In this document: in pieces, positions 1 through 64,000 of the stretch
Layout: each line of letters begins with the position of its first letter
Position numbering within the stretch: the stretch's first letter is position 1
Assembly: GCA_026003235.1 (NCBI GenBank)
Contig: BPGW01000001.1
Span: 150,224 to 214,223, forward strand
From: Bacteroidia bacterium
GTDB taxonomy: Bacteria; Bacteroidota; Bacteroidia; SpSt-205
Reading direction: 5' to 3'
Length of the DNA stretch: 64,000 nucleotides
Made by a program: the position numbers and the translations under genes
The notes under the pieces: generated by a model
What the model was told of the DNA's origin: nothing
The model's input: the letters and a program-made list of their open reading frames with translations, nothing else
The model's database searches: none

Positions 1-971
1 TTCGCCCCCTTGTTGAAAAAGCGTATGCTTCGGTGGAGGAGTGGAAAGAAGCTAACAAGCAAGTTCGCGAGTTTGTCAAGGAGTGGCGCACCCTCACGGA
101 GAGGTCTTTGAAGGAAGACGACTCCCGGGAAGTCAGGCGTTTCTACGCTACGCTCAATCAGCAATTCAGCGAGCTGCTGGATACCTTCAACGAAAAGTCA
201 GAGGCCTTCAACCAAGCCTACCGCCGCCAGCAAGTCCAGCGCCTTGTGGAAAGCGGTAAAAAGCTTATCCAAGAAGTGGAAAAGCTTCTCAAGAAAGACC
301 TTGAAGAAGCGGTAAAGCACTATCGCGCCCGGGTAGCCCTGTGGAAGCGCCGAGCCCATCGCTTCCATAAAGAAGAAGCTGCCATCGCGGAGTTGTATAA
401 CCAGCTAGAGGCGCTGGGCGATCGGCTGCGGGAAGCCCAAAAGGCTTACAGCCAAGAGCTGGCCCGTAACTTGGAAAAGCGGGTGGCTATCCTCAACCAG
501 TTAGATGAGCTGGGCCAGCAAGCTACCCCTGAAAAATTGGATGCCTTCATCCAGAAACTCCTGGAGTACGAAGATGTGGGCAAAGTGGCTCCCAGCCATC
601 GGGAGCGGCTCCAGCATCGGCAGCGGCAGGCGATACAGCGGTTTTTGACCACAGCAGGGCTGTCAGAGGAGGCTTTCCAGGAAGCATGGCTGGCAGCTCA
701 GGTCAGCCGACAATCTCCTCAGCAGATTCGGCGTACGCTGGAGTCGCTCAAAGCCCAACTTGCCCAGTACAAGCAAGATATTCAGGGCTACCAGAACACC
801 ATGACCCTGCTGGCCCGTGGCAAAGGCAGCGAGCCCCTTCGCCAGGAATTGGAGCAAAAAATCCAGGAAACCCAGGTCCAGCTGGAGCGCACGCAGCAAA
901 TGATCAAGCGCCTGCAGCAGCGTCTCCAAGCCGCCAGCGCAGCCAATGGCCCGGCTGCCCCATCCGCCTAA
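1..971 (+). CDS. DUF349-family coiled-coil protein, C-terminal part (5' end outside window)
   Basis: The frame is open to the first base (codons in phase with position 3), so the gene starts upstream. The GTG at 33 is only the first start-like codon and is not the real start. About 320 residues are visible, almost all helical and rich in Lys, Glu, Gln and Arg. The stretch LLEYEDVGKVAPSHRE resembles the repeat signature of DUF349 proteins. The last ~60 residues form a Gln/Lys coiled coil like the tail of Bacteroidota DUF349 proteins. The molecular function of the family is unknown. It overlaps the following methyltransferase gene by 26 bp, which suggests co-transcription. The family call rests on similarity by eye. 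Confidence 0.7.
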   Translation, partial: RPLVEKAYASVEEWKEANKQVREFVKEWRTLTERSLKEDDSREVRRFYATLNQQFSELLDTFNEKSEAFNQAYRRQQVQRLVESGKKLIQEVEKLLKKDLEEAVKHYRARVALWKRRAHRFHKEEAAIAELYNQLEALGDRLREAQKAYSQELARNLEKRVAILNQLDELGQQATPEKLDAFIQKLLEYEDVGKVAPSHRERLQHRQRQAIQRFLTTAGLSEEAFQEAWLAAQVSRQSPQQIRRTLESLKAQLAQYKQDIQGYQNTMTLLARGKGSEPLRQELEQKIQETQVQLERTQQMIKRLQQRLQAASAANGPAAPSA

Positions 972-1710
972 GTTTTACCAGGCCCTTCACCAAGCGGACC
1001 ATCGTTACACGACAGGCCTGTATATAGCGCCAGGGAAAAAGCTCCTCCAGGAAGCGCTTGATAGCCTTCCTGGGGAGGCTTTTCATGCTATTCTGTACGC
1101 CGAAGGGGCCCAAGAAAAGGCCTGGCCTCCCGCGCTGGAAGCCAAAGCGTTTCCTGTGCCGGCGTGGCAACTGAGGCGCATCGCAGGATTAGAATCGCCC
1201 GAAGGCGTGGTGACGGTGCTTAGGTTGCCGGAGCCTGCTCCCCTGGCCCCGCCTTTTCCTCTCGCCGTATTGGCAGAAGGCCTTCAAGACCCCGGCAACG
1301 TCGGCACCCTCCTCCGAACAATGGAATGGTTCGGCTTCTCCCACCTCTGGCTAAGCGAGGGAAGTGTAGACCCCTATCATCCTCGGGTGGTGCGAGCCAG
1401 CATGGGCAGCTTATTTCGCCTCCAAGTCCAAAAAATAGCCTCCTGGCAAAGCCTGTTAGAAGCTTACGACGGGCGCTGCGTCGTGGCGGATCTAAAGGGT
1501 GAGCCGGCGGACGAGCTGGACTGGCACCTGTACAACGCTGTGTATCTGGGCAGCGAGGCGCACGGTCCGCGTCAGGCGCCCCGACACTGGCCTCGGGTGC
1601 GGGTGCCTTCCGCTCCAACCAACCGAGCCGACTCGCTCAATGTAACGATCGCCGCCGCTATCCTCCTGTATCTTGCTTGCCGGGCTACAACCGGTAAGCT
1701 ACGTACTTAG
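946..1710 (+). CDS. TrmH/SpoU-family RNA 2'-O-methyltransferase
   Basis: A 254-residue protein with the three SPOUT-class motifs: motif 1 LQDPGNVGTLLRT (about residues 108-120), motif 2 RASMGS (about 151-156) and motif 3 ADSLNVTIAAAILLY near the C-terminus, with GSEAHG between them. These form the trefoil knot that binds S-adenosylmethionine and methylates the 2'-OH of a ribose in tRNA or rRNA. The N-terminal ~95 residues match the substrate-binding domain position of the RlmB/TsnR type. The exact target nucleotide cannot be read from the sequence. The ATG lies inside the end of the DUF349 gene. The 3' end overlaps the convergent pdhB by 26 bp. Confidence 0.9.
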   Translation: MARLPHPPKFYQALHQADHRYTTGLYIAPGKKLLQEALDSLPGEAFHAILYAEGAQEKAWPPALEAKAFPVPAWQLRRIAGLESPEGVVTVLRLPEPAPLAPPFPLAVLAEGLQDPGNVGTLLRTMEWFGFSHLWLSEGSVDPYHPRVVRASMGSLFRLQVQKIASWQSLLEAYDGRCVVADLKGEPADELDWHLYNAVYLGSEAHGPRQAPRHWPRVRVPSAPTNRADSLNVTIAAAILLYLACRATTGKLRT

Positions 1711-2668
1711 CCGCTTCTATCACCTGCCGGGGAGAAGGGAGGTACGCTTCCACGAGGGTCGGGGCGTAGGCCATAGGCGTGTCTGCGCCTGTAATGCGCA
1801 CGATGGGCGCATCCAGGTAGTCAAAAGCGTGTCGCTGCACCATGAAACCCACTTCTGCGGCGAGGCCCCCCAAGGGCCAAGATTCCTCCACCACCACCAG
1901 CCGGTTCGTCTTCTGCACAGAGCGAATCACCGTCTCGTAATCCAGCGGACGCAAGCTGCGCAGGTCAATCACTTCAAGCGAAAGGCCCTCTTGCGCTAAT
2001 TGATTGGCCGCTTCCAGCGCTACATGCACCATCTTGCCAAAGCTGACCACGGTCACATCGCTACCGGGTCGCTTAACCTCCGCCTGTCCAATCGGAATCA
2101 GAAACTCCTCCTCTTCGGGCACTTCGCCTCGCATGCCGTACATCAGTTCTGACTCCATGACGAGGACGGGGTCGTCGTCTCGGATAGCGCTTTTGAGCAG
2201 ACCTTTGGCGTCCCGAGGGGTGGAGGGCGAGACGACCTTCAGCCCCGGCACATTCGCATACCAATTTTCAAAGCTTTGCGAATGCTGCTGAGCCAGCTGG
2301 CCTGCCGAACCGCTTGGCCCCCGAAAGACAATCGGCACCGAAAATTGCCCCCCACTCATGTGGAGCATTTTAGCGGCGTGATTGACGATTTGATCTATCG
2401 CCAGCAGCGCAAAGTTGAAGGTCATAAACTCCACTACAGGCCGCAGGCCTACCATAGCGGCCCCGACCCCAATGCCCGCAAAGCCCAGCTCAGAAATAGG
2501 TGTATCCACCACTCGTTTGGGACCGAATTCAGCCAAGAGCCCCTCGCTGACTTTGTAGGCGCCGTTGTACTCGCCGACCTCTTCGCCTATCAGGAAGACG
2601 CGAGGGTCCCGACGCATCTCTTCGCGCAAGGCGGCGCGCAGCGCTTCCCGAAATTGCATCACAGCCAT
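1685..2668 (-). CDS. pdhB: Pyruvate (2-oxoacid) dehydrogenase E1 component, beta subunit
   Basis: A 327-residue transketolase-like E1 beta subunit. It has the N-terminal MQFREALRAALREEM and LIGEEVGEYNGAYKVSEGL segments, the TPISELGFAGIGVGAAM block of the thiamine-diphosphate site, and the C-terminal domain with DVTVVSFGKMV and VVVEESWPLGG. With an alpha subunit it decarboxylates pyruvate and passes the acetyl group to E2. No E1 alpha or E3 is in the window. A matching E2 lies about 58 kb away at 60415-61776. It is the last gene of the minus operon that begins with miaB. A branched-chain oxoacid dehydrogenase subunit is the main alternative. Confidence 0.9.
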   Translation of the reverse strand: MAVMQFREALRAALREEMRRDPRVFLIGEEVGEYNGAYKVSEGLLAEFGPKRVVDTPISELGFAGIGVGAAMVGLRPVVEFMTFNFALLAIDQIVNHAAKMLHMSGGQFSVPIVFRGPSGSAGQLAQQHSQSFENWYANVPGLKVVSPSTPRDAKGLLKSAIRDDDPVLVMESELMYGMRGEVPEEEEFLIPIGQAEVKRPGSDVTVVSFGKMVHVALEAANQLAQEGLSLEVIDLRSLRPLDYETVIRSVQKTNRLVVVEESWPLGGLAAEVGFMVQRHAFDYLDAPIVRITGADTPMAYAPTLVEAYLPSPRQVIEAAKYVAYRL

Positions 2669-2678
2669 CTGGGCAAAG

Positions 2679-3359
2679 TTAGCGGCGCCGTTGCGTAATC
2701 CCTACCGTAAACACCCATACCCGCACCTCAGAGGGCAGAGAAGCCAACGCAGCTTGCAGGGTAGCCCCCGTCGTCAGCACATCATCCACCACCCCTACCG
2801 TTTTAGGCACCGGCCCCGTGCAAACGAACTCTCCTTCCAGAGAGATCCATCGTTCAATGCGGGATTTGCCCACCTGAGAACGGCTATGAGGCCGGCGCTG
2901 CCACCGGTTTTTTAGGACGGGAAGGCCCCATACTTCCCCTAAGCCGTAGGCTACCCATTCGGCTTGGTTGTACCCGCGCCGCTGAAGGCGCTTGCGCGAA
3001 ACGGGCACCGGCAGAAGCCCCTCTATGCGCTCCAAGGGCACGTGGCCCTCCTCCCGCAGTAGGAAAGCCAGATACCGAGCCGCTTCGCGCAAGGGTCCTG
3101 GCTGGTGGTGGTATTTGGCCAGCCGAACCCACTCTCGCAAAGGACTGCCGGGCGCATACCAAAACCCTGCTACCACCCCCTCCACCGCCGGCGCATGCGG
3201 TGCCAAGCGAAAGTATCCTTCGTTTTGCTGGGGGGCCTTCCAAAAAAGCGTCTGAGGCAGCCTAAGCAAACAGCCTATACATACCTGCCTTTCCCCTCGT
3301 AAGAGAGGAGCGCCGCAAGAAGCGCAAACTTTCGGAAACACCCAATCCCACACCGTCAA
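2679..3359 (-). CDS. comF: ComF family phosphoribosyltransferase-like protein
   Basis: About 226 residues. An N-terminal zinc-ribbon-like region has paired cysteines (CASCG and CIGCL). The C-terminal half is a type I phosphoribosyltransferase fold with the PRPP-binding motif VGVVDDVLTTGATLQAAL. ComF proteins are linked to DNA uptake and competence in several bacteria; the enzymatic substrate is not established. The start is unusual: a TTG at 3359 overlaps the TGA of the upstream gene as TTGA. A GTG two codons later (3353) is the alternative. Tandem position in the operon suggests translational coupling. Confidence 0.88.
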   Translation of the reverse strand: MTVWDWVFPKVCASCGAPLLRGERQVCIGCLLRLPQTLFWKAPQQNEGYFRLAPHAPAVEGVVAGFWYAPGSPLREWVRLAKYHHQPGPLREAARYLAFLLREEGHVPLERIEGLLPVPVSRKRLQRRGYNQAEWVAYGLGEVWGLPVLKNRWQRRPHSRSQVGKSRIERWISLEGEFVCTGPVPKTVGVVDDVLTTGATLQAALASLPSEVRVWVFTVGITQRRR

Positions 3360-5077
3360 GAAGGGGATTCGCCCGAACGGATGCGTTCAATCTGCTGGCG
3401 GTAGTAATCGGCTTTTTCTGGGTGACGCTGAGAGAGAACTTCGTACACCTCCACCGCTCGGGCTAAATCACCCTGGCTCCAATACAAGCGAGCCATCGTC
3501 TCGGTGTAAATACGCGGAGCCTTAGGTGCGGGTTCCCATGTCGGCACGCTCAACTCCACCGTGGTCTCTTCGGTGGGAGGCGCTTTGGGGAAGTTTTCTA
3601 ATTTTTCTAAGATGCGGTCTATCAGATCATTGGTTTTGGGTTCAGGTGGCGTGATGGGTTGAATTACACGCCTTTCCAAGAGCCGCCTGATATATTCCCT
3701 CTTGAGGTTCTCCAGTTCTGACCGGGCCGTGAGCGGCTTCTCGGGGGGTAAAGACATCTGCTGGAGCTCTTCCAGAAAAGATTGCCACCCTTTCTGGAGG
3801 AGAGAAGGAGGCGGCTCCTGGTTTGTTTCAAGGGGCAGCTCGTCCTTTTCTTCCTTCGCCAGGGGCTCCACAAAAGAGAAAGAGACCTCCGAAGACTCCG
3901 TAGGTTCGGGCACGGGGAGGTGGATAGAGGCCTTCACATCAATGTCCAAGGGTACGAAAGAGCGAATAGGAGATTCGCTGCTGTAAAGCTCTTCAGAAAG
4001 AGAAGGAGGGGGTTCCAGATGTATACGGGCCTCAGGGTTTTCCAGGGGAACGAAAGCGCCCTGCAGGGAGGAAGTGGGGAGGGACTCCTCTGGAATAGCC
4101 TGTTCTGGCTCAGGTACAGGCAGATGAATGGGGGCCTCCATCTCTTCTAAGGGGACGTACGAACGCAAAAACCCTGAAGAGGTGCTCGTTTCTTCCCCAG
4201 GAGAGGGGCGATCAGCTGAGGGACTCACCCGAGGACTGGACTTGAGGGGCAGCTCAAATTGTAGATGGAGAGCGCTGAAAGACCCAGAAGAGGTGGGAGG
4301 GGTTTCTTCCTTTTCGGGCGCGGGTCCCTGTGAGCTGGGCATGAGGGGGCCAGGCAAATCAGAGACTTCCAAGGATAAAGCGGGTTCTTCCGGTGTAACA
4401 GGGGTAGAGGTTTCGGGAAGAGGCGCCGGACCCTCAGCCGTCGTGGGATCAGCGAGGCTGAGAGGGGCCTCCACGGAGGAGGAGGCCTCTTTTTCAGAGG
4501 GGGCTTCCTCCCCAGAGGCAGGGAGCTCAGGGGGCATCAGAGGAGGCTCAGCAGGCACCTTGGGAGGCTCAGAGGGGATAGGAGCTTCCTTGGAGGGGAG
4601 GGGTGGGCAGACTATCTGCTGGCGCAGCAGCTCTCCCTGTCGCACATACAACCGCATTCGGGCCCCTATCCACCCCTGGAGAGGAGGCCAGAAAGCCGAG
4701 CTTAAGGCCATGCCTTCGGCACCAGGCTCGTCGCTGCCGGAGGGCTCTTCCTTCTTGGAGGCGGCGTCCTTAGGCGGGGTGCTGGACTCGCGGCTACTGG
4801 AAGGGGGCGGGGTAAGCCGAGGCGGGGGCGGTACCCGAGGCCGCAAGCGCTCCTCCATAAAAAAAGCGTAATACTGCCGACTCGGCGCATACAGAGAAGC
4901 CAGAAAGCGGAGCCCCTGGGCCCGCGGATCCTCCAGTTTAGTGGCGATCTTAGCGGCCATCATGCGCCCCAGGGCAAAAAAAGGATACTTCTCCAGAGCT
5001 GCCTCAATAGCTTTCTTGTGAGCCTCGTCCAGGGACGAGCCCGCCTTCATGTGCAGAAATACTTCAGGCCAGTTCAT
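3356..5077 (-). CDS. Conserved Bacteroidota protein of unknown function, Pro/Ser/Glu-rich with C-terminal TPR-like helices
   Basis: I do not recognise a function. The frame extends to 5131, but the ATG at 5077, two bases after the lptE stop, is the sensible start and gives 573 residues. Residues 1-80 are helical, with YPFFALGRMMAAKIATKL and LASLYAPSRQYYAFF, and resemble the protein that often follows lptE in Bacteroidota. Residues ~80-300 are low-complexity Pro/Ser/Glu. Residues ~307-392 hold three imperfect copies of a VPL...IHLPVPEP unit. Residues ~450-500 are helical. Residues 524-565 look like one TPR (ARLYWSQGDLARAVEVYEVL). There is no signal peptide, so it is probably cytoplasmic or a scaffold. 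Confidence 0.7.
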   Translation of the reverse strand: MNWPEVFLHMKAGSSLDEAHKKAIEAALEKYPFFALGRMMAAKIATKLEDPRAQGLRFLASLYAPSRQYYAFFMEERLRPRVPPPPRLTPPPSSSRESSTPPKDAASKKEEPSGSDEPGAEGMALSSAFWPPLQGWIGARMRLYVRQGELLRQQIVCPPLPSKEAPIPSEPPKVPAEPPLMPPELPASGEEAPSEKEASSSVEAPLSLADPTTAEGPAPLPETSTPVTPEEPALSLEVSDLPGPLMPSSQGPAPEKEETPPTSSGSFSALHLQFELPLKSSPRVSPSADRPSPGEETSTSSGFLRSYVPLEEMEAPIHLPVPEPEQAIPEESLPTSSLQGAFVPLENPEARIHLEPPPSLSEELYSSESPIRSFVPLDIDVKASIHLPVPEPTESSEVSFSFVEPLAKEEKDELPLETNQEPPPSLLQKGWQSFLEELQQMSLPPEKPLTARSELENLKREYIRRLLERRVIQPITPPEPKTNDLIDRILEKLENFPKAPPTEETTVELSVPTWEPAPKAPRIYTETMARLYWSQGDLARAVEVYEVLSQRHPEKADYYRQQIERIRSGESPS

Positions 5078-5079
5078 AT

Positions 5080-5598
5080 CTACCACGTTGATAGGGTTTT
5101 GTTGACCACATCTTGGGCTAAACGATCGCAAATATCGCTAATCAGCGCCTCCTGAACCGCCGGCAAAGGTTGGCTTGCCGGAAAGTCCGCAAAATTCATA
5201 AAGCTTTGCTCCCAGTTTAGCTCAGGGTGCTTTTTACTTACACATTTCACGATGAGGGTGATGGAGAGGCGATTTTGGGCCGCCTGCTGGGACCCCTGGA
5301 TGGCCACAGGGGCCACTTTGTAGTCGGTGATGCGGGCATACAAGGCCAGGTCCCCTTCTGTCTGCACCAGCGTAAAAGGCGACTGCGAGATAAATTTTTG
5401 TCGCAGGGCTTCGGCCAGGGTCTGGGCAAGGGTGGGCACGACAACCGACGCTTCGTTGGTGAGGGGGGCCAGGCTGACTGTGCGTACATCCGAAGGGATC
5501 GCCCCACCCCGAAAAGAGTAGGCACACCCTCCCACCACCAGCAAAAGAGCCCCCGCCAACTGGCCCAGGCCCCTATAACCCCTGAAGGCCATATTCAT
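5080..5598 (-). CDS. lptE: LptE-family outer-membrane LPS-assembly lipoprotein
   Basis: 172 residues with a lipoprotein signal peptide ending in the lipobox LLVVGGC (Cys at about residue 26). The mature part has the Bacteroidota LptE pattern: VRTVSLAPLTNEASVVVPTL, LVQTEGDLALYARITDY, QNRLSITLIV and a C-terminal DICDRLAQDVVNKTL. LptE plugs the LptD barrel and helps insert LPS, consistent with lpxB in this window. It sits between a sigma-54 activator, whose 3' end it overlaps by 26 bp, and the unknown gene that follows its stop by two bases. ATG at 5598 is used; a second ATG two codons later is possible. Confidence 0.85.
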   Translation of the reverse strand: MNMAFRGYRGLGQLAGALLLVVGGCAYSFRGGAIPSDVRTVSLAPLTNEASVVVPTLAQTLAEALRQKFISQSPFTLVQTEGDLALYARITDYKVAPVAIQGSQQAAQNRLSITLIVKCVSKKHPELNWEQSFMNFADFPASQPLPAVQEALISDICDRLAQDVVNKTLSTW

Positions 5599-6751
5599 CT
5601 ATTTTTCGGTAGAGGGTTCGCTCAGAGATACCTAAAGCTTGCGCGGCTTTTTTGCGGTTGCCCCCGAACCGGCGGAGGGCTTCCTCAATCAGGCGCCTTT
5701 CCTGTTTGTCTAAGGAGAGGTCGTCGCTGGCACTGGCGGAGGTTGGCGCCGGCAAAAGGGGAACAGCCGTTCCATGGGTGCGCAGGAGTTGTTTGATTTC
5801 CAGAAGGGCCTGCTGGATGGCTTCTTGCAGGGCTTCCAAGCGGGCAAGTCGCTGCCGAATCTCTTCCATCTCCCAGCTTAGCGGACCTTGAGGAGGCGGA
5901 GCAGCCTCTGAAGGGCCTGTACGCCCTGCATACAAAACCGGCAGCCGATGCTCCCGAGGAGGCAGGTACTGTCGTATAAGCGAATCTTCTATTTTTTCCC
6001 CGGCATGGAGGATGGTCAGCTTCTCTACGAAATGCCGCAATTCTCGCACATTGCCTGGCCAGGGGTAGTCGTAAAGGGCCTGGGCCCCAGAAGGGGTCAG
6101 CTCCACAGGCGGCACGCCGTAGTGATGGGCGAATTCATCGGCAAAGAAGTCAAACAGAAGCTCTATGTCTTTGCCGCGTTCCCGGAGCGGAGGCACCTGA
6201 ATCGTGATAGCGTTGAGGCGGTGGTAGAGGTCCTCTCGGAATTTGCCTTGCTGAATCAGCTGGAGGAGGTTTCGGTTGGTGGCGGCTACGAGGCGCACGT
6301 CGGTACGCTGCACCTTGCTGCTGCCCACCCGGAGGAATTCGCCGGTCTCCAGCACCCGCAAGAGGCGCGCTTGCGTGCCTAAGGGCATTTCGCCAATCTC
6401 GTCCAGGAAGAGGGTTCCGCCGTTGGCCACCTCAAAGTAGCCTTTCCGGCTCTCATAGGCCGAAGTGAAGGCGCCCTTCTCATGGCCAAACAGCTCCGAA
6501 TCCATGGTGCCCTCGGGGATCGCCCCGCAGTTGATAGCCAGAAAGGCGCGGTCCTTTCGTCGGCTAAGCTGGTGAATGATATGCGCAAAAGCTTCCTTGC
6601 CTGTGCCATTCTCACCCAGGACAAGCACCGGTACATCTGTGGGGGCCACGCGCATAGCCAGTTCCACCGCTTTGAGGAGCGAGGGGTCCTCCCCTATGAG
6701 CCGAAACCGGCGAGCTACTTCACGGGGAGACTGGGGAAGGGTCCGCAACAT
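5573..6751 (-). CDS. Sigma-54-dependent transcriptional activator (AAA+ with Fis-type HTH, no sensor domain)
   Basis: 392 residues. The AAA+ domain begins almost at the N-terminus: Walker A GENGTGKEAF (about residues 46-55), the sigma-54 contact loop GAFTSA where most family members have GAFTGA, Walker B GGTLFLDEIGEMP and the arginine-finger region FREDLYHRLNAI. A Gln/Glu-rich linker follows, then a Fis-type helix-turn-helix (GGNRKKAAQALGISERTLYRKI) at the C-terminus. There is no receiver, GAF or PAS domain, so activity is probably set by abundance or a partner. It remodels sigma-54 RNA polymerase at -24/-12 promoters. One such promoter is at 11853-11869 in this window. It overlaps miaB by 32 bp and lptE by 26 bp. 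Confidence 0.9.
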   Translation of the reverse strand: MLRTLPQSPREVARRFRLIGEDPSLLKAVELAMRVAPTDVPVLVLGENGTGKEAFAHIIHQLSRRKDRAFLAINCGAIPEGTMDSELFGHEKGAFTSAYESRKGYFEVANGGTLFLDEIGEMPLGTQARLLRVLETGEFLRVGSSKVQRTDVRLVAATNRNLLQLIQQGKFREDLYHRLNAITIQVPPLRERGKDIELLFDFFADEFAHHYGVPPVELTPSGAQALYDYPWPGNVRELRHFVEKLTILHAGEKIEDSLIRQYLPPREHRLPVLYAGRTGPSEAAPPPQGPLSWEMEEIRQRLARLEALQEAIQQALLEIKQLLRTHGTAVPLLPAPTSASASDDLSLDKQERRLIEEALRRFGGNRKKAAQALGISERTLYRKIDEYGLQGL

Positions 6752-8114
6752 CGCCTATGAGCGTAGCAGAAGTGGCTTCCACAATGCGCACTTTTAAGAT
6801 GGTGCTGGGGGGGTAGCGGTCAGCCGCTTGGCGCACCACTACGGCTTGCCCACTGAAAGTGCGCCCGGCCATATCGCGGGGGTCCTTGCGAGCGGGCTTC
6901 TCCAGAAGCGCCAGGTGCACCGTGCCCACTTGCCGCCGATGGCTCTCCAGATTCAGCTCTTGCGCCAGGGCAATCACGCCTTCCAGACGCGCTTTTTTGA
7001 CCTCAAGGGGAACATCGTCTTTGTAGCGGCGGGCAGCCAGGGTCCCAGGCCGTTCCGAATACATGAAGTGGTAGACCGAATCAAAAGCCGCCGCCCGCAT
7101 CAGCGCAAGGGTTTCTTGGTATTCTGCCTCTGTCTCGCCGCAAAAGCCCACAATAATGTCTGTGGAGAGCACCGCCTGCGGTAAGTACCGGCGAATGGCT
7201 TCCACCCGCTGGAGATACCAAGCCGCTGTGTAGCCGCGGTTCATGCGCTGCAGCACGGTGTCGCTCCCAGATTGCACAGGAAGGTGGATGTAAGGGGTGA
7301 GGTTGGGGTAAGAGGCTATGGTTTCCAGCACTTCATCCTGCATGTCTTTGGGGTGGGAGGTGGCGAAGCGAATCCAGACCTGGGGCACCGCTTCGGCCAG
7401 CCGGGCCAGCAGCTGAGCAAAACGCACCCCCCGATCGTGGTATGAATCCACATTCTGGCCCAGCAGGGTGATTTCTTTGTATCCCTTTGCCGCCAGGTCC
7501 TGGGCTTCTTGGAGGATGCTTTCCCAGTTTCGGCTTCTTTCTCGCCCCCGCGTGAAGGGCACAATACAGAAGCTGCACATGTTGTTGCAGCCTCGCATGA
7601 TAGAGATGTAGGCAGAGACCCGATGCGGAGAGAGCCGAAGGGGCGCGATGTCTGCATAAGTTTCCTCCCGTGACAGCAGCACATGAATAGCCTTGGCTCC
7701 GCTTTCTACCTGGCGGATGAGCTGGGGCAGGTGCCGATACGAATCGGGGCCGGCGACCAAGTCTACAACAGGGGCTTCCTCCAGGAGCTTTTTGCGTAGC
7801 CGCTCAGCCATGCAACCCAACACCCCTACCAGCAGGTGGGGGCGCCGTACTTTCAGGGATTGGAAGTATTTTAGCCGCTGCCAGATTTTTTCCTCCGCGT
7901 GCTCCCGAATAGCACAGGTATTCAACAGCACCAGGTCAGCTTCTTGCGGGTCTGTCGTGAAGCCATAACCCTCTGCTTGCAGAATGCCCGCCACCAGCTC
8001 GCTGTCGGCAAAGTTCATCTGGCAGCCGTACGTCTCTATGTAGGCCTTGTACGGAGAAGGGGTAGCCTCTTGGAGGGCAGGCTGCCCAAAAACCCGGGCG
8101 TGGGCCAGTGCCAT
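6720..8114 (-). CDS. miaB: tRNA-2-methylthio-N6-dimethylallyladenosine synthase
   Basis: 464 residues from the ATG at 8114. The N-terminal UPF0004 domain has YGCQMNFADSE, NTCAIREHAEEK and GVLGCMAERL, giving the three Cys of the auxiliary iron-sulfur cluster. The radical-SAM core has CNNMCSFC, and TRAM follows at the C-terminus. The enzyme adds a methylthio group to position 2 of i6A37 in tRNAs. The frame opens further to 8171, but a TACCTTTG -7 box at 8129-8122 lies 7 bases before 8114, so the longer start would precede the promoter. It is the first gene of a six-gene minus operon. Confidence 0.95.
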   Translation of the reverse strand: MALAHARVFGQPALQEATPSPYKAYIETYGCQMNFADSELVAGILQAEGYGFTTDPQEADLVLLNTCAIREHAEEKIWQRLKYFQSLKVRRPHLLVGVLGCMAERLRKKLLEEAPVVDLVAGPDSYRHLPQLIRQVESGAKAIHVLLSREETYADIAPLRLSPHRVSAYISIMRGCNNMCSFCIVPFTRGRERSRNWESILQEAQDLAAKGYKEITLLGQNVDSYHDRGVRFAQLLARLAEAVPQVWIRFATSHPKDMQDEVLETIASYPNLTPYIHLPVQSGSDTVLQRMNRGYTAAWYLQRVEAIRRYLPQAVLSTDIIVGFCGETEAEYQETLALMRAAAFDSVYHFMYSERPGTLAARRYKDDVPLEVKKARLEGVIALAQELNLESHRRQVGTVHLALLEKPARKDPRDMAGRTFSGQAVVVRQAADRYPPSTILKVRIVEATSATLIGDVADPSPVSP

Positions 8115-8732
8115 ATTTTCACAAAGGTAGGAAAAACTTTCATCCTTCTGGGGGGGCTTTTGGCGGCCCAATCTCCTAAAAAGCTCCTTCTGGGGCCGGA
8201 CAGCATTCCGATTTACCTACTGCCCCCTGTGGAGATCGTAGCCGAAGCCCCGCCGCCAGAACGAATCGCCGAAGTGCGCAAGCAGTGGGCGGCCTTTCAG
8301 CGCCTGCGCCGCAACGTCCACCTGGTTTATCCCTTGGCTAAAGAAGCTGCGCGCATCGTGCGAGAAGTAGACAACGAAAGAGCCCGCCTCGGCAAAAAGA
8401 GCCGCGACTACAAGGCTTATAGCCGCCGCCTCAAAAAGGAACTCTTTGACAAATACGAGCCCATTCTGCGGGAGATGACAGTTACGCAAGGTATCCTTCT
8501 AATCAAGCTCATCCACCGCGAGACTGGGGTAGATGCCTATAGCCTGATCAAAGATTACTTAGGAGGCTTGCAGGCAGCTTTCTGGCAAGGTGTAGCCCGG
8601 TTGTATGGTTCAGACCTCAAGCTGACTTATGACCCTGCCCACGAGCCCCTTATAGAGGCCATTATTGAGGAGATTGAGACGGGGAAGAGTGCGGATTGGG
8701 TGCTGGATGTGTATGAAGTGCCGATAGAATGA
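8115..8732 (+). CDS. DUF4294-family exported protein (start codon unclear)
   Basis: About 205 residues; Bacteroidota-specific family of unknown function. The N-terminal stretch KTFILLGGLLAAQS reads as a signal peptide. The mature part matches the family by eye: PPVEIVAEAPPPERI, then helical RNVHLVYPLAKEAARIVREVDNER cut into its pieces, REMTVTQGILLIKLIHRETG and SLIKDYLGGLQAAFW. No ATG, GTG or TTG occurs in frame before the signal peptide. The placed start is an ATT at 8115, one base from the divergent miaB start. GTA at 8127, CTG at 8148 or a sequencing indel are other explanations. The 3' end overlaps the convergent hydrolase by 71 bp. Confidence 0.7.
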   Translation: MFTKVGKTFILLGGLLAAQSPKKLLLGPDSIPIYLLPPVEIVAEAPPPERIAEVRKQWAAFQRLRRNVHLVYPLAKEAARIVREVDNERARLGKKSRDYKAYSRRLKKELFDKYEPILREMTVTQGILLIKLIHRETGVDAYSLIKDYLGGLQAAFWQGVARLYGSDLKLTYDPAHEPLIEAIIEEIETGKSADWVLDVYEVPIE

Positions 8733-9498
8733 AACGATGTACATCGCGCACAAAAGGCCGCCGATGCGTAAAAATCAGCGCGTGGCTTGCGCCGGGATAC
8801 AGCACCAGCTGGGAACCAGGTATTTTTTCCGCCAAAAGGCGGCTATGATGCACAGGTACGATCAGGTCGGCCGTGCCTCCGATGACCAAAGTAGGCACCC
8901 GGATTTTATCCAGGAAAGGTCGCCCATCAAACCGAAAGATGTTTTCCGCATCAGCCAGCAGTACAGGCAAGCGGGTGTGCTGGAGCGCTTTTTTGTACCA
9001 CTCAATCACTTCGGGGGGGAAAGTCTCACTGCCGAAAGCCTGGGGATAAAGGAGATTAGCGAGGGAAGAAGGGGGCAAAAGCTTGAGTAGACGAGGCAGA
9101 AGTCGTCCTTGCCACTGCTCAAGGGTGGTGAGAGGCTTGTAGGCGAAGGTGCAACTCAAAATAAGCCCTGCCACCAAGTCGGGCCTTTCTCTGTACAAGA
9201 GCTGAGCTACAACCCCTCCCATGGAATAGCCTAAGACCCACACGGGTTCTCCGCCGGCAAAATGCTCTATCAGCAGGGCCACGTCGGCGGCCCTCTGGTG
9301 CAAGGTATAAGGTCCGGGCCAGTTCCAGGCGGCGCCATACCCCCGCAGGTCGGGGATAAGGAGCCGATAATGCGAGGCAAGCCCCCCCTCTACGGGCATG
9401 AACATCCCCCCATCCACCATGTACCCATGCACAAGCACAAGCCAAGGCCCACGAACGCCTAACCGTTTATGGGGCAGCAATGGGTCTTTCATACTCAT
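8662..9498 (-). CDS. Alpha/beta-hydrolase fold protein
   Basis: 278 residues with a complete alpha/beta-hydrolase layout: oxyanion region LVLVHGYMVDGG (about 21-32), nucleophile elbow GYSMGG (Ser about residue 94), acid residue in GGTADLIVP and catalytic His in GASHAL. A Pro/Ser-rich tail ends the protein. The substrate (ester, lactone or other) cannot be inferred. Its ATG overlaps the terC stop as ATGA, making it the last gene of the minus operon starting at 11807. The 71 bp antisense overlap with the DUF4294 gene covers the Pro/Ser-rich tail, which may have arisen by stop-codon loss. Confidence 0.88.
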   Translation of the reverse strand: MSMKDPLLPHKRLGVRGPWLVLVHGYMVDGGMFMPVEGGLASHYRLLIPDLRGYGAAWNWPGPYTLHQRAADVALLIEHFAGGEPVWVLGYSMGGVVAQLLYRERPDLVAGLILSCTFAYKPLTTLEQWQGRLLPRLLKLLPPSSLANLLYPQAFGSETFPPEVIEWYKKALQHTRLPVLLADAENIFRFDGRPFLDKIRVPTLVIGGTADLIVPVHHSRLLAEKIPGSQLVLYPGASHALIFTHRRPFVRDVHRFILSALHTHPAPNPHSSPSQSPQ

Positions 9499-10406
9499 CC
9501 TCGGCGAATCATCAGCGATACAGCGATGCTGGCGCTCAGCGTTCCTAAAATAAAGAGTAGCGAGACAATCGGCTCAATGTGGAGCCCTACCAGGTCCTGA
9601 AACATTTTGAGACCGATTCCGATAAGGACGATGGAGATACCGTATTCAAGGGCCCAGAACCGTTCTATAACGGCGGCAAGCAGAAAGAACATGGAACGCA
9701 GTCCCATGACGGCGAAAATGTTGGAGCTGAAGAGCACATCTTCGTCTTGGGTGATGGCGAACGCAGCGGGAATGGAATCCACAGCAAAAATCAAGTCGGT
9801 CAATTCTATCATGAGCAGGGCCAGAGCTAAGAGGGTGAAAAAACGGCGTCCTTGCCGCCTAAGGATAAACTTGCCTTGGTGAGGGGCGGTGGTGATGCGT
9901 AAGTACCGAGTAAGGAAGCGCAAAAAGACATTTTGACTGAGATCGGGGGGGCCTTCTTTTTTGAAGAGGTTCCGAATGCCAGCCCACACCAAAAAAGCCC
10001 CAAAAACATACAGTACCCAGTGAAACTTTTTGACCAGCAAGACCCCAGCAAATATGAAAATGCCGCGCATCACCATAGCCCCGACCACGCCCCAAAAAAG
10101 GACCCGGTGGTAGTACTGCGGCTCTATGGAGAAGTACCGCAAGATGAGCAGGATAACGAAGATGTTGTCCATGGAAAGGGCGTATTCCATGGTGTAGGCG
10201 GAGTAGTACTCAATGGCTGCGTTGGGGCCTTTCTCGTAAGCGATGAAAGCCCCAAACCCCAACGCAATCAGCACGATCAGGAGGGATTGCCACGCAGCTT
10301 GGCGAAGGGTTATAGACCGAGCTTGTTTGTGCAAAAGCCCCAGATCAAGCATGAGATAGAACGCTACTACCCCGACAAAGCCCCACAGAATCAGATGCTT
10401 AGCCAT
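9495..10406 (-). CDS. TerC/Alx-family integral membrane protein
   Basis: 303 residues with about eight or nine hydrophobic segments. It has the two family signatures: an early AYTMEYALSMDNIFVIL block, and a later IELTDLIFAVDSIPAAFAI segment followed by SNIFAVMGLRSMFFLL, with acidic residues inside membrane helices. TerC/Alx proteins are tied to metal (manganese or calcium) homeostasis and to protein export of metal-loaded enzymes. Substrate assignment here is inference. It overlaps the PAP2 gene by 8 bp and the hydrolase by 4 bp, so the four genes are likely translated from one message. Confidence 0.92.
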   Translation of the reverse strand: MAKHLILWGFVGVVAFYLMLDLGLLHKQARSITLRQAAWQSLLIVLIALGFGAFIAYEKGPNAAIEYYSAYTMEYALSMDNIFVILLILRYFSIEPQYYHRVLFWGVVGAMVMRGIFIFAGVLLVKKFHWVLYVFGAFLVWAGIRNLFKKEGPPDLSQNVFLRFLTRYLRITTAPHQGKFILRRQGRRFFTLLALALLMIELTDLIFAVDSIPAAFAITQDEDVLFSSNIFAVMGLRSMFFLLAAVIERFWALEYGISIVLIGIGLKMFQDLVGLHIEPIVSLLFILGTLSASIAVSLMIRRG

Positions 10407-10950
10407 CTGGGGAGCGAAGTAAAGCCAAAACGATCATACCGATGAGGCCCCCGATTATCCACCCTCCTAAGAGATCGCTGGGGTAATGCACCCCCAGATA
10501 CACGCGCGTCAGGCTGTGTAAGAAGACCCAACTTAGGCCGATCGCCCATACTGCGGGATGGCGAAGGTAACCAGCCACAACCACCGTAAGAGCCATGCTG
10601 TTGGCAGCGTGGTTGGAAGGGAACCCGAATGGTCCTCCTCGGTAGCCTCGTACGGTGCGGAGGGTAGGTTGCATACGGGGGTCATGCGTAGGGCGGAGGC
10701 GCCGAAAGGTGGGCTTGAGCACGGCGCCGCACAAAAGGTCGGACAGCGCTACCGAGACGAGCGCTGCCAAAACGGGCTGCCAGGAGGCCTTCTTGAACCG
10801 ACGCAGCAGCGCCACAAGCGCCGCCAGAAACAGCGGCGCCCACACCCAACTCTGGGTTGCGTACCATACCACGAGGTCCCACCCTTCCGTACCAGCGTGG
10901 TTTATCGCCAAGAGGAGGGCTTGGTCCGCTCTGTACAGGGACTCTATCAA
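10399..10950 (-). CDS. PAP2-family membrane phosphatase
   Basis: 183 residues with 5-6 membrane segments and the tripartite acid-phosphatase signature: LKPTFRRLRP (motif 1), PSNHAAN (motif 2, catalytic His; the family usually has PSGH) and TRVYLGVHYPSDLLGG (motif 3). Such enzymes remove phosphate from lipid phosphates such as undecaprenyl pyrophosphate or phosphatidic acid outside the cytoplasm. A role in undecaprenyl-phosphate recycling would fit with uppS in this window, but the substrate is not shown. The start overlaps the stop of the upstream mutase-like gene by 4 bp. Confidence 0.88.
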   Translation of the reverse strand: MIESLYRADQALLLAINHAGTEGWDLVVWYATQSWVWAPLFLAALVALLRRFKKASWQPVLAALVSVALSDLLCGAVLKPTFRRLRPTHDPRMQPTLRTVRGYRGGPFGFPSNHAANSMALTVVVAGYLRHPAVWAIGLSWVFLHSLTRVYLGVHYPSDLLGGWIIGGLIGMIVLALLRSPDG

Positions 10951-11807
10951 GGCCAGCGGTGCTGAATTTCTGCAGCGAGGCGCTGCACTTCTGCTTCTAT
11001 GTAGAAGCTGCCCTGCAGCGGGTCTCCCTCGGTGAAGTAAAGCACTTCATACCGGAGGAGATGGCTGATGTTGCGGCTCCAGCGAGGGTATTCGTCACGG
11101 GATGGGTCGCCAATAGGGGGAATGTAAATCGCATGTGCTCCGCCAGCGATAGCTCCCAGGGCATACAGCGTAGCCCGAATGAGGTTTTCTTCTGGTCCTT
11201 CAGCAGGGAGGGTGCCGCGAGGGGTATAGAGGTCTGGCGTGGGTAAGGCCCATATACGCAAAGCAGGATTTTCTGCGGCAAGCCAAACGGCCCTCAGCAA
11301 GATAGCGTTCACGAGCACCCGCTGGTCCAGAAAAAGGGCTACGTCTGTCCCTTGTTGTGGCGAGACGGGAGGCCAGGGCCCCGTGAACTCTAGCTCCAGA
11401 TCGTCAGATAAGGCTACCGGAAGCACCCACACGGGGCGCGCCTGAGGGGGAAGGGGGTGCGTCGTGCGTAGGCATACATACGCTTCGGCCGTAGCGGGCA
11501 GGTCGGATAGCCCCTCTTCGGCCGAGAGGAAAAACCATTTCTGGGCTTGCAGGCCTTCTGATAAAAAGCGCGCATCATAAAGCCACAGATCCACCTCGCC
11601 GGGCACAAACCGCTCGGCTATCACAAGCCAGGGCTCTCTACGGGGAAAGGCGGGCGACGATTCCCACCTTGCCAGGTCCTCCCTCCGGTAGAAGGGAAGA
11701 GGCCTTCCTGCAGGAGGGGGAGCTTTGAGTTCTTGCGCTATGAGGGCCTCCCAACGGGCCCGAGAACCGGGCGGGAAAGTGTCATAGGGACTTTCTGGCG
11801 CTTCCAC
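10947..11807 (-). CDS. Methylmalonyl-CoA mutase small-subunit-like protein, strongly shortened
   Basis: 286 residues from a GTG at 11807, chosen because a TATTTTTG -7 box (11819-11812) ends exactly four bases before it. Starts at 11828 (ATG) or 11840 (TTG) would lie at or before the box. Family features: N-terminal YDTFPPGSRARWEALIAQEL, LPFYRREDL, and a C-terminal block GAIAGGAHAIYIPP with RWSRNISHLLRYEV and GDPLQGSFYIEAEVQRLA. MutA-type subunits are usually 450-650 residues and carry a degenerate cobalamin domain, which is absent here. No large subunit (mutB) is in the window. Function as a mutase subunit is therefore uncertain. Confidence 0.75.
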   Translation of the reverse strand: MEAPESPYDTFPPGSRARWEALIAQELKAPPPAGRPLPFYRREDLARWESSPAFPRREPWLVIAERFVPGEVDLWLYDARFLSEGLQAQKWFFLSAEEGLSDLPATAEAYVCLRTTHPLPPQARPVWVLPVALSDDLELEFTGPWPPVSPQQGTDVALFLDQRVLVNAILLRAVWLAAENPALRIWALPTPDLYTPRGTLPAEGPEENLIRATLYALGAIAGGAHAIYIPPIGDPSRDEYPRWSRNISHLLRYEVLYFTEGDPLQGSFYIEAEVQRLAAEIQHRWP

Positions 11808-11811
11808 ACCA

Positions 11812-11819
11812 CAAAAATA
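11812..11819 (-). promoter_or_regulatory. -7 box TATTTTTG of the mutase-like operon
   Basis: Exact TAnnTTTG on the minus strand, four bases (TGGT) before the GTG at 11807. This decides the start codon. Confidence 0.7.
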
Positions 11820-11852
11820 GGGTTCCATGGGGTCGCTCAAGCCTGACCTTGG

Positions 11853-11869
11853 TTGGCACGTATTTTGCT
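11853..11869 (+). promoter_or_regulatory. Sigma-54 (-24/-12) promoter of the WD40-caspase operon
   Basis: TTGGCACG, four bases (TATT), then TTGCT: a full match to the sigma-54 consensus TGGCACG-N4-TTGCW. GG and GC are 12 bases apart, as required. The predicted transcription start is about 11880, five bases before the ATG at 11885. The sigma-54 activator at 5573-6751 is a candidate regulator, but activators act in trans, so this link is inference. Confidence 0.75.
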
Positions 11870-11876
11870 ACCTTTG
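11869..11876 (+). promoter_or_regulatory. -7 box TACCTTTG overlapping the sigma-54 promoter
   Basis: A consensus housekeeping -7 box begins at the last base of the sigma-54 element and ends eight bases before the ATG at 11885. The operon may have two promoters, one constitutive and one activator-dependent. Confidence 0.55.
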
Positions 11877-11884
11877 CTAAAGCT

Positions 11885-12520
11885 ATGCTCACTCGTAGTA
11901 TGTGGGTGGCAGGGCTACTCAGCTTTGTGCTGGCCCAGGCCCCCGATAAGGAAATCAAGCGCGAAATTCAGCGCAAAGCCATCAAAGAAGCCCGAAAGGA
12001 GGCCAAGCGCTTCAAGAAGCAGGGCTTTGATGTAACGCCCGGGTCGCTGCCCATGGAAAAGCAGCTGGAGTACACCTGGATACGGCTTTACCAGCGGGAT
12101 GAGCAAGGGCAGTCGGTGTACCTCAGCGCTGACGGGAACGCCGTGGCTGAGACCCGCACCGCCGCCGAACTCCAGGCTATTGAGGCCGCCAAACTCAACC
12201 TGGCTGGGCAGCTTGAGACCTTCATCCGGGCCATCATTGAAGCCAACATCGCCAACGCCCAGCTCAACACCGAAGAAGCGACTTCCGTCACCGAGTTCCT
12301 GGCCGGGGCTAAAAATGTCATTGTAACCACGCTGGGCCAGGTGGAGCCCGCCTTCAAGATTTACCGAAACCTCCCCAACAAGAATGTGGAGGTCAATGTC
12401 AAGCTGCTGGTGAATCGCGATCAGGTGCTTCTCCAGGCCAAGAAGCAAGTCCGAGATGAGCTGAGAGAGCGGCTTAAGGGGCTCCAGCACAAAGTGGATA
12501 AGCTCCTACCGCTGCAATGA
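11885..12520 (+). CDS. Exported protein of unknown function, first gene of the WD40-caspase operon
   Basis: 211 residues from the ATG at 11885; the frame extends upstream to 11849 but that lies before the promoters. The N-terminus LTRSMWVAGLLSFVLAQA is a signal peptide. Next comes a very basic helix (EIKREIQRKAIKEARKEAKR). The middle has VAETRTAAELQAIEAAKLNLAGQL, which recalls LPP20-like or flagellar-assembly-type lipoproteins, but there is no lipobox Cys. The second half alternates strands and helices and ends in a charged helix. I do not recognise a family with confidence. The stop overlaps the next ATG by 4 bp. Confidence 0.7.
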   Translation: MLTRSMWVAGLLSFVLAQAPDKEIKREIQRKAIKEARKEAKRFKKQGFDVTPGSLPMEKQLEYTWIRLYQRDEQGQSVYLSADGNAVAETRTAAELQAIEAAKLNLAGQLETFIRAIIEANIANAQLNTEEATSVTEFLAGAKNVIVTTLGQVEPAFKIYRNLPNKNVEVNVKLLVNRDQVLLQAKKQVRDELRERLKGLQHKVDKLLPLQ

Positions 12521-13380
12521 GGAGCCTCTGGGCGGCGCTTTGGGGGGTCTCGGGGTTCCTGGCGGCCCAGGTGAAGGTGGTGTCTGGCTTTGCTGAAGTG
12601 GAACTGCTGCCAGGGTGGTCTCTGGAGCGGGCCCAGCGCCAAGCCCAGAACTTGGCCATCCTCCAGGCCCTTCAGAGCGCTTTTCCCAGTGAGGTGGGGC
12701 AGGCCAGCAAATACCTCCTTTCCAACCGCACCGAAGGAAAGGAAGCTCGCACAACCACCTATTTTTACCTGACGGCTGACCAGTACCTCACCGCCGAATG
12801 GCTGGAAACGCTGGATGTCCGATTTGACAGGCAGGTTCGTAAGGGGCAAGTCTGGGTTTCCTGCAAGGTGAAGGGTCGGGCCCGACGCCGGACGGTCCCC
12901 CCTCTGCCCCTGGAAGTGCGTCCCTTGCGGTGTCGGGACACAAGCTGTACCACCACGGACTTCTGGGCTGGGGATCCTTTTTATCTGTACTTTCGGGCGC
13001 CGGTCGCAGGGTACCTGCAGGTTTTCTGGGAAGATTCGGGCCGGATCTACCGACTGCTTCCTTACCAGCAACAGCGGCTGATGGCCTGGCCGATACGACC
13101 GGATACCGCCTACCTGTTTTTTGCGCCGGACGCACGGCGCCGGTCCGAGGCCTTCGCTGTGGATGAGCTTATCCTCACAGCTGAAAAGCCCGAAGTCCTC
13201 CACCGGGTGTATGTGCTTTTTTCTTCTCAGCCGCTGGGGGCTCCGCCGGAACGATTTGACCCCACCTCAGGCTTTCATACGATTGATCTGGCGGCCTTTC
13301 AGGAGTGGCTGCTGAGCGAGCGGCTGCGCCTGCCAGAGCTGAATGTGCGCTTTTTGGACCTTAGCGTCAGACAGCGATGA
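12517..13380 (+). CDS. Exported DUF4384-like protein
   Basis: 287 residues with a signal peptide (LWAALWGVSGFLAAQ). Residues ~18-110 resemble the first gene's central region (LERAQRQAQNLAILQALQSA), so the two proteins may be related. Residues ~150-255 look like a DUF4384 domain: FWAGDPFYLYFRAPVAGYLQVFWED cut as GDPFYLYFRAPVAGYL, then RIYRLLPYQQQR and AYLFFAPD. DUF4384 domains often accompany caspase-like or kinase signalling proteins; their role is unclear. It is coupled by 4 bp overlaps to genes on both sides, including the WD40-caspase. Confidence 0.72.
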   Translation: MRSLWAALWGVSGFLAAQVKVVSGFAEVELLPGWSLERAQRQAQNLAILQALQSAFPSEVGQASKYLLSNRTEGKEARTTTYFYLTADQYLTAEWLETLDVRFDRQVRKGQVWVSCKVKGRARRRTVPPLPLEVRPLRCRDTSCTTTDFWAGDPFYLYFRAPVAGYLQVFWEDSGRIYRLLPYQQQRLMAWPIRPDTAYLFFAPDARRRSEAFAVDELILTAEKPEVLHRVYVLFSSQPLGAPPERFDPTSGFHTIDLAAFQEWLLSERLRLPELNVRFLDLSVRQR

Positions 13381-15212
13381 AAAAACTGCTTAGTGTCGCG
13401 CTGGTGGGGGGGCTTTTTGCCCAGCCCTACAAAGAGCTGGAAGGTCACACGGGGGCCGTCAATGCCGTGGCCTTCTCTGCAGATAGCCGGTATCTCCTCA
13501 CCGCCAGCAGCGACCGCACGGTACGGCTGTGGGCCGTACCCCTGGGAACCCCTCTGGCCCGTTATACGGGTCCTGTAGCCAGCGTAAATGCCCTTCAGCT
13601 TACAGGGGATGAGCAAGGGCATTTCTGGGCAGCCTCCAGTGATGGAAAACTCTACCTGTGGTCTATCGCCCAGTACAAGGCCAGTAAGAGCGCTACTCCT
13701 CCTATTTTGCGGCCGGAGCGGAGCGAACCCCTGGGGCGTCGCGCCGTCAAATATGGCCCTCCGCCTATCTGGGAAGGTCTGGCCCTTCACCCCACCAAGC
13801 CCCTCCTGTATGCCGTGGGCCGTACAGGGCTTCTGGTGGGCTGGGACCACCAAGAAGACTGGCTTCAGACCTTTCAGGACACAGCCGGTGTTGCTTATGC
13901 CGTTCTGATCCCCCCTCATGGGAAAGTGGTATACCTGGCCAGTGGAAGCGGCGCTATCTTGGCGCTGGACCCCTCTGACTTGCGGACGCTGCGGGTGCTG
14001 CGAGGCCACACGAAAGGCGTAAAAGCCCTGGCCCTTAGCCCTGATCAGCGCACGCTGGCCAGCGGCGGCTTGGATGGGCGAGTCATGCTATGGAGAGTGC
14101 CCGAAGGACTCCGCCTCAGCACCCTGGAAAAACACACCGACGTGGTGCGGGCTGTGGCTTTCAGCCCAGACGGGCGCTTCCTGGCCAGTGTGGACAAGGC
14201 TGGACTTCTCTGCCTGTGGAACGTCGCTTCTGGCCGCCTGGAAAAAACCCTCTCCCTGGAGGCGCCCCTCTGGAGCGTGGCTTTCAGCCCCAACGGGCAG
14301 TACCTCGTCGCCGGTGGCCAAGGCGGTCTCCTCCGCATGTGGCGCATCGATCAGCTCGGCGTCCGCCCAGTCCAGCTCATCGCCGAAACAGACTCCCTTT
14401 ACCTTCCCCCCACCGATGTAGAAAACAACGTGCCCCAGTGTCGGACACCCAAGCCTTACCGGTATGCTTTCATCGTGGGGAACGAAGACTACAAGAGTTA
14501 CCAGCCCGCTTTTACCCCAGCCATGAATGTGCCTTACGCTGTACGGGATGCTTATGCCTTCAAGATGTACGCTGAACAGGTGCTGGGCGTTCCTTCGCGC
14601 AACATAGTCTTCCTCCAGAACGCCACCAGCGCCCAGATGAGGCGCGAACTGGACAAGCTCCTTCTGCTCCTTGAGCCTACGAGAGGCAAAGCGGAGGTGT
14701 TCTTTTACTATGCGGGGCACGGGGTTCCGCATCCGCAGACCCAGGAGAGTTACCTATTGCCGGTGGATGTGTCTCCGAATGCGCTGGAAGATGGGGCTTT
14801 TCGGCTCAGTGATGTGGCTGGGCGGCTGGGGCAAAGCGGTGCAGCTCGGGTATGGATGATCCTGGATGCTTGTTTTAGTGGGGGTGCGCGAGCCGAGAGC
14901 CCTTTAGCCAGCCGGGGCATCCGGCTTCGTCCTAAGCCGGTCACGCTGGTGGGCCCGGTGGTGCTTATAGCGGCCAGCGCCGCCGACGAAGAAGCCCTTC
15001 CTTACCACCAGGCCCAGCATGGGCTTTTTACTTACTTCCTTTTGCGGGCGCTCAAGAACGCCGCCTGCCAGCCCAAGCCCCTCTCTGCCCTCCTAGAAGA
15101 AGTATCTACTGAGACCACCCGGTATGCGCTACTGCTTCATGAGAGGGTGCAGCGGCCTTCTTGGCTGGTGAGTCCAGCCCTTCCTGAAGAGGTTTTGTCC
15201 CAGTCGTGGTGA
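13377..15212 (+). CDS. Exported WD40-repeat / caspase-like (C14) peptidase
   Basis: 611 residues. Signal peptide at residues 1-16 (KKLLSVALVGGLFAQ). About seven WD40 blades span residues 18-325, for example GHTGAVNAVAFSADSRYLL, GHTKGVKALALSPDQRTLA and VVRAVAFSPDGRFLA, enough for a closed propeller. The caspase-like domain covers ~360-565: YAFIVGNEDY, catalytic His448 in YYAGHG and catalytic Cys499 in LDACFSGG, followed by VVLIAASAADEEAL and a HGLFTYFLLRAL helix. Both catalytic residues are intact. The signal peptide places it outside the cytoplasm. Substrate and trigger are unknown. It is the last gene of a three-gene operon under the sigma-54 promoter. Confidence 0.9.
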   Translation: MKKLLSVALVGGLFAQPYKELEGHTGAVNAVAFSADSRYLLTASSDRTVRLWAVPLGTPLARYTGPVASVNALQLTGDEQGHFWAASSDGKLYLWSIAQYKASKSATPPILRPERSEPLGRRAVKYGPPPIWEGLALHPTKPLLYAVGRTGLLVGWDHQEDWLQTFQDTAGVAYAVLIPPHGKVVYLASGSGAILALDPSDLRTLRVLRGHTKGVKALALSPDQRTLASGGLDGRVMLWRVPEGLRLSTLEKHTDVVRAVAFSPDGRFLASVDKAGLLCLWNVASGRLEKTLSLEAPLWSVAFSPNGQYLVAGGQGGLLRMWRIDQLGVRPVQLIAETDSLYLPPTDVENNVPQCRTPKPYRYAFIVGNEDYKSYQPAFTPAMNVPYAVRDAYAFKMYAEQVLGVPSRNIVFLQNATSAQMRRELDKLLLLLEPTRGKAEVFFYYAGHGVPHPQTQESYLLPVDVSPNALEDGAFRLSDVAGRLGQSGAARVWMILDACFSGGARAESPLASRGIRLRPKPVTLVGPVVLIAASAADEEALPYHQAQHGLFTYFLLRALKNAACQPKPLSALLEEVSTETTRYALLLHERVQRPSWLVSPALPEEVLSQSW

Positions 15213-15213
15213 G

Positions 15214-15221
15214 TACCTTCG
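15214..15221 (+). promoter_or_regulatory. Near-consensus -7 box TACCTTCG
   Basis: One mismatch from TAnnTTTG; four bases (CACC) separate it from the GTG at 15226, the same spacing seen at other genes here. Confidence 0.45.
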
Positions 15222-15225
15222 CACC

Positions 15226-15702
15226 GTGAAGCGGGCTACGTTCTGGGCGGCCGCGGTGGCTTTGCTGGGAAGCCTGTGCGCCCTTTCGTTGTTTTTGCCT
15301 CAGTTTCGCATCCAGGTCTGGGATACCAGCCAAAGCGGCTACCTCTACTTCTGGGGGGGCCATGAGAAGTTTCGGGCTACCGTGTCAGGATGGGTCTACG
15401 GGATAGCGGCCTTATGGGCTATCGCCGGCGTAGGGGGTCTGATGCGGGCGGCCTGGCTCCTGAAAAAAGGCCAAAGAGCTGCCATCGCTTGGCTCAACTG
15501 GGCCGCTTTCTTCCTTGCGATGCAGCTGACTTTTCTGCTCGTAGCCGCTGAAGAGGTCCTTACCGACCTGCGTGTGGCCAGCTTGCATGCGGACAGCTTT
15601 GCGCAGGTGGGCAGCTGGACGCCTTTCGTCGTGTTTCTTGCCCTGCTTTTCCTGCCGGGGCGGGTAAAGAAGGCCCTCTTCTCTACGCCGAAGTCGGCCT
15701 GA
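15226..15702 (+). CDS. Four-helix membrane protein (DUF4293-like layout)
   Basis: 158 residues from a GTG. Four hydrophobic segments lie at about 5-25 (FWAAAVALLGSLCALSLFL), 55-75, 90-110 and 125-145. A short extracytoplasmic loop with two aromatic-rich strands lies between the first two. The layout resembles the small Bacteroidota DUF4293 proteins, but this is a by-eye comparison and no catalytic motif is visible. The GTG start is supported by a TACCTTCG box four bases upstream. It lies 13 bp after the caspase gene and 10 bp before lpxB. Confidence 0.7.
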   Translation: MKRATFWAAAVALLGSLCALSLFLPQFRIQVWDTSQSGYLYFWGGHEKFRATVSGWVYGIAALWAIAGVGGLMRAAWLLKKGQRAAIAWLNWAAFFLAMQLTFLLVAAEEVLTDLRVASLHADSFAQVGSWTPFVVFLALLFLPGRVKKALFSTPKSA

Positions 15703-15712
15703 CCGTGTCCCT

Positions 15713-16801
15713 ATGCACGCAGAAAAGCTGCGCCTCTACTGGGTAGTGGGGGAGCTCTCGGGCGAAAACCACGCTCTGGGTCTTTTACGGGCCCTTCGGG
15801 CTCGCCTTCCTCAGGCGGAGCACCGCGGCATGGGCGGCCCTCGCATGGCTGAGTTAGGCCTCCACCTCGTGGCCAACTGGGAGGCTTACGCAGTCGTCGG
15901 CTTTGTAGAAGTGGTGCGGCATCTGGGCCGCTTCGTGCGGCTGTACCGCCTCCTGGTAGAGGACATTGCGCGGTGGCGTCCTCATCGGGTTATCCTGGTG
16001 GACTATCCCGGCCTCAACCTGCGGTTGGCTCGCTGGCTTGTGCAGCAGGGCTTGCCTGTGACCTACTTCATCCCTCCCCAAGTGTGGGCCTGGCATACCC
16101 GAAGGGTCCGGCACCTTCAGCACCCCCTCATCCAGGTTTTGGTCATCTTGCCCTTTGAGGTGGATTTTTACGCCCGGCACGGGGTACAGGCGTTTTATGT
16201 GGGGCATCCGCTGGTGGAGCAGCTGGCGGGCGTTGTGCCTTTTCAGGATGAGCGCCCTTTTATTGCGCTTTTGCCGGGGAGCCGGTTGGCTGAAGTTCGT
16301 CAGCTTCTCCCTCGTATGGCCGAAGTCGCTGTCCGCATGCCGGATTGGCGCTTTTATGTATCGCAAGCCCCCCACTTACCTGAGGCCCTATATGAGGAGC
16401 TTGCTCCGAGCCTTCCTCGTTTTCGTGGGCCCGCCCCTGCTTTGCTCAAAGGGGCCTCGGCGGCTATCGTGGCTTCAGGCACGGCCACGCTGGAAGCGGC
16501 TTTGCTGGGTTGCCCTTCGGTGATTGCCTACCGAGGCAGCTGGATCTCGTACTGGATTGCCCGCCAGCTTGTGCAGGTGCCCTACATCGGGCTGCCTAAC
16601 CTCATCTTGGGAAAGCGGGTTTTTCCGGAGCGGATACAAGGCGAGTGCACGCCGGCCGCCCTCCACCAAGCCCTTGAGGAAGTGCTCCAGCAGGCTGAAG
16701 AGATTCGGGCCGCGCTGGCCCAGCTGCAAGAGCGCTTAGGCAGCGGCTCAGCCAGCGAAACCGCCGCCGACCATATCGTCAGCGCCTTACAAGCGGGGTA
16801 A
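15713..16801 (+). CDS. lpxB: Lipid-A-disaccharide synthase
   Basis: 362 residues matching the LpxB GT19 family: N-terminal VVGELSGENHALGLLRAL, GMGGPRMAELG, DYPGLNLRLARW, PPQVWAWHTRRV, then the second domain with FYVGHPLVEQL, IALLPGSRLAEVRQLLP and ASGTATLEAALLGCP. The enzyme joins UDP-diacylglucosamine to lipid X to form the lipid A disaccharide at the inner membrane. Length is typical. Its presence with lptE indicates an LPS-bearing outer membrane. A GC-rich hairpin at 16819-16839 follows the stop. Confidence 0.95.
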   Translation: MHAEKLRLYWVVGELSGENHALGLLRALRARLPQAEHRGMGGPRMAELGLHLVANWEAYAVVGFVEVVRHLGRFVRLYRLLVEDIARWRPHRVILVDYPGLNLRLARWLVQQGLPVTYFIPPQVWAWHTRRVRHLQHPLIQVLVILPFEVDFYARHGVQAFYVGHPLVEQLAGVVPFQDERPFIALLPGSRLAEVRQLLPRMAEVAVRMPDWRFYVSQAPHLPEALYEELAPSLPRFRGPAPALLKGASAAIVASGTATLEAALLGCPSVIAYRGSWISYWIARQLVQVPYIGLPNLILGKRVFPERIQGECTPAALHQALEEVLQQAEEIRAALAQLQERLGSGSASETAADHIVSALQAG

Positions 16802-16818
16802 CCCAACCTTTTTCCACA

Positions 16819-16839
16819 CCCTCCCCTGCCGAGGGAGGG
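16819..16839 (+). terminator. GC-rich hairpin between lpxB and smc
   Basis: Arms CCCTCCC (16819-16825) and GGGAGGG (16833-16839) with a 7-base loop. One base later the smc -7 box TATCTTTG begins. It could stop lpxB transcripts, with the T-rich box as tail. Confidence 0.5.
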
Positions 16840-16840
16840 G

Positions 16841-16848
16841 TATCTTTG
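16841..16848 (+). promoter_or_regulatory. -7 box TATCTTTG of smc
   Basis: Consensus TAnnTTTG; four bases (ACCT) before the GTG at 16853. Confidence 0.7.
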
Positions 16849-16852
16849 ACCT

Positions 16853-19800
16853 GTGCGGCTGCGTAGCCTGGAGCTGCGGGGCTTCAAGAGTTTTGCTGAA
16901 CCGGTTCGGCTGCCCTTTTCCGCCCGGCTTATCGGGATCGTAGGCCCCAATGGCTGCGGCAAATCCAACATCGCCGACGCCCTGCGCTGGATTGTAGGCG
17001 AACAGAAAAGCCGCCTCCTCCGCATTGAGAAGGCCGATAACCTTATCTTCAACGGCAGCGCCCGCCGAAAGCCCTTGCCCTTCGCTGAGGTTTCCTTGGA
17101 AGTGGAGGATTTTTCGCCCGAACTGCCCCATCTGGTTTTTACCCGTCGTGTCTACCGGGGAGGAGAGGTGGAGTACTTCCTCAACGGCGGTGCAGTACGG
17201 CTGCGGGATTTTCTCGCTTATTTCTGGCAGATGGGGCTGAGTGCCCATGGCATCCTGGATGGTGGCTGGGTGGAAGCGCTTATCCACGATCGGGGAGGAG
17301 CCCGACGGGCCCTCCTGGAATCCCTGGCAGGCATTGAACGCTACCATCATCACAAGAAAGAAGCTTTAGCTGAGCTGGAAAAAACGCGGCAGGCGCTTTC
17401 GCAGGTGGAAGCTCTTCTGGCCCAGCTCAAGGAGCAGACCCAAGAGCTAACTCGGCAGGCTCAGAAAGTAGAAACCTACAAATCCCTCAAAGAGGCGTAT
17501 CGCTCGCTTCTGGCAAGCTGGATAGCGCAGGAGCTGGCCGAGCTTGAAAAGCTTGAGCGGCGTTATGCAGAGCAGCAGCAAGCCCATGAGGCAGCCCTCG
17601 CCGCGCTACAAGACGAAATTCAGCTTCTGGAAAAGCAGATAAAAGACCTTCACGCCCAGGAACAGGCTTTGGATCCTACTCTTCTTGAGGCCACTTGGCG
17701 GGCTCTGCAAGATCGCTATCAGGCCCTTCGTCAGGAGGAGAGCACCCTCAAGGAGCGGCAAGCCCAGCTGGCCCTTCAGCTGAGCCAGCTGGAGGAGGAA
17801 ACGACCCATCGGCGGCAGCAGCAGACCGAACTTTCCTCGGAAGAAGCGACCCTGCTGGAGCAGCGGCTGCAGCGAGAGAAGGCCTACGAAGCAAGCTTAC
17901 AGGCCCTTTCCGCGCTTCAGCAGCGGTCTGAGGCCCTCTTGGCTCAGCTGAAGCAGCGACAAACGCTTCAAGCAGAGTACGAAACCCAACTCAAACAGGC
18001 TGCGCAGACCCTGGCCCAGTTAGAGCGGCAGCAGCAAGGCCTCTCCTCCCAGAAGGAAGCTATGATGGCCCAGGTTCGGCACCTTCAGGACGAAGCAGCG
18101 GCCGTCGTAGCCCGTCTGCAGGCCCTGGAGGGCGAGGTGGTCAGCTTACAGCAGCGGCAAGCTGCCCTCCAGGCGCAGTACACCGAAGCGCAGCGCATGC
18201 GGGAAAAGCTCTTGAAGGAGCAGCAAGCCTTGGCTTCGGAAAAGCGTCGCCTTGGGGAGGTCCTGCAGGGCCTCCAAAGCAAGCTGGAGCGGATCCGGCT
18301 TGAGAAGGAAGCTACAGAAGACATTCTGGCTCGGGCGGAGGGGTGGCCCGCTTATTTGGCTGAGCTACGGCGCCAGGGAATAGAGTTCTGGCGGACCGAG
18401 GACCTCTTCTGGGCTGAGGAAGCGGATATGCCTGTGCTGGGCACGCTTTTACGGCTGGAGCCGCCTACCCTCTGGGTGCGATCGCAAGAAGCGGCCCAGC
18501 GACTTGATGCCTTTCTCTCTGGGAAGCACGAGGGTTTCTTGGGCGTGCGGGTGTGGGCCGATTCGTCGGCTCCTTCCCCGCAGGGCTGGCTGAAAAGGGT
18601 GCAGGCTTTGCCGGGGTTTTCAGGGCTGGCGTTCCACCTCTGGCACGATGTGGAAGTAGGAGAAGCCCCCCAACCAAACAAACGAGTTGTGACCCCCGAT
18701 GGGCGCCGGGTGTACTTGAGCGATGGGTGCATTTATCACCTCTCCCCGGTGCAGACGACCCATATCGGTTTGCCCCATCGCCTGGAGCGCCTAAGCCTGC
18801 AGCAGCGCGCCTGCCAACTTAAGGTGGATTATCTGCGAGCTTCGTTGGCCGCTGTAGAGAGGAGGCTGGAACGGCTTCCGCTGGCTCCGTGGCAAAGCCG
18901 CCTCCAAACGCTGGCTCCCCTCCTAAGCGAAGTAGAAAAAGCCCTCATGGCCCTTGAAGTCAAGCGAGAGGAACTGAATCGCCAGAAGGATCTTTTTTCT
19001 GCCCGTGTTGAAAGTACGCTTGGTCAAATAAGGGAGCTGGAGGAAAAAATCACGGCGCTTGCGCCCCAAATAGAAGAAGCTCGCACCCAGCACACGACGT
19101 GGACGCAGGCCCTTCATGCCCTGGAGGCGGAGGTAGCGACGCTCACTCAGCAGCGGGAGGCCCTTCATCCTCAGCTTACGGAGGCTCGGGTGCAGGTAGC
19201 CCGGGCTGAAAACGACTTGAAAGCTTTGCAAAAAACCACTAGGCTTATCTCCCAGCAGCACGAGGAGGTGCGCAAACGGCTGGCTTGGCTTGCCCATAGA
19301 AAGGAAAGCCTGGAAGGGCAGATCGGGGAGGTGACCCAACGGCTTGAAACGATCGCGGCCGAAAGGGCGCAGCTTGCTTCCCAGCTTGAAGAGGTAGAAG
19401 CCCGTCTGCACAAAGAGAGAGAACGCAAGAAGCAGCTGGAGGAGCAGCTGGACCCCCTTCGCACGGAGATGGCGCAAAAAAGGAAGCGGTATCAGGAGCA
19501 TGAGCTGGCCTTGGCGCGTCTGGAGGCCCGCCAGACCGAAGTGCGCCAAAAACGGGCAGCGCTCCAGCAGCGCCTGGCCGTAGAAGCAGAAATGCGGATA
19601 CAGGATTTACCCCCTCCCCCCTCATTAGCCCTGAAGGACGAAGAGGTAGAGAGGCGTCTACTGCACATCAAAGAGCGCATAGCAGCGCTGGGCGAACTCA
19701 ACTTTGAGGCCGTGACGACCCTGCAAGCTCTGCGCGAGCGAGAAGAGACCCTTCTGCGGGAAAAAAACGATGTAGAAAGCACCCTCCTTCAGCTACAGGC

Positions 19801-20311
19801 CTGGCTTTTCTCCCTGGACCGGGAAGCGCAAGAGCGATTTCAGCGTACGTTTGAGCAAGTGCGCAGTCGGTTTGTAGAACTTTTTCAGGGGCTTTTTGCC
19901 GAAGGGGACACCTGTGATCTGGTTCTGGTGGAGCCGGATAAACCTCTTACCAGCGAAATAGAGATTCTGGCTCAGCCTAAAGGTAAGCGGCCGCTTTCTT
20001 TGCATCAGCTCTCGGGGGGCGAGAAAGCCCTGACGGCCCTGGCCCTGGTTTTTGCTACGTTTGCTGTGCGGCCTTCGGCCCTATGCGTACTGGATGAGGT
20101 AGACGCCCCGCTTGATGAGTACAATAGTCACAAGTTTGGAGAACTGCTTAGGCGTTTCTCTGCCGAAACGCCGCTACTGGTGATTACGCATAACAAGACT
20201 ACAATGTCCTACTGCGAGGTTTTGTATGGGGTCACCATGCCTGAGCCTGGCGTGAGTGTGGTGGTGGCGGTGGAGATGGAGCCTTCCAGCGCGGCGGTCT
20301 CGGCGGCATGA
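16853..20311 (+). CDS. smc: Chromosome segregation protein SMC
   Basis: 1152 residues from a GTG four bases after a TATCTTTG box. Layout: N-terminal ATPase head with FKSFAEPVRL and Walker A GPNGCGKSN; a long Gln/Glu-rich coiled coil (about 170-490); a hinge around 495-640 with AYLAELRRQGIEFW, MPVLGTLLRL and HIGLPHRL; a second coiled coil; and a C-terminal head with signature LSGGEKALTALALVFA and Walker B ALCVLDEVDAPLDEYN. It organises and separates chromosomes with ScpA/ScpB, which are not in the window. Length is normal. The 3' end overlaps the next gene by 4 bp, an unusual partner for smc. Confidence 0.96.
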   Translation: MRLRSLELRGFKSFAEPVRLPFSARLIGIVGPNGCGKSNIADALRWIVGEQKSRLLRIEKADNLIFNGSARRKPLPFAEVSLEVEDFSPELPHLVFTRRVYRGGEVEYFLNGGAVRLRDFLAYFWQMGLSAHGILDGGWVEALIHDRGGARRALLESLAGIERYHHHKKEALAELEKTRQALSQVEALLAQLKEQTQELTRQAQKVETYKSLKEAYRSLLASWIAQELAELEKLERRYAEQQQAHEAALAALQDEIQLLEKQIKDLHAQEQALDPTLLEATWRALQDRYQALRQEESTLKERQAQLALQLSQLEEETTHRRQQQTELSSEEATLLEQRLQREKAYEASLQALSALQQRSEALLAQLKQRQTLQAEYETQLKQAAQTLAQLERQQQGLSSQKEAMMAQVRHLQDEAAAVVARLQALEGEVVSLQQRQAALQAQYTEAQRMREKLLKEQQALASEKRRLGEVLQGLQSKLERIRLEKEATEDILARAEGWPAYLAELRRQGIEFWRTEDLFWAEEADMPVLGTLLRLEPPTLWVRSQEAAQRLDAFLSGKHEGFLGVRVWADSSAPSPQGWLKRVQALPGFSGLAFHLWHDVEVGEAPQPNKRVVTPDGRRVYLSDGCIYHLSPVQTTHIGLPHRLERLSLQQRACQLKVDYLRASLAAVERRLERLPLAPWQSRLQTLAPLLSEVEKALMALEVKREELNRQKDLFSARVESTLGQIRELEEKITALAPQIEEARTQHTTWTQALHALEAEVATLTQQREALHPQLTEARVQVARAENDLKALQKTTRLISQQHEEVRKRLAWLAHRKESLEGQIGEVTQRLETIAAERAQLASQLEEVEARLHKERERKKQLEEQLDPLRTEMAQKRKRYQEHELALARLEARQTEVRQKRAALQQRLAVEAEMRIQDLPPPPSLALKDEEVERRLLHIKERIAALGELNFEAVTTLQALREREETLLREKNDVESTLLQLQAWLFSLDREAQERFQRTFEQVRSRFVELFQGLFAEGDTCDLVLVEPDKPLTSEIEILAQPKGKRPLSLHQLSGGEKALTALALVFATFAVRPSALCVLDEVDAPLDEYNSHKFGELLRRFSAETPLLVITHNKTTMSYCEVLYGVTMPEPGVSVVVAVEMEPSSAAVSAA

Positions 20312-20898
20312 AGTATCGCCTTACCAGGGCTCGCAGCGGCTGGATCATAGAAGGAGAACGGGTCCATTATGCCGGAGGACTTTTAGCCGAAGCGTGGGAA
20401 GGGCTTTTTTCTGCGGCTGGCCTAATAGGACGCGAATGGGGCCCTGTCCTGCTCATTGGCATGGGGGCCAGCCTCATGGACCTTCTCCATCGGACCGCTG
20501 CGCGCTGCCCACCCCGGGTAGAAATCATTGAAATAGATCCTGAAATGGTGGCTCTCCAGGAGGCTTATTTTTCTCTTCCGCTCCCTTACCGAGTGCACCT
20601 TGGCGATGCGGCCGATGTCCTTCCGCTCCTGGAGGGGAAGTTTTCCGCCGTATTTGTCGACGCTTTTGTGGAAGACACCGTGCCCCTCCACTTGCAGACG
20701 CCTTCTTTTATAGAGGCGTTGGGGGGTGCGCTTGAGACGGCGGGTCTGCTTTTCTGGAATGTGCTCCGTCCTGCGGAGGCTCAGAGGGTAGGTCAGCTTT
20801 TGTCGCAGCGGTTTCCTGTGGTGCGGCGCTGGCGGTATGACGCGCATGTATTCTGGGGGGCTGCGTGGGTGCCCTCCGCCTTCCCTTTGCCCATCTGA
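20308..20898 (+). CDS. Spermidine-synthase-like class I methyltransferase fold protein
   Basis: 196 residues. A Rossmann-type SAM-binding core is visible: GPVLLIGMGASLMDLL (motif I), VEIIEIDPEMVALQEAYF (acidic end of strand 2), HLGDAADVLPLL and KFSAVFVDAFVEDTVP. This order matches spermidine synthases, but the protein is much shorter than the ~280-residue enzymes and lacks their N-terminal beta domain. Polyamine synthesis is therefore not certain. It starts within the end of smc (ATGA overlap). Confidence 0.72.
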   Translation: MKYRLTRARSGWIIEGERVHYAGGLLAEAWEGLFSAAGLIGREWGPVLLIGMGASLMDLLHRTAARCPPRVEIIEIDPEMVALQEAYFSLPLPYRVHLGDAADVLPLLEGKFSAVFVDAFVEDTVPLHLQTPSFIEALGGALETAGLLFWNVLRPAEAQRVGQLLSQRFPVVRRWRYDAHVFWGAAWVPSAFPLPI

Positions 20899-20931
20899 GG
20901 AGAGCGTATACGAGATCCGCAAGAAACTTCT

Positions 20932-20939
20932 TTACTTTG
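20932..20939 (+). promoter_or_regulatory. Near-consensus -7 box TTACTTTG
   Basis: One mismatch from TAnnTTTG, ending four bases (TCGC) before the ATG at 20944; probable promoter of the envelope cluster. Confidence 0.45.
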
Positions 20940-20943
20940 TCGC

Positions 20944-21801
20944 ATGCGTACCCTTAGAGTATATGCAGGGGTCCTGCTCATGGGCACGCTCTTGTATGGG
21001 CAGCGTGGTGCGTACAAGAGTTATCTGGCGCTGGGCCCTTCTGTAGGTATTACCAATTACAAAGGGGACTTAGACGATGACTTCACCATCAAGTTCACCA
21101 AGCCAGGCTTGGGCTTCAACTTGATTTACAACTTTCATCCTCACCTGCGAGCTCGCCTGGGGTTTTTCCAGGGGTGGATGGGCGCAGCGGATTCGGTAAG
21201 CGTAGACCGCTTCCGCAAGTGGCGTAATCTCTCCTTCCGCTCCCACATTACTGAGTTTAGTTTGCAGTTTATCTACGAATTTTTTGCCTCTCCGCGCTTG
21301 TATCGTTTTCGTCCTAAATTCTCCCCTCTTATTTTTGCTGGGGTGGCTGTCTTCAACTATGACCCTAAAGCGAAAGCCAGCGATGGAAACTGGTACCGGC
21401 TCCAGCCGCTGGGCACCGAGGGGCAATTCCTCAATGACCCCACCCGTACCTATCCGAAGCCTTATGCGCTTACTCAGATTTCTATCCCGATGGGCATAGG
21501 CGCCCGATGGACGCTAAGTACGCGATGGGACCTGTGGTTTGAGCTGGGGCTGCGCAAGACTTTTACCGATTACCTGGACGATGTGAGCGATCGCTATCCG
21601 CCTCCCAGCTTGATGCTGGCCCAGATGGGCCCTATTGCAGCTGAGCTTTCAGACAGAAGCGGCTACCGGGCACAAGGTAGTAGCGGGTATGACGCCAACG
21701 ATGTACGGGGCTTTGTGAACCAGAAAGATTGGTATGTTTACACGGGTATAGGCGTGACGTACATCATTGATCCAGGTGAGCGCTGTCCGAAGTTTCGCTG
21801 A
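20944..21801 (+). CDS. DUF6089-like outer-membrane beta-barrel protein
   Basis: 285 residues with a signal peptide (LRVYAGVLLMGTLLYGQ). The mature part shows alternating aromatic strands typical of a small outer-membrane barrel: YLALGPSVGITNYKGDL, LGFNLIYNFHPHLRARLGFF, FSPLIFAGVAVFNYDP, and a final WYVYTGIGVTYII. In Bacteroidota a DUF6089 protein commonly precedes uppS and bamA, as here, which supports the name. Its role is not established; it may assist outer-membrane assembly. The stop overlaps the uppS ATG by one base. Confidence 0.8.
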   Translation: MRTLRVYAGVLLMGTLLYGQRGAYKSYLALGPSVGITNYKGDLDDDFTIKFTKPGLGFNLIYNFHPHLRARLGFFQGWMGAADSVSVDRFRKWRNLSFRSHITEFSLQFIYEFFASPRLYRFRPKFSPLIFAGVAVFNYDPKAKASDGNWYRLQPLGTEGQFLNDPTRTYPKPYALTQISIPMGIGARWTLSTRWDLWFELGLRKTFTDYLDDVSDRYPPPSLMLAQMGPIAAELSDRSGYRAQGSSGYDANDVRGFVNQKDWYVYTGIGVTYIIDPGERCPKFR

Positions 21802-22535
21802 TGGAGGAGTGGCTTAGGCGGCTGGATCCGGCGAGGCTCCCCCGCCATGTGGCGATCATCATGGACGGCAATGGCCGATGGGCTCGGCAGCAGGGCAAAT
21901 CTCGCATAGAAGGGCACCGAGCTGCCATCCGCGCCGTAAGGGAAGCCGTAGAGGGGGCCGCAGAAGTCGGCCTTTCCTACTTGACCCTGTACGCTTTCTC
22001 CACGGAGAATTGGGCGCGGCCAGCTGAAGAAGTTGAGGGCCTGATGCTTTTGCTCAGGCACGTGCTGGACCAAGAGGAGGCCCAGCTTCTCCAGAAAGGC
22101 GTGCGGCTGCAAGTGATTGGCCGGATAGAAGACCTCCCCGCTCCTCTGCAAAGGCGGCTCCAGGAAGCCATCCTGCACACTCAGCACGGGGACCGATTGA
22201 CGCTAACCCTGGCGTTGAGCTACGGGGGGCGCCAAGACATCCTCCAAGCGGTGCGTAGCATCGCCCAAGCAGTCCAACAGGGTACGATTCATCCTGACGA
22301 GATAGACGAAGCGCTTTTCCGTTCGTACCTCTGGACGCGAAACCTCCCTGACCCCGAACTTCTCATCCGTACCAGCGGCGAGCTGCGTATAAGCAATTTC
22401 CTCCTGTGGGAAAGCGCCTATACGGAATTTGTATTTCTGCCGCTATTCTGGCCGGAATTTCGGCGTCACCATCTCTACCAGGCCGTATGGGAATATCAGC
22501 AGCGCGAGCGGCGGTTTGGGCGGGTGTTGTCATAG
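21801..22535 (+). CDS. uppS: Isoprenyl transferase (undecaprenyl pyrophosphate synthase)
   Basis: 244 residues with the cis-prenyltransferase signatures: HVAIIMDGNGRWARQQG (catalytic Asp), GHRAAIRAVREAVEGA, LTLYAFSTENWARP and the C-terminal LPDPELLIRTSGELRISNFL with FWPEFRR. It extends farnesyl pyrophosphate with isopentenyl units to make the C55 carrier lipid for peptidoglycan and surface polysaccharides. It is placed in the standard Bacteroidota uppS-bamA order. Its 3' end overlaps the proposed bamA start by 49 bp. Confidence 0.95.
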   Translation: MEEWLRRLDPARLPRHVAIIMDGNGRWARQQGKSRIEGHRAAIRAVREAVEGAAEVGLSYLTLYAFSTENWARPAEEVEGLMLLLRHVLDQEEAQLLQKGVRLQVIGRIEDLPAPLQRRLQEAILHTQHGDRLTLTLALSYGGRQDILQAVRSIAQAVQQGTIHPDEIDEALFRSYLWTRNLPDPELLIRTSGELRISNFLLWESAYTEFVFLPLFWPEFRRHHLYQAVWEYQQRERRFGRVLS

Positions 22536-24961
22536 GACTCCTCTGCGCCCAGGAACCTTCTCCGGCTCAGGCACGCCTCGTGGAAGTGGCCGGCTTACGG
22601 GTAGAAGGGGCTCGCTACCTGGACCCGCAGGCTATCCTCATAGCCAGCGGGCTTTACTTGAGCCAGAAAGTGCGCATCCCTGGCGATGAACTCGCCCAGG
22701 CTGTGCGAAAGCTCTGGAAACAAGGCCTTTTCGGGGATGTACAGATTCTGGCCGATAGCCTGACGGAAAATCAGGTCTGGCTTACTATTCGCGTGGAAGA
22801 GCGTCCTCGCCTCAACCGATTCACGATCCGAGGCGTCAACAAAACCCAGTCCAAAGAAATCTCTGAGAAGGTCGGCTTGGTGAAGGGCACCATCTTCACT
22901 GAGTCGCAGCGCTTACAGGCCCAGCGGGTTATCCGGAACTACCTCCAAAGCAAGGGCTATTACCAGGCTTCTGTATCTACGCAGGTGGAGCCTGACAGCG
23001 CTCCCAACACCATCAGAGTCCTTTTCCTTGTCAAGCGGGGCCGTCGGGTAAGGATAGAGCGGATTACCTTCGGAGGCCTTGTAGAAAACACCCCCCAGTG
23101 GGCCAAGCGCCAGTTCAAAGAGACAAAAGAAAAGCGCTTTTACCGCTTTTGGAAGCGGTCCCGCTTCCAGCGAACCGAGTTTGAGAAAGACCTGGAGAAG
23201 CTGGTGACGGCCCTGCGCGGCCGCGGCTATCGCGATGCCCGCATCCTGACCGATTCGGTCTGGCAAGCCTCTCCCACCCGGTTGCGGGTGCATGTTGAGC
23301 TGTACGAAGGCAAGCGCTACTATTACCGTCACATCCGCTGGGAAGGCAATAGCCTCCACGATTCGCTAACCTTGAGCCGCATTTTGGGCATCAAGCGCGG
23401 CGATTTGTACAATCCCTCGCTGCTTGAGAAGCGTCTGCAGATGGACCCCAACGGAAATGATGTGGCCTCGCTCTACCTGGATGATGGGTATCTTTTCTTT
23501 CGGGCCGAACCTGTAGAGCACATCGTGGGGGAGGACTCCATAGACCTGGAGATTCGTATTTTTGAGGGGCCTCAAGCGACGGTTCGACGCATTCTCATAG
23601 AGGGCAACGATCGCACGCGAGATAGGGTGATTCTTCGGGAAATTCGCACTTTGCCCGGAGATAAGTTCAGCCGAAGCGCCTTGGTTCGTTCTCAGCGGGA
23701 GCTGCTGGCGCTGGGGTACTTTGACCAGGAGAAGACCACGATTGTGCCGCTGCCCGAGCCTACCGAAGGCGTAGTGGATATGAAGTACGTGATGGAGGAG
23801 CGCCCTTCAGACCAGGTCTTTCTGCAAGGGGGGTGGGGCGGCCGCATCCGAGACGCCTACGGCAATCCCATTGGAGGTGGGCTCATCTTGAGCGCGGGCC
23901 TCCGGTTCAATAACTTCTCCTTTAGCCGGCTCGCAAACCGGCGTGCCTGGCGGCCGCTGCCTACGGGGGATGGGCAACAGCTTGGCCTTCAAGTGCAGCT
24001 CAATGGCCGCGGTTTCCAGAACTACGCCATCAACTTTCTGGACCCGTGGTTTGGCGGCAGAAAACCTCATTCGCTGGGGTTCTCGGGCTACTACTCGGTC
24101 CAAAGGGCGCTCTTCTCGGACTACTACCTCTCCATTTTAGGCACTTCGTTGGATTTAGGGCGGCGCTTGCGTTTCCCGGATGACTTCTTCCGATCGTACA
24201 CCTCCATTTCGTATCGCTATTACACGGCCAAAAATGCCTTCAGTCTGCTTGGCGATCGGGCTTCCGCTTTCGTCAATATTCTTTCTCTCAAGCAGGCTTT
24301 TGAGCGTTCAAGCATAGATGCTCCCATTTATCCCCGGTCGGGTTCGTCGGTTTTGCTCTCTGTGGAAGCGACGCCTCCTTGGTCGTATCTTTTGCGCGAC
24401 CGCTACGAGGTAGGGCGGGATGCCTTGCGCCTCTTGGAGTTTCACAAGTGGCGCATGGATGCGCAGTTTTATGTGCGGGTGGCAGGTAACATGGTTTTTG
24501 CCCCGCGCTTTCGGCTGGGGCTCTTGGGCCGGTACAACCCTCAGGTGCCTTTCTCGCCGTTTGAGCGGTTTTTCCTTGGGGGAGATGGGATTCAGGGCTT
24601 CAACATAGACGGCCGGGAGATCATTGCGCTGCGGGGGTATGCCTCGCCATTCATCGGCCCGGCCAATGGCTCGCTGGCTTTCAGCAAGTTCACGCTGGAG
24701 CTGCGCCAGCCCATCTCGCTCAACCCCGCCGCTACGCTGTGGGTGCATGCCTTCGCAGAAGGAGGAAACGCCTGGGGTTCCCTGAAAGCCTTCAATCCCT
24801 TGCTGCTGCGCCGGTCTTTTGGCGTAGGGGTAAGGATTTTCTTGCCTATGTTTGGTCTGCTGGGGGTAGACTACGGGTATGGCATAGACGATGCCCGAGA
24901 CCCTAACGGCTTGCCGCTCGGCGGGAGCCGGTTTCACTTCATGATTGGTCAGCAACTATGA
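22487..24961 (+). CDS. bamA: Outer-membrane protein assembly factor BamA
   Basis: 824 residues from the ATG at 22487; the frame opens further to 22406 but only this start gives a signal peptide (ARAAVWAGVVIGLLCAQ). POTRA domains run from about residue 30 to 440 (VEVAGLRVEGARYLDPQAI, RPRLNRFTIRGVNK, RVRIERITFGGLV, RRILIEGNDRTRDRVILREI). The C-terminal ~380 residues form the 16-strand barrel, with the L6-type VPFSPFERFFLGGDGIQGF and a C-terminal aromatic-rich strand. BamA inserts barrel proteins into the outer membrane. The next two OmpH-like genes encode the usual periplasmic chaperones. It overlaps the following gene by 4 bp. Confidence 0.95.
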   Translation: MGISAARAAVWAGVVIGLLCAQEPSPAQARLVEVAGLRVEGARYLDPQAILIASGLYLSQKVRIPGDELAQAVRKLWKQGLFGDVQILADSLTENQVWLTIRVEERPRLNRFTIRGVNKTQSKEISEKVGLVKGTIFTESQRLQAQRVIRNYLQSKGYYQASVSTQVEPDSAPNTIRVLFLVKRGRRVRIERITFGGLVENTPQWAKRQFKETKEKRFYRFWKRSRFQRTEFEKDLEKLVTALRGRGYRDARILTDSVWQASPTRLRVHVELYEGKRYYYRHIRWEGNSLHDSLTLSRILGIKRGDLYNPSLLEKRLQMDPNGNDVASLYLDDGYLFFRAEPVEHIVGEDSIDLEIRIFEGPQATVRRILIEGNDRTRDRVILREIRTLPGDKFSRSALVRSQRELLALGYFDQEKTTIVPLPEPTEGVVDMKYVMEERPSDQVFLQGGWGGRIRDAYGNPIGGGLILSAGLRFNNFSFSRLANRRAWRPLPTGDGQQLGLQVQLNGRGFQNYAINFLDPWFGGRKPHSLGFSGYYSVQRALFSDYYLSILGTSLDLGRRLRFPDDFFRSYTSISYRYYTAKNAFSLLGDRASAFVNILSLKQAFERSSIDAPIYPRSGSSVLLSVEATPPWSYLLRDRYEVGRDALRLLEFHKWRMDAQFYVRVAGNMVFAPRFRLGLLGRYNPQVPFSPFERFFLGGDGIQGFNIDGREIIALRGYASPFIGPANGSLAFSKFTLELRQPISLNPAATLWVHAFAEGGNAWGSLKAFNPLLLRRSFGVGVRIFLPMFGLLGVDYGYGIDDARDPNGLPLGGSRFHFMIGQQL

Positions 24962-25461
24962 TGCGCGCACTGGCGATAGCGATGGTAGCCATGGGGGTGA
25001 GCTTAGCGCAAAAGGTCGGTTTTGTAGACTCCCAAGCGCTCTTAGATCGGATGCCCGAGTACAAGGCCGCCGAACAGGAAATTGAACGCCTCACCCAACA
25101 GTGGCAAAAAGAAATTGATGACCTCTACGCTCGGGTGGAACAGCTTTTCCAGCAGTACCGCGAGCAGGAACCCCTCATGTCTCCCGAAATGAAGCGCCGT
25201 AAGCAGGATGAGATCGAGGCTGAAGAGCGGAAAGCCCGCGAGCTGCAGCGCAAGCGCTTCGGTCCCAATGGAGACCTCTTTAAGCAGCGGGAAGAAAAAA
25301 TGAAGCCTGTCTTAGATAAGCTCCAGCAAGCTATCCAGGCTGTCGCTCAGGAGAAAAAGTTTGCGATTGTGTTGGATCGAAGTGCAGGGGGAGGGGTGCT
25401 TTACGGGGAGCCGGCGTACGATCTGACCGAAGCTGTAGCGGCCAAGCTGGGGCTGAGGTAA
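24958..25461 (+). CDS. OmpH/Skp-family periplasmic chaperone (first copy)
   Basis: 167 residues: signal peptide (RALAIAMVAMGVSLAQ), then KVGFVDSQALLDRMPEY, a long charged helix pair (about 40-125) and a final strand segment KFAIVLDRSAGGGVLYG. This is the Skp jellyfish layout: a trimer that holds unfolded outer-membrane proteins for BamA. It overlaps the bamA stop by 4 bp. Confidence 0.9.
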   Translation: MMRALAIAMVAMGVSLAQKVGFVDSQALLDRMPEYKAAEQEIERLTQQWQKEIDDLYARVEQLFQQYREQEPLMSPEMKRRKQDEIEAEERKARELQRKRFGPNGDLFKQREEKMKPVLDKLQQAIQAVAQEKKFAIVLDRSAGGGVLYGEPAYDLTEAVAAKLGLR

Positions 25462-25467
25462 AAGCCC

Positions 25468-25475
25468 TACCTTTG
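25468..25475 (+). promoter_or_regulatory. -7 box TACCTTTG of the second ompH gene
   Basis: Consensus box, four bases (CCCA) before the ATG at 25480; an internal promoter within the envelope cluster. Confidence 0.65.
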
Positions 25476-25479
25476 CCCA

Positions 25480-26103
25480 ATGCCGCACTACATGCGAGTA
25501 ACGGGGCTGCTCGTGCTTTTGTCCTGCACGAAGCCCGCCGTGTCTCCAGCCCAGTCTACCCCAAAGACCTTGCGGATCGGTTACACGAACTTGGAGCTGG
25601 TCTTAAGTTACCTGCCAGAAGCCCAACAGGTTGAGCAGCAGCTGCGCACATACGAAAAGAAGGTGATTGAGCAGCTCAATATCAAGCAAAGCTACCTCCA
25701 GACGAAAATAGAAGAGTACACCGAACTCAAACAATCTGGCAAGCTCACCCCCGCACAGGAAGAAGAGCGAAGGAAAGAAATCATGCGTCTGGATGAGGAA
25801 ATCAAGCGTTTCCAAGAGGAGTCGGAGCAGAACTACTTGAAGAAGAAGGCCGAACTCCTGCAGCCTATCGTGGAAAGGCTTCAAAAGGCTATAGACGAGC
25901 TGGCAGCGGCCGAGGGGTACGACTACATCTTGAATAATTCCAATTCAACGGGTGTGGCGTTTATTTTGCACGGGCCGAAAGGGGACGATGTGACGGAGCG
26001 GCTCCTAAAGCGCTTGGGGGTAGACACCAGCAAAATCCAGCGCCCGGATACCACGGGTGGGCCTAAGGCAGCACCGGCGTCGCCTTCCGCCCCGAAAAAG
26101 TGA
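25480..26103 (+). CDS. OmpH/Skp-family chaperone (second copy), probable lipoprotein
   Basis: 207 residues. The N-terminus has a short hydrophobic stretch ending in LLVLLSC, a plausible lipobox. This is followed by IGYTNLELVLSYLPEAQQVE, a long helical hairpin (about 60-150) and the conserved strand YDYILNNSNSTGVAFIL. A Pro/Ala-rich tail replaces the usual C-terminus. Tandem OmpH copies after bamA are normal in Bacteroidota. The first ATG fits the -7 box spacing; ATG at 25492 is an alternative. The stop overlaps murI by 4 bp. Confidence 0.88.
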   Translation: MPHYMRVTGLLVLLSCTKPAVSPAQSTPKTLRIGYTNLELVLSYLPEAQQVEQQLRTYEKKVIEQLNIKQSYLQTKIEEYTELKQSGKLTPAQEEERRKEIMRLDEEIKRFQEESEQNYLKKKAELLQPIVERLQKAIDELAAAEGYDYILNNSNSTGVAFILHGPKGDDVTERLLKRLGVDTSKIQRPDTTGGPKAAPASPSAPKK

Positions 26104-26885
26104 AGGCAGGGGTTTTTGACTCGGGGGTAGGAGGGCTGCTCACAGCCCGCCTCTTGCGTTCTCTGCACCCGCAAGCTGACCTGTTGTATTACGGCGATAC
26201 GGTTCATTTGCCTTATGGGGATAAGTCTCCGCAGCAAATAAAAGGGTACGTGCGGGACATTGGGCGGTTCCTGTATGGTGTGGGGGCGCAGGTGCTGGTG
26301 GTGGCCTGCAATACCGCTTCAGCGGTGGGTTTAGAAGGTCTGCGTGCGGAATGGCCCCATCTCCCCATTTACGACGCTATTACGCCGGCGCTGGAGGCGT
26401 TTACCCATCACAGGTACGCCGAGCCGGTGGGCGTTATAGGCACGTACACCACCATTCGGTCGGGGGTCTATGGGTCTGCGCTCCGGCGGATGGGCTATGC
26501 CGTCAAGGAGCTGGCTACGCCTCTGCTGGTGCCCCTTATTGAAGAGGGTTGGGTTGACCATCCTGCCATGGAAGCGGCCCTGGAGACGTACCTTTCCGAG
26601 CTGGGGGAGGTGGGTACGCTGCTGCTGGCCTGTACCCACTATCCCGTTATTGAAGGGGCTGTGCGGCGCTATTACCAGCGAAGGGGAGCTTCCGTTCGTA
26701 TCCTCAGCACGGCGGCTTTGCTGGCACAGAAGGTAGCTCGAGACCTCCCTCCCTCCGGGCAAGGAACAAGCCAGTTCTGGGTCTCTGACTGGAGCGAGCG
26801 TTTCGTGCGGGTGGCTTCGGCTTTCTGGGGGGAGGCGATAGCGCTGGAACCAGCGCCTTTACCTTCTACTCCTGCAGAGTGGTAA
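26100..26885 (+). CDS. murI: Glutamate racemase
   Basis: 261 residues from a GTG (GTGA overlap with the previous stop). Both catalytic cysteines are present: Cys in VACNTASA and Cys in LACTHYPV. Other motifs are GVFDSGVGGLLTARLL and YYGDTVHLPYGDKSP. It converts L-glutamate to D-glutamate for peptidoglycan. It closes the envelope cluster. Its TAA directly abuts the TAA of the convergent gene, forming the palindrome GTAATTAC. Confidence 0.96.
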   Translation: MKAGVFDSGVGGLLTARLLRSLHPQADLLYYGDTVHLPYGDKSPQQIKGYVRDIGRFLYGVGAQVLVVACNTASAVGLEGLRAEWPHLPIYDAITPALEAFTHHRYAEPVGVIGTYTTIRSGVYGSALRRMGYAVKELATPLLVPLIEEGWVDHPAMEAALETYLSELGEVGTLLLACTHYPVIEGAVRRYYQRRGASVRILSTAALLAQKVARDLPPSGQGTSQFWVSDWSERFVRVASAFWGEAIALEPAPLPSTPAEW

Positions 26886-27650
26886 TTACTTATGGCCCTC
26901 TTGGTAAAAGAGCTGCTCCCAAGCTTTTTCGCGTTCGGCTGCTTCGGTGATGTACGGCGTAAAGTACGCTATATTTAGCAGGAGCCAGTTGAGTACATTG
27001 GCCGGGAAGTAGGTCGGCCGCACAAAGTCCACAAAAAGCACCGCTCGCAAGCCTGAAGTGTTGTTGTGCACCTCGTGGTCAAAGCAGTCGTCAAAAATGA
27101 GGACCTTGCCCTCTTCCCAGAGGAGTTTTTGATCATGCACCCGTATCCAGCATTGCTCACGGGGTTCAGGCACGATCAAGCCCAGATGCAGGCGTAGCAC
27201 CCCGTTGTACGGGCCGCGGTGAGGGGGGATGTACTTGCCTGGCTCCAGGATGGAGAAGAAAGCGGTCTTGATGCCTGGGATTCGGCGCAGTAGGCGAGTA
27301 GTTTCGGGACAGAGGCGCGTGTTTTTCTCGCTCCAGCGCCCGTAGCCGCAGAACATGAAGGTCTTCCAGTTTTTGTCTTGCGTGATGGTGGCCACTTCGG
27401 GGGTGATTTCGTGAAAGGCCGGCAGGTCGTCTTTTCGCTGCAGCACCTGATCAAGTTCGGCCCGAATCACGCGCCAGTTGTCTTCCAGCTCTTTTGCCCA
27501 GGGGAAAAGTCGCGTGTCATATACAGGGGGGTTGCCATGTACGGAGAAGCGGGCGTTCACTTCTTCCACAAAGTCCACGAGAGATTGGAGCATTTTCTCT
27601 CGCAGGGTTTGGGGTTTTTTGAGGACTCCCTTGTACACTTGGCTGGCCAT
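26886..27650 (-). CDS. Aspartyl/asparaginyl beta-hydroxylase-family protein
   Basis: 254 residues with the AspH-type double-stranded beta-helix: iron ligands in PHRGPYNGVLRLHLGLIVP (first His) and FDDCFDHEVHNNT (second His), with the oxoglutarate-binding Arg probably in SGLRAVLFVDFVRP. EGKVLIFDD is typical. Bacterial members hydroxylate Asp/Asn residues or small molecules, or modify lipids; the substrate is unknown. The start is supported by a TAACTTTG box four bases upstream. There is no gap to murI at the 3' side. Confidence 0.88.
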   Translation of the reverse strand: MASQVYKGVLKKPQTLREKMLQSLVDFVEEVNARFSVHGNPPVYDTRLFPWAKELEDNWRVIRAELDQVLQRKDDLPAFHEITPEVATITQDKNWKTFMFCGYGRWSEKNTRLCPETTRLLRRIPGIKTAFFSILEPGKYIPPHRGPYNGVLRLHLGLIVPEPREQCWIRVHDQKLLWEEGKVLIFDDCFDHEVHNNTSGLRAVLFVDFVRPTYFPANVLNWLLLNIAYFTPYITEAAEREKAWEQLFYQEGHK

Positions 27651-27654
27651 GCGG

Positions 27655-27662
27655 CAAAGTTA
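27655..27662 (-). promoter_or_regulatory. -7 box TAACTTTG of the hydroxylase-like gene
   Basis: Consensus box on the minus strand, four bases (CCGC) before the ATG at 27650. Confidence 0.65.
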
Positions 27663-27699
27663 CAGCAGAAGGGGACATGGTTGTGTGGTTGCCTGTGCA

Positions 27700-27707
27700 T
27701 ATCTTTG
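27700..27707 (+). promoter_or_regulatory. -7 box TATCTTTG of the PhoD-type phosphatase gene
   Basis: Consensus box, four bases (GGTC) before the ATG at 27712. It shares a 61-base divergent spacer with the minus-strand box at 27662-27655. Confidence 0.7.
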
Positions 27708-27711
27708 GGTC

Positions 27712-29586
27712 ATGCGATACCTGCTAAGCGTAGTCCTTGTCGCCTGGGTAGCGGCCCAGCCCACCCATCCGAACCGAGCTTATGTAAGGGTCAGTCAAGC
27801 GCCTTTTCTGCATGGAGTGGCCTCGGGAGACCCTCTTACGGATAGGGTGATTTTATGGACTCGGATTACTCCGCCCCAGAACTGGACAGGGCCTGTGTCC
27901 GTCAGCTGGGAGGTGGCCTCTGATTCGCAGTTTGCGACGATTGTGGCTTCGGGCACGGCCAGCACAGATGCTGATAGAGATTACACGGTCAAGGTGGACG
28001 CTATTGGCCTCCAGCCAGGACAGTGGTACTGGTATCGGTTCCAGGCCTTGAATGCCTATTCGCCGGTAGGCCGCACGCGCACGCTTCCAGCCAGCGGTGT
28101 GAACCGCCTCCGGTTGGCCGTGGTGTCGTGTGCCGACTATCAAAACGGCTTTTACACCGCCTATGAAAACATTTGCCTGCGCAACGACATAGACTTTGTG
28201 GTGCATTTGGGCGACTATATCTACGAGTACGGCCCCCAGCAGAATAGCGTTCGTCAATCGGAGCCTCCCCGAGAGACGATTACCCTGGAGGACTATCGCA
28301 TACGATATTCCCACTACCGGCTGGACACGATGCTGCAGTGGCTTCATCAGAACTACCCTGTGATAGCCGTCTGGGATGATCACGAGCTTGCCAACGACGC
28401 TTGGAAAGCTGGTGCACAAAACCACAACGCCGCATCAGAAGGCCCCTTCAGCGACCGAAAAAAAGCTATGCTGCGGGCCTATCATGAATGGATGCCCTTC
28501 CGTATGCCCGATCCCAATGACTCTTTGCGGATCTGGCGGTCGTTTTCCATAGGAGGGTTTGTGGACCTTATCATGCTGGATACACGGCACTACGATCGGG
28601 ATCAGCAGGTCACAAGCAGTAGCTTTTTAGGGGTTTCAGCTAATGACGCTACCCTCAACGACCCTAACCGTTCCATTTTGGGGCCCGTGCAGCGGACCTG
28701 GCTGGTGAATCAGCTCAAAAATTCAACGGCTACCTGGCGCATTATAGGTCAGCAGGTGATGGTGGCGCCTCTCACCGCGACGGTCCTGAGCACCACGTAC
28801 GTAGTCAACCCCGATCAGTGGGATGGCTACCCTGCAGACCGGCGTCGGCTCATGGACAGCCTTATCCAAAACAACATCGGCAATGTCGTGGTGCTTACAG
28901 GGGATATCCACACCTCATGGGGGAATGATCTGCCTTTTGGGCCGGGTAGTTACAATCCTACTTCTGGGGCGGGGTCTACCGCTGTGGAGTTTGTGACACC
29001 GAGCATTACTTCGGCCAATGCCTCTTTTCTGAGCAACTTCTCTAACACTTCTTTGATCAAGTCGCAGAACCCTCATGTGAAGTACGTGGATGTCACGAAG
29101 CATGGGTATGTGGTGATAGATGTAACGCCCCAGAAAGTCCAGGGGGACTGGTACTTTGCCAATACCGTTTCGCAGCCGCAGCCCGGTGAAACCGCCGGGG
29201 AAAGCTGGTATGTCAACAGCGGCGAGCGCTTTTTGCGTAAAGCCACCAGCCCTACGAGTGCGCCACCTGGTTATAACCCGCCGCTCGTATCGCGAGGGCA
29301 AACTACCACTTCGCTTACCTCTCTTAGCCCTGTGCTGGTTGGGGTCTATCCCAATCCCGCCCAGGACTTCGTCACGCTGCAACTTTATACGCCGACAGCT
29401 GAGACGCTTACCCTGGATTTGTATAGCGCGGTGGGGCAAAGGGTGGCTTCGTATACCGTGGTCACGCCTTCGGCTGGGACGCATTATTATCAGGTGCCTT
29501 TGGACGAGGTGGGGAAGGGCGTCTTCTTGCTGACTATCCAAGGCTCCGGCGGCCAAAGCCAGAGCTATCGCCTTGTCAAGCGGTAG
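27712..29586 (+). CDS. PhoD-type alkaline phosphatase with T9SS sorting domain
   Basis: 624 residues. The frame is open from 27478 but the promoter at 27700 sets the start. Signal peptide RYLLSVVLVAWVAAQ; an N-terminal fibronectin-like PhoD domain (GVASGDPLTDRVILWTRITP); then the metallophosphatase core with VVSCADYQNGF, DFVVHLGDYIYEYG, AVWDDHELAND and LTGDIHTSWG, which carry the metal-binding residues. The last ~85 residues (GVYPNPAQDF, YSAVGQRV, GVFLLTIQ, YRLVKR) form a type A T9SS C-terminal sorting domain. It is probably secreted or surface-attached and hydrolyses phosphodi- or monoesters. Confidence 0.93.
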   Translation: MRYLLSVVLVAWVAAQPTHPNRAYVRVSQAPFLHGVASGDPLTDRVILWTRITPPQNWTGPVSVSWEVASDSQFATIVASGTASTDADRDYTVKVDAIGLQPGQWYWYRFQALNAYSPVGRTRTLPASGVNRLRLAVVSCADYQNGFYTAYENICLRNDIDFVVHLGDYIYEYGPQQNSVRQSEPPRETITLEDYRIRYSHYRLDTMLQWLHQNYPVIAVWDDHELANDAWKAGAQNHNAASEGPFSDRKKAMLRAYHEWMPFRMPDPNDSLRIWRSFSIGGFVDLIMLDTRHYDRDQQVTSSSFLGVSANDATLNDPNRSILGPVQRTWLVNQLKNSTATWRIIGQQVMVAPLTATVLSTTYVVNPDQWDGYPADRRRLMDSLIQNNIGNVVVLTGDIHTSWGNDLPFGPGSYNPTSGAGSTAVEFVTPSITSANASFLSNFSNTSLIKSQNPHVKYVDVTKHGYVVIDVTPQKVQGDWYFANTVSQPQPGETAGESWYVNSGERFLRKATSPTSAPPGYNPPLVSRGQTTTSLTSLSPVLVGVYPNPAQDFVTLQLYTPTAETLTLDLYSAVGQRVASYTVVTPSAGTHYYQVPLDEVGKGVFLLTIQGSGGQSQSYRLVKR

Positions 29587-29599
29587 GACGGAGAGCAGG

Positions 29600-29607
29600 T
29601 ATCTTTG
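29600..29607 (+). promoter_or_regulatory. -7 box TATCTTTG of the DUF697-SHOCT gene
   Basis: Consensus box, four bases (TCTG) before the ATG at 29612. Confidence 0.65.
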
Positions 29608-29611
29608 TCTG

Positions 29612-30168
29612 ATGGACACGCGGCGTTTTCAAGCTGAGAAACTTATTCGGGAGCACATGGTGGCGGCCATGGGGGCGGGGCTGGTGCCCCTCCCCTTGGG
29701 TGACTGGGCTACTACCCTGGCTGTCCAGCTCCATCTCGTGCGCGAACTGGCAAAACTCTATGGGGTTCCTTTCTTGGCTGGCGCAGCGAAGGGGCTGATT
29801 GTTAGCCTGGTAGGGGCTACGTCGGTGCGGGGCGCCACAACGCTGATCAAGCTACTGCCAGGGGTAGGATGGATGGTAGGAGGGCTTACGGCTTCTGTGC
29901 TGGCGGCAGCCATGACCTACGCTGTAGGCAAAGTCTTCCAGCGACATTTTGAGGCAGGGGGTACCCTCCAAAACTTTGATGTGCAGGCCGCTCGCAAGGC
30001 CTACGAGAGCGCTTTTCGGGAGGGGCAGGCTGTGGCAGAAAGCACTCGGAACCAACCTAGTCAAGACCCTTACGAGCGCCTCGTAAACTGCATGAACTCT
30101 ATCAGGCCGGCGTGCTTTCTGCTGAGGAGTACGACAAGCTCAAGCAAAAAATTTTCCATGAGTTGTGA
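29612..30168 (+). CDS. DUF697 (YcjF-like) protein with SHOCT tail, interrupted by a probable frameshift
   Basis: The start at 29612 is fixed by the -7 box. Residues ~1-110 match DUF697: AAMGAGLVPLPLGDWATTL, YGVPFLAGAAKGLI and three hydrophobic helices. At about 30082 the reading frame must step back one base: the original frame runs on as noncoding-looking sequence to 30223, while the -1 frame reads KLHELYQAGVLSAEEYDKLK and ends in TGA at 30166-30168, a textbook SHOCT domain. The restored stop lies two bases before the next gene's ATG. A missing base (true mutation or sequence error) is likelier than programmed shifting because no slippery heptamer is present. Confidence 0.7.
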
Positions 30169-30170
30169 GG

Positions 30171-31409
30171 ATGAAGCGCGAGTTTGGGACGCTTCCTTTA
30201 CCACGGAAAGAGCAGCTGAATAGTCACCTCACGCTGCACTATATCTCGCACCAAGGGCCTTTGGTTTACTTAGCTGCGGTGTGGGAGGCGCCGGCTTTGC
30301 GTACTTATCCGGCGGCTGTTCGTCCTCTTCTGGTGCGGCTTCTGACGGAAGAGAACCTTCGCTACGGTTCAGGCGGCGTGCATGAGGCCCTTCTGGAGCT
30401 GGGGTGGGAATGGCGCTGGGATGTCAGCCTGGATAGCCTTGTCTTAGTAGCGCAGGGGCTCTCCGAAGGCTTTCCCCAAGCTCTTGAGCTGCTCTATAGA
30501 GCGGTGGCGGAGCCGGTCCTGGAAGGGCCTCCTGTGGCGCTTCAGCTGGATCGGCTTATAGAGACGCAGCGGCGAGCCTGGGCTAACCTACCGTACCGGG
30601 CGGACGCTTACCTGGCTCAACGGCTCTGGCGCCTCTCTTATGCGGTCTTTGAAGGTACTTCTCCAGAGGAAATAAGGGGGCTAAATACGGCCTTGGTAAG
30701 GTCCTACTGGGAAGCTTTTATAGGGAAGGGGCTGCGTCACCTGGTGATAGCTGCCCCTAAGCTACCCCCCTCAGTGGTGCGGTGGGCTTCGCTATCAGGT
30801 TCGCTTGCGTATGAGCTCCTTTTGCCTGCCGAGTCCCGGTCCTCTGAGCACGTGGAGGAGACGGCGCCGGCTCAGCAGGTGTCCTTGCGTGTGGCTTACC
30901 CCTGGGTGCGTCCGCAGGTGGCCCACTACGGAGCGTATCAACTTGCCCTTTTCAGGCTGGGGGGGTATTTTGGCTCGCAGCTCATGCAAAGCCTTCGGGA
31001 GGAAGCTGGGCTTACGTATGGGGTGCAGGCCCGGGCGCTCGCTGCCCAAGCGGGGGGTTACTTCGTCGTAGCCAGCGAAGTAGACCGCCAGCGCGTGGAA
31101 GAAGCTATCCAGCGCATAGAGGCCGAAGTGCAAGCCTGGCGTGAAAACCCTTTCCCCACCGAAGAGGCGTTCCAAGAAGTACAGAGGTCCTTGCTCCTTC
31201 GGCTTGAAGTGGAGGGGCTCTCGGAATGGGTTTCTCGGCTGGCGCATCTCTTGGCCCGGGGTCTCTCGGCGGAAGCGTACCTGGCGCAAAGGCAGGCCAT
31301 CGCTTCGTATCGGTGGACGGACTGGCCACAGCCTCCGCTTCCCTCTACGGCTCTCTTGACCGTAGCGGTGGGAACGCCCCGCCCTATTTTTGCCAGCCCA
31401 TGCGCCTAA
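30171..31409 (+). CDS. M16-family peptidase-like protein lacking the zinc site
   Basis: 412 residues from the ATG at 30171. The C-terminal half has the M16 signature LGGYFGSQLMQSLREEAGLTYGV, including the Arg and Tyr that clamp substrate in two-component M16 proteases. The N-terminal half lacks the HxxEH zinc motif, so this is the non-catalytic partner type; the active subunit is not in the window. No signal peptide is seen. The last 10 bases overlap purQ, and the purQ promoter box lies inside its 3' end. Confidence 0.8.
   Translation: MKREFGTLPLPRKEQLNSHLTLHYISHQGPLVYLAAVWEAPALRTYPAAVRPLLVRLLTEENLRYGSGGVHEALLELGWEWRWDVSLDSLVLVAQGLSEGFPQALELLYRAVAEPVLEGPPVALQLDRLIETQRRAWANLPYRADAYLAQRLWRLSYAVFEGTSPEEIRGLNTALVRSYWEAFIGKGLRHLVIAAPKLPPSVVRWASLSGSLAYELLLPAESRSSEHVEETAPAQQVSLRVAYPWVRPQVAHYGAYQLALFRLGGYFGSQLMQSLREEAGLTYGVQARALAAQAGGYFVVASEVDRQRVEEAIQRIEAEVQAWRENPFPTEEAFQEVQRSLLLRLEVEGLSEWVSRLAHLLARGLSAEAYLAQRQAIASYRWTDWPQPPLPSTALLTVAVGTPRPIFASPCA
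31385..31392 (+). promoter_or_regulatory. -7 box TATTTTTG of purQ
   Basis: Consensus box inside the end of the M16-like gene, seven bases before the purQ ATG at 31400. Confidence 0.55.
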
Positions 31410-32047
31410 GAGCAGGTATTGTCGTGTTTCCCGGCAGCAATTGCGATCGGGACCTGTACTACGCGCTGGAGCGAGCGGGTATGGTGCCTCGTTTTCTCTG
31501 GCATGCAGAGTCTCGCCTCCCAGCCTTGGAAGCGGTTTTCTTGCCTGGAGGGTTCTCTTATGGGGACTACCTGAGGGCCGGCGCGATTGCTCGTTTTGCT
31601 CCCATCATGAAGGCCATAGAAGAGTTCTGGCGTAAAGGAGGGTTTGTGATGGGCATTTGTAACGGGTTTCAGGTGCTGGTGGAGGCGGGGTGGCTACCCG
31701 GGGCTCTCCGTCGCAATGCACATGGGCGCTTTTGGTGCGATGTGGCTACGGTGACCTTCTTTGGGGAGGGGCCTTTGACCCCTTACCTCAAGGGAACGTA
31801 CCGGTTGCCTGTGGCGCATGGGGAAGGCCGTTATGTACCACCGGCGGACTTTTGGCCGGAGTGGGGGCTGCGCTACGTGCCGGCTCCTGCTCCCAATGGG
31901 AGCTTTGGAGCTATCGCAGGCTTTGGTAATCGGGAGGGAACAGTGTTTGGCCTGATGCCCCATCCAGAGAGGGCCTGTGATCCGTATCAAGGTCAGGCCG
32001 ATGGGCTGGACCTTTTGCGGGGGATCGTTCGGTACCTTTCAGCCTGA
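31400..32047 (+). CDS. purQ: Phosphoribosylformylglycinamidine synthase, glutaminase subunit
   Basis: 215 residues from the ATG at 31400; the frame is open from 31226 but that part is antisense-like filler inside the M16 gene. A class I amidotransferase with nucleophile Cys in MGICNGFQVL, GGFSYGDYLRAGAIA and the His-Glu pair in MPHPERA. It supplies ammonia to PurL for step 4 of purine synthesis. PurL is not in the window; purM is 19 kb away. It is followed after two bases by the nuoL-like gene. Confidence 0.95.
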   Translation: MRLRAGIVVFPGSNCDRDLYYALERAGMVPRFLWHAESRLPALEAVFLPGGFSYGDYLRAGAIARFAPIMKAIEEFWRKGGFVMGICNGFQVLVEAGWLPGALRRNAHGRFWCDVATVTFFGEGPLTPYLKGTYRLPVAHGEGRYVPPADFWPEWGLRYVPAPAPNGSFGAIAGFGNREGTVFGLMPHPERACDPYQGQADGLDLLRGIVRYLSA

Positions 32048-32049
32048 CG

Positions 32050-33441
32050 GTGCGCCCAAGGTGGGTTTTGCTTTTGCCGTTCTTAGCTGGCTTGGTGGCG
32101 TGGGCCTGGCCAGGTCCTGGGCTATTGCGGGCTGCAGGCTTGATTACGGCGGCTATAGCAGGCTACTCGGCGTTTTACTTTTCGCAGCGATACGGGCTTT
32201 TGGCGGGGTTGTATAGCCTGGCGTTGGTGGGGGTAGCGCTTTTTTGCCTTGCGCCGACTGTGATGGGGATCTTTGCTGGGTGGGAGCTTGTAAGCGTAGC
32301 TGCCTGGGGTCTGATAGGGTGGGGGCGTGGAGTGTCAAGCCGCAGTTTGCGCGTAGCGGTGCTTGCTTTCCTGGTAAATCGGCTGGGTGATGTCGCCTGG
32401 CTTGCCAGCGCCTATGCTGGGGGGAAAGGCTCAGCGGGGTGGGTGGTGGCCGCCATGGTCAAAGCGGGGATGTTTCCCTTTACTTTCTGGCTGGTGCAGG
32501 CCATGTATGCGCCGGCTGCGGTGTCAGCGCTCCTTCACTCGGCGCTGCTGGTGGCGCTGGGGGTGTACCTTCCCCTCCGGGAGCCGCCTCTTGAAGGGGT
32601 GTTGGGCCTGCCGAGAGCCTGGCTTCAAGCGCTGGGCTGGGGAAGTGCGACCGTTTCGGCGCTGGGGGCTTTTTTCAGCCGCTCGCCCAAGGTCATGCTT
32701 GCGTGGAGCACCGCAGCCCATCTGGCGCTTTTGCTGGCCGAGTGGCCCACTGTCACCCTTATTGAGAAGCCGCTCCTGGTGCATAGCTTCCTCAAGGCGG
32801 CTCTGTTTCTCACCCTGGGCCTTGCGCAAAAGGGTTATGGGGGCTGGAAAGTGGCAGCGCTCTGGTATGGCCCAGCGGTATTGCTTGCGGCCTCTACGCC
32901 GCCTGAGCCTGTACCCTTAGCCGTGGAAACGCTGCTGGGCTTAGCTATAGGCCGTGCGGGAAAGGCTATTACGCAGGGGCGTTACTCCCTTCCTGGCTGG
33001 ATGAGCCTACCCATACTTGGGTTGGGATTCGGAGGACTCTTAGCTGGCTTTTCTTGGCATGTCGCTGCGTTACTGCCGGTAAGTGCGATCTTCGCAGGCC
33101 GGATGATCCCTCTCTCTGTTCGGCTTCGGATAGATAGGCCTTTTTTGCTGGCTGTAGAGGGGGCTGGGAAGGCTTGGGAAAGGCTAGGCCTTCTCTTTGC
33201 CCTCCTGGAATGGCGCCTCGTGCGCACTACGAACTTCCTGGCACACCTGCATATGCGTAGCGCTTTTCGCACAGCCCAAGGGGAAATCGCCCTGCTTGTT
33301 CAGGGGTGGGAAGGCCTTGTCCGCCGACTCCAGCGGGGCGCGGTTCAGTTTTTCTCTGACTTCCCTACCAGTCAGGCCGGTTTGCGCTGGGCCTTTCTGG
33401 TGACGCTGCTTATAGGCTTTGTATGGAAGCTCTTGCGCTAA
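32050..33441 (+). CDS. nuoL: NADH-quinone oxidoreductase subunit L (shortened)
   Basis: 463 residues, against about 600-650 for usual NuoL. About 12-13 hydrophobic helices. Family blocks present: FAGWELVSVAAWGLIGW, FLVNRLGDVAWL, and MVKAGMFPFTFWLVQAMYAP followed by AVSALLHSALLVALGVYLPLR cut as VSALLHSALL, containing the key channel Lys. Roughly the first helices and part of the C-terminal region of standard NuoL are missing. The GTG at 32050 follows purQ by two bases; a TACCTTTC near-box is nine bases upstream. It would be one of three antiporter-like proton channels of complex I. Confidence 0.85.
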   Translation: MRPRWVLLLPFLAGLVAWAWPGPGLLRAAGLITAAIAGYSAFYFSQRYGLLAGLYSLALVGVALFCLAPTVMGIFAGWELVSVAAWGLIGWGRGVSSRSLRVAVLAFLVNRLGDVAWLASAYAGGKGSAGWVVAAMVKAGMFPFTFWLVQAMYAPAAVSALLHSALLVALGVYLPLREPPLEGVLGLPRAWLQALGWGSATVSALGAFFSRSPKVMLAWSTAAHLALLLAEWPTVTLIEKPLLVHSFLKAALFLTLGLAQKGYGGWKVAALWYGPAVLLAASTPPEPVPLAVETLLGLAIGRAGKAITQGRYSLPGWMSLPILGLGFGGLLAGFSWHVAALLPVSAIFAGRMIPLSVRLRIDRPFLLAVEGAGKAWERLGLLFALLEWRLVRTTNFLAHLHMRSAFRTAQGEIALLVQGWEGLVRRLQRGAVQFFSDFPTSQAGLRWAFLVTLLIGFVWKLLR

Positions 33442-34820
33442 ATGCCCTGTGGATAGGTCCTCTCGTAGGGGGGCTTATTTCTCTCTTCCTGGGTCGTCGC
33501 CTGCTTTTTGCCTGGGGCCTCGTGCAGGGGTTCCTCCTCAGCCTTTTATGGGCCTACCTGTATGTGGAGCATAGAGGCGAAGGCCTTTCCTACGAAAAAC
33601 CCTGGTTCTCGCTGGATGGCTTTTCTTTTTCGTATTCGCTTGCTCTGCGTCCTACGAACTTCTCCTTGGTCTTGCTGGCGCTTTTGGTTATACATGCCGC
33701 CTTTTTTTACGGTTACCTCTACATTCCGAGGCCGAGGGCTTTTTCGGCGCTTTTGTTCTTTACGCTGGCTTTTGCGCAGGGTGTTTTTTTGGCGGGGGAT
33801 CCGTTGCTTTTTTTCGTTTTTTATGAGGCTTCACTTATTCCCGCTTTTCTGCTGATTCTGGGGTGGGGCGGTAGGGGGCGAGGGTTGGCTGCGGTGCGTT
33901 TTGCGCTCTTTACGCTGGCTGGGTCGGTGTTTCTGCTGGTAGGGCTTTTGTGGGCGCTGCTGGAGGGACACCCTGCTTTTGTGACCGGATGGCGGCAGCA
34001 TCCCTTGAACTGGGGGCCTTGGCTGCTGATGACGGTAGGCCTGGCGGTCAAGCTCCCGCTTGTCCCCCTTCATAGCTGGCTGGGCGAAGCGCACGTGGAA
34101 GCCGATAGCGCTGTCTCCATGGTTTTGGCCGGACTCTTGCTGAAGCTGGGTGGCTTCGGACTGCTGGAATGGGTGTGGTACGACCCTTCGCCGGCGAGGG
34201 CCCTTATCCTGCGGGGGGTGGGGGCGGTGTCGTTGGGGTACGCTATAGCTGTGGCCACGGGCCAGCGCGATCTCAAACGGCTTGTGGCTTTTACGTCTAT
34301 TGCGCACATGGCTTTTGTGGCGCTGGGGGCGGGGGCCCGCTCGTCTGTAGGGCTGCAGGGGGCTTACCATCAGCTTTTCACCCACGGGATAGTAAGTGCG
34401 GCCCTCTTTGCCTGGGTGGGGTGGGTAGAAAAGCGGACGGGCAGCCGGTCCCTAAGCTACCTGGGGGGCGTTTTCCATGCCCAGGCAAAAGAGCAGCTTC
34501 AAGCGGCGCTGCTTTTTTTCGGCGCTATAGGGGTGCCGGGGTTAGCCCTCTTTGTGTCGGAAGTGCTGGTGATAGGCGGCGTGGGAAGGGGCTCCGGATG
34601 GACGTGGGCCCTCGTGCCCGCGCTTAGCCTTCCCTTTACGGGGTGGTACTTCTTACGGGCTTATCGGGAGCTGACAGGACGCGAGGCGGGGGTTCAGCTG
34701 GCGCCAGCGATGGACTATTTGCCGCTTGAGGCCGTCATCTGGCTCCTTGTGTTTATGTCGGTGTTGGTGGGGGTATACCCCCAGCCGTGGTTATCGCTGC
34801 TGGGGCATGTGGGGTCTTGA
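33423..34820 (+). CDS. nuoM: NADH-quinone oxidoreductase subunit M
   Basis: 465 residues with about 14 helices. Conserved blocks: FVFYEASLIPAFLLILGWGG with the essential Glu, VKLPLVPLHSWLGEAHVEAD with the channel Lys, AVSMVLAGLLLKLGGFGLL, and DLKRLVAFTSIAHMAFVALG. It forms a proton-pumping channel of complex I. The ATG overlaps the nuoL end by 19 bp and the 3' end overlaps nuoN by 14 bp. Length is near normal, unlike the shortened nuoL. Confidence 0.93.
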   Translation: MEALALNALWIGPLVGGLISLFLGRRLLFAWGLVQGFLLSLLWAYLYVEHRGEGLSYEKPWFSLDGFSFSYSLALRPTNFSLVLLALLVIHAAFFYGYLYIPRPRAFSALLFFTLAFAQGVFLAGDPLLFFVFYEASLIPAFLLILGWGGRGRGLAAVRFALFTLAGSVFLLVGLLWALLEGHPAFVTGWRQHPLNWGPWLLMTVGLAVKLPLVPLHSWLGEAHVEADSAVSMVLAGLLLKLGGFGLLEWVWYDPSPARALILRGVGAVSLGYAIAVATGQRDLKRLVAFTSIAHMAFVALGAGARSSVGLQGAYHQLFTHGIVSAALFAWVGWVEKRTGSRSLSYLGGVFHAQAKEQLQAALLFFGAIGVPGLALFVSEVLVIGGVGRGSGWTWALVPALSLPFTGWYFLRAYRELTGREAGVQLAPAMDYLPLEAVIWLLVFMSVLVGVYPQPWLSLLGHVGS

Positions 34821-36042
34821 AGGGCTATGGCCGGAGCTGTTTCTGGCTGGAGCCGCTCTGCTGGCCCCACGCCGATGGGCCTTGAGCACAGGCCTGTTAT
34901 TGTATTTGGGGGGCGTTGCGTGGCAACAAGAACGGCTATTTCTGCTCTACGCCATAGACGAACGCTCCGTTGCGGGGATAGCCTTTTTCGTGGGGGTGAC
35001 CCTTTTCACGCTTGCATGGGCTCCCCTACGGCGAGAAGCGGTGTGGGCCCTTCTTCTTCAGCTTGCCTCGTACGGCCTCCTCCTGCGAAGCCGCCATTTG
35101 GCTTTTAGCTGGGCCCTTATGGAGGCTGCGGCCCTGAGTGGGTACTTTTTCGTCATAGCGGCTTCGGAAAAGACCCCGTCTCGCTGGGAGGCTGCCTTGC
35201 GGTATTTCTTCTGGAGTGTGATCGGATCGGCGCTGATTCTGATGAGCTTGGCGGTTCGCTTGATGGCTAAGCAGCCCTTGCTGTATCCGCTCTCAAGTGG
35301 GAGTATGCTGAGCGACCTTTTGCTGAGCTGGGGATGGGCGATCAAGGCGGGGTTCTTGCCCTGGCATGGATGGCTCATGGGCCTGTATCGTACGCTACCT
35401 CTGGGATGGGGGGTATGGTATTCCCTCGTACCGAAGGGGGCCCTCCTGCTGAATTTTCTTGCGGTTCTCCCTTCTGACAGCTCGTCGGGGATTTTTCCTG
35501 GTTTTTTGTATGGTTTAGGGGCTTTGTCGCTGGTGGGGGCGTACGCGCTGGCGTGGCGTGCCCCTCGTCTGACCGAGCAGCTTTTCTGGGGGAGCTTTGC
35601 GCAGGCTGGCTACATGGTGCTGGCGATGGTCGGAGGAGGGCAGGCAAGCGGCTGGCAGTTCTGGCTGGTGTACGGGCCGGCCAGTTTGGTTAGCTTCTGG
35701 TATGTAGAGCGGCCGTGGCGCGGACGGATGGGGAACGCCGTAGGTTTGCTTCTGCTGGCCAATCTGGCGGCGCTGCCTCCGGTGCTGGGCTTTTGGGTGA
35801 AGATGGCCCTTTTTTGGGAGGGCTTGCAGCACCTTGCGGGGTGGGCACGGATCCTGTTGATAGGGGCGGCGGCCTTGGCGACGATAGGCGGCTTTGCGGT
35901 TTATGGCAAAGTGCTGTGGCAAATTTGGCACACGGCCAGCCCCCCTCCTCCAGCAAGACGGCGGGTGGGGTACGCCATAGGGGCGATTGGGCTTTTCGGC
36001 TTAGGCCTTCTGGGGCTGAAGGCTTTGGAGAGCCTTGGCTAA
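34807..36042 (+). CDS. nuoN: NADH-quinone oxidoreductase subunit N
   Basis: 411 residues from the ATG at 34807; the longer frame from 34726 has a Cys/Trp/Gly-rich lead that looks noncoding. About 12 helices. Conserved regions include WALMEAAALSGYFFVIA (Glu) and WGWAIKAGFLPWHGWLMGLY with the channel Lys, and LTEQLFWGSFAQAGYMVLAM. The subunit is shorter than the usual ~450-490. No nuoA-K genes follow; the next gene is convergent and overlaps by 42 bp. Confidence 0.88.
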   Translation: MWGLEGLWPELFLAGAALLAPRRWALSTGLLLYLGGVAWQQERLFLLYAIDERSVAGIAFFVGVTLFTLAWAPLRREAVWALLLQLASYGLLLRSRHLAFSWALMEAAALSGYFFVIAASEKTPSRWEAALRYFFWSVIGSALILMSLAVRLMAKQPLLYPLSSGSMLSDLLLSWGWAIKAGFLPWHGWLMGLYRTLPLGWGVWYSLVPKGALLLNFLAVLPSDSSSGIFPGFLYGLGALSLVGAYALAWRAPRLTEQLFWGSFAQAGYMVLAMVGGGQASGWQFWLVYGPASLVSFWYVERPWRGRMGNAVGLLLLANLAALPPVLGFWVKMALFWEGLQHLAGWARILLIGAAALATIGGFAVYGKVLWQIWHTASPPPPARRRVGYAIGAIGLFGLGLLGLKALESLG

Positions 36043-37158
36043 GTAGGCCAGGGCCTGGTCTATCTCGGCCTCGGTGGTGGGCATTCCCAAAGAGAAGCGG
36101 AGAGTGGAGCTGGCATCGGCTTCAGAGAGACCCATAGCGCGCAGCACATGTGAGGGTTCCGGTCGGGCCGAAGTGCAGGCGGAACCCGTAGCCACAGCCA
36201 GCAGAGGAGCGCGAGCCATCAGGTCGCGGGCTTTTATCCCCGGAAAGGTTACACTTAGCGTGTTCGGCAAGCGAGGGGCTTGGGCGCCATTTTGATAGGC
36301 GAGGGGGTACATTCGTTGGATGCCCTCCCATAGCTTATCCCGCAAGGCTAAGATCCGAGGGGTGGTTTCGGGCAAGCGCGCCAGCGTGATTTCCAGAGCT
36401 TTGCGCAGGCCGACGATAAGCGGGGTGGGCAGGGTGCCGCTGCGCAGGCCTCGTTCGTGACCTCCCCCCCAAAGCAGCGGTGAAAGCGCCACGCGGGGCT
36501 GCCGGCGACGCACATAGAGGGCCCCTATGCCCTTCGGGCCATAGCATTTATGGGCAGACAGGACGGCCAGATCCACCTTCAGCTCGCTGAAGGAAAGGGG
36601 GATCTTCCCGATCGCTTGGGTCGTATCGCAGAGGAAGAAGGCCCCTGCGCTATGCGCCAACTCCACCAATTCGGGGATAGGCTGGATCACGCCGGTTTCG
36701 TTGTTGGCCAGCATGATAGCCACGAGGAGGGTGGTGGGCCGCAGCGCCCTGGCTAACGCGGCAGGTTCCACTATCCCCTGGGCGGTCACGGGGAGGTACT
36801 CCACTTCCCAGCCTTGGGTAGCGAGGTAGGCGGCTGGGTCCAGGACGGCCTTGTGTTCTGTGGCGGCGATGAGAAGGTGCTTTCTGGCTTGATGGGCATA
36901 CGTGCGGGCCAGGCCCTGGATGGCGAGGTTGAGGGCTTCGGTGGCCCCGCTTGTGAAGATGATTTCTTGCGGCGAAGCACCAAGAAGCTCGGCGATGGCG
37001 GCGCGGCTTTCTTCTACGGCGGTTTCGGCTTCTTTACCGTACAGGTGCGGGCTGGCAGGGTTCCCAAAGCGCTCCAAAAAGTAAGGCCTCATGGCTTCCC
37101 ACACTTCGGGCAGGAGAGGCGTGGTGGCGTTGTAGTCTAAGTAGACAGGCTGGCTCAT
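36001..37158 (-). CDS. Cysteine desulfurase (NifS/IscS type)
   Basis: 385 residues of the class V aminotransferase fold: YLDYNATTPLLPEVWEAM, IIFTSGATEALNLAIQG, the PLP Lys in LSAHKCYGPKGIGALYV, the substrate Arg region GLRSGTLPTPLIVGL and active Cys in ATGSACTSARPEPSHVL. It takes sulfur from cysteine as a persulfide for Fe-S clusters or tRNA thiolation, relevant to miaB and complex I. It is last in the SiaB-SiaC operon, overlapping the coiled-coil membrane protein by 4 bp. Confidence 0.94.
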   Translation of the reverse strand: MSQPVYLDYNATTPLLPEVWEAMRPYFLERFGNPASPHLYGKEAETAVEESRAAIAELLGASPQEIIFTSGATEALNLAIQGLARTYAHQARKHLLIAATEHKAVLDPAAYLATQGWEVEYLPVTAQGIVEPAALARALRPTTLLVAIMLANNETGVIQPIPELVELAHSAGAFFLCDTTQAIGKIPLSFSELKVDLAVLSAHKCYGPKGIGALYVRRRQPRVALSPLLWGGGHERGLRSGTLPTPLIVGLRKALEITLARLPETTPRILALRDKLWEGIQRMYPLAYQNGAQAPRLPNTLSVTFPGIKARDLMARAPLLAVATGSACTSARPEPSHVLRAMGLSEADASSTLRFSLGMPTTEAEIDQALAYLAKALQSLQPQKA

Positions 37159-37703
37159 TTTCGCACCGAACGGGCTAAAAGGCTTTCTACCAGCTCCTCA
37201 AGCGGTTTGAAGGCCAGCGCCACAATCGCCTTGAAGCCAAAAGAAAAGAAGTTGGCCCATTGGCTGGTGGCCTTAGAGGCGGTCTGCTCAATGTAATACT
37301 CAATGAGTTCGGTCACCATAAAGATGACGATGGTGCTCAGGCCCAGGACGGTGAGGGCCTTGCGACGGCGCTGGCTTTCCTGGAGGGCGTTGAGGGTCTC
37401 TTGCAGCTCTTGGTTTTTTTTCTGGAGGGCTTCGTTGTAGCGGGCGATTTCGGCGTTTTTCTGGGCCAGTTCTTCGTTGGCGGCGCGGAGTTTGGCTTGG
37501 AGGCGGTCACCCATCCGGGTAACAAGCTGGGCGGTATGCAGAAGGCTGGCGTAGTGAGCTTGGATCTCTTCCAGCCGTTTTCGTTCAGGCGCTTCGGGGG
37601 AAAGCTCGGCAATCCACTTTTGAAGCTTCTCGGCGCCTTCCTCTTCGCGCTGAAAGCTTACGCTGGCGGTGGTTACGGTCCGGGTTTCACGCTTCGGGTT
37701 CAT
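37155..37703 (-). CDS. Coiled-coil membrane protein of unknown function
   Basis: 182 residues. Residues ~20-115 are a long Glu/Lys/Gln-rich coiled coil (LRAANEELAQKNAEIARYNE; ALQKKNQELQETLNALQESQ). Two hydrophobic segments follow at about 117-140 (LTVLGLSTIVIFMVTELIEY) and 150-170 (FFSFGFKAIVALAF), then a short charged tail. I do not recognise a family. Its ATG lies 17 bp inside the SiaC-like gene, so it probably belongs to that signalling unit, perhaps as a membrane-bound partner. Confidence 0.7.
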   Translation of the reverse strand: MNPKRETRTVTTASVSFQREEEGAEKLQKWIAELSPEAPERKRLEEIQAHYASLLHTAQLVTRMGDRLQAKLRAANEELAQKNAEIARYNEALQKKNQELQETLNALQESQRRRKALTVLGLSTIVIFMVTELIEYYIEQTASKATSQWANFFSFGFKAIVALAFKPLEELVESLLARSVRK

Positions 37704-38103
37704 TCACCGGAACAAGCTCAAAAGGCACCTTGACGGCAGCCTGGTAATCCAGTCCGGCATCTTCCATTTCGGTGTCCTCTTCCAGGAAAACCCAGCGGAT
37801 TTGTACGGGCTGCCCTTTCTCGTACAGGGCTTCAAAATGCCGGAAAAGATCCAGCAGCACTTTGGCCGTGCTGGTATTGAAGTATTCCAGCTTGACCTCA
37901 AGCACCAGGGGCTCAGGTCGGGGGGTATGCCGCTGTACGAACTGCTCCAACCAGGCTAGCACAGGGCTATAAAACTTGATGGAATTCTCTGGGTATGAGT
38001 TTCCGCCGATAAAAAAGCGATTGGCTGAGGGGTCAAAAATAATTTCAGGTGTGGTGAAGGTGGGTTCTATGATAAGCTTCTCTGAAGTCTTCAGGTCGCT
38101 CAT
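37687..38103 (-). CDS. SiaC-family (DUF1987) regulatory phosphoprotein
   Basis: 138 residues matching SiaC/DUF1987: IIEPTFTTPEIIFDPSANRF, FIGGNSYPENSIKFYSPVLA and VKLEYFNTSTAKVLLDLFRH, followed by QIRWVFLEEDTEMEDAGLDY. In Pseudomonas, SiaC is phosphorylated by the kinase SiaB on a Thr in the EYFNTSS-type loop and dephosphorylated by SiaA, and controls diguanylate cyclase activity. The equivalent NTST loop is intact here. It overlaps the SiaB-like gene by 4 bp. Confidence 0.85.
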   Translation of the reverse strand: MSDLKTSEKLIIEPTFTTPEIIFDPSANRFFIGGNSYPENSIKFYSPVLAWLEQFVQRHTPRPEPLVLEVKLEYFNTSTAKVLLDLFRHFEALYEKGQPVQIRWVFLEEDTEMEDAGLDYQAAVKVPFELVPVNEPEA

Positions 38104-38609
38104 GGCTTCTCAAGGGAAAAAAAGGCTTTTAGGGTAAACCAGGCGTATTCTGCTTCGGCTGAGGTGAGCTCGTATTCTACCCGGTCTGCTTTGAGAATGA
38201 CTTGCATTAGGCCCAGGTTAGCGCCACCGCTGTCGGAGTAGGAGCCGCTGGTGAGGGTTGCACGGTGAAACTGTTCCAGCTCTTCTCGGCTCATAGCAAG
38301 GAGGTTTTGTAGGTACGACTGAAGAAAAATTTCCTGGCTATAATAAACCAGGTTCCGGGTGGTCAGAAGGATACCTTCTTCTGTGCGGACCACGCTGATG
38401 AGAGGAGGGTACTTTTCGTGTGGCACCGCATAGTGAATGATATTTTGGGCCAATTCTATAAGGCTGGAGACCACTTTTCGTCGCAGGGGGGGGCGTATTC
38501 CTTCTTCTCCCAGCAGCTTTTCTAAATTTCGCACCATGATGGGGAGCACCTCCATATCCAAGGGGCCCTCGTGTCGGAAAAGGAGCCGATGTTCATAAGA
38601 CACTGCCAT
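38100..38609 (-). CDS. SiaB-family protein kinase
   Basis: 169 residues of the GHKL-related SiaB type: RRKVVSSLIELAQNIIHYA (N-box-like Asn), GILLTTRNLVYYSQEIFLQ and SYSDSGGANLGLMQVILKA (glycine-rich G-box), with a final AWFTLKAFFSL strand. It would phosphorylate the SiaC-like protein encoded next. First gene of a four-gene minus operon; a TACCTTTG box lies 19 bases upstream of its ATG, so this transcript may have a short leader. Confidence 0.82.
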   Translation of the reverse strand: MAVSYEHRLLFRHEGPLDMEVLPIMVRNLEKLLGEEGIRPPLRRKVVSSLIELAQNIIHYAVPHEKYPPLISVVRTEEGILLTTRNLVYYSQEIFLQSYLQNLLAMSREELEQFHRATLTSGSYSDSGGANLGLMQVILKADRVEYELTSAEAEYAWFTLKAFFSLEKP

Positions 38610-38628
38610 GGGTAGGACCGCTATAGGG

Positions 38629-38636
38629 CAAAGGTA
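38629..38636 (-). promoter_or_regulatory. -7 box TACCTTTG of the SiaB-SiaC operon
   Basis: Consensus box on the minus strand, 19 bases before the ATG at 38609; longer spacing than the usual four bases here. Confidence 0.55.
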
Positions 38637-38648
38637 AGCAAAAAGGAG

Positions 38649-40181
38649 TTAGGGTACGAGGGCCAGGCCATATCCATTGAGGGGAATTTCTCGCACGGCC
38701 TGAGTCTGGAAGGAGGGGATTTGGACAAAGTATACCTTACCTGGAGCGCCGGAGAGACCGGCCTGGGGATGATGGGGCGGGTCGGTTCCGGCGACATTCT
38801 CAAAAGACACCACCAGGGATCGTTTTTCGGGGTCTACGCCTATGCCTCGCGGCAGGTGCCCTAATCCATAGAGATGGGTGAGAAGCCGGGGCGTCTGGGC
38901 CTCTATGACAGCGATGGCTCCCAGCTTATCGCCTTGCAGGGCGGGTGCGCTGGCCTTGAGGCAAGCCACATACACCAGCCCATCGTGGTAAGCCATCAGT
39001 TTGGGAGCCGCCGCAGTCGGAATCACCGCCACCAGCCTATCGTCGCTCTGCCGATAAACCCGTACTTGATTGGCTGCATCGCAGCTCACGAAATAGTAAG
39101 AACCGGTGGGTTCTGCCAGAATCTGATAGGGCCCCCAGCGGGTATCTGGCTGAGGGATGTCGCCTGGCTGAAGGGGCAGTTGGGTAAAATCTACAAACCT
39201 ACCTGAGGCGGGGTCTATCTGGACTCGGGTAATATAATTGCCGGCGTTAGCGGTCACATAAGCGTAGTGAAAGTCCTGCGTGAGCCAGAGCCCATGAGGA
39301 CGGGCGATGATCTGGCCTGCGGGGTCGCGCAGCTCATCCAGCACCTGCATGCGCTCTGCGTTGAGCAGAGTCAGCTTGACCGGGCTGGTGGTGGTGAAGT
39401 GGGTCACGACAGCGAGGTGGCCATCTTGGCTCAGTTCAATGTGGGCTGGGTCAGGACCTACTTCCACACGGCCGACTTTTTCATAAGTGTCGGTGCGGTA
39501 CTTTTCTACGGCGGCTCCAGCGATGAGCGTGACGTAAAAGTACCGTCCATCCGGTGAAACCTGAATATAATGGGGGCTTTCTGTTACGGTGGGGTAAATG
39601 CCCACGGGAATGTAGTGCATGATTTGGTAAGTATCTAAGTCCAGCACAGCGACGATATCGCTGCCGGCCGCACATACGAAGGCTTTGCGTCGGCCCGTTG
39701 TACGGCGAGAGCTCCAAGGCAGTTCGCCTTGCGCATTGGGGGCGCCCTGGGCTATCCAGGTCCGTAAAAGGTCTATTTCTGCGGGGGTCAGCAAATTGCT
39801 GCTGTCGGGCAGAGGGGGGGGCATGAGAGGGGAGGCCACAGGCCCGCGAGTGGGGTCTGGATTCACCTGCCAGAGAAGGTGAGACCATTCGGGAGAGAAA
39901 GGCACGACGGGCGCTACTTCACCCTGGTACCCGTAAAAGAGACTATCCCATCGCGCAAGGTTCAGCCGGGTGGAAGGAGCTGGGTTCCCCAGCAGTCTCC
40001 CGTGGCTATGCGCCCCTCCTGTAGCTGTAGAGGCGCTATTGTGGCACCCTGCGCAGCGCTGCACCAGGATCCGAGCCACCGGCTCGGGGTAGCCGCTGGC
40101 CGAAGCTACGGGCGGGGCCGCTTCTCGCCTGCACCCTATCACCAGAAGCCCTACCACCAGGCACCAGTCTGCGATGCGCAT
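38649..40181 (-). CDS. Lipoprotein with cytochrome c domain and YncE-like beta-propeller
   Basis: 510 residues from the ATG at 40181, four bases after a TATCTTTG box (the frame extends to 40217). The signal peptide ends in lipobox LLVIGC. Residues ~35-140 form a planctomycete-type cytochrome c-like domain with one haem motif CAGCH and LMPPPLPDSSNLLTPAEIDL. Residues ~150-505 form a YVTN/YncE-type propeller (SDIVAVLDLDTYQIMHYIPV, YIQVSPDGRYFYVTLIAG, AHIELSQDGHLAVVTH). It is probably an envelope-bound electron-transfer or metal-redox protein; the substrate is unknown. Confidence 0.85.
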   Translation of the reverse strand: MRIADWCLVVGLLVIGCRREAAPPVASASGYPEPVARILVQRCAGCHNSASTATGGAHSHGRLLGNPAPSTRLNLARWDSLFYGYQGEVAPVVPFSPEWSHLLWQVNPDPTRGPVASPLMPPPLPDSSNLLTPAEIDLLRTWIAQGAPNAQGELPWSSRRTTGRRKAFVCAAGSDIVAVLDLDTYQIMHYIPVGIYPTVTESPHYIQVSPDGRYFYVTLIAGAAVEKYRTDTYEKVGRVEVGPDPAHIELSQDGHLAVVTHFTTTSPVKLTLLNAERMQVLDELRDPAGQIIARPHGLWLTQDFHYAYVTANAGNYITRVQIDPASGRFVDFTQLPLQPGDIPQPDTRWGPYQILAEPTGSYYFVSCDAANQVRVYRQSDDRLVAVIPTAAAPKLMAYHDGLVYVACLKASAPALQGDKLGAIAVIEAQTPRLLTHLYGLGHLPRGIGVDPEKRSLVVSFENVAGTDPPHHPQAGLSGAPGKVYFVQIPSFQTQAVREIPLNGYGLALVP

Positions 40182-40185
40182 CTGG

Positions 40186-40193
40186 CAAAGATA
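40186..40193 (-). promoter_or_regulatory. -7 box TATCTTTG of the cytochrome c/propeller gene
   Basis: Consensus box on the minus strand, four bases (CCAG) before the ATG at 40181; overlaps a TATTTTG on the plus strand (40192-40198) that may serve the divergent peroxiredoxin gene. Confidence 0.65.
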
Positions 40194-40209
40194 TTTTGTT
40201 TTTTCGGTC

Positions 40210-40695
40210 ATGCACAAGTTTGGGTGGCCTTTGCTGGGCCTTGCTCTGGCCCAGGTGCAGGTTGGAGCTATCGTACCGCCCCACCTGGAAGCCTTCGATG
40301 AGATGGGACAAAAAGTTTCCTTTGGGGCGCTGCGTGGTCAGTGGGTGGTGCTTTTCTTTTACCCGCACGACGACACCCCAGGCTGCACGCGGCAGGCTAA
40401 GGAATTCAGCCGGCTTTTACCCGATTTCAAAAAAGCTGGAGCAGTCGTGTATGGCATCAGCACGCAAAGCGCTGAGAGTCATCGCGCCTTCAAAAAGAAA
40501 CACGGCTTACAAATACCTCTTTTGGTGGATCAGGAGGGAAAGCTTGCCGACTTTTTCGGTGTAAAGCGCTTCATGGGTATGTGCAGTCGGGATGTGGTGG
40601 TGATAGACCCAGAAGGGAAGATCGCCCTTTTCCGACAGGGGGTCTCCCCCGACACCAGCCCCCGCGAGGTGCTGGCTTTCCTGCGCCAACGCTAA
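40210..40695 (+). CDS. Exported peroxiredoxin (AhpC/TSA, BCP-like)
   Basis: 161 residues from the ATG at 40210. The N-terminus HKFGWPLLGLALAQVQVG reads as a signal peptide. The thioredoxin-fold core has FFYPHDDTPGCTRQAKEF with the peroxidatic Cys, YGISTQSAESHRAFKKKH and FMGMCSRDVVVIDPEG with a second Cys. It would reduce peroxides in the periplasm using a thioredoxin-like donor. The divergent spacer to the cytochrome gene is only 28 bp. Its TAA is in one arm of a palindrome shared with the convergent gene's stop. Confidence 0.9.
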   Translation: MHKFGWPLLGLALAQVQVGAIVPPHLEAFDEMGQKVSFGALRGQWVVLFFYPHDDTPGCTRQAKEFSRLLPDFKKAGAVVYGISTQSAESHRAFKKKHGLQIPLLVDQEGKLADFFGVKRFMGMCSRDVVVIDPEGKIALFRQGVSPDTSPREVLAFLRQR

Positions 40696-40706
40696 TGCGT
40701 TAGCGT
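40689..40706. terminator. Palindrome spanning two convergent stop codons
   Basis: Arms ACGCTAA (40689-40695) and TTAGCGT (40700-40706) around TGCG. Each arm ends in the TAA of one of the convergent genes. Possible bidirectional terminator; no T-tract. Confidence 0.4.
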
Positions 40707-41317
40707 CCAGCTGTGCGCCCAAAAGAGGTGACGGGCACGAGTTTTACGGAAAAGCTGCCTTCTACGGTATCCGGATGGGTGTTGGTACCGATCCCGGGCA
40801 CATTGTTGTAGGAAGGGCGGATGTATCGGAAGCTTCCCGTGACGCTATCTCCATTTATCGTGACATTGGTGATTTCTTGGGTGGTACCCGGGAAAAAGTT
40901 TGGCACGGCAGGCAGCTGCTGGATTGGGTAGGTAGGGGTGGGGCTGCGGGAGATGTCGGCCGCCACGCCGTCTATCGTGATGTTGGACACCTGCTGGGTA
41001 GAAGCGTCATAGCGAAAATTAAGGCTTAGGTAGCCGATGCCCAGGCTATCCTCTCGAGTAAAATCAAAGGTTCGGACATTCTGGCCGGAGGCCTGCCAAG
41101 TGCCTGGTGAGGTCGGGTAAAAACTGTAGGAGAAACGGATATTGAAGGAATTGCCTCCATTGTCTTTGCCTCGGGCTACGCCTTGGATAAACCCCTGGCG
41201 AGGTCGTACCAGGTCCTGTCCAGGTGGGCCTTGGGGGCCTTGGGGGCCTTGAGGGCCTTCTTTGCCTCGGCAGCTCCACACAAGGAGCACCACCGGTATC
41301 AGAAGTGCGTAACGCAT
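40700..41317 (-). CDS. Lipoprotein with short collagen-like segment
   Basis: 205 residues from the ATG at 41317, four bases after TACCTTTG; the frame extends to 41437 inside alaS. The signal peptide ends in the lipobox LLVWSC. Directly after it comes a collagen-like run of Gly-Pro-Gln/Gly-Pro-Pro triplets (about residues 20-33), then a domain rich in Ser, Thr, Asn and aromatic strands (FNIRFSYSFYPTSPGTW, ITNVTINGDSVTGSFRYI) that looks like a lipocalin-type or small barrel. Function unknown; probably surface or periplasmic. Confidence 0.75.
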   Translation of the reverse strand: MRYALLIPVVLLVWSCRGKEGPQGPQGPQGPPGQDLVRPRQGFIQGVARGKDNGGNSFNIRFSYSFYPTSPGTWQASGQNVRTFDFTREDSLGIGYLSLNFRYDASTQQVSNITIDGVAADISRSPTPTYPIQQLPAVPNFFPGTTQEITNVTINGDSVTGSFRYIRPSYNNVPGIGTNTHPDTVEGSFSVKLVPVTSFGRTAGR

Positions 41318-41321
41318 GGTG

Positions 41322-41329
41322 CAAAGGTA
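41322..41329 (-). promoter_or_regulatory. -7 box TACCTTTG of the collagen-like lipoprotein gene
   Basis: Consensus box on the minus strand in the 22-base gap after alaS, four bases (CACC) before the ATG. Confidence 0.65.
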
Positions 41330-41339
41330 AGGGAAAGTT

Positions 41340-43937
41340 TCAAGTCTGGGGAGTTTGGGTAGATACGGCTTCGCGCAGGGTAGCAAGTAGGCCTGGCGAG
41401 GCGGCCACGCGTCCGGTGGCGACATGGGCGTTTCCACCGCCTTTGGCTCCCAGAAGCTGGCTTAGCCGCTGGAAAAGGGCGTGAGCTCCTTCAGGAGCGG
41501 CGATACCCAGACTCACTTCGCCGTTTTGGGGCACCGCTACCACGAACGTGGCTTTTGGTCGCAGCTTGCGTAGCGCCTCCAGGAATTCTCTCAGAGAGGC
41601 CCCCTCGGGAAGCTGCGTCTGCTCTACGATCACCGGCTTGTCGTCAGAGAAAAGGCCGGCTGCTTCCCACTTCTCCACCAGCTGGTGGGCATACAGGGCT
41701 TGCCAACGGGATAGGTGCTTTTTGAGCTGGGCTTCTTCCTGCAGCAGCTTTTCCAGCGAGCGCAAAAGATGAGGAGGATTCTTGAGAAGGGTGCGCACGG
41801 CCTGTAGCTGTTCAAGCTGGCTGTTTACCCAATGAAAGTAAGCCTGGCCTGTGACCGCCTCAATCCGTCGTACGCCCGCTGCACTGGCAGACTCATGCAG
41901 GATTTTGAAGTACCGCAGCTCTAACGTATTGGCTGCATGGGTGCCCCCACACAGTTCCCGAGAAAACTTGCCCCCAAACTCTATCATGCGAACCCGCTCT
42001 CCGTACTTTTCCCCAAAGAAGGCCAGCGCACCCTTTTTGATAGCTTCTTCGTAGGGGATGTCCCTGTACTCTTTGCGGGGCAGGGCGGCGCTGATTTTGC
42101 TGTTGATGAGGGCTTCTATGTCGGCCAGCTCTTCGGGTGAGAGCCGCTGGGGATGCGTAAAGTCAAAGCGAAGGCGGTCTGGCGCCACCAGGGACCCACT
42201 CTGTCGCACATGAGGCCCCAGGATGGTTCGCAGCGCCGCATGAAGCAGGTGCGTAGCGGTGTGGTGGCGAGACAATTCCTCTCGGCGAGGCACATCAATG
42301 GAAGCGAGCCATTCCCCTTCCGGGTCGCGGGGCAGCTCCGAAACCACGTGGATGATGGTGTCTTGCTCCCGGTAGACGTGGATTACAGGCAAGGTTTGCC
42401 GGCCTCGCCGCAGCAGGCCGGTATCGCTGAGCTGCCCGCCTCCTTCGGGGTAAAAAGGCGTCTGGTCCAGCACCACATGGTAGAAAGTGCCCCGGCTGTC
42501 CTTCACCTCGCGCATGCGGATAATGCGGGATCGGGTTTCGTACAGGTCATACCCCACAAAGTGGGAATGGTCGCCTTCCTCCATTTCTATCCAATCGCCT
42601 TCGGTGCGCTGGGTGGCTTGGCGGCTTCGGGCTTTCTGGGCAGCCAGTTCGGCTTCAAACCCCTGGATGTCTACTGTGAGGCCCCGTTCGCGGGCCAGAA
42701 GCTGGGTAAGGTCCAGTGGAAAGCCGTAGGTATCGTACAGCTCAAAGGCCACTTTGCCAGGAATGACAGGGCCCTTATGCTGCTCTAAGAAGGCTTCTAA
42801 ACGCGCCAGACCCCGACCTAAGGTGTGTAGGAAACTTTCTTCCTCGCCTTGGATGATGCGCTGAAGGGTTTCGGTTTGCTGGGCTACTTCGGGGAAGGTC
42901 TCCTGATACAGCTGAGCCACCGTGGGTACGAGCTGGTATAGAAAAGGTTTCTGCTGGCCAAGGTATTGGTAAGCGTATCGTACCGCCCTCCGTAGGAGCC
43001 GGCGCAGGATATAGCCCGCGCCGGTGTTGCTGGGCAGCTGGCCATCGGCGATCGCAAAAGTGATCGCCCGAATGTGATCGCACACCACGCGAATAGCCAC
43101 GTCCTGAAGGCCCCCTTTTCCGTAGGCCACACCTGTGAGACGATGCACCCCCTCACGCAAAGCTTGAAAGAGGTCAATATCGTAGGTGGATGTTTTGCCT
43201 TGCAGAACCATGGCCAACCGCTCCAAGCCCATGCCGGTGTCTACGCTTTTGAGGGGGAGAAGCTCCAGGCTTCCATCGCTGCGTCGGTTGTATTGAATGA
43301 AAACAAGATTCCACAGCTCAATGACTAAGGGGTTGCCGGTGTTTAGGAGGGGGGCTGCGGAGTCGGTTTCCCCTTCCGGCCTCAAGTCTATGTGAATCTC
43401 GGTGCAGGGGCCGCAGGGGCCGGTGTCGCCCATTTCCCAAAAGTTGTCTTTCCTGCCAAAAAAGCGGATCCGTTCGGCCGGCACAAAGCGCTTCCACAGC
43501 TGGTAAGTTTCTTCGTCGGGGGGTAGGCCCCACTCTTCGTCGCCTCCGAACACCGTCACATACAGCCGGTGGGGCGGGAGTTGATACACCTGGGTCAAGA
43601 GCTCCCAAGCCCAAGCGATGGCTTCGGCCTTGAAGTAGTCGCCGAAAGACCAGTTGCCCAGCATCTCAAAAAAGGTGTGGTGGTAGGTGTCGTGGCCGAC
43701 TTCCTCCAAGTCGTTGTGTTTGCCGGACACCCGTAGGCACTTCTGCGTGTCGGCCACGCGAGGCGCTGGCGCTTCCTTGAACCCCATAAACACATCCTTG
43801 AACGGGTTCATGCCGGCGTTCACGAAAAAGAGGGTGGGATCGTTCTTGTTTACAAGGGGGGCGGAGGGCACGATAAGGTGGTCACGCGCCGCAAAAAAAT
43901 CCAGAAAGGCCTGGCGAACCCGAGCTGTGCTCCACAT
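41340..43937 (-). CDS. alaS: Alanyl-tRNA synthetase
   Basis: 865 residues, normal length. The class II catalytic core has FFAARDHLIVPSAPLVNKND, FFVNAGMNPFKDVF and GPCGPCTEIH; the tRNA-recognition domain follows; the editing domain has the zinc ligands in HHTATHLLHAAL and CGGTHAANT; the DHHA1 domain at the end has LLGAKGGGNAHVATGRV. It charges tRNA-Ala and clears Ser/Gly mischarging. The ATG is four bases after a TATTTTTG box in the divergent spacer with the PorE-like gene. Confidence 0.97.
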   Translation of the reverse strand: MWSTARVRQAFLDFFAARDHLIVPSAPLVNKNDPTLFFVNAGMNPFKDVFMGFKEAPAPRVADTQKCLRVSGKHNDLEEVGHDTYHHTFFEMLGNWSFGDYFKAEAIAWAWELLTQVYQLPPHRLYVTVFGGDEEWGLPPDEETYQLWKRFVPAERIRFFGRKDNFWEMGDTGPCGPCTEIHIDLRPEGETDSAAPLLNTGNPLVIELWNLVFIQYNRRSDGSLELLPLKSVDTGMGLERLAMVLQGKTSTYDIDLFQALREGVHRLTGVAYGKGGLQDVAIRVVCDHIRAITFAIADGQLPSNTGAGYILRRLLRRAVRYAYQYLGQQKPFLYQLVPTVAQLYQETFPEVAQQTETLQRIIQGEEESFLHTLGRGLARLEAFLEQHKGPVIPGKVAFELYDTYGFPLDLTQLLARERGLTVDIQGFEAELAAQKARSRQATQRTEGDWIEMEEGDHSHFVGYDLYETRSRIIRMREVKDSRGTFYHVVLDQTPFYPEGGGQLSDTGLLRRGRQTLPVIHVYREQDTIIHVVSELPRDPEGEWLASIDVPRREELSRHHTATHLLHAALRTILGPHVRQSGSLVAPDRLRFDFTHPQRLSPEELADIEALINSKISAALPRKEYRDIPYEEAIKKGALAFFGEKYGERVRMIEFGGKFSRELCGGTHAANTLELRYFKILHESASAAGVRRIEAVTGQAYFHWVNSQLEQLQAVRTLLKNPPHLLRSLEKLLQEEAQLKKHLSRWQALYAHQLVEKWEAAGLFSDDKPVIVEQTQLPEGASLREFLEALRKLRPKATFVVAVPQNGEVSLGIAAPEGAHALFQRLSQLLGAKGGGNAHVATGRVAASPGLLATLREAVSTQTPQT

Positions 43938-43941
43938 GAGG

Positions 43942-43949
43942 CAAAAATA
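43942..43949 (-). promoter_or_regulatory. -7 box TATTTTTG of alaS
   Basis: Consensus box on the minus strand, four bases (CCTC) before the alaS ATG at 43937. Confidence 0.7.
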
Positions 43950-43983
43950 CGACCTCTCTTGCCAGGCTCAGGTAGGTTTTCTC

Positions 43984-43991
43984 TATATTTG
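43984..43991 (+). promoter_or_regulatory. -7 box TATATTTG of the PorE-like gene
   Basis: Consensus box seven bases before the ATG at 43999. Confidence 0.6.
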
Positions 43992-43998
43992 CGGTGGC

Positions 43999-46017
43999 AT
44001 GCGATGGCTCCCTTTCCTTTCGCTTCTGGTAGTGGGCACGGCTTCTCTCTGGGCGCAGCCGCGTAAGGTCCGCAAGCTGCTCGAAGAAGCGGATAAAGAG
44101 TACTACGCCTTCCGCAATCCTGAGAAGGCGGCTGAGCTGTACAAGCAGGTCTTGTCTCAGGACCCCAACAACCAGTATGCGGCTTATCGGCTGGCGCGCT
44201 GTTACTGGTACACCAACAACACCGAGCAAGCCGTAGAAGCCTACCAAAAAGCGCTCTCTATCAACGCCGAGACCAACGACACGATTTACTTAGACCTGGG
44301 GCTGGCCCAGAAAAAGCTCGGGCGGTATCCGGAGGCCATACAGAGTTTTCAGGAGTTTCTGCGCAGGCACAAGGCGCAGGATATCCTGCGCAAGCAAGCC
44401 GAGCTCGAGCTTCAGGGCTGCGAGCTGGCCCAAAAGCTCCTAGCTCAACAGCCCGACTACGAACTAAGGGCCCTCACCGCCGTCAATAGCCAGGCCAGCG
44501 ACTACGCTCCTACCCTCTTCGTGGTGAAGGGGGATACTTTCTTGATTTTCACCAGCCACCGGACGGGAGGCCAGAGCAAAGAGCGATTCCCTGAGTACGG
44601 AGAACCTACTTACTCGGACCTGTGGGTGCTCCAGCTGAAAAGTGACACCGTGCCCTTGGGCAAGGTCGTTGGCAAAGTTCAGAACCTCGGCAAGCGAGTC
44701 AATACCCCCGCTAATGACGGCAGCGCGGTCATTTCTCCCGATGGCCTGACGATGTACTACAGCATCTGCGGCCAGGGCAAGTACCGCAAGTTCTGGGGCT
44801 GTGGCATCTACCAAAGCACCTTTGATCCGCAAAAGAAAGAGTGGGGGCCCTTTGAAAAGATCGAGGCGCTGGCCGGCAAGCGGGAAGTCGTGGTCAACTC
44901 CCGGGGGAAAAAGAAGCTGGTTCCTACCTACGATGCGCAGCCCACGCTTTCGCCGGATGGCAACCTGATGTACTTTGTGTCGGACCGCGATGGAGGGCTG
45001 GGAGGCACAGATATATGGTATGCGCAGCGCGTGGGTAAGGAATGGGGCGCACCGGTGCACGCCGGCAAGGTTATCAATACCCCCTTCAACGAAATCTACC
45101 CCCACGTAGGACGCGACGGGAAAACGCTCTATTTTGCTTCGGATGGGCATCCGGGCCTGGGAGGCTACGATGTCTTCAAAGCAGAAGGCCGCTTGGGAAC
45201 CTGGCAGCAGCCCCAGAACTTAGGCGCGCCGATCAACTCTTCTTACGATGATTTCTCGCTTTACTGGCTCAAGCAGGACACCGTGGGCCTCATTGCCTCT
45301 AACCGGCCAGGAGGGCGCGGGCGAGACGACATCTATATCGTGAAGCGCATATTCCGACCTAAGGTTGAACTGGCCGTGCATGGCACCGTCCGAGATGCCT
45401 CTACCAAACTGCCTATCCCCTTCGCTACCGTGACCTTGTATGAAGTGCAGGGCGAAAAGCTCTTGCCCCGCGATACCTTTAATACTGATCAGAGTGCGGC
45501 CTATCGTTTTACGCTTGAACCGGGCAAGGACTATCGCCTCGTAGGCAACGCGCCTGAATACCTGGCCAACGAAGTGGCTGTCTCTACCAAGGACGCCACC
45601 AAATCCATGGACTTGGAAGCGGACATAGATATTTTCCTTGACCGGATTGAGATTGCGCGGCCTATTGTCCTGCAGAACATTTACTTTGACTTTGATAAGT
45701 ACGACATTCGGCCGGATGCGGCGGCCGAGCTGGATCGGTTGGCGACGATCCTGCAGCAGAATCCAACTTTGCGCATCTTGATTGGGGCCCATACCGACAC
45801 CAACGGCAGCGAGGCCTACAACCTCAAGCTCTCCAACAACCGGGCGAAAGCCGTGGTGGAGTACCTCACCCAGAAGGGGATTCAAGCTAAGCGGCTTTCG
45901 TGGATAGGGTATGGGGAGTCGCAGCCGCTGATTTATCCGGAGCTTTCGGATGCGGACGAGCAGGCCAATCGTCGGGCGGAGTTTCGTATCTTAGGTCTGG
46001 ATTTTGCCGAGAAGTAG
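43999..46017 (+). CDS. OmpA-family protein with TPR, PD40 propeller and regulatory-like domain (PorE-like)
   Basis: 672 residues; the frame extends back to 43687 but the signal peptide (RWLPFLSLLVVGTASLWAQ) and -7 box fix 43999. Order: TPR helices (about 25-150: AAYRLARCYWYTNNTEQAVE), PD40 beta-propeller (about 165-445: PTLSPDGNLMYFVSDRDGGL, GKTLYFASDGHPGLGGYDVF), a carboxypeptidase-regulatory-like beta-sandwich (about 455-540: VHGTVRDASTKLPIPFATV) and an OmpA C-terminal domain (about 550-670: NIYFDFDKYDIRPDAAAELD, SNNRAKAVVEYL). This is the layout of the T9SS component PorE, which anchors the machine to peptidoglycan. Other OmpA proteins share it, so PorE is probable, not proven. Confidence 0.85.
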   Translation: MRWLPFLSLLVVGTASLWAQPRKVRKLLEEADKEYYAFRNPEKAAELYKQVLSQDPNNQYAAYRLARCYWYTNNTEQAVEAYQKALSINAETNDTIYLDLGLAQKKLGRYPEAIQSFQEFLRRHKAQDILRKQAELELQGCELAQKLLAQQPDYELRALTAVNSQASDYAPTLFVVKGDTFLIFTSHRTGGQSKERFPEYGEPTYSDLWVLQLKSDTVPLGKVVGKVQNLGKRVNTPANDGSAVISPDGLTMYYSICGQGKYRKFWGCGIYQSTFDPQKKEWGPFEKIEALAGKREVVVNSRGKKKLVPTYDAQPTLSPDGNLMYFVSDRDGGLGGTDIWYAQRVGKEWGAPVHAGKVINTPFNEIYPHVGRDGKTLYFASDGHPGLGGYDVFKAEGRLGTWQQPQNLGAPINSSYDDFSLYWLKQDTVGLIASNRPGGRGRDDIYIVKRIFRPKVELAVHGTVRDASTKLPIPFATVTLYEVQGEKLLPRDTFNTDQSAAYRFTLEPGKDYRLVGNAPEYLANEVAVSTKDATKSMDLEADIDIFLDRIEIARPIVLQNIYFDFDKYDIRPDAAAELDRLATILQQNPTLRILIGAHTDTNGSEAYNLKLSNNRAKAVVEYLTQKGIQAKRLSWIGYGESQPLIYPELSDADEQANRRAEFRILGLDFAEK

Positions 46018-46321
46018 GGGATAGGGGCTCCTGCGCTGAGGGGGTGGGCATCCCCTCAGAGGAAAGTCCGGGCGCCAGGGAGCAGGCCTCCCTCCGCAAG
46101 GAGGGGCGGCGGTACCGCAAGGGCCGCTGACGGATAGGGCCACAGAAAAGACACCGCCCCGTTGGGGGTAAGGGTGAAAAGGGACGGTAAGAGCGTCCCC
46201 ACGGGCAACCCCAGGCCGGCGCAAGGCCAAGCAGCCGGCGATGACCGCTCCCACAGCCGGCGGGTAGGCCGCTTAGAGAGATGCAGGAGTAGACACAGAA
46301 CCCGGCTTACCACCTATCCCC
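46017..46321 (+). ncRNA. rnpB: RNase P RNA (class A)
   Basis: Conserved core strands: GAGGAAAGTCCGGGC near 46056-46071 and ACAGAACCCGGCTTA near the 3' end, which pair as P4. P1 is a perfect 9-bp helix, GGGGATAGG (46017-46025) with CCTATCCCC (46313-46321); P2 is CTCCTGC with GCAGGAG; P3 is a hairpin CTGAGGGG/CCCCTCAG. About 305 bases, compact for class A. It is the catalytic RNA of tRNA 5' maturation. The first base is shared with the stop codon of the PorE-like gene. The U-rich run after P1 merges into the next promoter. Confidence 0.95.
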
Positions 46322-46330
46322 GCTCTTTTC

Positions 46331-46338
46331 TATATTTG
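46331..46338 (+). promoter_or_regulatory. -7 box TATATTTG of the acyl-CoA ligase gene
   Basis: Consensus box, four bases (CAGC) before the ATG at 46343 and nine bases after the rnpB P1 helix. Confidence 0.7.
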
Positions 46339-46342
46339 CAGC

Positions 46343-48139
46343 ATGCAGATACGCAAGCTTCCAGATATCCTCCAAGCCCAACTGGCCCATCCCCGGCCCG
46401 ATGCTATCGCAGGCAAAAAAGGAGGGCAATGGCACACTTACAGCACCCAAGAGGTGGCCCAGATAGCCGATATCGTCAGCCGGGCTCTGCTCAAAATAGG
46501 CCTTCAAAAGGGGGACCGTGTAGCGCTGGTGTCGCCTAACCGCCCCGAATGGAACTTCGTAGATTTAGGCGCTATCCAACTGGGCCTTGTGGTGGTGCCC
46601 ATGTACGCCAACTCCATCGCTTCAGATTACGAGTACATCCTCAACCACTCGGAAAGCCGGGTGCTCTTCTGCTCGGGAGGCGAAATCTGGCAGAAAGTGC
46701 AGTCTATCTTGCCTAACTGTCCTAAGCTGGAGAAGGTGTATGTGTTTGACCCTGAGCCGGGCGCGCCGAGCTGGGAAGACTTTCTGCGCTTGGCTGAGGG
46801 GGATACGACGGACCTTCGCCCGTATCGTGAAGCGGTGAAGCCCGAAGATTGGGCGACTTTCCTGTACACCTCGGGCACCACCGGCACCCCCAAGGGCGTG
46901 ATCCTTACCCACCACAACATCGTCTCCAATGTGCTGACGGTGCGTTCGCTCAACCTCATTCCGCGCAGCACCACCGAAAGGCTCCGTGCGCTGAGCTTCC
47001 TTCCCCTCAACCACAGCTTTGAACGGATGGTGTTTTACACCTACCTCGCTATGGACATTGGGGTTTATTATGCGGAGAGTTTGGACACCATCGCCCAGAA
47101 CCTCAAGGAAGTCAAGCCGCATGTTTTTACTTCGGTGCCCCGCCTGCTGGAAAAGGTGTATGAGCGCATCATGGCCACGGGGCAAACCCTCACGGGTCTC
47201 AAGCGCACGCTCTTTTTCTGGGCTATGAGCCTGGTGCAAGACTACGATCCCGAAAAGACTTATCCGCTGGGCTATCGGCTTCAATTAGGTTTGGCGCGGG
47301 CCCTGGTCTTTAAGAAATGGAAAGAAGCGCTGGGGGGGCAGGTCTCGCTCATTGTGACGGGGGCAGCGGCCCTGCCCCGGCATCTGGCGCGTATTTTCTG
47401 GGGGGCAGGCATCCCTATTATGGAAGGATACGGCCTTACCGAGACTTCGCCGGTCATCAGCGTCAACACCTTTGATGCGCATCGCATAGGCTCGGTGGGA
47501 CGGCCTATCCCAGGCGTAGAGGTGCGTATTGAACCCCTGGAGGGTTATACCGAAGGCGAAGGCGAGATCGTCGTCAAAGGCCCTAACGTGATGGTAGGTT
47601 ATTACAAAAACCCCGAGGCCACCGCCGAAGTGCTCAAAGAGGGCTGGTTTTACACCGGCGATGTGGGCAAGCTTGACCAAGACGGGTTTCTGTACATCAC
47701 GGACCGCAAGAAAGAACTCTTCAAGACGGCAGGGGGCAAGTACATCGCTCCGCAGCCCCTTGAGTCCGCCCTCAAAAGCTCGCCTTACATTGAGCAGGCG
47801 ATGGTGATAGGGGAGTTTCGTAAGTTTCCTGCGGCTTTGCTGGTGCCATCTTTTGCCAACCTGGAGAAATGGGCTCATGAGCAGGGTATTTCCTTCCAGG
47901 GGCGAGAAGACCTGGTGCGCCATCCCAAAGTCCTTGAGCTCATCCAGGCTGAAGTAGACCGGATCAATCAGCAGTTCTCTCAGTACGAGCGGATCAAGAA
48001 ATTTATCTTGCTGACGAAGGAGTGGACGATTGAGGGGGGTGAGCTGACTCCTACGCTCAAGCTGAAGCGGCGGGTGCTGCTGAGCCAGTATAAGGACGCC
48101 ATAGAGGCCCTCTATGCCGAAGCCCAGACCGTCCAATGA
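46343..48139 (+). CDS. Long-chain-fatty-acid--CoA ligase (AMP-forming)
   Basis: 598 residues of the ANL adenylating family: P-loop-like LYTSGTTGTPKGVILTHHN, ALSFLPLNHSFERMV, IMEGYGLTETSPVIS (AMP site), GWFYTGDVGKLDQDGFLYI and the C-terminal DRKKELFKTAGGKYIAPQPL. It activates fatty acids to acyl-CoA. Length and order match the FAA1/FadD15-like long-chain ligases common in Bacteroidota. The stop overlaps atpZ by 26 bp, though the two functions are unrelated. Confidence 0.94.
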   Translation: MQIRKLPDILQAQLAHPRPDAIAGKKGGQWHTYSTQEVAQIADIVSRALLKIGLQKGDRVALVSPNRPEWNFVDLGAIQLGLVVVPMYANSIASDYEYILNHSESRVLFCSGGEIWQKVQSILPNCPKLEKVYVFDPEPGAPSWEDFLRLAEGDTTDLRPYREAVKPEDWATFLYTSGTTGTPKGVILTHHNIVSNVLTVRSLNLIPRSTTERLRALSFLPLNHSFERMVFYTYLAMDIGVYYAESLDTIAQNLKEVKPHVFTSVPRLLEKVYERIMATGQTLTGLKRTLFFWAMSLVQDYDPEKTYPLGYRLQLGLARALVFKKWKEALGGQVSLIVTGAAALPRHLARIFWGAGIPIMEGYGLTETSPVISVNTFDAHRIGSVGRPIPGVEVRIEPLEGYTEGEGEIVVKGPNVMVGYYKNPEATAEVLKEGWFYTGDVGKLDQDGFLYITDRKKELFKTAGGKYIAPQPLESALKSSPYIEQAMVIGEFRKFPAALLVPSFANLEKWAHEQGISFQGREDLVRHPKVLELIQAEVDRINQQFSQYERIKKFILLTKEWTIEGGELTPTLKLKRRVLLSQYKDAIEALYAEAQTVQ

Positions 48140-48323
48140 GTGGCTGGCGCTCTTAGGGCTGGGCACAGAAATAGGGGCTTTGGTTTTGATTTGGGTAGGG
48201 ATAGGGTACCTGGTAGATAGGTATGTAGGGTGGCGGCCTTATGGACTGCTGGTCGGGAGCTTGATAGGCGTCTTTCACGCTTTATGGCGTCTTTTGAGGG
48301 CTGGAGGGGGATGGGGGCGCTGA
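48114..48323 (+). CDS. atpZ: AtpZ/AtpI-family small membrane protein
   Basis: 69 residues with two transmembrane helices (EIGALVLIWVGIGYLVDRYV; GLLVGSLIGVFHALWRLL), a layout typical of AtpZ in front of F-type ATP synthase genes. It may help assemble the c-ring or bring in magnesium. It overlaps both the ligase gene and the next gene. Confidence 0.8.
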   Translation: MPKPRPSNEWLALLGLGTEIGALVLIWVGIGYLVDRYVGWRPYGLLVGSLIGVFHALWRLLRAGGGWGR

Positions 48324-48652
48324 TAGGCCTCTGGATCGGGGGCGTGCTACTATGGGCATGGATAGGAGGAATTTGGGGCCAGACCACCCGCTGGGCGCTC
48401 GTGATCCTATGGGTGGGCCTGGGCCTGCTCAGCCTTGTCGCGCATCGGCTGCGATCGGTGGGGTCTGGGGCCGCCGGTGTGCTGTGGCCCATGGGGGTTC
48501 GCCTGGTAGGATGGCCCCTGTGGATAGCCGCCGTAGCAGTGGGCTTTCGGCCGGCGGTAAAGCCTTATGCGATAGGGGCATTGGTGAGCATGGTGCTCTT
48601 CTTAGGGGTAGAGGTGCTGGTCACTCTTCGTAACTTGCGCCGCCGCGTATGA
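48311..48652 (+). CDS. AtpI-like membrane protein
   Basis: 113 residues from the ATG at 48311, with four hydrophobic helices (LIGLWIGGVLLWAWIGGIW; TTRWALVILWVGLGLLSLVA; LVGWPLWIAAVAVGF; IGALVSMVLFLGVEVLV). Position between atpZ and atpB and its size match the poorly conserved subunit I of ATP synthase operons. No sequence signature confirms it. The longer frame from 48230 is inside atpZ. It ends with a 4 bp overlap into atpB. Confidence 0.68.
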   Translation: MGALIGLWIGGVLLWAWIGGIWGQTTRWALVILWVGLGLLSLVAHRLRSVGSGAAGVLWPMGVRLVGWPLWIAAVAVGFRPAVKPYAIGALVSMVLFLGVEVLVTLRNLRRRV

Positions 48653-49677
48653 GAAACCTACTCCTTGCTGTGGCGAGCCTCTCGCTTGCGTGGGCTGGCG
48701 GCGGAGAAGGGCCTGCCGACTTCATCCTTGAGCACGTCAAGGACAGTTACGACTGGCACATCACCGACATTCCATGGGGCAAAAATCCCGATGGTACGAC
48801 CCACTACCTACCTGTGGTGGTGCCTTTGCCGCGCATTTTGTACCATCCCCAGCGGGGCCTTTCCGTGTTTTTCGTGAAGGGCCACACCCGCGCTGAAATC
48901 CAAGCTGAGCTGGAAAAGCGGGGCTTTACCTTGACACCAGAAGGAAAAATCGCCTCGCTGGATTGCCAGCCCCTGTTGGACCTCTCGCTTACGCGAACGG
49001 CTTTTCAGCTTTTGCTTGTGGGCCTGGTGCTGGTATGGATAGGTCGGGCTGCGGCGCGTGCTTATGCTTCGGCCTTGCAAGGCGTGCCCCGCGGCATTGC
49101 CCGCTGGCTGGAACCCGTTATCCTCTTCATTCGGGACGAAGTAGCCCGGCCAGCCCTTCACCATCACGCCGACCGGTTTCTGCCCTACCTGCTTTCCGTG
49201 TTCTTCTTCATTTGGCTAAGCAACCTCTTCGGCCTGACCCCCCTCAACTCCAACATCATGGGCAATATCACGCTTACCTTTCTGCTGGCCCTCTTGAGCT
49301 TCATCCTCATTCAAGTCAATGGCTCCCGGGCTTACTGGCAGCACATCTTTTGGTATCCGGGGGTGCCTGTGTGGCTCAAAATCTTCATGATGCCCATTGA
49401 AATTATAGGTCTTTTCTCTAAGCCCTTCGCACTCATGATGCGGCTTTTTGCTAATATTTTGGCAGGTCACCTGATGATGCTATCTATTATCGGGCTGATA
49501 TTCATTTTGGCAGCTATATTGAAGTCGGTCGCTGCGGGTTTTGGGGTGGCGGTTTTTTCGCTTTTGCTGGGGCTTTTCGTGATGGCGCTGGAGACGCTGG
49601 TGGCGGCCTTGCAAGCGTACATCTTCACCTTGCTCACGGCTGTCTTCTTGGGTATGGCGATGGAAGAGTCTCATTGA
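48649..49677 (+). CDS. atpB: F-type ATP synthase subunit a
   Basis: 342 residues. It has an N-terminal signal-like helix and a ~110-residue extracytoplasmic region, as is usual for Bacteroidota subunit a. The core follows: FLPYLLSVFFFIWLSNLFGL, NIMGNITLTFLLALLSFILI, and the essential Arg in FALMMRLFANILAGHLMM, then ALETLVAALQAYIFTLLTAVF. It forms the proton half-channels next to the c-ring. Length is near the Bacteroidota norm. Confidence 0.95.
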   Translation: MRNLLLAVASLSLAWAGGGEGPADFILEHVKDSYDWHITDIPWGKNPDGTTHYLPVVVPLPRILYHPQRGLSVFFVKGHTRAEIQAELEKRGFTLTPEGKIASLDCQPLLDLSLTRTAFQLLLVGLVLVWIGRAAARAYASALQGVPRGIARWLEPVILFIRDEVARPALHHHADRFLPYLLSVFFFIWLSNLFGLTPLNSNIMGNITLTFLLALLSFILIQVNGSRAYWQHIFWYPGVPVWLKIFMMPIEIIGLFSKPFALMMRLFANILAGHLMMLSIIGLIFILAAILKSVAAGFGVAVFSLLLGLFVMALETLVAALQAYIFTLLTAVFLGMAMEESH

Positions 49678-49684
49678 AAGTCTT

Positions 49685-49692
49685 TACCTTTG
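49685..49692 (+). promoter_or_regulatory. -7 box TACCTTTG of atpE
   Basis: Consensus box eight bases before the ATG at 49701. It gives atpE its own promoter inside the operon and argues against the longer reading from 49674. Confidence 0.6.
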
Positions 49693-49700
49693 CCCCCGAT

Positions 49701-49940
49701 ATGTGGTTAGAAGCAGGTAGCACAGTTCAGTACTTGGGCGCTGCTCTGGGCGCGGGTATCGCTGCCATTGGAGCAGGTATAGGGATTGGTACACTTGCCT
49801 CTGCAGCGTTGCAAGGCATTGCACGGCAACCCTCGGCCGCCGGCGAAATTCGCAACAACATGATCCTCACGGCGGCCCTCATTGAAGGGGTTGCCCTGAT
49901 TGCCGAGGTGGTCGCCATTCTCGTTATTTTCCTCAAGTAA
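49701..49940 (+). CDS. atpE: F-type ATP synthase subunit c
   Basis: 79 residues forming two helices: GAALGAGIAAIGAGIGIGTL then the polar loop GIARQPSAAGEIR and the second helix AALIEGVALIAEVVAIL, with the ion-carrying Glu. The residues after Glu (Gly-Val) look proton-type, not sodium-type, by comparison with known Na+ rings. No atpF, H, A or G follows; a strong hairpin ends the block. Confidence 0.95.
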   Translation: MWLEAGSTVQYLGAALGAGIAAIGAGIGIGTLASAALQGIARQPSAAGEIRNNMILTAALIEGVALIAEVVAILVIFLK

Positions 49941-49964
49941 GCTGGAAGGTAAGTCGTCCGCTCT

Positions 49965-49989
49965 CGCCGCCTCCCCCAAGGAGGCGGCG
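49965..49989 (+). terminator. Strong hairpin after atpE, tail shared with the next promoter
   Basis: Perfect 10-bp stem CGCCGCCTCC (49965-49974) / GGAGGCGGCG (49980-49989) with loop CCCAA, followed at once by TATTTTTG. The T-rich tail needed for intrinsic termination is also the -7 box of the MCE gene. Confidence 0.75.
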
Positions 49990-49997
49990 TATTTTTG
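49990..49997 (+). promoter_or_regulatory. -7 box TATTTTTG of the MCE-domain gene
   Basis: Consensus box directly abutting the terminator stem, six bases before the ATG at 50004. Confidence 0.65.
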
Positions 49998-50003
49998 TAC
50001 CTA

Positions 50004-50948
50004 ATGAAGCTGCGCCTCTCCCGAGAAGCTCAACTGGGCCTAATCGCCGCAGGAGCGGCTGTAGGCCTCTTTTTCGGCCTGAACTACCTCAAGGGGCACT
50101 CCGTCTTTCAGCGGTACAACACCTACTATGCCGTCTTTGAAAACGCCGACAACCTCTCCACCAGTGACAAAGTCTTGTACCGAGGCTATAAGGTGGGGCA
50201 GGTTCAGGAACTCCGCTTCAATCCCCGCACAGGCCAGGTGCTCATTGGGTTTGAGGTGCTGCGGGAGATACCCCTTCCCATAGACAGCCGGGCTACCATC
50301 ACCAACCTAGACCTCTTGGGCACTAAGGGGCTCTGGCTGGTGCCGGGGACGGCTTCTCGGCTGGCGACCGATGGCGATACCCTTCTTGATAGCTTGGCTA
50401 CGGGCACCTTTGATAAGGTCCTTCAGGAAGTGCGCCCTGTCAAAGAGAAGCTGGAGCAGCTTCTGACCCAGCTCAACCAGACGGCTACCCATCTGAATGC
50501 CCTCCTGGATGCGCGCAGCGGGGCTATCCCTCAGACGCTGGGTTCGGTGCGGACCCTGGCCGACCGAACCGGCGCCGAATTAGCCCCCACCGCCGCCCAC
50601 CTTCGTCACACGCTGGCCGAACTGGACCAAACCTTGACCGAACTCCGCCCTCGCCTCAGCCAGACCCTGCAGAGCGTGGAACGGCTCACAGATTCCACGG
50701 GGCAGCGGCTTCCCGGCCTGGTAGCGCGACTGGACTCGTCCGCGGCGCAGCTTCACACCACCCTCGCCGCCCTCAACGAAGGCCAAGGGTCCCTGGGCCT
50801 CCTCCTGCGCGATTCCTCCCTCTATCGCGACCTGGACAAAACGACCGTGAGCTTGCGCTTGCTTTTGGATGAGCTGCGCTTGCGACCCGAACGGTTCGTA
50901 CACTTCTCTATTTTTGGGCGTCGTCCCCGTTCGCAAGCCGATGAGTGA
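50004..50948 (+). CDS. MCE-family (MlaD-like) lipid-transport protein
   Basis: 314 residues from the ATG at 50004. One N-terminal membrane helix (QLGLIAAGAAVGLFFGLNYL), then an MCE domain (about 35-120: YYAVFENADNLSTSDKVLYR, GYKVGQVQELRF, TITNLDLLGTKGLWLVPG) and a long helical region (130-290) rich in Leu, Thr and Gln. MlaD-like proteins carry phospholipids between the membranes with an MlaE/MlaF ABC transporter, which is not in the window. The stop overlaps purM by 8 bp. Confidence 0.88.
   Translation: MKLRLSREAQLGLIAAGAAVGLFFGLNYLKGHSVFQRYNTYYAVFENADNLSTSDKVLYRGYKVGQVQELRFNPRTGQVLIGFEVLREIPLPIDSRATITNLDLLGTKGLWLVPGTASRLATDGDTLLDSLATGTFDKVLQEVRPVKEKLEQLLTQLNQTATHLNALLDARSGAIPQTLGSVRTLADRTGAELAPTAAHLRHTLAELDQTLTELRPRLSQTLQSVERLTDSTGQRLPGLVARLDSSAAQLHTTLAALNEGQGSLGLLLRDSSLYRDLDKTTVSLRLLLDELRLRPERFVHFSIFGRRPRSQADE
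50909..50916 (+). promoter_or_regulatory. Possible -7 box TATTTTTG upstream of purM
   Basis: Consensus box inside the MCE gene, 24 bases before the purM ATG at 50941; could be chance. Confidence 0.35.
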
Positions 50949-52074
50949 CTGGTACCGACAGCTGGGGGTCTCTGCCCATAAGAGGTACCTTGAAGGGGTC
51001 GTCCAAGGGACGGAGGCGTACTTCGTGCCAGTAGGACCTGACATAGCGGGCGACCCTCAGTATCGTTTCGCCCTCCACGCCGATGGCGTGGGCACAAAAG
51101 GTATCTTGGCTTACCTATGGTGGCGGGAAAGCGGTGATGAGTCGGTTTGGGCCCACCTGGCTCAAGATGCCCTCGTGATGAACACCGATGACCTGGCCTG
51201 CGCAGGGTTCACCGAGTCCTTTGTCTTCTCTACCACGCTTGTGCGCAACCCTTTTCGGATTCCGGACTCGGTGGTGCAAAAGATCATTCAGGGGGTTTAT
51301 GCGTTTGCGCAGACGCTGGAAGCGTGGGGGATAGGCGCGCACGTGGCGGGGGGCGAGACGGCGGATATGCCCGATGTGGTGCGCACCATAGGATTAGAAG
51401 CGGTGGCGGCGGCCCGAGCACCTGAAGCGCAATTGCTGCCCCTGCGGCGGCCCGACCGAGAGCTGGCTATCGTGGGGCTGGCCAGCTTCGGCCAAACCAC
51501 CTACGAAGCCACCTACAACAGCGGCGTAGGCGCCAATGGCCTTACCGCCCTTCGTCACCTCCTCCTGGCGGCCGAGTACGCAGACCAATACCCCGAAACC
51601 TTGGACCCTCACCTTCCTACCCCTTACCAAGGACGATGGAGACTTACGGACGCTGTAGCAGGCTATCCGCTTGGCTATCTCCTCACCAGCCCTACCCGCA
51701 CTTATTTGCCTTTCTTGCGAACCCTCTACCGCCACCACCGGCAAGCTCTCTATGGCGTGATCCACTGCACTGGCGGCGGCCAACGCAAAGCCCTCAAGTA
51801 CTTCCCCCAAACCTACATCCGGAAAGAAAACTTCTTCCCTCTGCCGCCCCTCTTCGCCTGTTTGGAAGGGGTGCGCCCTTGGTCGGAACTCTTTGAGGTG
51901 CTCAACATGGGCCATCGCATGGAACTGTACCTCCTCCCCCAAGCCGTAGAAGAAGTCCTGGCTCTGGCCGCTACGTACCACCTACCTGCCCAGGTCGTTG
52001 GCTTCGCTCGCCCCTACGACGGCCCCACCCGCATAGAAGCCTCCTTCGGTGGGGAAACCTGGACCTGGATGTAA
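50941..52074 (+). CDS. purM: Phosphoribosylformylglycinamidine cyclo-ligase (AIR synthase)
   Basis: 377 residues from the ATG at 50941. PurM/PurL fold: RFALHADGVGTKGILAYLWW, DALVMNTDDLACAGFTESFV, AHVAGGETADMPDVV, then GVIHCTGGGQRKALKYF and ELFEVLNMGHRMELYL. It closes the imidazole ring in step 5 of purine synthesis. It is somewhat longer than the ~345-residue classical PurM and resembles the longer Bacteroidota form. It starts inside the MCE gene end. Confidence 0.9.
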   Translation: MSDWYRQLGVSAHKRYLEGVVQGTEAYFVPVGPDIAGDPQYRFALHADGVGTKGILAYLWWRESGDESVWAHLAQDALVMNTDDLACAGFTESFVFSTTLVRNPFRIPDSVVQKIIQGVYAFAQTLEAWGIGAHVAGGETADMPDVVRTIGLEAVAAARAPEAQLLPLRRPDRELAIVGLASFGQTTYEATYNSGVGANGLTALRHLLLAAEYADQYPETLDPHLPTPYQGRWRLTDAVAGYPLGYLLTSPTRTYLPFLRTLYRHHRQALYGVIHCTGGGQRKALKYFPQTYIRKENFFPLPPLFACLEGVRPWSELFEVLNMGHRMELYLLPQAVEEVLALAATYHLPAQVVGFARPYDGPTRIEASFGGETWTWM

Positions 52075-52092
52075 ACTCTCAGCCTTTTTTCT

Positions 52093-52100
52093 TACCTTTG
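52093..52100 (+). promoter_or_regulatory. -7 box TACCTTTG upstream of yceI
   Basis: Consensus box in the 147-base purM-yceI gap; five bases before an ATG at 52106 that opens a 44-codon frame, and 121 bases before the yceI ATG. Confidence 0.6.
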
Positions 52101-52105
52101 CGAAA

Positions 52106-52240
52106 ATGCAATCTACCCCCCCTTCTTTGGCTTACCTGTTTCTGCGTAGTACTCGGAGGAAGAGAGGTTGCGGGGAGGCTTTTTGTTTCTGGGATGCGCA
52201 AAAACCAACCTTTATAAGGATATGCTGCGACGACTGCTAA
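52106..52240 (+). CDS. Possible 44-residue leader ORF upstream of yceI
   Basis: ATG five bases after a -7 box; the peptide is basic and Cys-rich near its end (GCGEAFCF, ICCDDC). It stops 19 bases past the yceI start, in another frame. It could be a leaderless leader peptide whose translation opens yceI, or simply part of a 5' untranslated region. There is no homology evidence. Confidence 0.3.
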   Translation: MQSTPPSLAYLFLRSTRRKRGCGEAFCFWDAQKPTFIRICCDDC

Positions 52241-52896
52241 GCTGGCTGGGCCTAAGCAATGGGTCAACGAAACAGCGTGAAGCTGTTCTGAAGAAAGCTC
52301 GGGATTTCCCTACGATTTCCTCGTGGGAGCTGGACCCTTACCACACCCAGATTCGCTTTCGGGTGATGCACATGGGTTTGGTGGAGGTGGTGGGGCGCTT
52401 TCGGCGCTTTTCCGGGCAAGTGCGGGGCACTTCGGTGGATTTCAATGATCTGGCGGTAGAGGTTCAAATAGAGGTGGACAGCGTGGAGACGGACATGCCC
52501 GCTCGCGACGCGCATCTGAAAGGCCCGGATTTCTTTGATGCGGCGCAGCATCCCTATATCACTTTCCGGAGCACGGGGGTGCAGTGGCGGCCTCTCAAAC
52601 GATTCGTCCTGACGGGGGACTTAACCATCAAGGGGATCACCCATCGCATCTCGCTGGATGGAGAGCTTAAGGGCTTGGTGCTCAAAGACCTGGTGGGCCA
52701 GCCTCGGGCCAGCTTTGCCCTCACGGCGCAGATTGATCGGCGGGCGTGGGGGCTCCTCTGGCAGGCCGAAACGGCCGACGGCTCGGTGGTGGTGGACAAC
52801 CTCGTCACGCTCGATATCGAGGCGGAAATCGCTACGCCCGGAGGGTATGGCGGCTCTTCCGAGACTTTCTGCAGGCAGATGGGGGCCACCGCTTAA
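52222..52896 (+). CDS. YceI-family protein
   Basis: 224 residues from the ATG at 52222. The YceI lipocalin-like barrel is clear: WELDPYHTQIRFRVMHMGLV, GRFRRFSGQVRGTSVDF, SVETDMPARDAHLKGPDFFD, HPYITFRSTGV and TGDLTIKGITHRI. YceI proteins bind isoprenoid or lipid-like molecules, usually in the periplasm, but here a charged leader (LRRLLSWLGLSNGSTKQRE) replaces a clear signal peptide. It is followed after six bases by the PP2C phosphatase gene, suggesting co-transcription. Confidence 0.88.
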   Translation: MLRRLLSWLGLSNGSTKQREAVLKKARDFPTISSWELDPYHTQIRFRVMHMGLVEVVGRFRRFSGQVRGTSVDFNDLAVEVQIEVDSVETDMPARDAHLKGPDFFDAAQHPYITFRSTGVQWRPLKRFVLTGDLTIKGITHRISLDGELKGLVLKDLVGQPRASFALTAQIDRRAWGLLWQAETADGSVVVDNLVTLDIEAEIATPGGYGGSSETFCRQMGATA

Positions 52897-52902
52897 GAGG
52901 GT

Positions 52903-54472
52903 ATGGCGCTCTTTAGCGGTGTAGCGACCCTCAAGGCGCCTTTCCCGGGGGTGCGATGGAATCCTACGACAGGCAAAATCCTTGCTCGCACCGAGGCATG
53001 GGAGGCCCTGCCACCCGCCCTCCAGGAAAAGGCCCTTACCATGCCTACCTGGGACTTTTTTAGCCGAAAACGGCCAGGTCTGGGCCAAGCACGTGGTCCA
53101 GCAGGAAGGGGAAGTTGAGACATTTTTCCTCCTTCCGGCGGAGGGGTATGCCGAAGCGCTGCAGCGGCTGGAGCGTCTTGAGGCCGAGGTGAAATTCCTC
53201 CGGGATCAGCTTCATGCCTTCGTGCAGAATGTACCCCTTCCGCTTTTCGTGGTGGAGCCAGGCCAGGACCGGCTGGTTTTTGCCAACGGTCTCCTCTTAG
53301 AACTCTTGCGTCTGCCGCTCAAGCGGCTTTATGAGGGGCTTTCGCTGGCGGATGTATTTGGGCCTGTCGTAGAGAAGGCTAAGGCCCTGCTTGAGCAAGC
53401 TGAACGCGAACGCAAACCAGCCCAAGAAATCCTGGAGCGTCCCTTCCCCGATCGGGCGCAGTGGTGGATCGTGCGGGCTTTTCCTTTTCAGGCGACTCAT
53501 CTGAGGGGGGTGATGGTAGGCCTAGTGGACATCACCAAAGAAAAAGAGCAGGAGGAGCGGCTCGTGGAAGCGTATCAGGAACTCCAGGTGCAGGCCGAGG
53601 AGCTTCGCCAGAGTCAGGAGACGCTGCAGTCGGCGTACGAGGCCCTTGAGAAAGCGAAGGAAGAAGCTGAAAGCCGCCGTAAAGAGCTGGAGGACTCCCT
53701 CATTGCGGCGCAGCGGTACCAGCGTACGCTTCTTTTTCGCACGCACGCGCTGTATGAAGCCTGGGGCTATGATTATGCGGCGGTGGTGGCTCGGGCGCAC
53801 ACCTATGTGGGCGGCGATTTCGTGGTAGTACGCCAAAAGGAAGACTACCTCTACGTAGGCGTAGGGGATGCGACAGGGCACGGGAGCAGTGGGGCCTTGC
53901 TTGCGGTGACGGTGCAAGGCTTTCTCCACCAGGCGCTTTTGGGGCTAAAAGAGCCGGGTCAACTTCACCAGGCGCTGGAAGAAGCCCGCACAGAACTGTA
54001 CGAAGTGCTTGAAGTAAAGCCGGGAGAGCACCTATCTAGCGATGGCGCAGAAGTGGCGCTGGTGGCTTTGCCGCTGCGTCGGGAGGGCCAAGTGTATATC
54101 GCCACGGCGGGCCGCCCCGTGTACCTCCTTTCTCCCGAAGGGCACCTCACAGAATACCACCAGGGACGACGGGGATTAGGCTGGTCGGTTCCAGGACAGG
54201 CCCCAGAACCCTACTCCACCGAAGCTATCCCCTACCAGGCTGGAGCGACCGTGTTTCTTTTCACAGACGGCATCACCGATCAGCTCAATCCTGAAGGCAA
54301 ACGGCTCGGTCGCAAGGCCTTCTTGGCGTGGTTAGCTCAGGCCTCTTCTGCAGGGCCAGATCCTCGGGATAAAATGCGCTTCCTCCTTCAGCGCTGGCAC
54401 GCATGGAAAGGAGAGGAGACGCCTCAAACAGACGATATCCTCCTCATAGCCCTCTTGCTGCCGAAAGCGTAA
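52903..54472 (+). CDS. PAS / PP2C (SpoIIE-type) phosphatase, reading frame broken at a T6 run
   Basis: Begins at the ATG 52903, six bases after the yceI stop. The first ~52 codons (SGVATLKAPFPGVRWNPTTG) read in one frame to TTTTTT at 53056-53061; continuation needs a +1 step (one T fewer), giving WDFLAENGQVWAKHVVQQEG. Without it the first frame stops at 53118. After that come a PAS-like region (LFVVEPGQDRLVFANGLLLE), a coiled coil (QELQVQAEELRQSQETLQSA) and a PP2C SpoIIE domain with GGDFVVV, GVGDATGHGSSGALLAV, LFTDGITDQLN and TDDILLIALL holding the metal-binding Asp residues. A candidate phosphatase for the SiaB/SiaC pair. Confidence 0.8.
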
Positions 54473-54483
54473 AGAGATTTGCT

Positions 54484-54491
54484 TACCTTTG
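54484..54491 (+). promoter_or_regulatory. -7 box TACCTTTG of the outer-membrane protein gene
   Basis: Consensus box three bases (TGC) before the ATG at 54495. Confidence 0.65.
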
Positions 54492-54494
54492 TGC

Positions 54495-55151
54495 ATGCGA
54501 CCCTTGCTACTTAGTGTGGGTGTTTTGCTTCTACATGCGCAAGAGGCTAAGTCTACCTGGTATGCGCCTAAGTTTGGGCTGAACTGGGGGCAGTATCGCA
54601 CCCGCGATATAGAAGACATCTCGTCGCGCTCGTACTGGGGTGGGGGTTTTTATGGGGGGCTGGCTCTGCAGCAGGCGCTGGACCTGAAGGGAAGGTGGGC
54701 CGTGCAAGGCGAGCTGGGTGTGACGCAGCGCCGCTCTACCGACCGCAATCTCTTGACTGACTGGCGGTACAACCTCTGGAGTGCCGATCTGGCTGTGCTG
54801 GGGGTATGGCGATGGGTCAGAAAATTTGAGGCCTTTTTCGTGGAGGCAGGCCCCTCCTCCAGCCTGCTGATATACGGCAAGTACTGGGAGCGTTCTAACC
54901 TCACAGATGAAGTTCAAACCCGCACCGTACAATTTGGGCGAGGCGCCGGCCGCGATGTGCGACGAGGTGAGATCGCTTGGAATGCCGGTGTCGGGGCTGG
55001 GTACCTCGCAGGGCCAGGCTATTTGACTTTTGGGCTGCGCGTCTGGCATGGACTGAACAACCTGGCTGCTGGTGGTCTCTTTCAGCGATGGAACAACTAT
55101 GGCGTCCTCATGACGCTGGCTTACTGGTACGATGACTCCCTCCGGGAATAA
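54495..55151 (+). CDS. Predicted outer-membrane beta-barrel protein
   Basis: 218 residues from the ATG at 54495. Signal peptide RPLLLSVGVLLLHAQ. The mature part alternates amphipathic strands with Gly and aromatic residues (APKFGLNWGQYRTRDIEDIS, GGGFYGGLALQQAL, WAVQGELGVTQRRS, GVGAGYLAGPGYLTFGLRVW), ending in a Tyr/Trp-rich strand. This fits a small PorT- or OmpW-like barrel, but no family is certain. The end overlaps the MazG gene by 20 bp. Confidence 0.72.
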   Translation: MRPLLLSVGVLLLHAQEAKSTWYAPKFGLNWGQYRTRDIEDISSRSYWGGGFYGGLALQQALDLKGRWAVQGELGVTQRRSTDRNLLTDWRYNLWSADLAVLGVWRWVRKFEAFFVEAGPSSSLLIYGKYWERSNLTDEVQTRTVQFGRGAGRDVRRGEIAWNAGVGAGYLAGPGYLTFGLRVWHGLNNLAAGGLFQRWNNYGVLMTLAYWYDDSLRE

Positions 55152-55527
55152 TAACGACCCCTTGACGCTGGAGGCCCTGCAAGCCGAAGTAGATCGGTGG
55201 ATCCAAGAGGTGGGGCACGGCTACTTTTCTGTGCTGACCAACACCGCTCTCTTGATGGAAGAGGTGGGAGAACTGGCTCGTCTCCTGGCGCGGCATTATG
55301 GAGACCAGCGCTTCAAGGCCGGGGAAGATCCCTCCCCTGAAGCCATAGCGGAGGAAATGGCGGATATTCTCTTTGTCTTGGCGTGCTTGGCCAATCAAGT
55401 GGGCGTGTCTCTGGAGGAGGCCTTTATCCGAAAGCTGGCCTACAAAACGCAGCGGGATCGAGAGCGCCATGCGTGGAGGGCGGCCGGCGAAGGCTCGGCT
55501 CAAGGTCCCCAGCCATCATCCATATAA
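55132..55527 (+). CDS. MazG-like nucleotide pyrophosphohydrolase
   Basis: 131 residues with the all-alpha NTP pyrophosphatase motif: LLMEEVGELARLLARHYGD (EExxE) and EEMADILFVLACLANQVGV (ExxD), which bind magnesium. Short single-domain members hydrolyse non-canonical or excess dNTPs or are dUTPase-like. The gene overlaps the end of the barrel gene and, at its own 3' end, the convergent unknown gene by 28 bp. Confidence 0.9.
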   Translation: MTPSGNNNDPLTLEALQAEVDRWIQEVGHGYFSVLTNTALLMEEVGELARLLARHYGDQRFKAGEDPSPEAIAEEMADILFVLACLANQVGVSLEEAFIRKLAYKTQRDRERHAWRAAGEGSAQGPQPSSI

Positions 55528-56093
55528 TCGGGCACCCCGGGTCGCTGAATAGCTTGGCTGGGCAGGTACTCAATGGTCTCAAGCCGGACTACAGGCCCTT
55601 CCCGGTCTTGATCAACCTGCAAAAGGAAGCTCCACTCTTGGTAGGGCAGCATAATCACTTCGCCTAAGCTCCGCAGGGCGGCCTGCTGGAGGAGCCGAGG
55701 CCAGATAGCGTCCTTGATCGCTAAAAAACGGGGGTTCTCTCGGTACAGGAGCGATAGCACCGTATCAAGCCGGGCGAGAAGACCTCGGGTCAGCCCTTGG
55801 GGTAAGGGCCCACGAGGGTTCAGGCGCAGTTCGTAGGTGATGTGATGGCGCACGCAAGCCCGCTGTTCTATGCGTAAGCGAACGGTAGGAGAAAGCCAGA
55901 GGGTTTCAAGTTTACGGACAGGGTCCCATTCGTACTGGTAAAGGTAAGGAAAGGCGGGGGGCGTGAGGGGCCTAAGGGAGTCTGGCGAAAGGCGACAGTT
56001 TCCGGAGATGGGATTCTGGCTGAGTTGAATTTGGGCACTGAGCGAGAGGGCGCCGCCCAGAGAAAGCCACAGCCAGCGGAGGCTCCTTCTCAT
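55500..56093 (-). CDS. Exported protein of unknown function
   Basis: 197 residues from the ATG at 56093 (inside the thiD stop, ATGA). Signal peptide RRSLRWLWLSLGGALSLSAQ. The mature part has GNCRLSPDSLRPL, YEWDPVRKLETLWLSPTVRL and HHITYELRLNPRGPLPQGL, then a helix LARLDTVLSLLYRENPRFLA and strands at the end. Not recognised. Last gene of the sucC-thiD operon. Confidence 0.65.
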   Translation of the reverse strand: MRRSLRWLWLSLGGALSLSAQIQLSQNPISGNCRLSPDSLRPLTPPAFPYLYQYEWDPVRKLETLWLSPTVRLRIEQRACVRHHITYELRLNPRGPLPQGLTRGLLARLDTVLSLLYRENPRFLAIKDAIWPRLLQQAALRSLGEVIMLPYQEWSFLLQVDQDREGPVVRLETIEYLPSQAIQRPGVPDYMDDGWGP

Positions 56094-56914
56094 GGTTGCA
56101 GGCAAGGCCGGGCACCGAGGGGGTTCAGGACGGTAGCGGCCTGTCCGAGGCTGGGGTCGGCCGCCTGAAGGGCCCGGTGGACGAAATCAAGCCCTTCCTC
56201 TATGGCTATGGAGACAGAAGCGCCTTGGGCCAGGAGGGCTGCCACCGCCGAGGCCAAGGTGCAGCCTGTACCATGCGGCGGCTTAGATAAAGATAGGCGA
56301 GCTTGTACATGGCGTTGTACGAGCTTGCCGGCTCGGAAAACCCAAGAGGTCACGGTGTGTTTTTCCCAGGAAGCATGGCCGCCCTTGATTACCCAGTAAG
56401 GCTGAGGATAGGCATGAGCGAGGTGCTTGCCCAGCTGAAGGGCTTCGGCTTCGGACTGGGGTTCGGGCAAGCCCGCCAGCGCTGCGGCTTCGGGCAGGTT
56501 TGGGGTTACCACCGTGGCGTGGGCGCACAGCTCCAGCAGGGCCGCTTCTGCTTCGGCATCCAGCAAGCGAGCCCCTGAGGCCGCCACCAGAACCGGATCG
56601 ACAACCAGGGGCACCCCATAGGCCCGCTGGAGAAGAAAGCCTCGCACCACTTGGATGATGCCCGCATGGGCAAGCATGCCGGTTTTGATGGCTTGGGGGG
56701 GGATGTCGGCCCATACCGCTTCCAGTTGAGCCTGGACAAAGTCAGGGGGCACAGGCAAAATCTTCGTGACGGCCCGGGTGTTCTGGGCCGTGAGGGCCGT
56801 GACGACGCTCATGCCATAAGCCCCCAGCACCGTAAAGGTCTTCAGGTCGGCTTGCAGGCCGGCGCCGCCACTGCTATCCGAACCGGCGATGGTTAGGACA
56901 GGGGGCAGCTTCAC
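56090..56914 (-). CDS. thiD: Hydroxymethylpyrimidine/phosphomethylpyrimidine kinase
   Basis: 274 residues of the ribokinase-like ThiD type: LTIAGSDSSGGAGLQADLKT, AYGMSVVTALTAQNT, KTGMLAHAGIIQVV, DPVLVAASGARLLD and the anion hole GTGCTLASAVAALLAQG. It phosphorylates the pyrimidine precursor of thiamine twice. Thiamine diphosphate is the cofactor of the PdhB-containing complex. It overlaps sucC by 4 bp and the unknown gene by 4 bp. Confidence 0.95.
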   Translation of the reverse strand: MKLPPVLTIAGSDSSGGAGLQADLKTFTVLGAYGMSVVTALTAQNTRAVTKILPVPPDFVQAQLEAVWADIPPQAIKTGMLAHAGIIQVVRGFLLQRAYGVPLVVDPVLVAASGARLLDAEAEAALLELCAHATVVTPNLPEAAALAGLPEPQSEAEALQLGKHLAHAYPQPYWVIKGGHASWEKHTVTSWVFRAGKLVQRHVQARLSLSKPPHGTGCTLASAVAALLAQGASVSIAIEEGLDFVHRALQAADPSLGQAATVLNPLGARPCLQP

Positions 56915-58119
56915 CGCGCCGTGGAAGCCTGGTTGAGCGCTTGCTGGACTTTCTGGGCGGCTTCCCAGAGTTCTACGGCGGGGATGAGGGGCAGACCTGA
57001 CTCGCGCAGGATCTGGGCCGCTAAGTCAGCGTTCGTGCCTTGCAGCCGCACCACCATAGGCACAGGTATGTGACCGATCTGTTTGTAAGCCTGGAGAATC
57101 CCGTTGGCCACCCGGTCGCATTGCACGATACCCCCGAAGATGTTGATTAGGATGACGCGCACGTTGGGGTCTTTGAGCAGAATCTGGAAGGCTTTAGCGA
57201 TGCGTTCTACGTTGGCGCCGCCGCCCACATCCAGGAAGTTAGCCGGCCAGCCGCCCGCCAGCTTGATGATGTCCATGGTCGCCATGGCCAGGCCGGCGCC
57301 GTTGACCATGCAGCCTACGTTGCCGTCCAGTTTGACGTAGCTGAGGCTTGCTTCCCGGGCTTCGGTTTCAAGGGGGTCCTCTTCTAAGGTATCTCGCCAG
57401 CTTTCCAGCTCCCGGTGCCGCACCGCCAGCGCGTTGTCTTCTATGTCCAGCTTAGCGTCCAGGGCGAGGATTTTATCATCAGAAGTCTTGAGCATGGGGT
57501 TGATTTCCAGGAGGCTAGCATCCAAGGCGTCGTAAGCCCGGTACAGCGTGAGGAGAAACTGTACGGCGTTTTTGAAGGCTTCGCCGGAGAGGCCTAACTT
57601 GTAGGCCACCTGGCGGGCTTGGAAGGGCATTAGGCCCACAGCGGGGTTGAGGTAGAGCTTGAGGATGGCTTCGGGACGGGTAGCGGCTACCTCTTCAATA
57701 TCCACCCCGCCTTCAGCGCTGGCAATTAGCACATCGCGTCCTGTCGCCCGATCCAGCGTAAGGCTCACATAGAATTCCCGAATCGCCGAAGGCCCCGGAT
57801 AAAAGGCGTCCCCCGTGACGTAGATTTTATGCACGATTTTGCCCTGGGGTCCGGTCTGGGGCGTTACCAGCTTCATGCCGATCATGTGGGAGGCAAGCTG
57901 CCGCACTTCCTCTAAAGACTTGGCCAGTTTGACGCCGCCGGCTTTGCCCCTTCCGCCGGCGTGCACCTGGGCTTTGAGTACCCAGGGACCTTGGTCGGTG
58001 GGGTCTATCTTTTGAGCGGCTTGTACCGCTTCCTCAGGCGTGGTAGCCACATAACCCCCTGCCACCGGCAGCCCATACCGAGCCAGCAGCTCCTTCGCTT
58101 GGTATTCGTGCAGCTTCAT
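56911..58119 (-). CDS. sucC: Succinyl-CoA ligase (ADP-forming), beta subunit
   Basis: 402 residues from the ATG at 58119 ([16 protein letters not shown]); the frame begins three codons earlier. An ATP-grasp N-terminal half ([20 protein letters not shown]), [20 protein letters not shown] with metal ligands, then the CoA-ligase half ([38 protein letters not shown]). It couples succinyl-CoA cleavage to ATP synthesis in the TCA cycle with SucD, which is absent from the window. First gene of a three-gene minus operon. Confidence 0.96.
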
Positions 58120-58125
58120 GGTGGG

Positions 58126-58133
58126 CAATATTA
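58126..58133 (-). promoter_or_regulatory. Near-consensus -7 box TAATATTG of sucC
   Basis: One mismatch from TAnnTTTG on the minus strand, six bases before the sucC ATG at 58119. Confidence 0.4.
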
Positions 58134-58151
58134 CGGAAAACCTCCATGGGT

Positions 58152-58159
58152 TACCTTTG
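58152..58159 (+). promoter_or_regulatory. -7 box TACCTTTG of the first glycosyltransferase gene
   Basis: Consensus box, four bases (AGAG) before the GTG at 58164; this supports GTG as start. Confidence 0.65.
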
Positions 58160-58163
58160 AGAG

Positions 58164-59339
58164 GTGGTACAGGTAGTCCTTCTCACCGGCCCCGGCAGCT
58201 ATGTACACCTCCTCCAGGCCATCCTTGCCCAGCAGAAGCGACTCCATACCGTTTTTGAGTACTACCCTTCTTGGGCGCTTGTCCAGCCTCTCACAGGCAG
58301 GAAGTACGGCTTGTGGGGGTATAAATCGTTCATCAAAGCCCTCTGGGCAGTAGGACGCCGGCTTCCCTACTATCGCCGGTACAACCCTCACCGCTACTGG
58401 GAATACCAACTTTATGACTTTGTGTGCCGGCTGCATTTGCCTAAGGGTGTGCCTATTTTGTGGGCCTGGAGTCAGACCAGCCTGTACACTATGAAGGAAG
58501 CTCGTAAGCGTGGGATGAAGGTACTCTTGGAGCTGCCTGCCTCTCATCCCACCGTATGGGAAGAGACTGTGCAAAAGGCCTACGCAGCTTTTGCGTCGGC
58601 TCGTACAGGATACGCTTTCTATTTGCCAGCTCACCGTCGTCGCATAGAAGAGGAATTGGAAGTGGCCGATCGCATCCACGTGCTTTCTTCCTTTGTGCAG
58701 CTACAGCTTCTGCGGCAGGGCATTCCTGCGGAAAAAGTGCGCCTTTTACCCTTAGGAGTGGACGCGAGGCATTTTTCTCCGCCCGCTGAGCCGCCCCCTT
58801 CTCGGCCTTTTCGGTTTCTTTATGTAGGGCGTCTGGAGCCGCTCAAAGGGGTCCATCTCCTGCTGGAAGCCTTTCACCGGCTGCGATGGCCGAAGGAATC
58901 GGCAGAACTTTGGCTGGCTGGACCCATAGTAGAAGAGATGGAGCCGGTACTGCGTCGCTATGCTGACCATTTTGTCTACAAAGGCACCTGGGAGCGGGCT
59001 TACCTGCCTGAGCTGTACCGCCAAGCGCATGCTTTCGTTTTTCCTACCCTGCTGGATTCGTTTGGGTTGGTGCTCTTAGAGGCGATGGCCTGCGGCCTAC
59101 CTGTGATAGCCACAAGCCATTCCGCTGCACCGGATCTCGTTACAGAGGGAAAGGATGGGTATGTGGTTCCGCCTTTTTCGGTAGAGGCCCTCATGGAGGC
59201 CATGGAAAAGCTATACCGGATGCCTCTGGAGGAGCGCCTGGCCATGGGCTACGCCGCCCGTCAAAAGGTGGAATCAGCCTGGACGCTGACCCATTACGCA
59301 GAGCGGATAGCTGCCTACCTTGCCGAGTATGAGCTGTGA
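58164..59339 (+). CDS. Glycosyltransferase family 4 protein
   Basis: 391 residues from a GTG. GT-B fold: the C-terminal half has FRFLYVGRLEPLKGVHLLLE (nucleotide-sugar site), AELWLAGPIVEEME, FVYKGTWERAYLPELYRQAH and FVFPTLLDSFGLVLLEAMAC (EX7E motif), then GLPVIATSHSAAPDLV. It transfers a sugar from a nucleotide donor, probably to a surface glycan or exopolysaccharide. Donor and acceptor are unknown. The second glycosyltransferase overlaps its end by 11 bp. Confidence 0.9.
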   Translation: MVQVVLLTGPGSYVHLLQAILAQQKRLHTVFEYYPSWALVQPLTGRKYGLWGYKSFIKALWAVGRRLPYYRRYNPHRYWEYQLYDFVCRLHLPKGVPILWAWSQTSLYTMKEARKRGMKVLLELPASHPTVWEETVQKAYAAFASARTGYAFYLPAHRRRIEEELEVADRIHVLSSFVQLQLLRQGIPAEKVRLLPLGVDARHFSPPAEPPPSRPFRFLYVGRLEPLKGVHLLLEAFHRLRWPKESAELWLAGPIVEEMEPVLRRYADHFVYKGTWERAYLPELYRQAHAFVFPTLLDSFGLVLLEAMACGLPVIATSHSAAPDLVTEGKDGYVVPPFSVEALMEAMEKLYRMPLEERLAMGYAARQKVESAWTLTHYAERIAAYLAEYEL

Positions 59340-60396
59340 AAGCAGGCCTATAGCCTTTCTCCGTGGCCGACCGGGTCCGCATCCGATGCATCAGGCTTTT
59401 GCCCAAGCCGTAAGGGCAGAGCCTTATTACATAGATGCTTACGCTCGTTGGCATGATATCCCCCTTTCAGCGCCGATTCGGTACCTACGCTGGGGCTGGA
59501 ATGCCCTGCGCTTCCCAGCTAAGCGCTATAGAGCCATCCTGGTAGAAGGACCGCATGTATGGCCCTCTTTTGCAGGACGATGGCGGGATGTGCCTACCTT
59601 AAGTCTTGTAGACAACGAGACTCTCTACTTTTTGCACACAGGATTTTATAGGTCTCATGCAGAGTGGGGCCTTCTGCAAGCGATTCGCCGGTACGATGCG
59701 CTGCTGGTGATTGGACAGATGCAGGCTAAGCTCGCTCGGTTGCTTTTGGGGGCGCACTGCCCACCGGTGTATGTGGGCTTCAATGGCGTGGAAGAGGAGC
59801 GTCTGCGCCGACTGGCAGCGGTGGCGCCTCAGCTGGAGAAGCCCGTGCTTCTTTTTATCGGTCACGGAGAGGGCGGCTGGCGAACTTTTTACAAAGGGCT
59901 GGATCTCTTTGTGGAGGTGGTAGCTCATCTGCGGGCTCACTTGCCTGGTGTAGAGGGGTGGGTGGTAGGCCGTTGGGCAGCAAGCGAACAAGAGGCTCTC
60001 CTTCGTCGGCACCCTGGAGCGTCTGTGCGTTTCCTTGGACCTGTCCAGGCGATTGAGTCTGTGCTAAGCCAAGCCGCGCTGTATTTCCATCCAGGGCGAG
60101 GCGAAGCGTATGGCATTGCGGTGCTGGAGGCCATGGCTGCCGGCGTCCCCGCTATGGTCTCGGAATGGACCGGCGCCCAAGAAGTAGTCGCTCAGGTTTG
60201 GCCAGAAGGCGTCCTACCCCTTTCCGTGGAAGCTATGACCCAAGCCATCCTAGCGTACTTTGCTTTGCCCATGGCCGAGAGGAGGGCCATCGGTGAGCAA
60301 GGCCGTGCTTTGGTACAGGCCCAATACACCGCCGGCCAGGCTATCCAGCGCTTCCGAGAGATTTTTTATCGAGCCTTGGCTGCCTGCGAAGCTTAA
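59329..60396 (+). CDS. Glycosyltransferase family 4-like protein
   Basis: 355 residues from the ATG at 59329. The N-terminal half is divergent (HQAFAQAVRAEPYYIDAYAR, VPTLSLVDNETLYFLH). The C-terminal half has LLFIGHGEGGWRTFYKGLDL, VRFLGPVQAIESVLSQAALY and FHPGRGEAYGIAVLEAMAAG with the EX7E motif, then VPAMVSEWTGAQEVV. Paired with the previous gene; both are likely part of one surface-sugar pathway. No other glycan genes are adjacent, so the pathway is unassigned. Confidence 0.85.
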   Translation: MSCESRPIAFLRGRPGPHPMHQAFAQAVRAEPYYIDAYARWHDIPLSAPIRYLRWGWNALRFPAKRYRAILVEGPHVWPSFAGRWRDVPTLSLVDNETLYFLHTGFYRSHAEWGLLQAIRRYDALLVIGQMQAKLARLLLGAHCPPVYVGFNGVEEERLRRLAAVAPQLEKPVLLFIGHGEGGWRTFYKGLDLFVEVVAHLRAHLPGVEGWVVGRWAASEQEALLRRHPGASVRFLGPVQAIESVLSQAALYFHPGRGEAYGIAVLEAMAAGVPAMVSEWTGAQEVVAQVWPEGVLPLSVEAMTQAILAYFALPMAERRAIGEQGRALVQAQYTAGQAIQRFREIFYRALAACEA

Positions 60397-60402
60397 GAAT
60401 GG

Positions 60403-60410
60403 TACCTTTG
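60403..60410 (+). promoter_or_regulatory. -7 box TACCTTTG of the E2 gene
   Basis: Consensus box, four bases (TGCT) before the ATG at 60415. Confidence 0.7.
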
Positions 60411-60414
60411 TGCT

Positions 60415-61776
60415 ATGGTGGAGGTCCTCCTGCCCAAGATGGGCGAGAGCGTCATGGAAGCCCGCATCATCCGCTGGCTCAAGAAGCCCGGCGACCCGGT
60501 CGAGGCGGATGAACCGATTTTAGAAATCGCCACAGACAAGGTGGATTCTGAAGTGCCTGCTCCGGTTTCGGGGATCCTGCAGGAGATTCGCGTCCAGGAG
60601 GGGGCTACGGTGCCGGTAGGCACGGTTTTAGCCCTTATTGCCCAGGCTGGCGAGGCGACTCCCCCTTCTGCGACCCAGGCTAAGCCAGAACCTGCCCTCT
60701 TGCAAGAGGTAGAGAGCCCCACCAGCTCCCCCACCGCTGGCAACGGGCATTCCATGCCTGAGCGGATCCCCGCCCGGCATGGCGACCGCTTTTATTCTCC
60801 CCTCGTGCGAACCATCGCCCAGCAGGAGGGCATTTCCCTCGCTGAACTAGAAAAAATCCCCGGCACCGGCGCTGGAGGACGCGTCACCAAAAACGACCTC
60901 TTGGCTTACCTGGAAACCCGAAAGGCCGCCCCACTTGCGCCTTCTGCTCCCACACCTACACCGGCAACGCCAGTTCCGACTGCGGTCCCGGCTTCCATCC
61001 AGGAGATTATCGCTTACCTGCAAGAGCATTTTATCCTGGTGCCCAAAAAGAAGTTCACCCACGGTGAAGCGGCTGAAATCATAGAAATGGACCGCATGCG
61101 GCGCCTGATTGCGGAAAATATGGTCTATTCCAAGCATGTCTCCCCTCATGTAACCAGCTTCGTAGAGGCGGATGTCACCCCGGTGGTTTTGTGGCGAGAA
61201 AAGGTCAAAGAGGAGTTTGAACGCAAGTACGGCGAAAAGCTGACTTTCACCCACCTCTTTGTGGAGGTGCTGGCGAAGGTTTTGCGAGAGTTTCCTCAGC
61301 TCAACGCTTCAGTAGAAGGGGACCGAATCCTTCTCAAGAAGGAGATTCACATTGGGGTAGCGGTAGCGCTGCCTACCAACAACTTGATTGTGCCGGTGGT
61401 GCGGCATGCCGATCGGCTTAACTTGGCGGGGATTGCGACGGCGGTGAATGACCTTTCGCGACGGGCTCGGGCCGGCCAGCTCAAGCCCGACGAGATTGTG
61501 GGGGGTACCTACACCCTCTCTAATGTGGGCACTTTTGGGAATGTGATGGGCACGCCGGTGATTCTCCAGCCCCAGGTGGCGATCCTGGCCACGGGGGCCA
61601 TCCGCAAGAAACCCGCCATCATTGAAACCCCAGCCGGCGATATGATCGGGGTGCGGTACATGATGTTTCTTTCCCACTCCTACGACCATCGGGTGATAGA
61701 CGGGGCGTTGGGAGGCGCCTTTGTGCGGCGGGTGGCCGACCTACTGGAAGCCTGGGATGTGAACCGGGTGCCTTAG
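60415..61776 (+). CDS. 2-oxoacid dehydrogenase E2 (dihydrolipoamide acyltransferase)
   Basis: 453 residues: one N-terminal lipoyl domain with the lipoylated Lys in EIATDKVDSEVPAPVSG; an E3-binding domain (SPLVRTIAQQEGISLAELEK, GRVTKNDLLAYLE); a Pro/Ala/Thr linker; and the catalytic domain with VSPHVTSFVEADVTPVVLWR and the active-site SHSYDHRVIDGALGGAF. It accepts the acyl group from E1 and passes it to CoA. Pyruvate, branched-chain and 2-oxoglutarate types share these motifs, so the substrate is open. It may pair with PdhB (1685-2668). Confidence 0.93.
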   Translation: MVEVLLPKMGESVMEARIIRWLKKPGDPVEADEPILEIATDKVDSEVPAPVSGILQEIRVQEGATVPVGTVLALIAQAGEATPPSATQAKPEPALLQEVESPTSSPTAGNGHSMPERIPARHGDRFYSPLVRTIAQQEGISLAELEKIPGTGAGGRVTKNDLLAYLETRKAAPLAPSAPTPTPATPVPTAVPASIQEIIAYLQEHFILVPKKKFTHGEAAEIIEMDRMRRLIAENMVYSKHVSPHVTSFVEADVTPVVLWREKVKEEFERKYGEKLTFTHLFVEVLAKVLREFPQLNASVEGDRILLKKEIHIGVAVALPTNNLIVPVVRHADRLNLAGIATAVNDLSRRARAGQLKPDEIVGGTYTLSNVGTFGNVMGTPVILQPQVAILATGAIRKKPAIIETPAGDMIGVRYMMFLSHSYDHRVIDGALGGAFVRRVADLLEAWDVNRVP

Positions 61777-61797
61777 TTTTGGCCAGGCGTAAGGGCG

Positions 61798-61805
61798 TAT
61801 CTTTG
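61798..61805 (+). promoter_or_regulatory. -7 box TATCTTTG of glyA
   Basis: Consensus box, four bases (TTAT) before the ATG at 61810. Confidence 0.7.
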
Positions 61806-61809
61806 TTAT

Positions 61810-63162
61810 ATGCAAGATGCCGTTTTCGGCTGGATAGAAGCGGAGCGCCGCCGCCAGGAAGAGGGCCTTGAACTCATCGCTTCGGAAAATTACGCCAGCC
61901 CTGCGGTGCTTGCGGCTTTGGGTTCGGTCCTCACCAACAAGTACGCTGAGGGCCTCCCAGGGCGGCGGTACTATGGAGGGTGTCAGTACGTAGATGAGGT
62001 GGAAAAGCTGGCCCAAGAGCGGGTGAAGGCCCTTTTTGGAGCGGTCTGGGCCAATGTCCAGCCTCATTCGGGTGCCCAAGCCAACGAAGCCGTGCTTCTG
62101 GCCTTGCTCAAACCCGGAGAAAAGCTTTTGAGCTTTGAGCTGGCGCATGGCGGCCACCTTACCCATGGCAGCCCTCTCAACTCCTCTGGTAAACTCTACA
62201 CCGTCCAACATTACGGCGTACGGCCAGACACCTACCGGCTTGATTACGACCAGGTCCGAGACAAAGCCCGCAGCTTTCGCCCGAAAGTCCTCCTGGCAGG
62301 GGCCAGCAGCTATCCTCGCGACTGGGACTGGAAGGCCCTTCGGGAAATCGCTGACGAAGTAGGCGCCTTCCTCGTAGCGGATATAGCCCATCCCGCTGGC
62401 TTGATTGCAGCCGGCCTTTTGAACAATCCCTTGCCTTACTGTCATGTGGTCACCAGCACCACCCATAAGACCTTGCGAGGTCCCCGAGGAGGGATCCTCC
62501 TGATGGGTCAGGACTTTGAGAATCCCTTTGGGGAGCGGACCCCTCGCGGCGAACTCAAAAAAATGAGTGCGCTGTTGGATGGGGCCCTCTTCCCTGGGGT
62601 GCAGGGTGGCCCTCACATGCACGTCATCGCCGCCAAAGCCGTGGCCTTCGGCGAAGCGCTCCAACCTTCCTTCCGCACCTATGCGCAGCAGGTTATCCGA
62701 AACGCACAAGCCCTTGCTGAAGCTCTTATTGAACGGGGGTACACCGTCCTTACAGGCGGCACAGACAACCACATCGTCCTGGTAGACCTGCGTAACAAGG
62801 GTATCACGGGCCGGGAGGCCGAACGCGGCCTGGAAAAAGCCGGTATAACCGTCAATAAGAACCTGATTCCTTACGATCCGCAGCCTCCTCTGGTAGCCAG
62901 TGGGATTCGGTTAGGCACGCCGGCCCTTACCAGCCGGGGCTTTCTTGAAGAGGATTTTCGGCAGGTGGCCCTTTGGATAGACCAGGCGCTGGCTTCTCTG
63001 CACGACGAAACGCGCCTCACACAGATAAGAGAAGAGATCAAGGCTTACCTGCAGGCCTATCCCCTTCCCTATGGGCCTGCCGCGCCGAGAAGCCTGGGAC
63101 ACGCCCCCGAACCTGTCGGATCATCCGCCCCACCGTACCCCGATCGGCCTGTCGGAAAGTAA
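61810..63162 (+). CDS. glyA: Serine hydroxymethyltransferase
   Basis: 450 residues. [53 protein letters not shown], the PLP Lys in [19 protein letters not shown], and a C-terminal [19 protein letters not shown]. It converts serine and tetrahydrofolate to glycine and methylene-THF, feeding purine synthesis. It is ~20-30 residues longer than usual. The extra tail (Pro/Ala-rich, after about residue 420) is exactly the part overlapping the convergent transporter by 125 bp, so the extension may come from loss of an earlier stop. Confidence 0.96.
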
Positions 63163-64000
63163 CCAGCAGCGCAGGCAAGAGAAAGAGATTGGAGAAAAGA
63201 CCGATCACCAGCGACAGGGCCGTGAGGATGCCCAGCGCTCGCGTGCCCCCAAACGAGGAAAAAACAAAGATGCCAAATCCCATCAGCAGCACAAAGGAAG
63301 TGTAGGCGATGAGGGCACCCGTGTGGTGCACACTCACAACGGCGGCGCGATGGGGAATAGGATGCCGGCGGTAGTACCACTGGTAGGAACTCAAAAAATG
63401 CACCGCGCTATCTACCACGATGCCAAAGGCCATTTCGTAAATAAGCGCTGTAGAAGGCTTGACAGGCAGGCCCAGATACCCCATAAGGCCGGCTACCAAA
63501 AAAAGCGGCAGCAGGTTTACCCCCATGCTAATAAGCATGATACGGAAAGACCCGTAGAGGAAAAACATCTGAAGCGCAATCAGGAAAAAAGTCGTCACGA
63601 GGCTCCAGACGAGGTTCTCTACGAGGTAATCAATGGCTTTGAGGAAGATGAGGGTGGTGCCGGTGATGTGCACGCGGCCGGCTTCTTCGCCGAAGGTGGC
63701 CCGAATGGCCCCCTGAACCCGAGCCAAAAGGCCTGGCATGTCAGCCGAACCGATGTCTTTGACGAAGGTGGTGATTCGGGTGCGTTGGTAAGCCGAGTCT
63801 ACGAGAGGCAAGGGAGAAGGGGGGGCTTCGCGGGTGGCTCGCAAGAGAAGGGGCAGCTCTTCCGGCAAGGGCAGGCCATAAGTCTGGGGGGCACCGCCCC
63901 AAAAGGCTTGACGGGCCGCCTTCACCAAGTCCGCCAGGCTTAGACTCCGACTGAACTCAGGGTAGGTTTTTAGGCTATCCTGCAGGGCAGAAAGGGCCTT
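63038..64000 (-). CDS. RND/MMPL-family transporter, C-terminal part (5' end outside window)
   Basis: About 320 residues are visible; the frame stays open to base 64000, so the TTG at 63928 is not a real start. A periplasmic segment ([40 protein letters not shown]) is followed by six helices ([60 protein letters not shown] with the intramembrane Asp; [40 protein letters not shown]). This is the second half of an MMPL-type exporter. Substrate unknown; lipids or hopanoids are possible. The last 125 bp overlap glyA. Confidence 0.88.

Follow-up and report, generated by a model that had tools for sequence, protein, structure and literature searches.

Consensus promoter boxes adjoin start codons in a Bacteroidota family and point to widespread leaderless or near-leaderless mRNAs

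Introduction

Bacteroidota mostly lack Shine-Dalgarno (SD) sites. Promoters have been mapped in several members of the phylum. In F. johnsoniae, the –7 box, TAHHTTTG, is reported to lie 4–5 bases from the transcription start site (TSS), and about 13% of leaders measure 10 nt or less (PMC6847099). The corresponding values are 3.7% for leaders under 10 nt in B. thetaiotaomicron (PMC7366714) and 5.5% for leaderless or short-leader transcripts in F. psychrophilum (PMC9723704), and mean or median leaders in the mapped Bacteroidota are given as 24–65 nt (PMC6847099, PMC9723704, PMC7366714). When Pribnow-like signals alone were surveyed, leaderless genes appeared in 1 of 37 Bacteroidetes/Chlorobi genomes; the authors cautioned that Bacteroidetes might be underestimated but considered a high hidden share unlikely (PMC3160421).

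Outside the phylum, leaderless genes whose –10 region adjoins the open reading frame are described in Deinococcus-Thermus (PMC12340547), and mycobacterial leaderless mRNAs are reported to carry ATG or GTG, not TTG, at the 5' end (PMC4633059). Here we describe a window of 64,000 nucleotides, i.e. the whole stretch of DNA analyzed, from a Bacteroidia bacterium, together with further sequence from the same genome, its family and outgroups.

Results

The exact motif TAnnTTTG, which is the consensus of the Bacteroidota –7 element (sigma-ABfr), occurs 37 times on the two strands of the window, compared with 19.3 occurrences expected from shuffles, and is enriched at a fixed distance near starts. For 13 of these 37 boxes, ATG or GTG follows after exactly four bases (N4), compared with an expected 0.95 (Poisson P = 3.3e-11). 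A preliminary description of this DNA had listed 13 such starts, and every one is preceded by an exact box and N4; ten are ATG and three are GTG, in agreement with its statement that the rule also picks GTG. The two one-mismatch boxes that it named were likewise found at the claimed spacing (TACCTTCG-CACC-GTG at 15226 and TTACTTTG-TCGC-ATG at 20944), and its eight boxes at 3–8 bases could be assigned to starts at 8114 (7), 11885 (8), 31400 (7), 43999 (7), 49701 (8), 50004 (6), 52106 (5) and 54495 (3). Its total of 23 near-gene boxes required a small correction, as 24 boxes have ATG or GTG 3–8 bases on; 22 of them adjoin plausible starts, and the other two (19846, 21330) are intragenic. A ninth box of the 3–8-base kind, at 2668 (5), lies beyond the range covered by that description. 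The N4 spacer is C-rich and A-poor and shows no clear pattern, the lack of an SD pattern having been noted before, and no SD site was seen in the 3–8 bases that separate box and start. The sites are summarized in Table 1.

Table 1. Start-adjacent TAnnTTTG boxes and related sites in the window
Site and gene	Position	Strand	Basis
TAACTTTG-N5-ATG, transketolase-type protein	2666..2681	-	Pfam match from residue 4
TACCTTTG-N7-ATG, radical SAM UPF0004 protein	8112..8129	-	
TATTTTTG-N4-GTG, protein with partial MM_CoA_mutase match	11805..11819	-	sequence, Pfam
TACCTTTG-N8-ATG	11869..11887	+	
TACCTTCG-N4-GTG (one mismatch), 158-aa protein	15214..15228	+	
TATCTTTG-N4-GTG, SMC	16841..16855	+	Pfam SMC_N match from residue 3
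TTACTTTG-N4-ATG (one mismatch), DUF6089/OMP barrel	20932..20946	+	
TACCTTTG-N4-ATG, OmpH-like protein	25468..25482	+	
TAACTTTG-N4-ATG, Asp/Arg hydroxylase-domain protein, divergent from 27712 gene	27648..27662	-	
TATCTTTG-N4-ATG, PhoD-like phosphatase with C-terminal sorting domain	27700..27714	+	
TATCTTTG-N4-ATG, DUF697 protein	29600..29614	+	
TATTTTTG-N7-ATG	31385..31402	+	
TATCTTTG-N4-ATG, beta-propeller-type protein (Lactonase/Cytochrom_D1 matches)	40179..40193	-	
TACCTTTG-N4-ATG, 205-aa protein without Pfam match	41315..41329	-	
TATTTTTG-N4-ATG, alanyl-tRNA synthetase (alaS)	43935..43949	-	
TATATTTG-N7-ATG, OmpA/TPR protein, divergent from alaS	43984..44001	+	
TATATTTG-N4-ATG, AMP-binding enzyme	46331..46345	+	
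TACCTTTG-N8-ATG, 79-aa ORF	49685..49703	+	
TATTTTTG-N6-ATG, MlaD protein	49990..50006	+	
TACCTTTG-N5-ATG, ORF of 44 aa only	52093..52108	+	
TACCTTTG-N3-ATG, OMP beta-barrel	54484..54497	+	
TACCTTTG-N4-GTG, glycosyltransferase	58152..58166	+	
TACCTTTG-N4-ATG, 2-oxoacid dehydrogenase E2	60403..60417	+	lipoyl-domain match from residue 3
Second exact box TAGTTTTG, 28 bases upstream of glyA start; possible upstream promoter	61774..61781	+	
TATCTTTG-N4-ATG, serine hydroxymethyltransferase (glyA)	61798..61812	+	

The same spacing was found outside the window. Across 400 kb of further sequence from this genome, ATG or GTG stood at N4 for 54 of 200 boxes, compared with 5.2 expected (P = 1e-35), and none of the control motifs (reversed, TAnnTTTC, TTnnTTTG, CAnnTTTG) peaked at N4 in this sample. 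The preliminary description had set its proposal against a flat distance distribution; what we found was a sharp peak at 4 and a second class at 5, common to this genome and two other sampled family genomes. In the own-genome sample, open ATG/GTG frames numbered 63 at exactly 4, compared with about 3 per position at 40–60. The counts of 8, 15 and 8 at distances 6, 7 and 8 also exceed this background, but the shoulder is weaker, since isolated positions further out reach 8 as well.

The box-adjacent starts could be wrong, with the true starts downstream and leaders of ordinary length; a box-blind gene caller placed 44 starts at distance 4 in the sequence that holds the 63 open frames. However, 63 open frames at exactly this distance are not expected of unrelated upstream codons, Pfam matches begin at residue 3 (SMC, E2), 4 (serine hydroxymethyltransferase, transketolase) or 7 (alanyl-tRNA synthetase), and orthologue N-termini align from the first residues. 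We therefore regard misplaced starts as extremely improbable.

We then considered leading genes, in counts that leave out genes cut by the edge of a stretch or lacking a neighbour that would allow a judgement. The own-genome sample comprised 182 leading genes, and 66 of them carry an exact box no more than 102 bases away. The box lies 3–8 bases from the start in 51 of these 66 after in-frame start revision and in 38 before (further off in 15 and 28, respectively), and revision favours the near class in every genome. The control motifs gave 2, 5 and 0 near cases, compared with 51 for TAnnTTTG. Because only 66 of 182 leading genes carry an exact box, these counts do not give the proportion of all transcripts that is leaderless.

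The arrangement extends over the family. In whole-genome searches, TAnnTTTG-N4-ATG was found in 12 of 12 family genomes (133–223 sites each, reversed controls 2–23), and a sister-family genome (G395) showed hardly any excess (50 sites versus 39 in the control). This whole-genome comparison is unbiased, whereas the G395 leading-gene N4 count is inflated, as its contigs were mostly chosen from the list of N4 hits. In three family genomes, 143 leading genes carry an exact box no more than 102 bases off; with starts revised, it lies 3–8 bases away in 113 of them, whereas the four class outgroups give 6 of 62 (Fisher P = 2e-21); the samples of G000 (the own genome) and G403 were taken on a grid, and 6 of the 20 regions in that of G396 lay on contigs already known to carry an N4 hit. 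The start-adjacent box is not general to Bacteroidota, and these 113 of 143 boxed genes differ from the 3.7–13% leaderless or short-leader share of the mapped species.

Four orthologous genes show the same conservation. Among family orthologues, the own genome included, an exact box precedes alaS in 11 of 11 cases (at 4 in nine, at 5 in two) and smc at 4 or 5 in all eight with upstream sequence, where the start codon is GTG in five and ATG in three. For glyA, the box is exact in 9 of 11 (at 4 in eight, at 5 in one), and the remaining two have a one-mismatch box at 4; six named family glyA records (L041–L046) are not independent of six genomes in this count. For rpsU, the box lies at 5–7 in 9 of 10, mostly N6. 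In relatives outside the family, the box, where present at these four genes, lies 10–84 bases upstream, save for three Hymenobacter at 5; of 35 glyA records with a box outside the family, 32 have it at 15–80 bases.

These distances bear on the possibility of a mixed architecture, in which the start-adjacent box is one of at least two promoters and much of the protein synthesis depends on leadered mRNAs that start further upstream. Genes with two promoters are common among bacteria, a box further upstream was seen at the 15 own-genome leading genes counted above, and the window glyA has its second exact box. On the other hand, with only exact boxes counted, this glyA is the single case with a second same-strand box among 40 family 100-base upstream stretches of the four genes, and relatives outside the family show their one visible box at a greater distance, so that the spacing appears to have shrunk with no box added. 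Such a mixture is unlikely.

Start codon choice was also specific. At N4 the own genome has 190 ATG, 79 GTG and 4 TTG (reversed controls 2, 4 and 4), a pattern that follows the mycobacterial rule; summed over the 12 family genomes, the counts are 2023, 813 and 161 (controls 116, 90 and 70). TTG is thus rare rather than absent in the family, above control and far below GTG. In the own genome, 48 of 63 N4 starts are preceded by a pyrimidine, and 14 of 21 N5 and 12 of 15 N7 sites have a purine as the fifth base past the box; both observations are compatible with +1 at the fifth base. This initiator pattern is weaker in two other family genomes (–1 pyrimidine in 17 of 26 and 14 of 25). For rpsU, the fifth base past the box was C in the cases read, so that +1 may be spaced differently there. 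In 52 N4-ATG genes, A makes up 12, 6, 4 and 8% at positions –4 to –1, and no Kozak-like adenine enrichment was found shortly upstream of the start; in the 20 bases upstream of leading genes of the four class outgroups, A accounts for 16–54%.

We also weighed whether the box might be a translation signal, either Kozak-like or an S1-type site in the leader, with transcription beginning further upstream. The box is T-rich, and upstream bases are reported to tune initiation in F. johnsoniae (PMC6847099). However, the motif equals the sigma box letter for letter, near-miss and reversed motifs give no peak, and outside the family the same motif lies at the greater distances given above, Hymenobacter excepted. 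The depletion of A at –4 to –1 also argues against such a signal, as does TTG at the control level in the own genome, which a leadered signal does not require. A translation signal is accordingly very unlikely.

Discussion

The start-adjacent boxes in this family are, in all likelihood, promoters that give leaderless mRNAs or mRNAs with leaders of a few bases. If the box is a –7 element, a leader of at most k bases remains, where k is the box-to-start distance, and the published spacing of 4–5 bases to the TSS would place +1 at the start codon or a few bases ahead of it. The proposal of the preliminary description that many transcripts start at or next to the start codon is supported by the distance peak, the codon choice and the conservation among orthologues; for many genes the 5' end of the message very probably coincides with the start codon or lies only a few bases from it, and the position of the box strongly suggests leaderless reading.

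From the sequence we infer use of the box as a promoter, the exact TSS and the mode of ribosomal start as follows. The boxes would be –7 elements recognized by the housekeeping sigma factor of Bacteroidota, with the promoter shifted up against the coding sequence. At N4, RNA polymerase would start on the first base of ATG or GTG; at N5, +1 would fall on the start codon or one base before it, and at N6–N8 a few bases ahead. Ribosomes would then translate from a 5'-terminal or nearly terminal AUG or GUG without upstream contacts.

The box itself resembles that of mapped Bacteroidota TAnnTTTG promoters, including the G-poor middle (here G at 10% and 6% of the two nn positions). As in Deinococcus-Thermus, for which a GTG example is described, a core element lies against the start codon without a ribosome-binding site; the element there is a –10 motif, whereas here it is the Bacteroidota box. 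The near-absence of TTG matches the leaderless rule described for mycobacteria, although promoter and ribosome differ. Leaderless mRNA is of a known kind; what seems to be new is how prevalent it is in a family of Bacteroidota, where it arises from the Bacteroidota box.

In many Bacteroidota, rpsU has a regulatory SD leader. In this family, most consensus promoters have probably lost the longer leaders seen in other Bacteroidota. We tentatively extend this to a scenario that we find about as easy to doubt as to accept, with a slight lean to doubt: the family dropped its 5'-UTRs at most consensus housekeeping promoters, rpsU included, so that leaderless or near-leaderless mRNA became the default from an ancestor already without SD, and the sister family (boxes at 5–8 and 20–30) is part-way. 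This little-studied lineage, in which leaderless mRNA looks dominant and the box is not Pribnow-like, would provide a natural experiment on leader loss in a phylum that hardly uses SD, with leadered relatives for comparison. In practice, TAnnTTTG-N4/5-RTG could be used to locate start codons in this family's genomes.

We rejected the idea that loss of bS21 was responsible, as PF01165 was present in 20 of 21 genomes searched, including 11 of 12 of the family. To read the anti-SD tail (CCUCC at the 3' end), the 16S gene was sought with the RF00177 model and a degenerate 3'-end pattern and was found in 0 of 13 genomes of the order; among 14 control genomes the model gave a match in just 9, and the genes may be missing from the assemblies. 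Upstream of the box, inspection by eye of 52 N4 genes revealed no clear motif that would represent a special –33 element; A and T were mildly enriched around –20 to –15 in the same genes.

Start-adjacent TAnnTTTG boxes in the window and the source genome

According to the preliminary description, 13 genes in the window start exactly four bases after TAnnTTTG, the Bacteroidota –7 promoter element (hereafter the box; N4, N5 and so on give the bases between its end and the start codon). We recovered the same 13, of which 10 have ATG, 3 have GTG and none has TTG, against 0.95 expected from the window's own ATG/GTG frequency (Poisson P = 3.3e-11). The two one-mismatch boxes at the N4 spacing and the eight boxes three to eight bases from starts were likewise present, and a ninth box of the latter class was found beyond the range described. 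On both strands, the window contained 37 exact boxes, compared with 19.3 expected from shuffles.

Additional features observed in the window
Position	Feature	Observation
2668	Box	Ninth case at three to eight bases from a start
43935–44001	alaS and OmpA/TPR gene	Divergent genes; 34 bases separate their boxes
52093–52250	44-aa ORF	Consensus box five bases upstream; extends into the beginning of a longer ORF that uses a different frame; possibly a leader peptide, small gene or frameshift
61774–61781	Second exact box of glyA, TAGTTTTG	28 bases upstream of the start; none of the other family upstream stretches examined (40 in total) has a second box

A count of box-to-start distances across the genome had also been proposed, and the distribution was not flat but peaked at four. 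The source assembly (2.06 Mb, 11 contigs) is about 82% complete. In a grid sample of 20 stretches, each 20 kb long and all outside the window, 54 of 200 boxes were followed at N4 by ATG (46) or GTG (8) and none by TTG (5.2 ATG/GTG expected, P = 1e-35); the ATG/GTG counts at N5, N6, N7 and N8 were 22, 9, 12 and 10, and single positions beyond N8 climbed to 11. When only open frames were counted in this sample plus the window, N4 to N8 yielded 63, 21, 8, 15 and 8, compared with a mean of 3.1 at positions 40–60 and at most 8 at every position from 9 to 30, so that distances 4, 5 and 7 are clear and 6 and 8 only weakly so. The reversed motif, TAnnTTTC, TTnnTTTG and CAnnTTTG produced no comparable peak in the 20 grid stretches. 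Over the whole genome, the N4 start codons were ATG (190), GTG (79) and TTG (4), with 2, 4 and 4 for the reversed motif, which served as the control below. The start-adjacent pattern is confirmed as real.

Relation to called gene starts

With genes called without reference to the box, we counted those leading genes that have an exact copy of it no more than 102 bases away. The box was near (3–8 bases from the called start) in 38 of 66 such genes of the source genome, and in 51 of 66 once an in-frame ATG or GTG between box and called start was accepted as the start. With revised starts, it was near in 34/41 and 28/36 genes of two further members of the source genome's little-studied family and in 0/16, 0/8, 2/21 and 4/17 genes of four class outgroups (family 113/143 versus outgroups 6/62, Fisher P = 2e-21). 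The other family of the order, sampled with a bias toward N4 contigs, gave 28/51. Control motifs in the source genome gave near/far counts of 2/1 (TAnnTTTC), 5/3 (CAnnTTTG) and 0/2 (reversed). Because only 66 of 182 leading genes carried any exact box, 51/182 represents near-start consensus promoters and is no measure of what fraction of all transcripts is leaderless.

Distribution over the family and the phylum

All 12 family genomes (11 of one genus, including the source genome, and one of another) contained 133–223 N4-ATG matches each (controls 2–23), and the single sister-family genome contained 50 (control 39). One member, 'Bacteroidia bacterium KatS3mg025', presumably originates from a hot spring. 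In a draw of 395 genomes from the phylum, which included the source genome and no other family member, the source genome showed the largest excess over control (188), followed by 99 (by eye) in a 4.2-Mb genome. Smaller excesses also occur in other Bacteroidota, for example Pedobacter duraquae (168 versus 75), in keeping with the low percentages of leaderless mRNA published for the phylum. At sister-family loci L141–L151 and L229–L248 (genome G395, a sample biased for N4), boxes lie 5–8 and also 20–30 bases before starts, which looks like an intermediate state.

Conservation at orthologous genes

The following counts include the source genome. For alaS, an exact box is present in all 11 family genomes that include the 5΄ end of the gene (N4 in 9, N5 in 2); beyond the family, 5 of 9 genomes have one, at 22 (sister family), 24, 38, 61 and 84 bases. 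For smc, the box is exact in 8 of 8 family genomes with enough upstream DNA (N4 and N5 in 4 each; GTG in 5, ATG in 3), a ninth copy, cut at a contig end, being left out. For glyA, 9 of 11 have an exact box (N4 in 8, N5 in 1) and the other 2 a one-mismatch box at N4; beyond the family, 6 of 9 have a box, at distances from 10 (sister family) to 36. Since the family upstream DNA beyond the box varies widely by eye, except for one alaS element, selection appears to maintain both the box and its spacing. A reversed box (CAAAnnTA) lies 16–49 bases upstream of alaS in 11/11 family members (L172–L181, L192).

Of 80 named glyA records also inspected, 6 belong to family genomes included above; among the remaining 74, no start was obtained for one. 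A box was present in 35 outside the family, at 15–80 bases in 32 and at 5 in 3. All three of the latter are Hymenobacter species (L068, L074, L081) with TACCTTTG-N5-ATG, and near-leaderless promoters may have arisen again in this genus.

Predicted transcription starts

In Flavobacterium johnsoniae, 4–5 bases are reported to separate the box from the transcription start (PMC6847099). With this spacing, transcription of N4 genes would begin at the A or G of their start codon, and that of N5 genes at the same base or the one before it. In the source genome, 48 of 63 N4 starts have a pyrimidine directly before them, and a purine stands five bases after the box in 14 of 21 N5 and 12 of 15 N7 cases. 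This pattern is consistent with +1 being a purine at a constant distance from the box, and leaders would then measure 0, 1 and 3 bases. The N4 pyrimidine was less marked in two other family genomes (17/26 and 14/25). Whichever base is +1, the leader cannot exceed k bases if the promoter ends k bases upstream of the start. A was scarce at –4 to –1 of N4 genes in the source genome (12, 6, 4 and 8%). The N4 sums over the 12 family genomes, against controls, were 2023/116 for ATG, 813/90 for GTG and 161/70 for TTG; the scarcity of TTG agrees with the rule measured for leaderless mRNAs in mycobacteria (PMC4633059).

Sequence and comparison together give good support to the reading that these mRNAs begin at or within a few bases of the start codon. 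Published data give leaders longer than 10 nt for 87% in F. johnsoniae (PMC6847099), 5.5% leaderless in F. psychrophilum (PMC9723704), leaders under 10 nt for 3.7% in Bacteroides thetaiotaomicron (PMC7366714) and, in a 2011 survey, leaderless genes in 1 of 37 Bacteroidetes/Chlorobi genomes (PMC3160421). Among the open-licence papers listed by our searches, none described a Bacteroidota lineage whose mapped transcripts are mostly leaderless. Deinococcus-Thermus is described with the same start-adjacent architecture, but with a –10 motif (PMC12340547). The kind of gene expression is known; what would be unexpected is its occurrence in this family and its predicted frequency.

Ribosomal components and rpsU

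Loss of bS21 as the cause of the predicted leaderless pattern was ruled out, as 11 of the 12 family genomes encode bS21. Neither the RF00177 family model, which matched in 9 of 14 control genomes, nor a degenerate 3΄-end pattern detected a 16S rRNA gene in any of 13 genomes of the order, a single-contig genome included. PMC9976891 describes bS21 autoregulation via a strong rpsU Shine-Dalgarno sequence in about 80% of Flavobacteriales, nearly all Sphingobacteriales and no Bacteroidales. Ten of the 11 family rpsU genes were read: nine have an exact box, at 6 bases in seven, 5 in one and 7 in one, and the tenth has one mismatch. No box was seen upstream of the sister-family rpsU. Class outgroups have a box at 24–50 bases in 7 of 8, and one of them (G410, locus L210) keeps GGAGG before the start. 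In the family (L218–L227), the box leaves no space for an rpsU Shine-Dalgarno sequence, so regulation of bS21 through it seems absent; this lack of room is notable but not unique.
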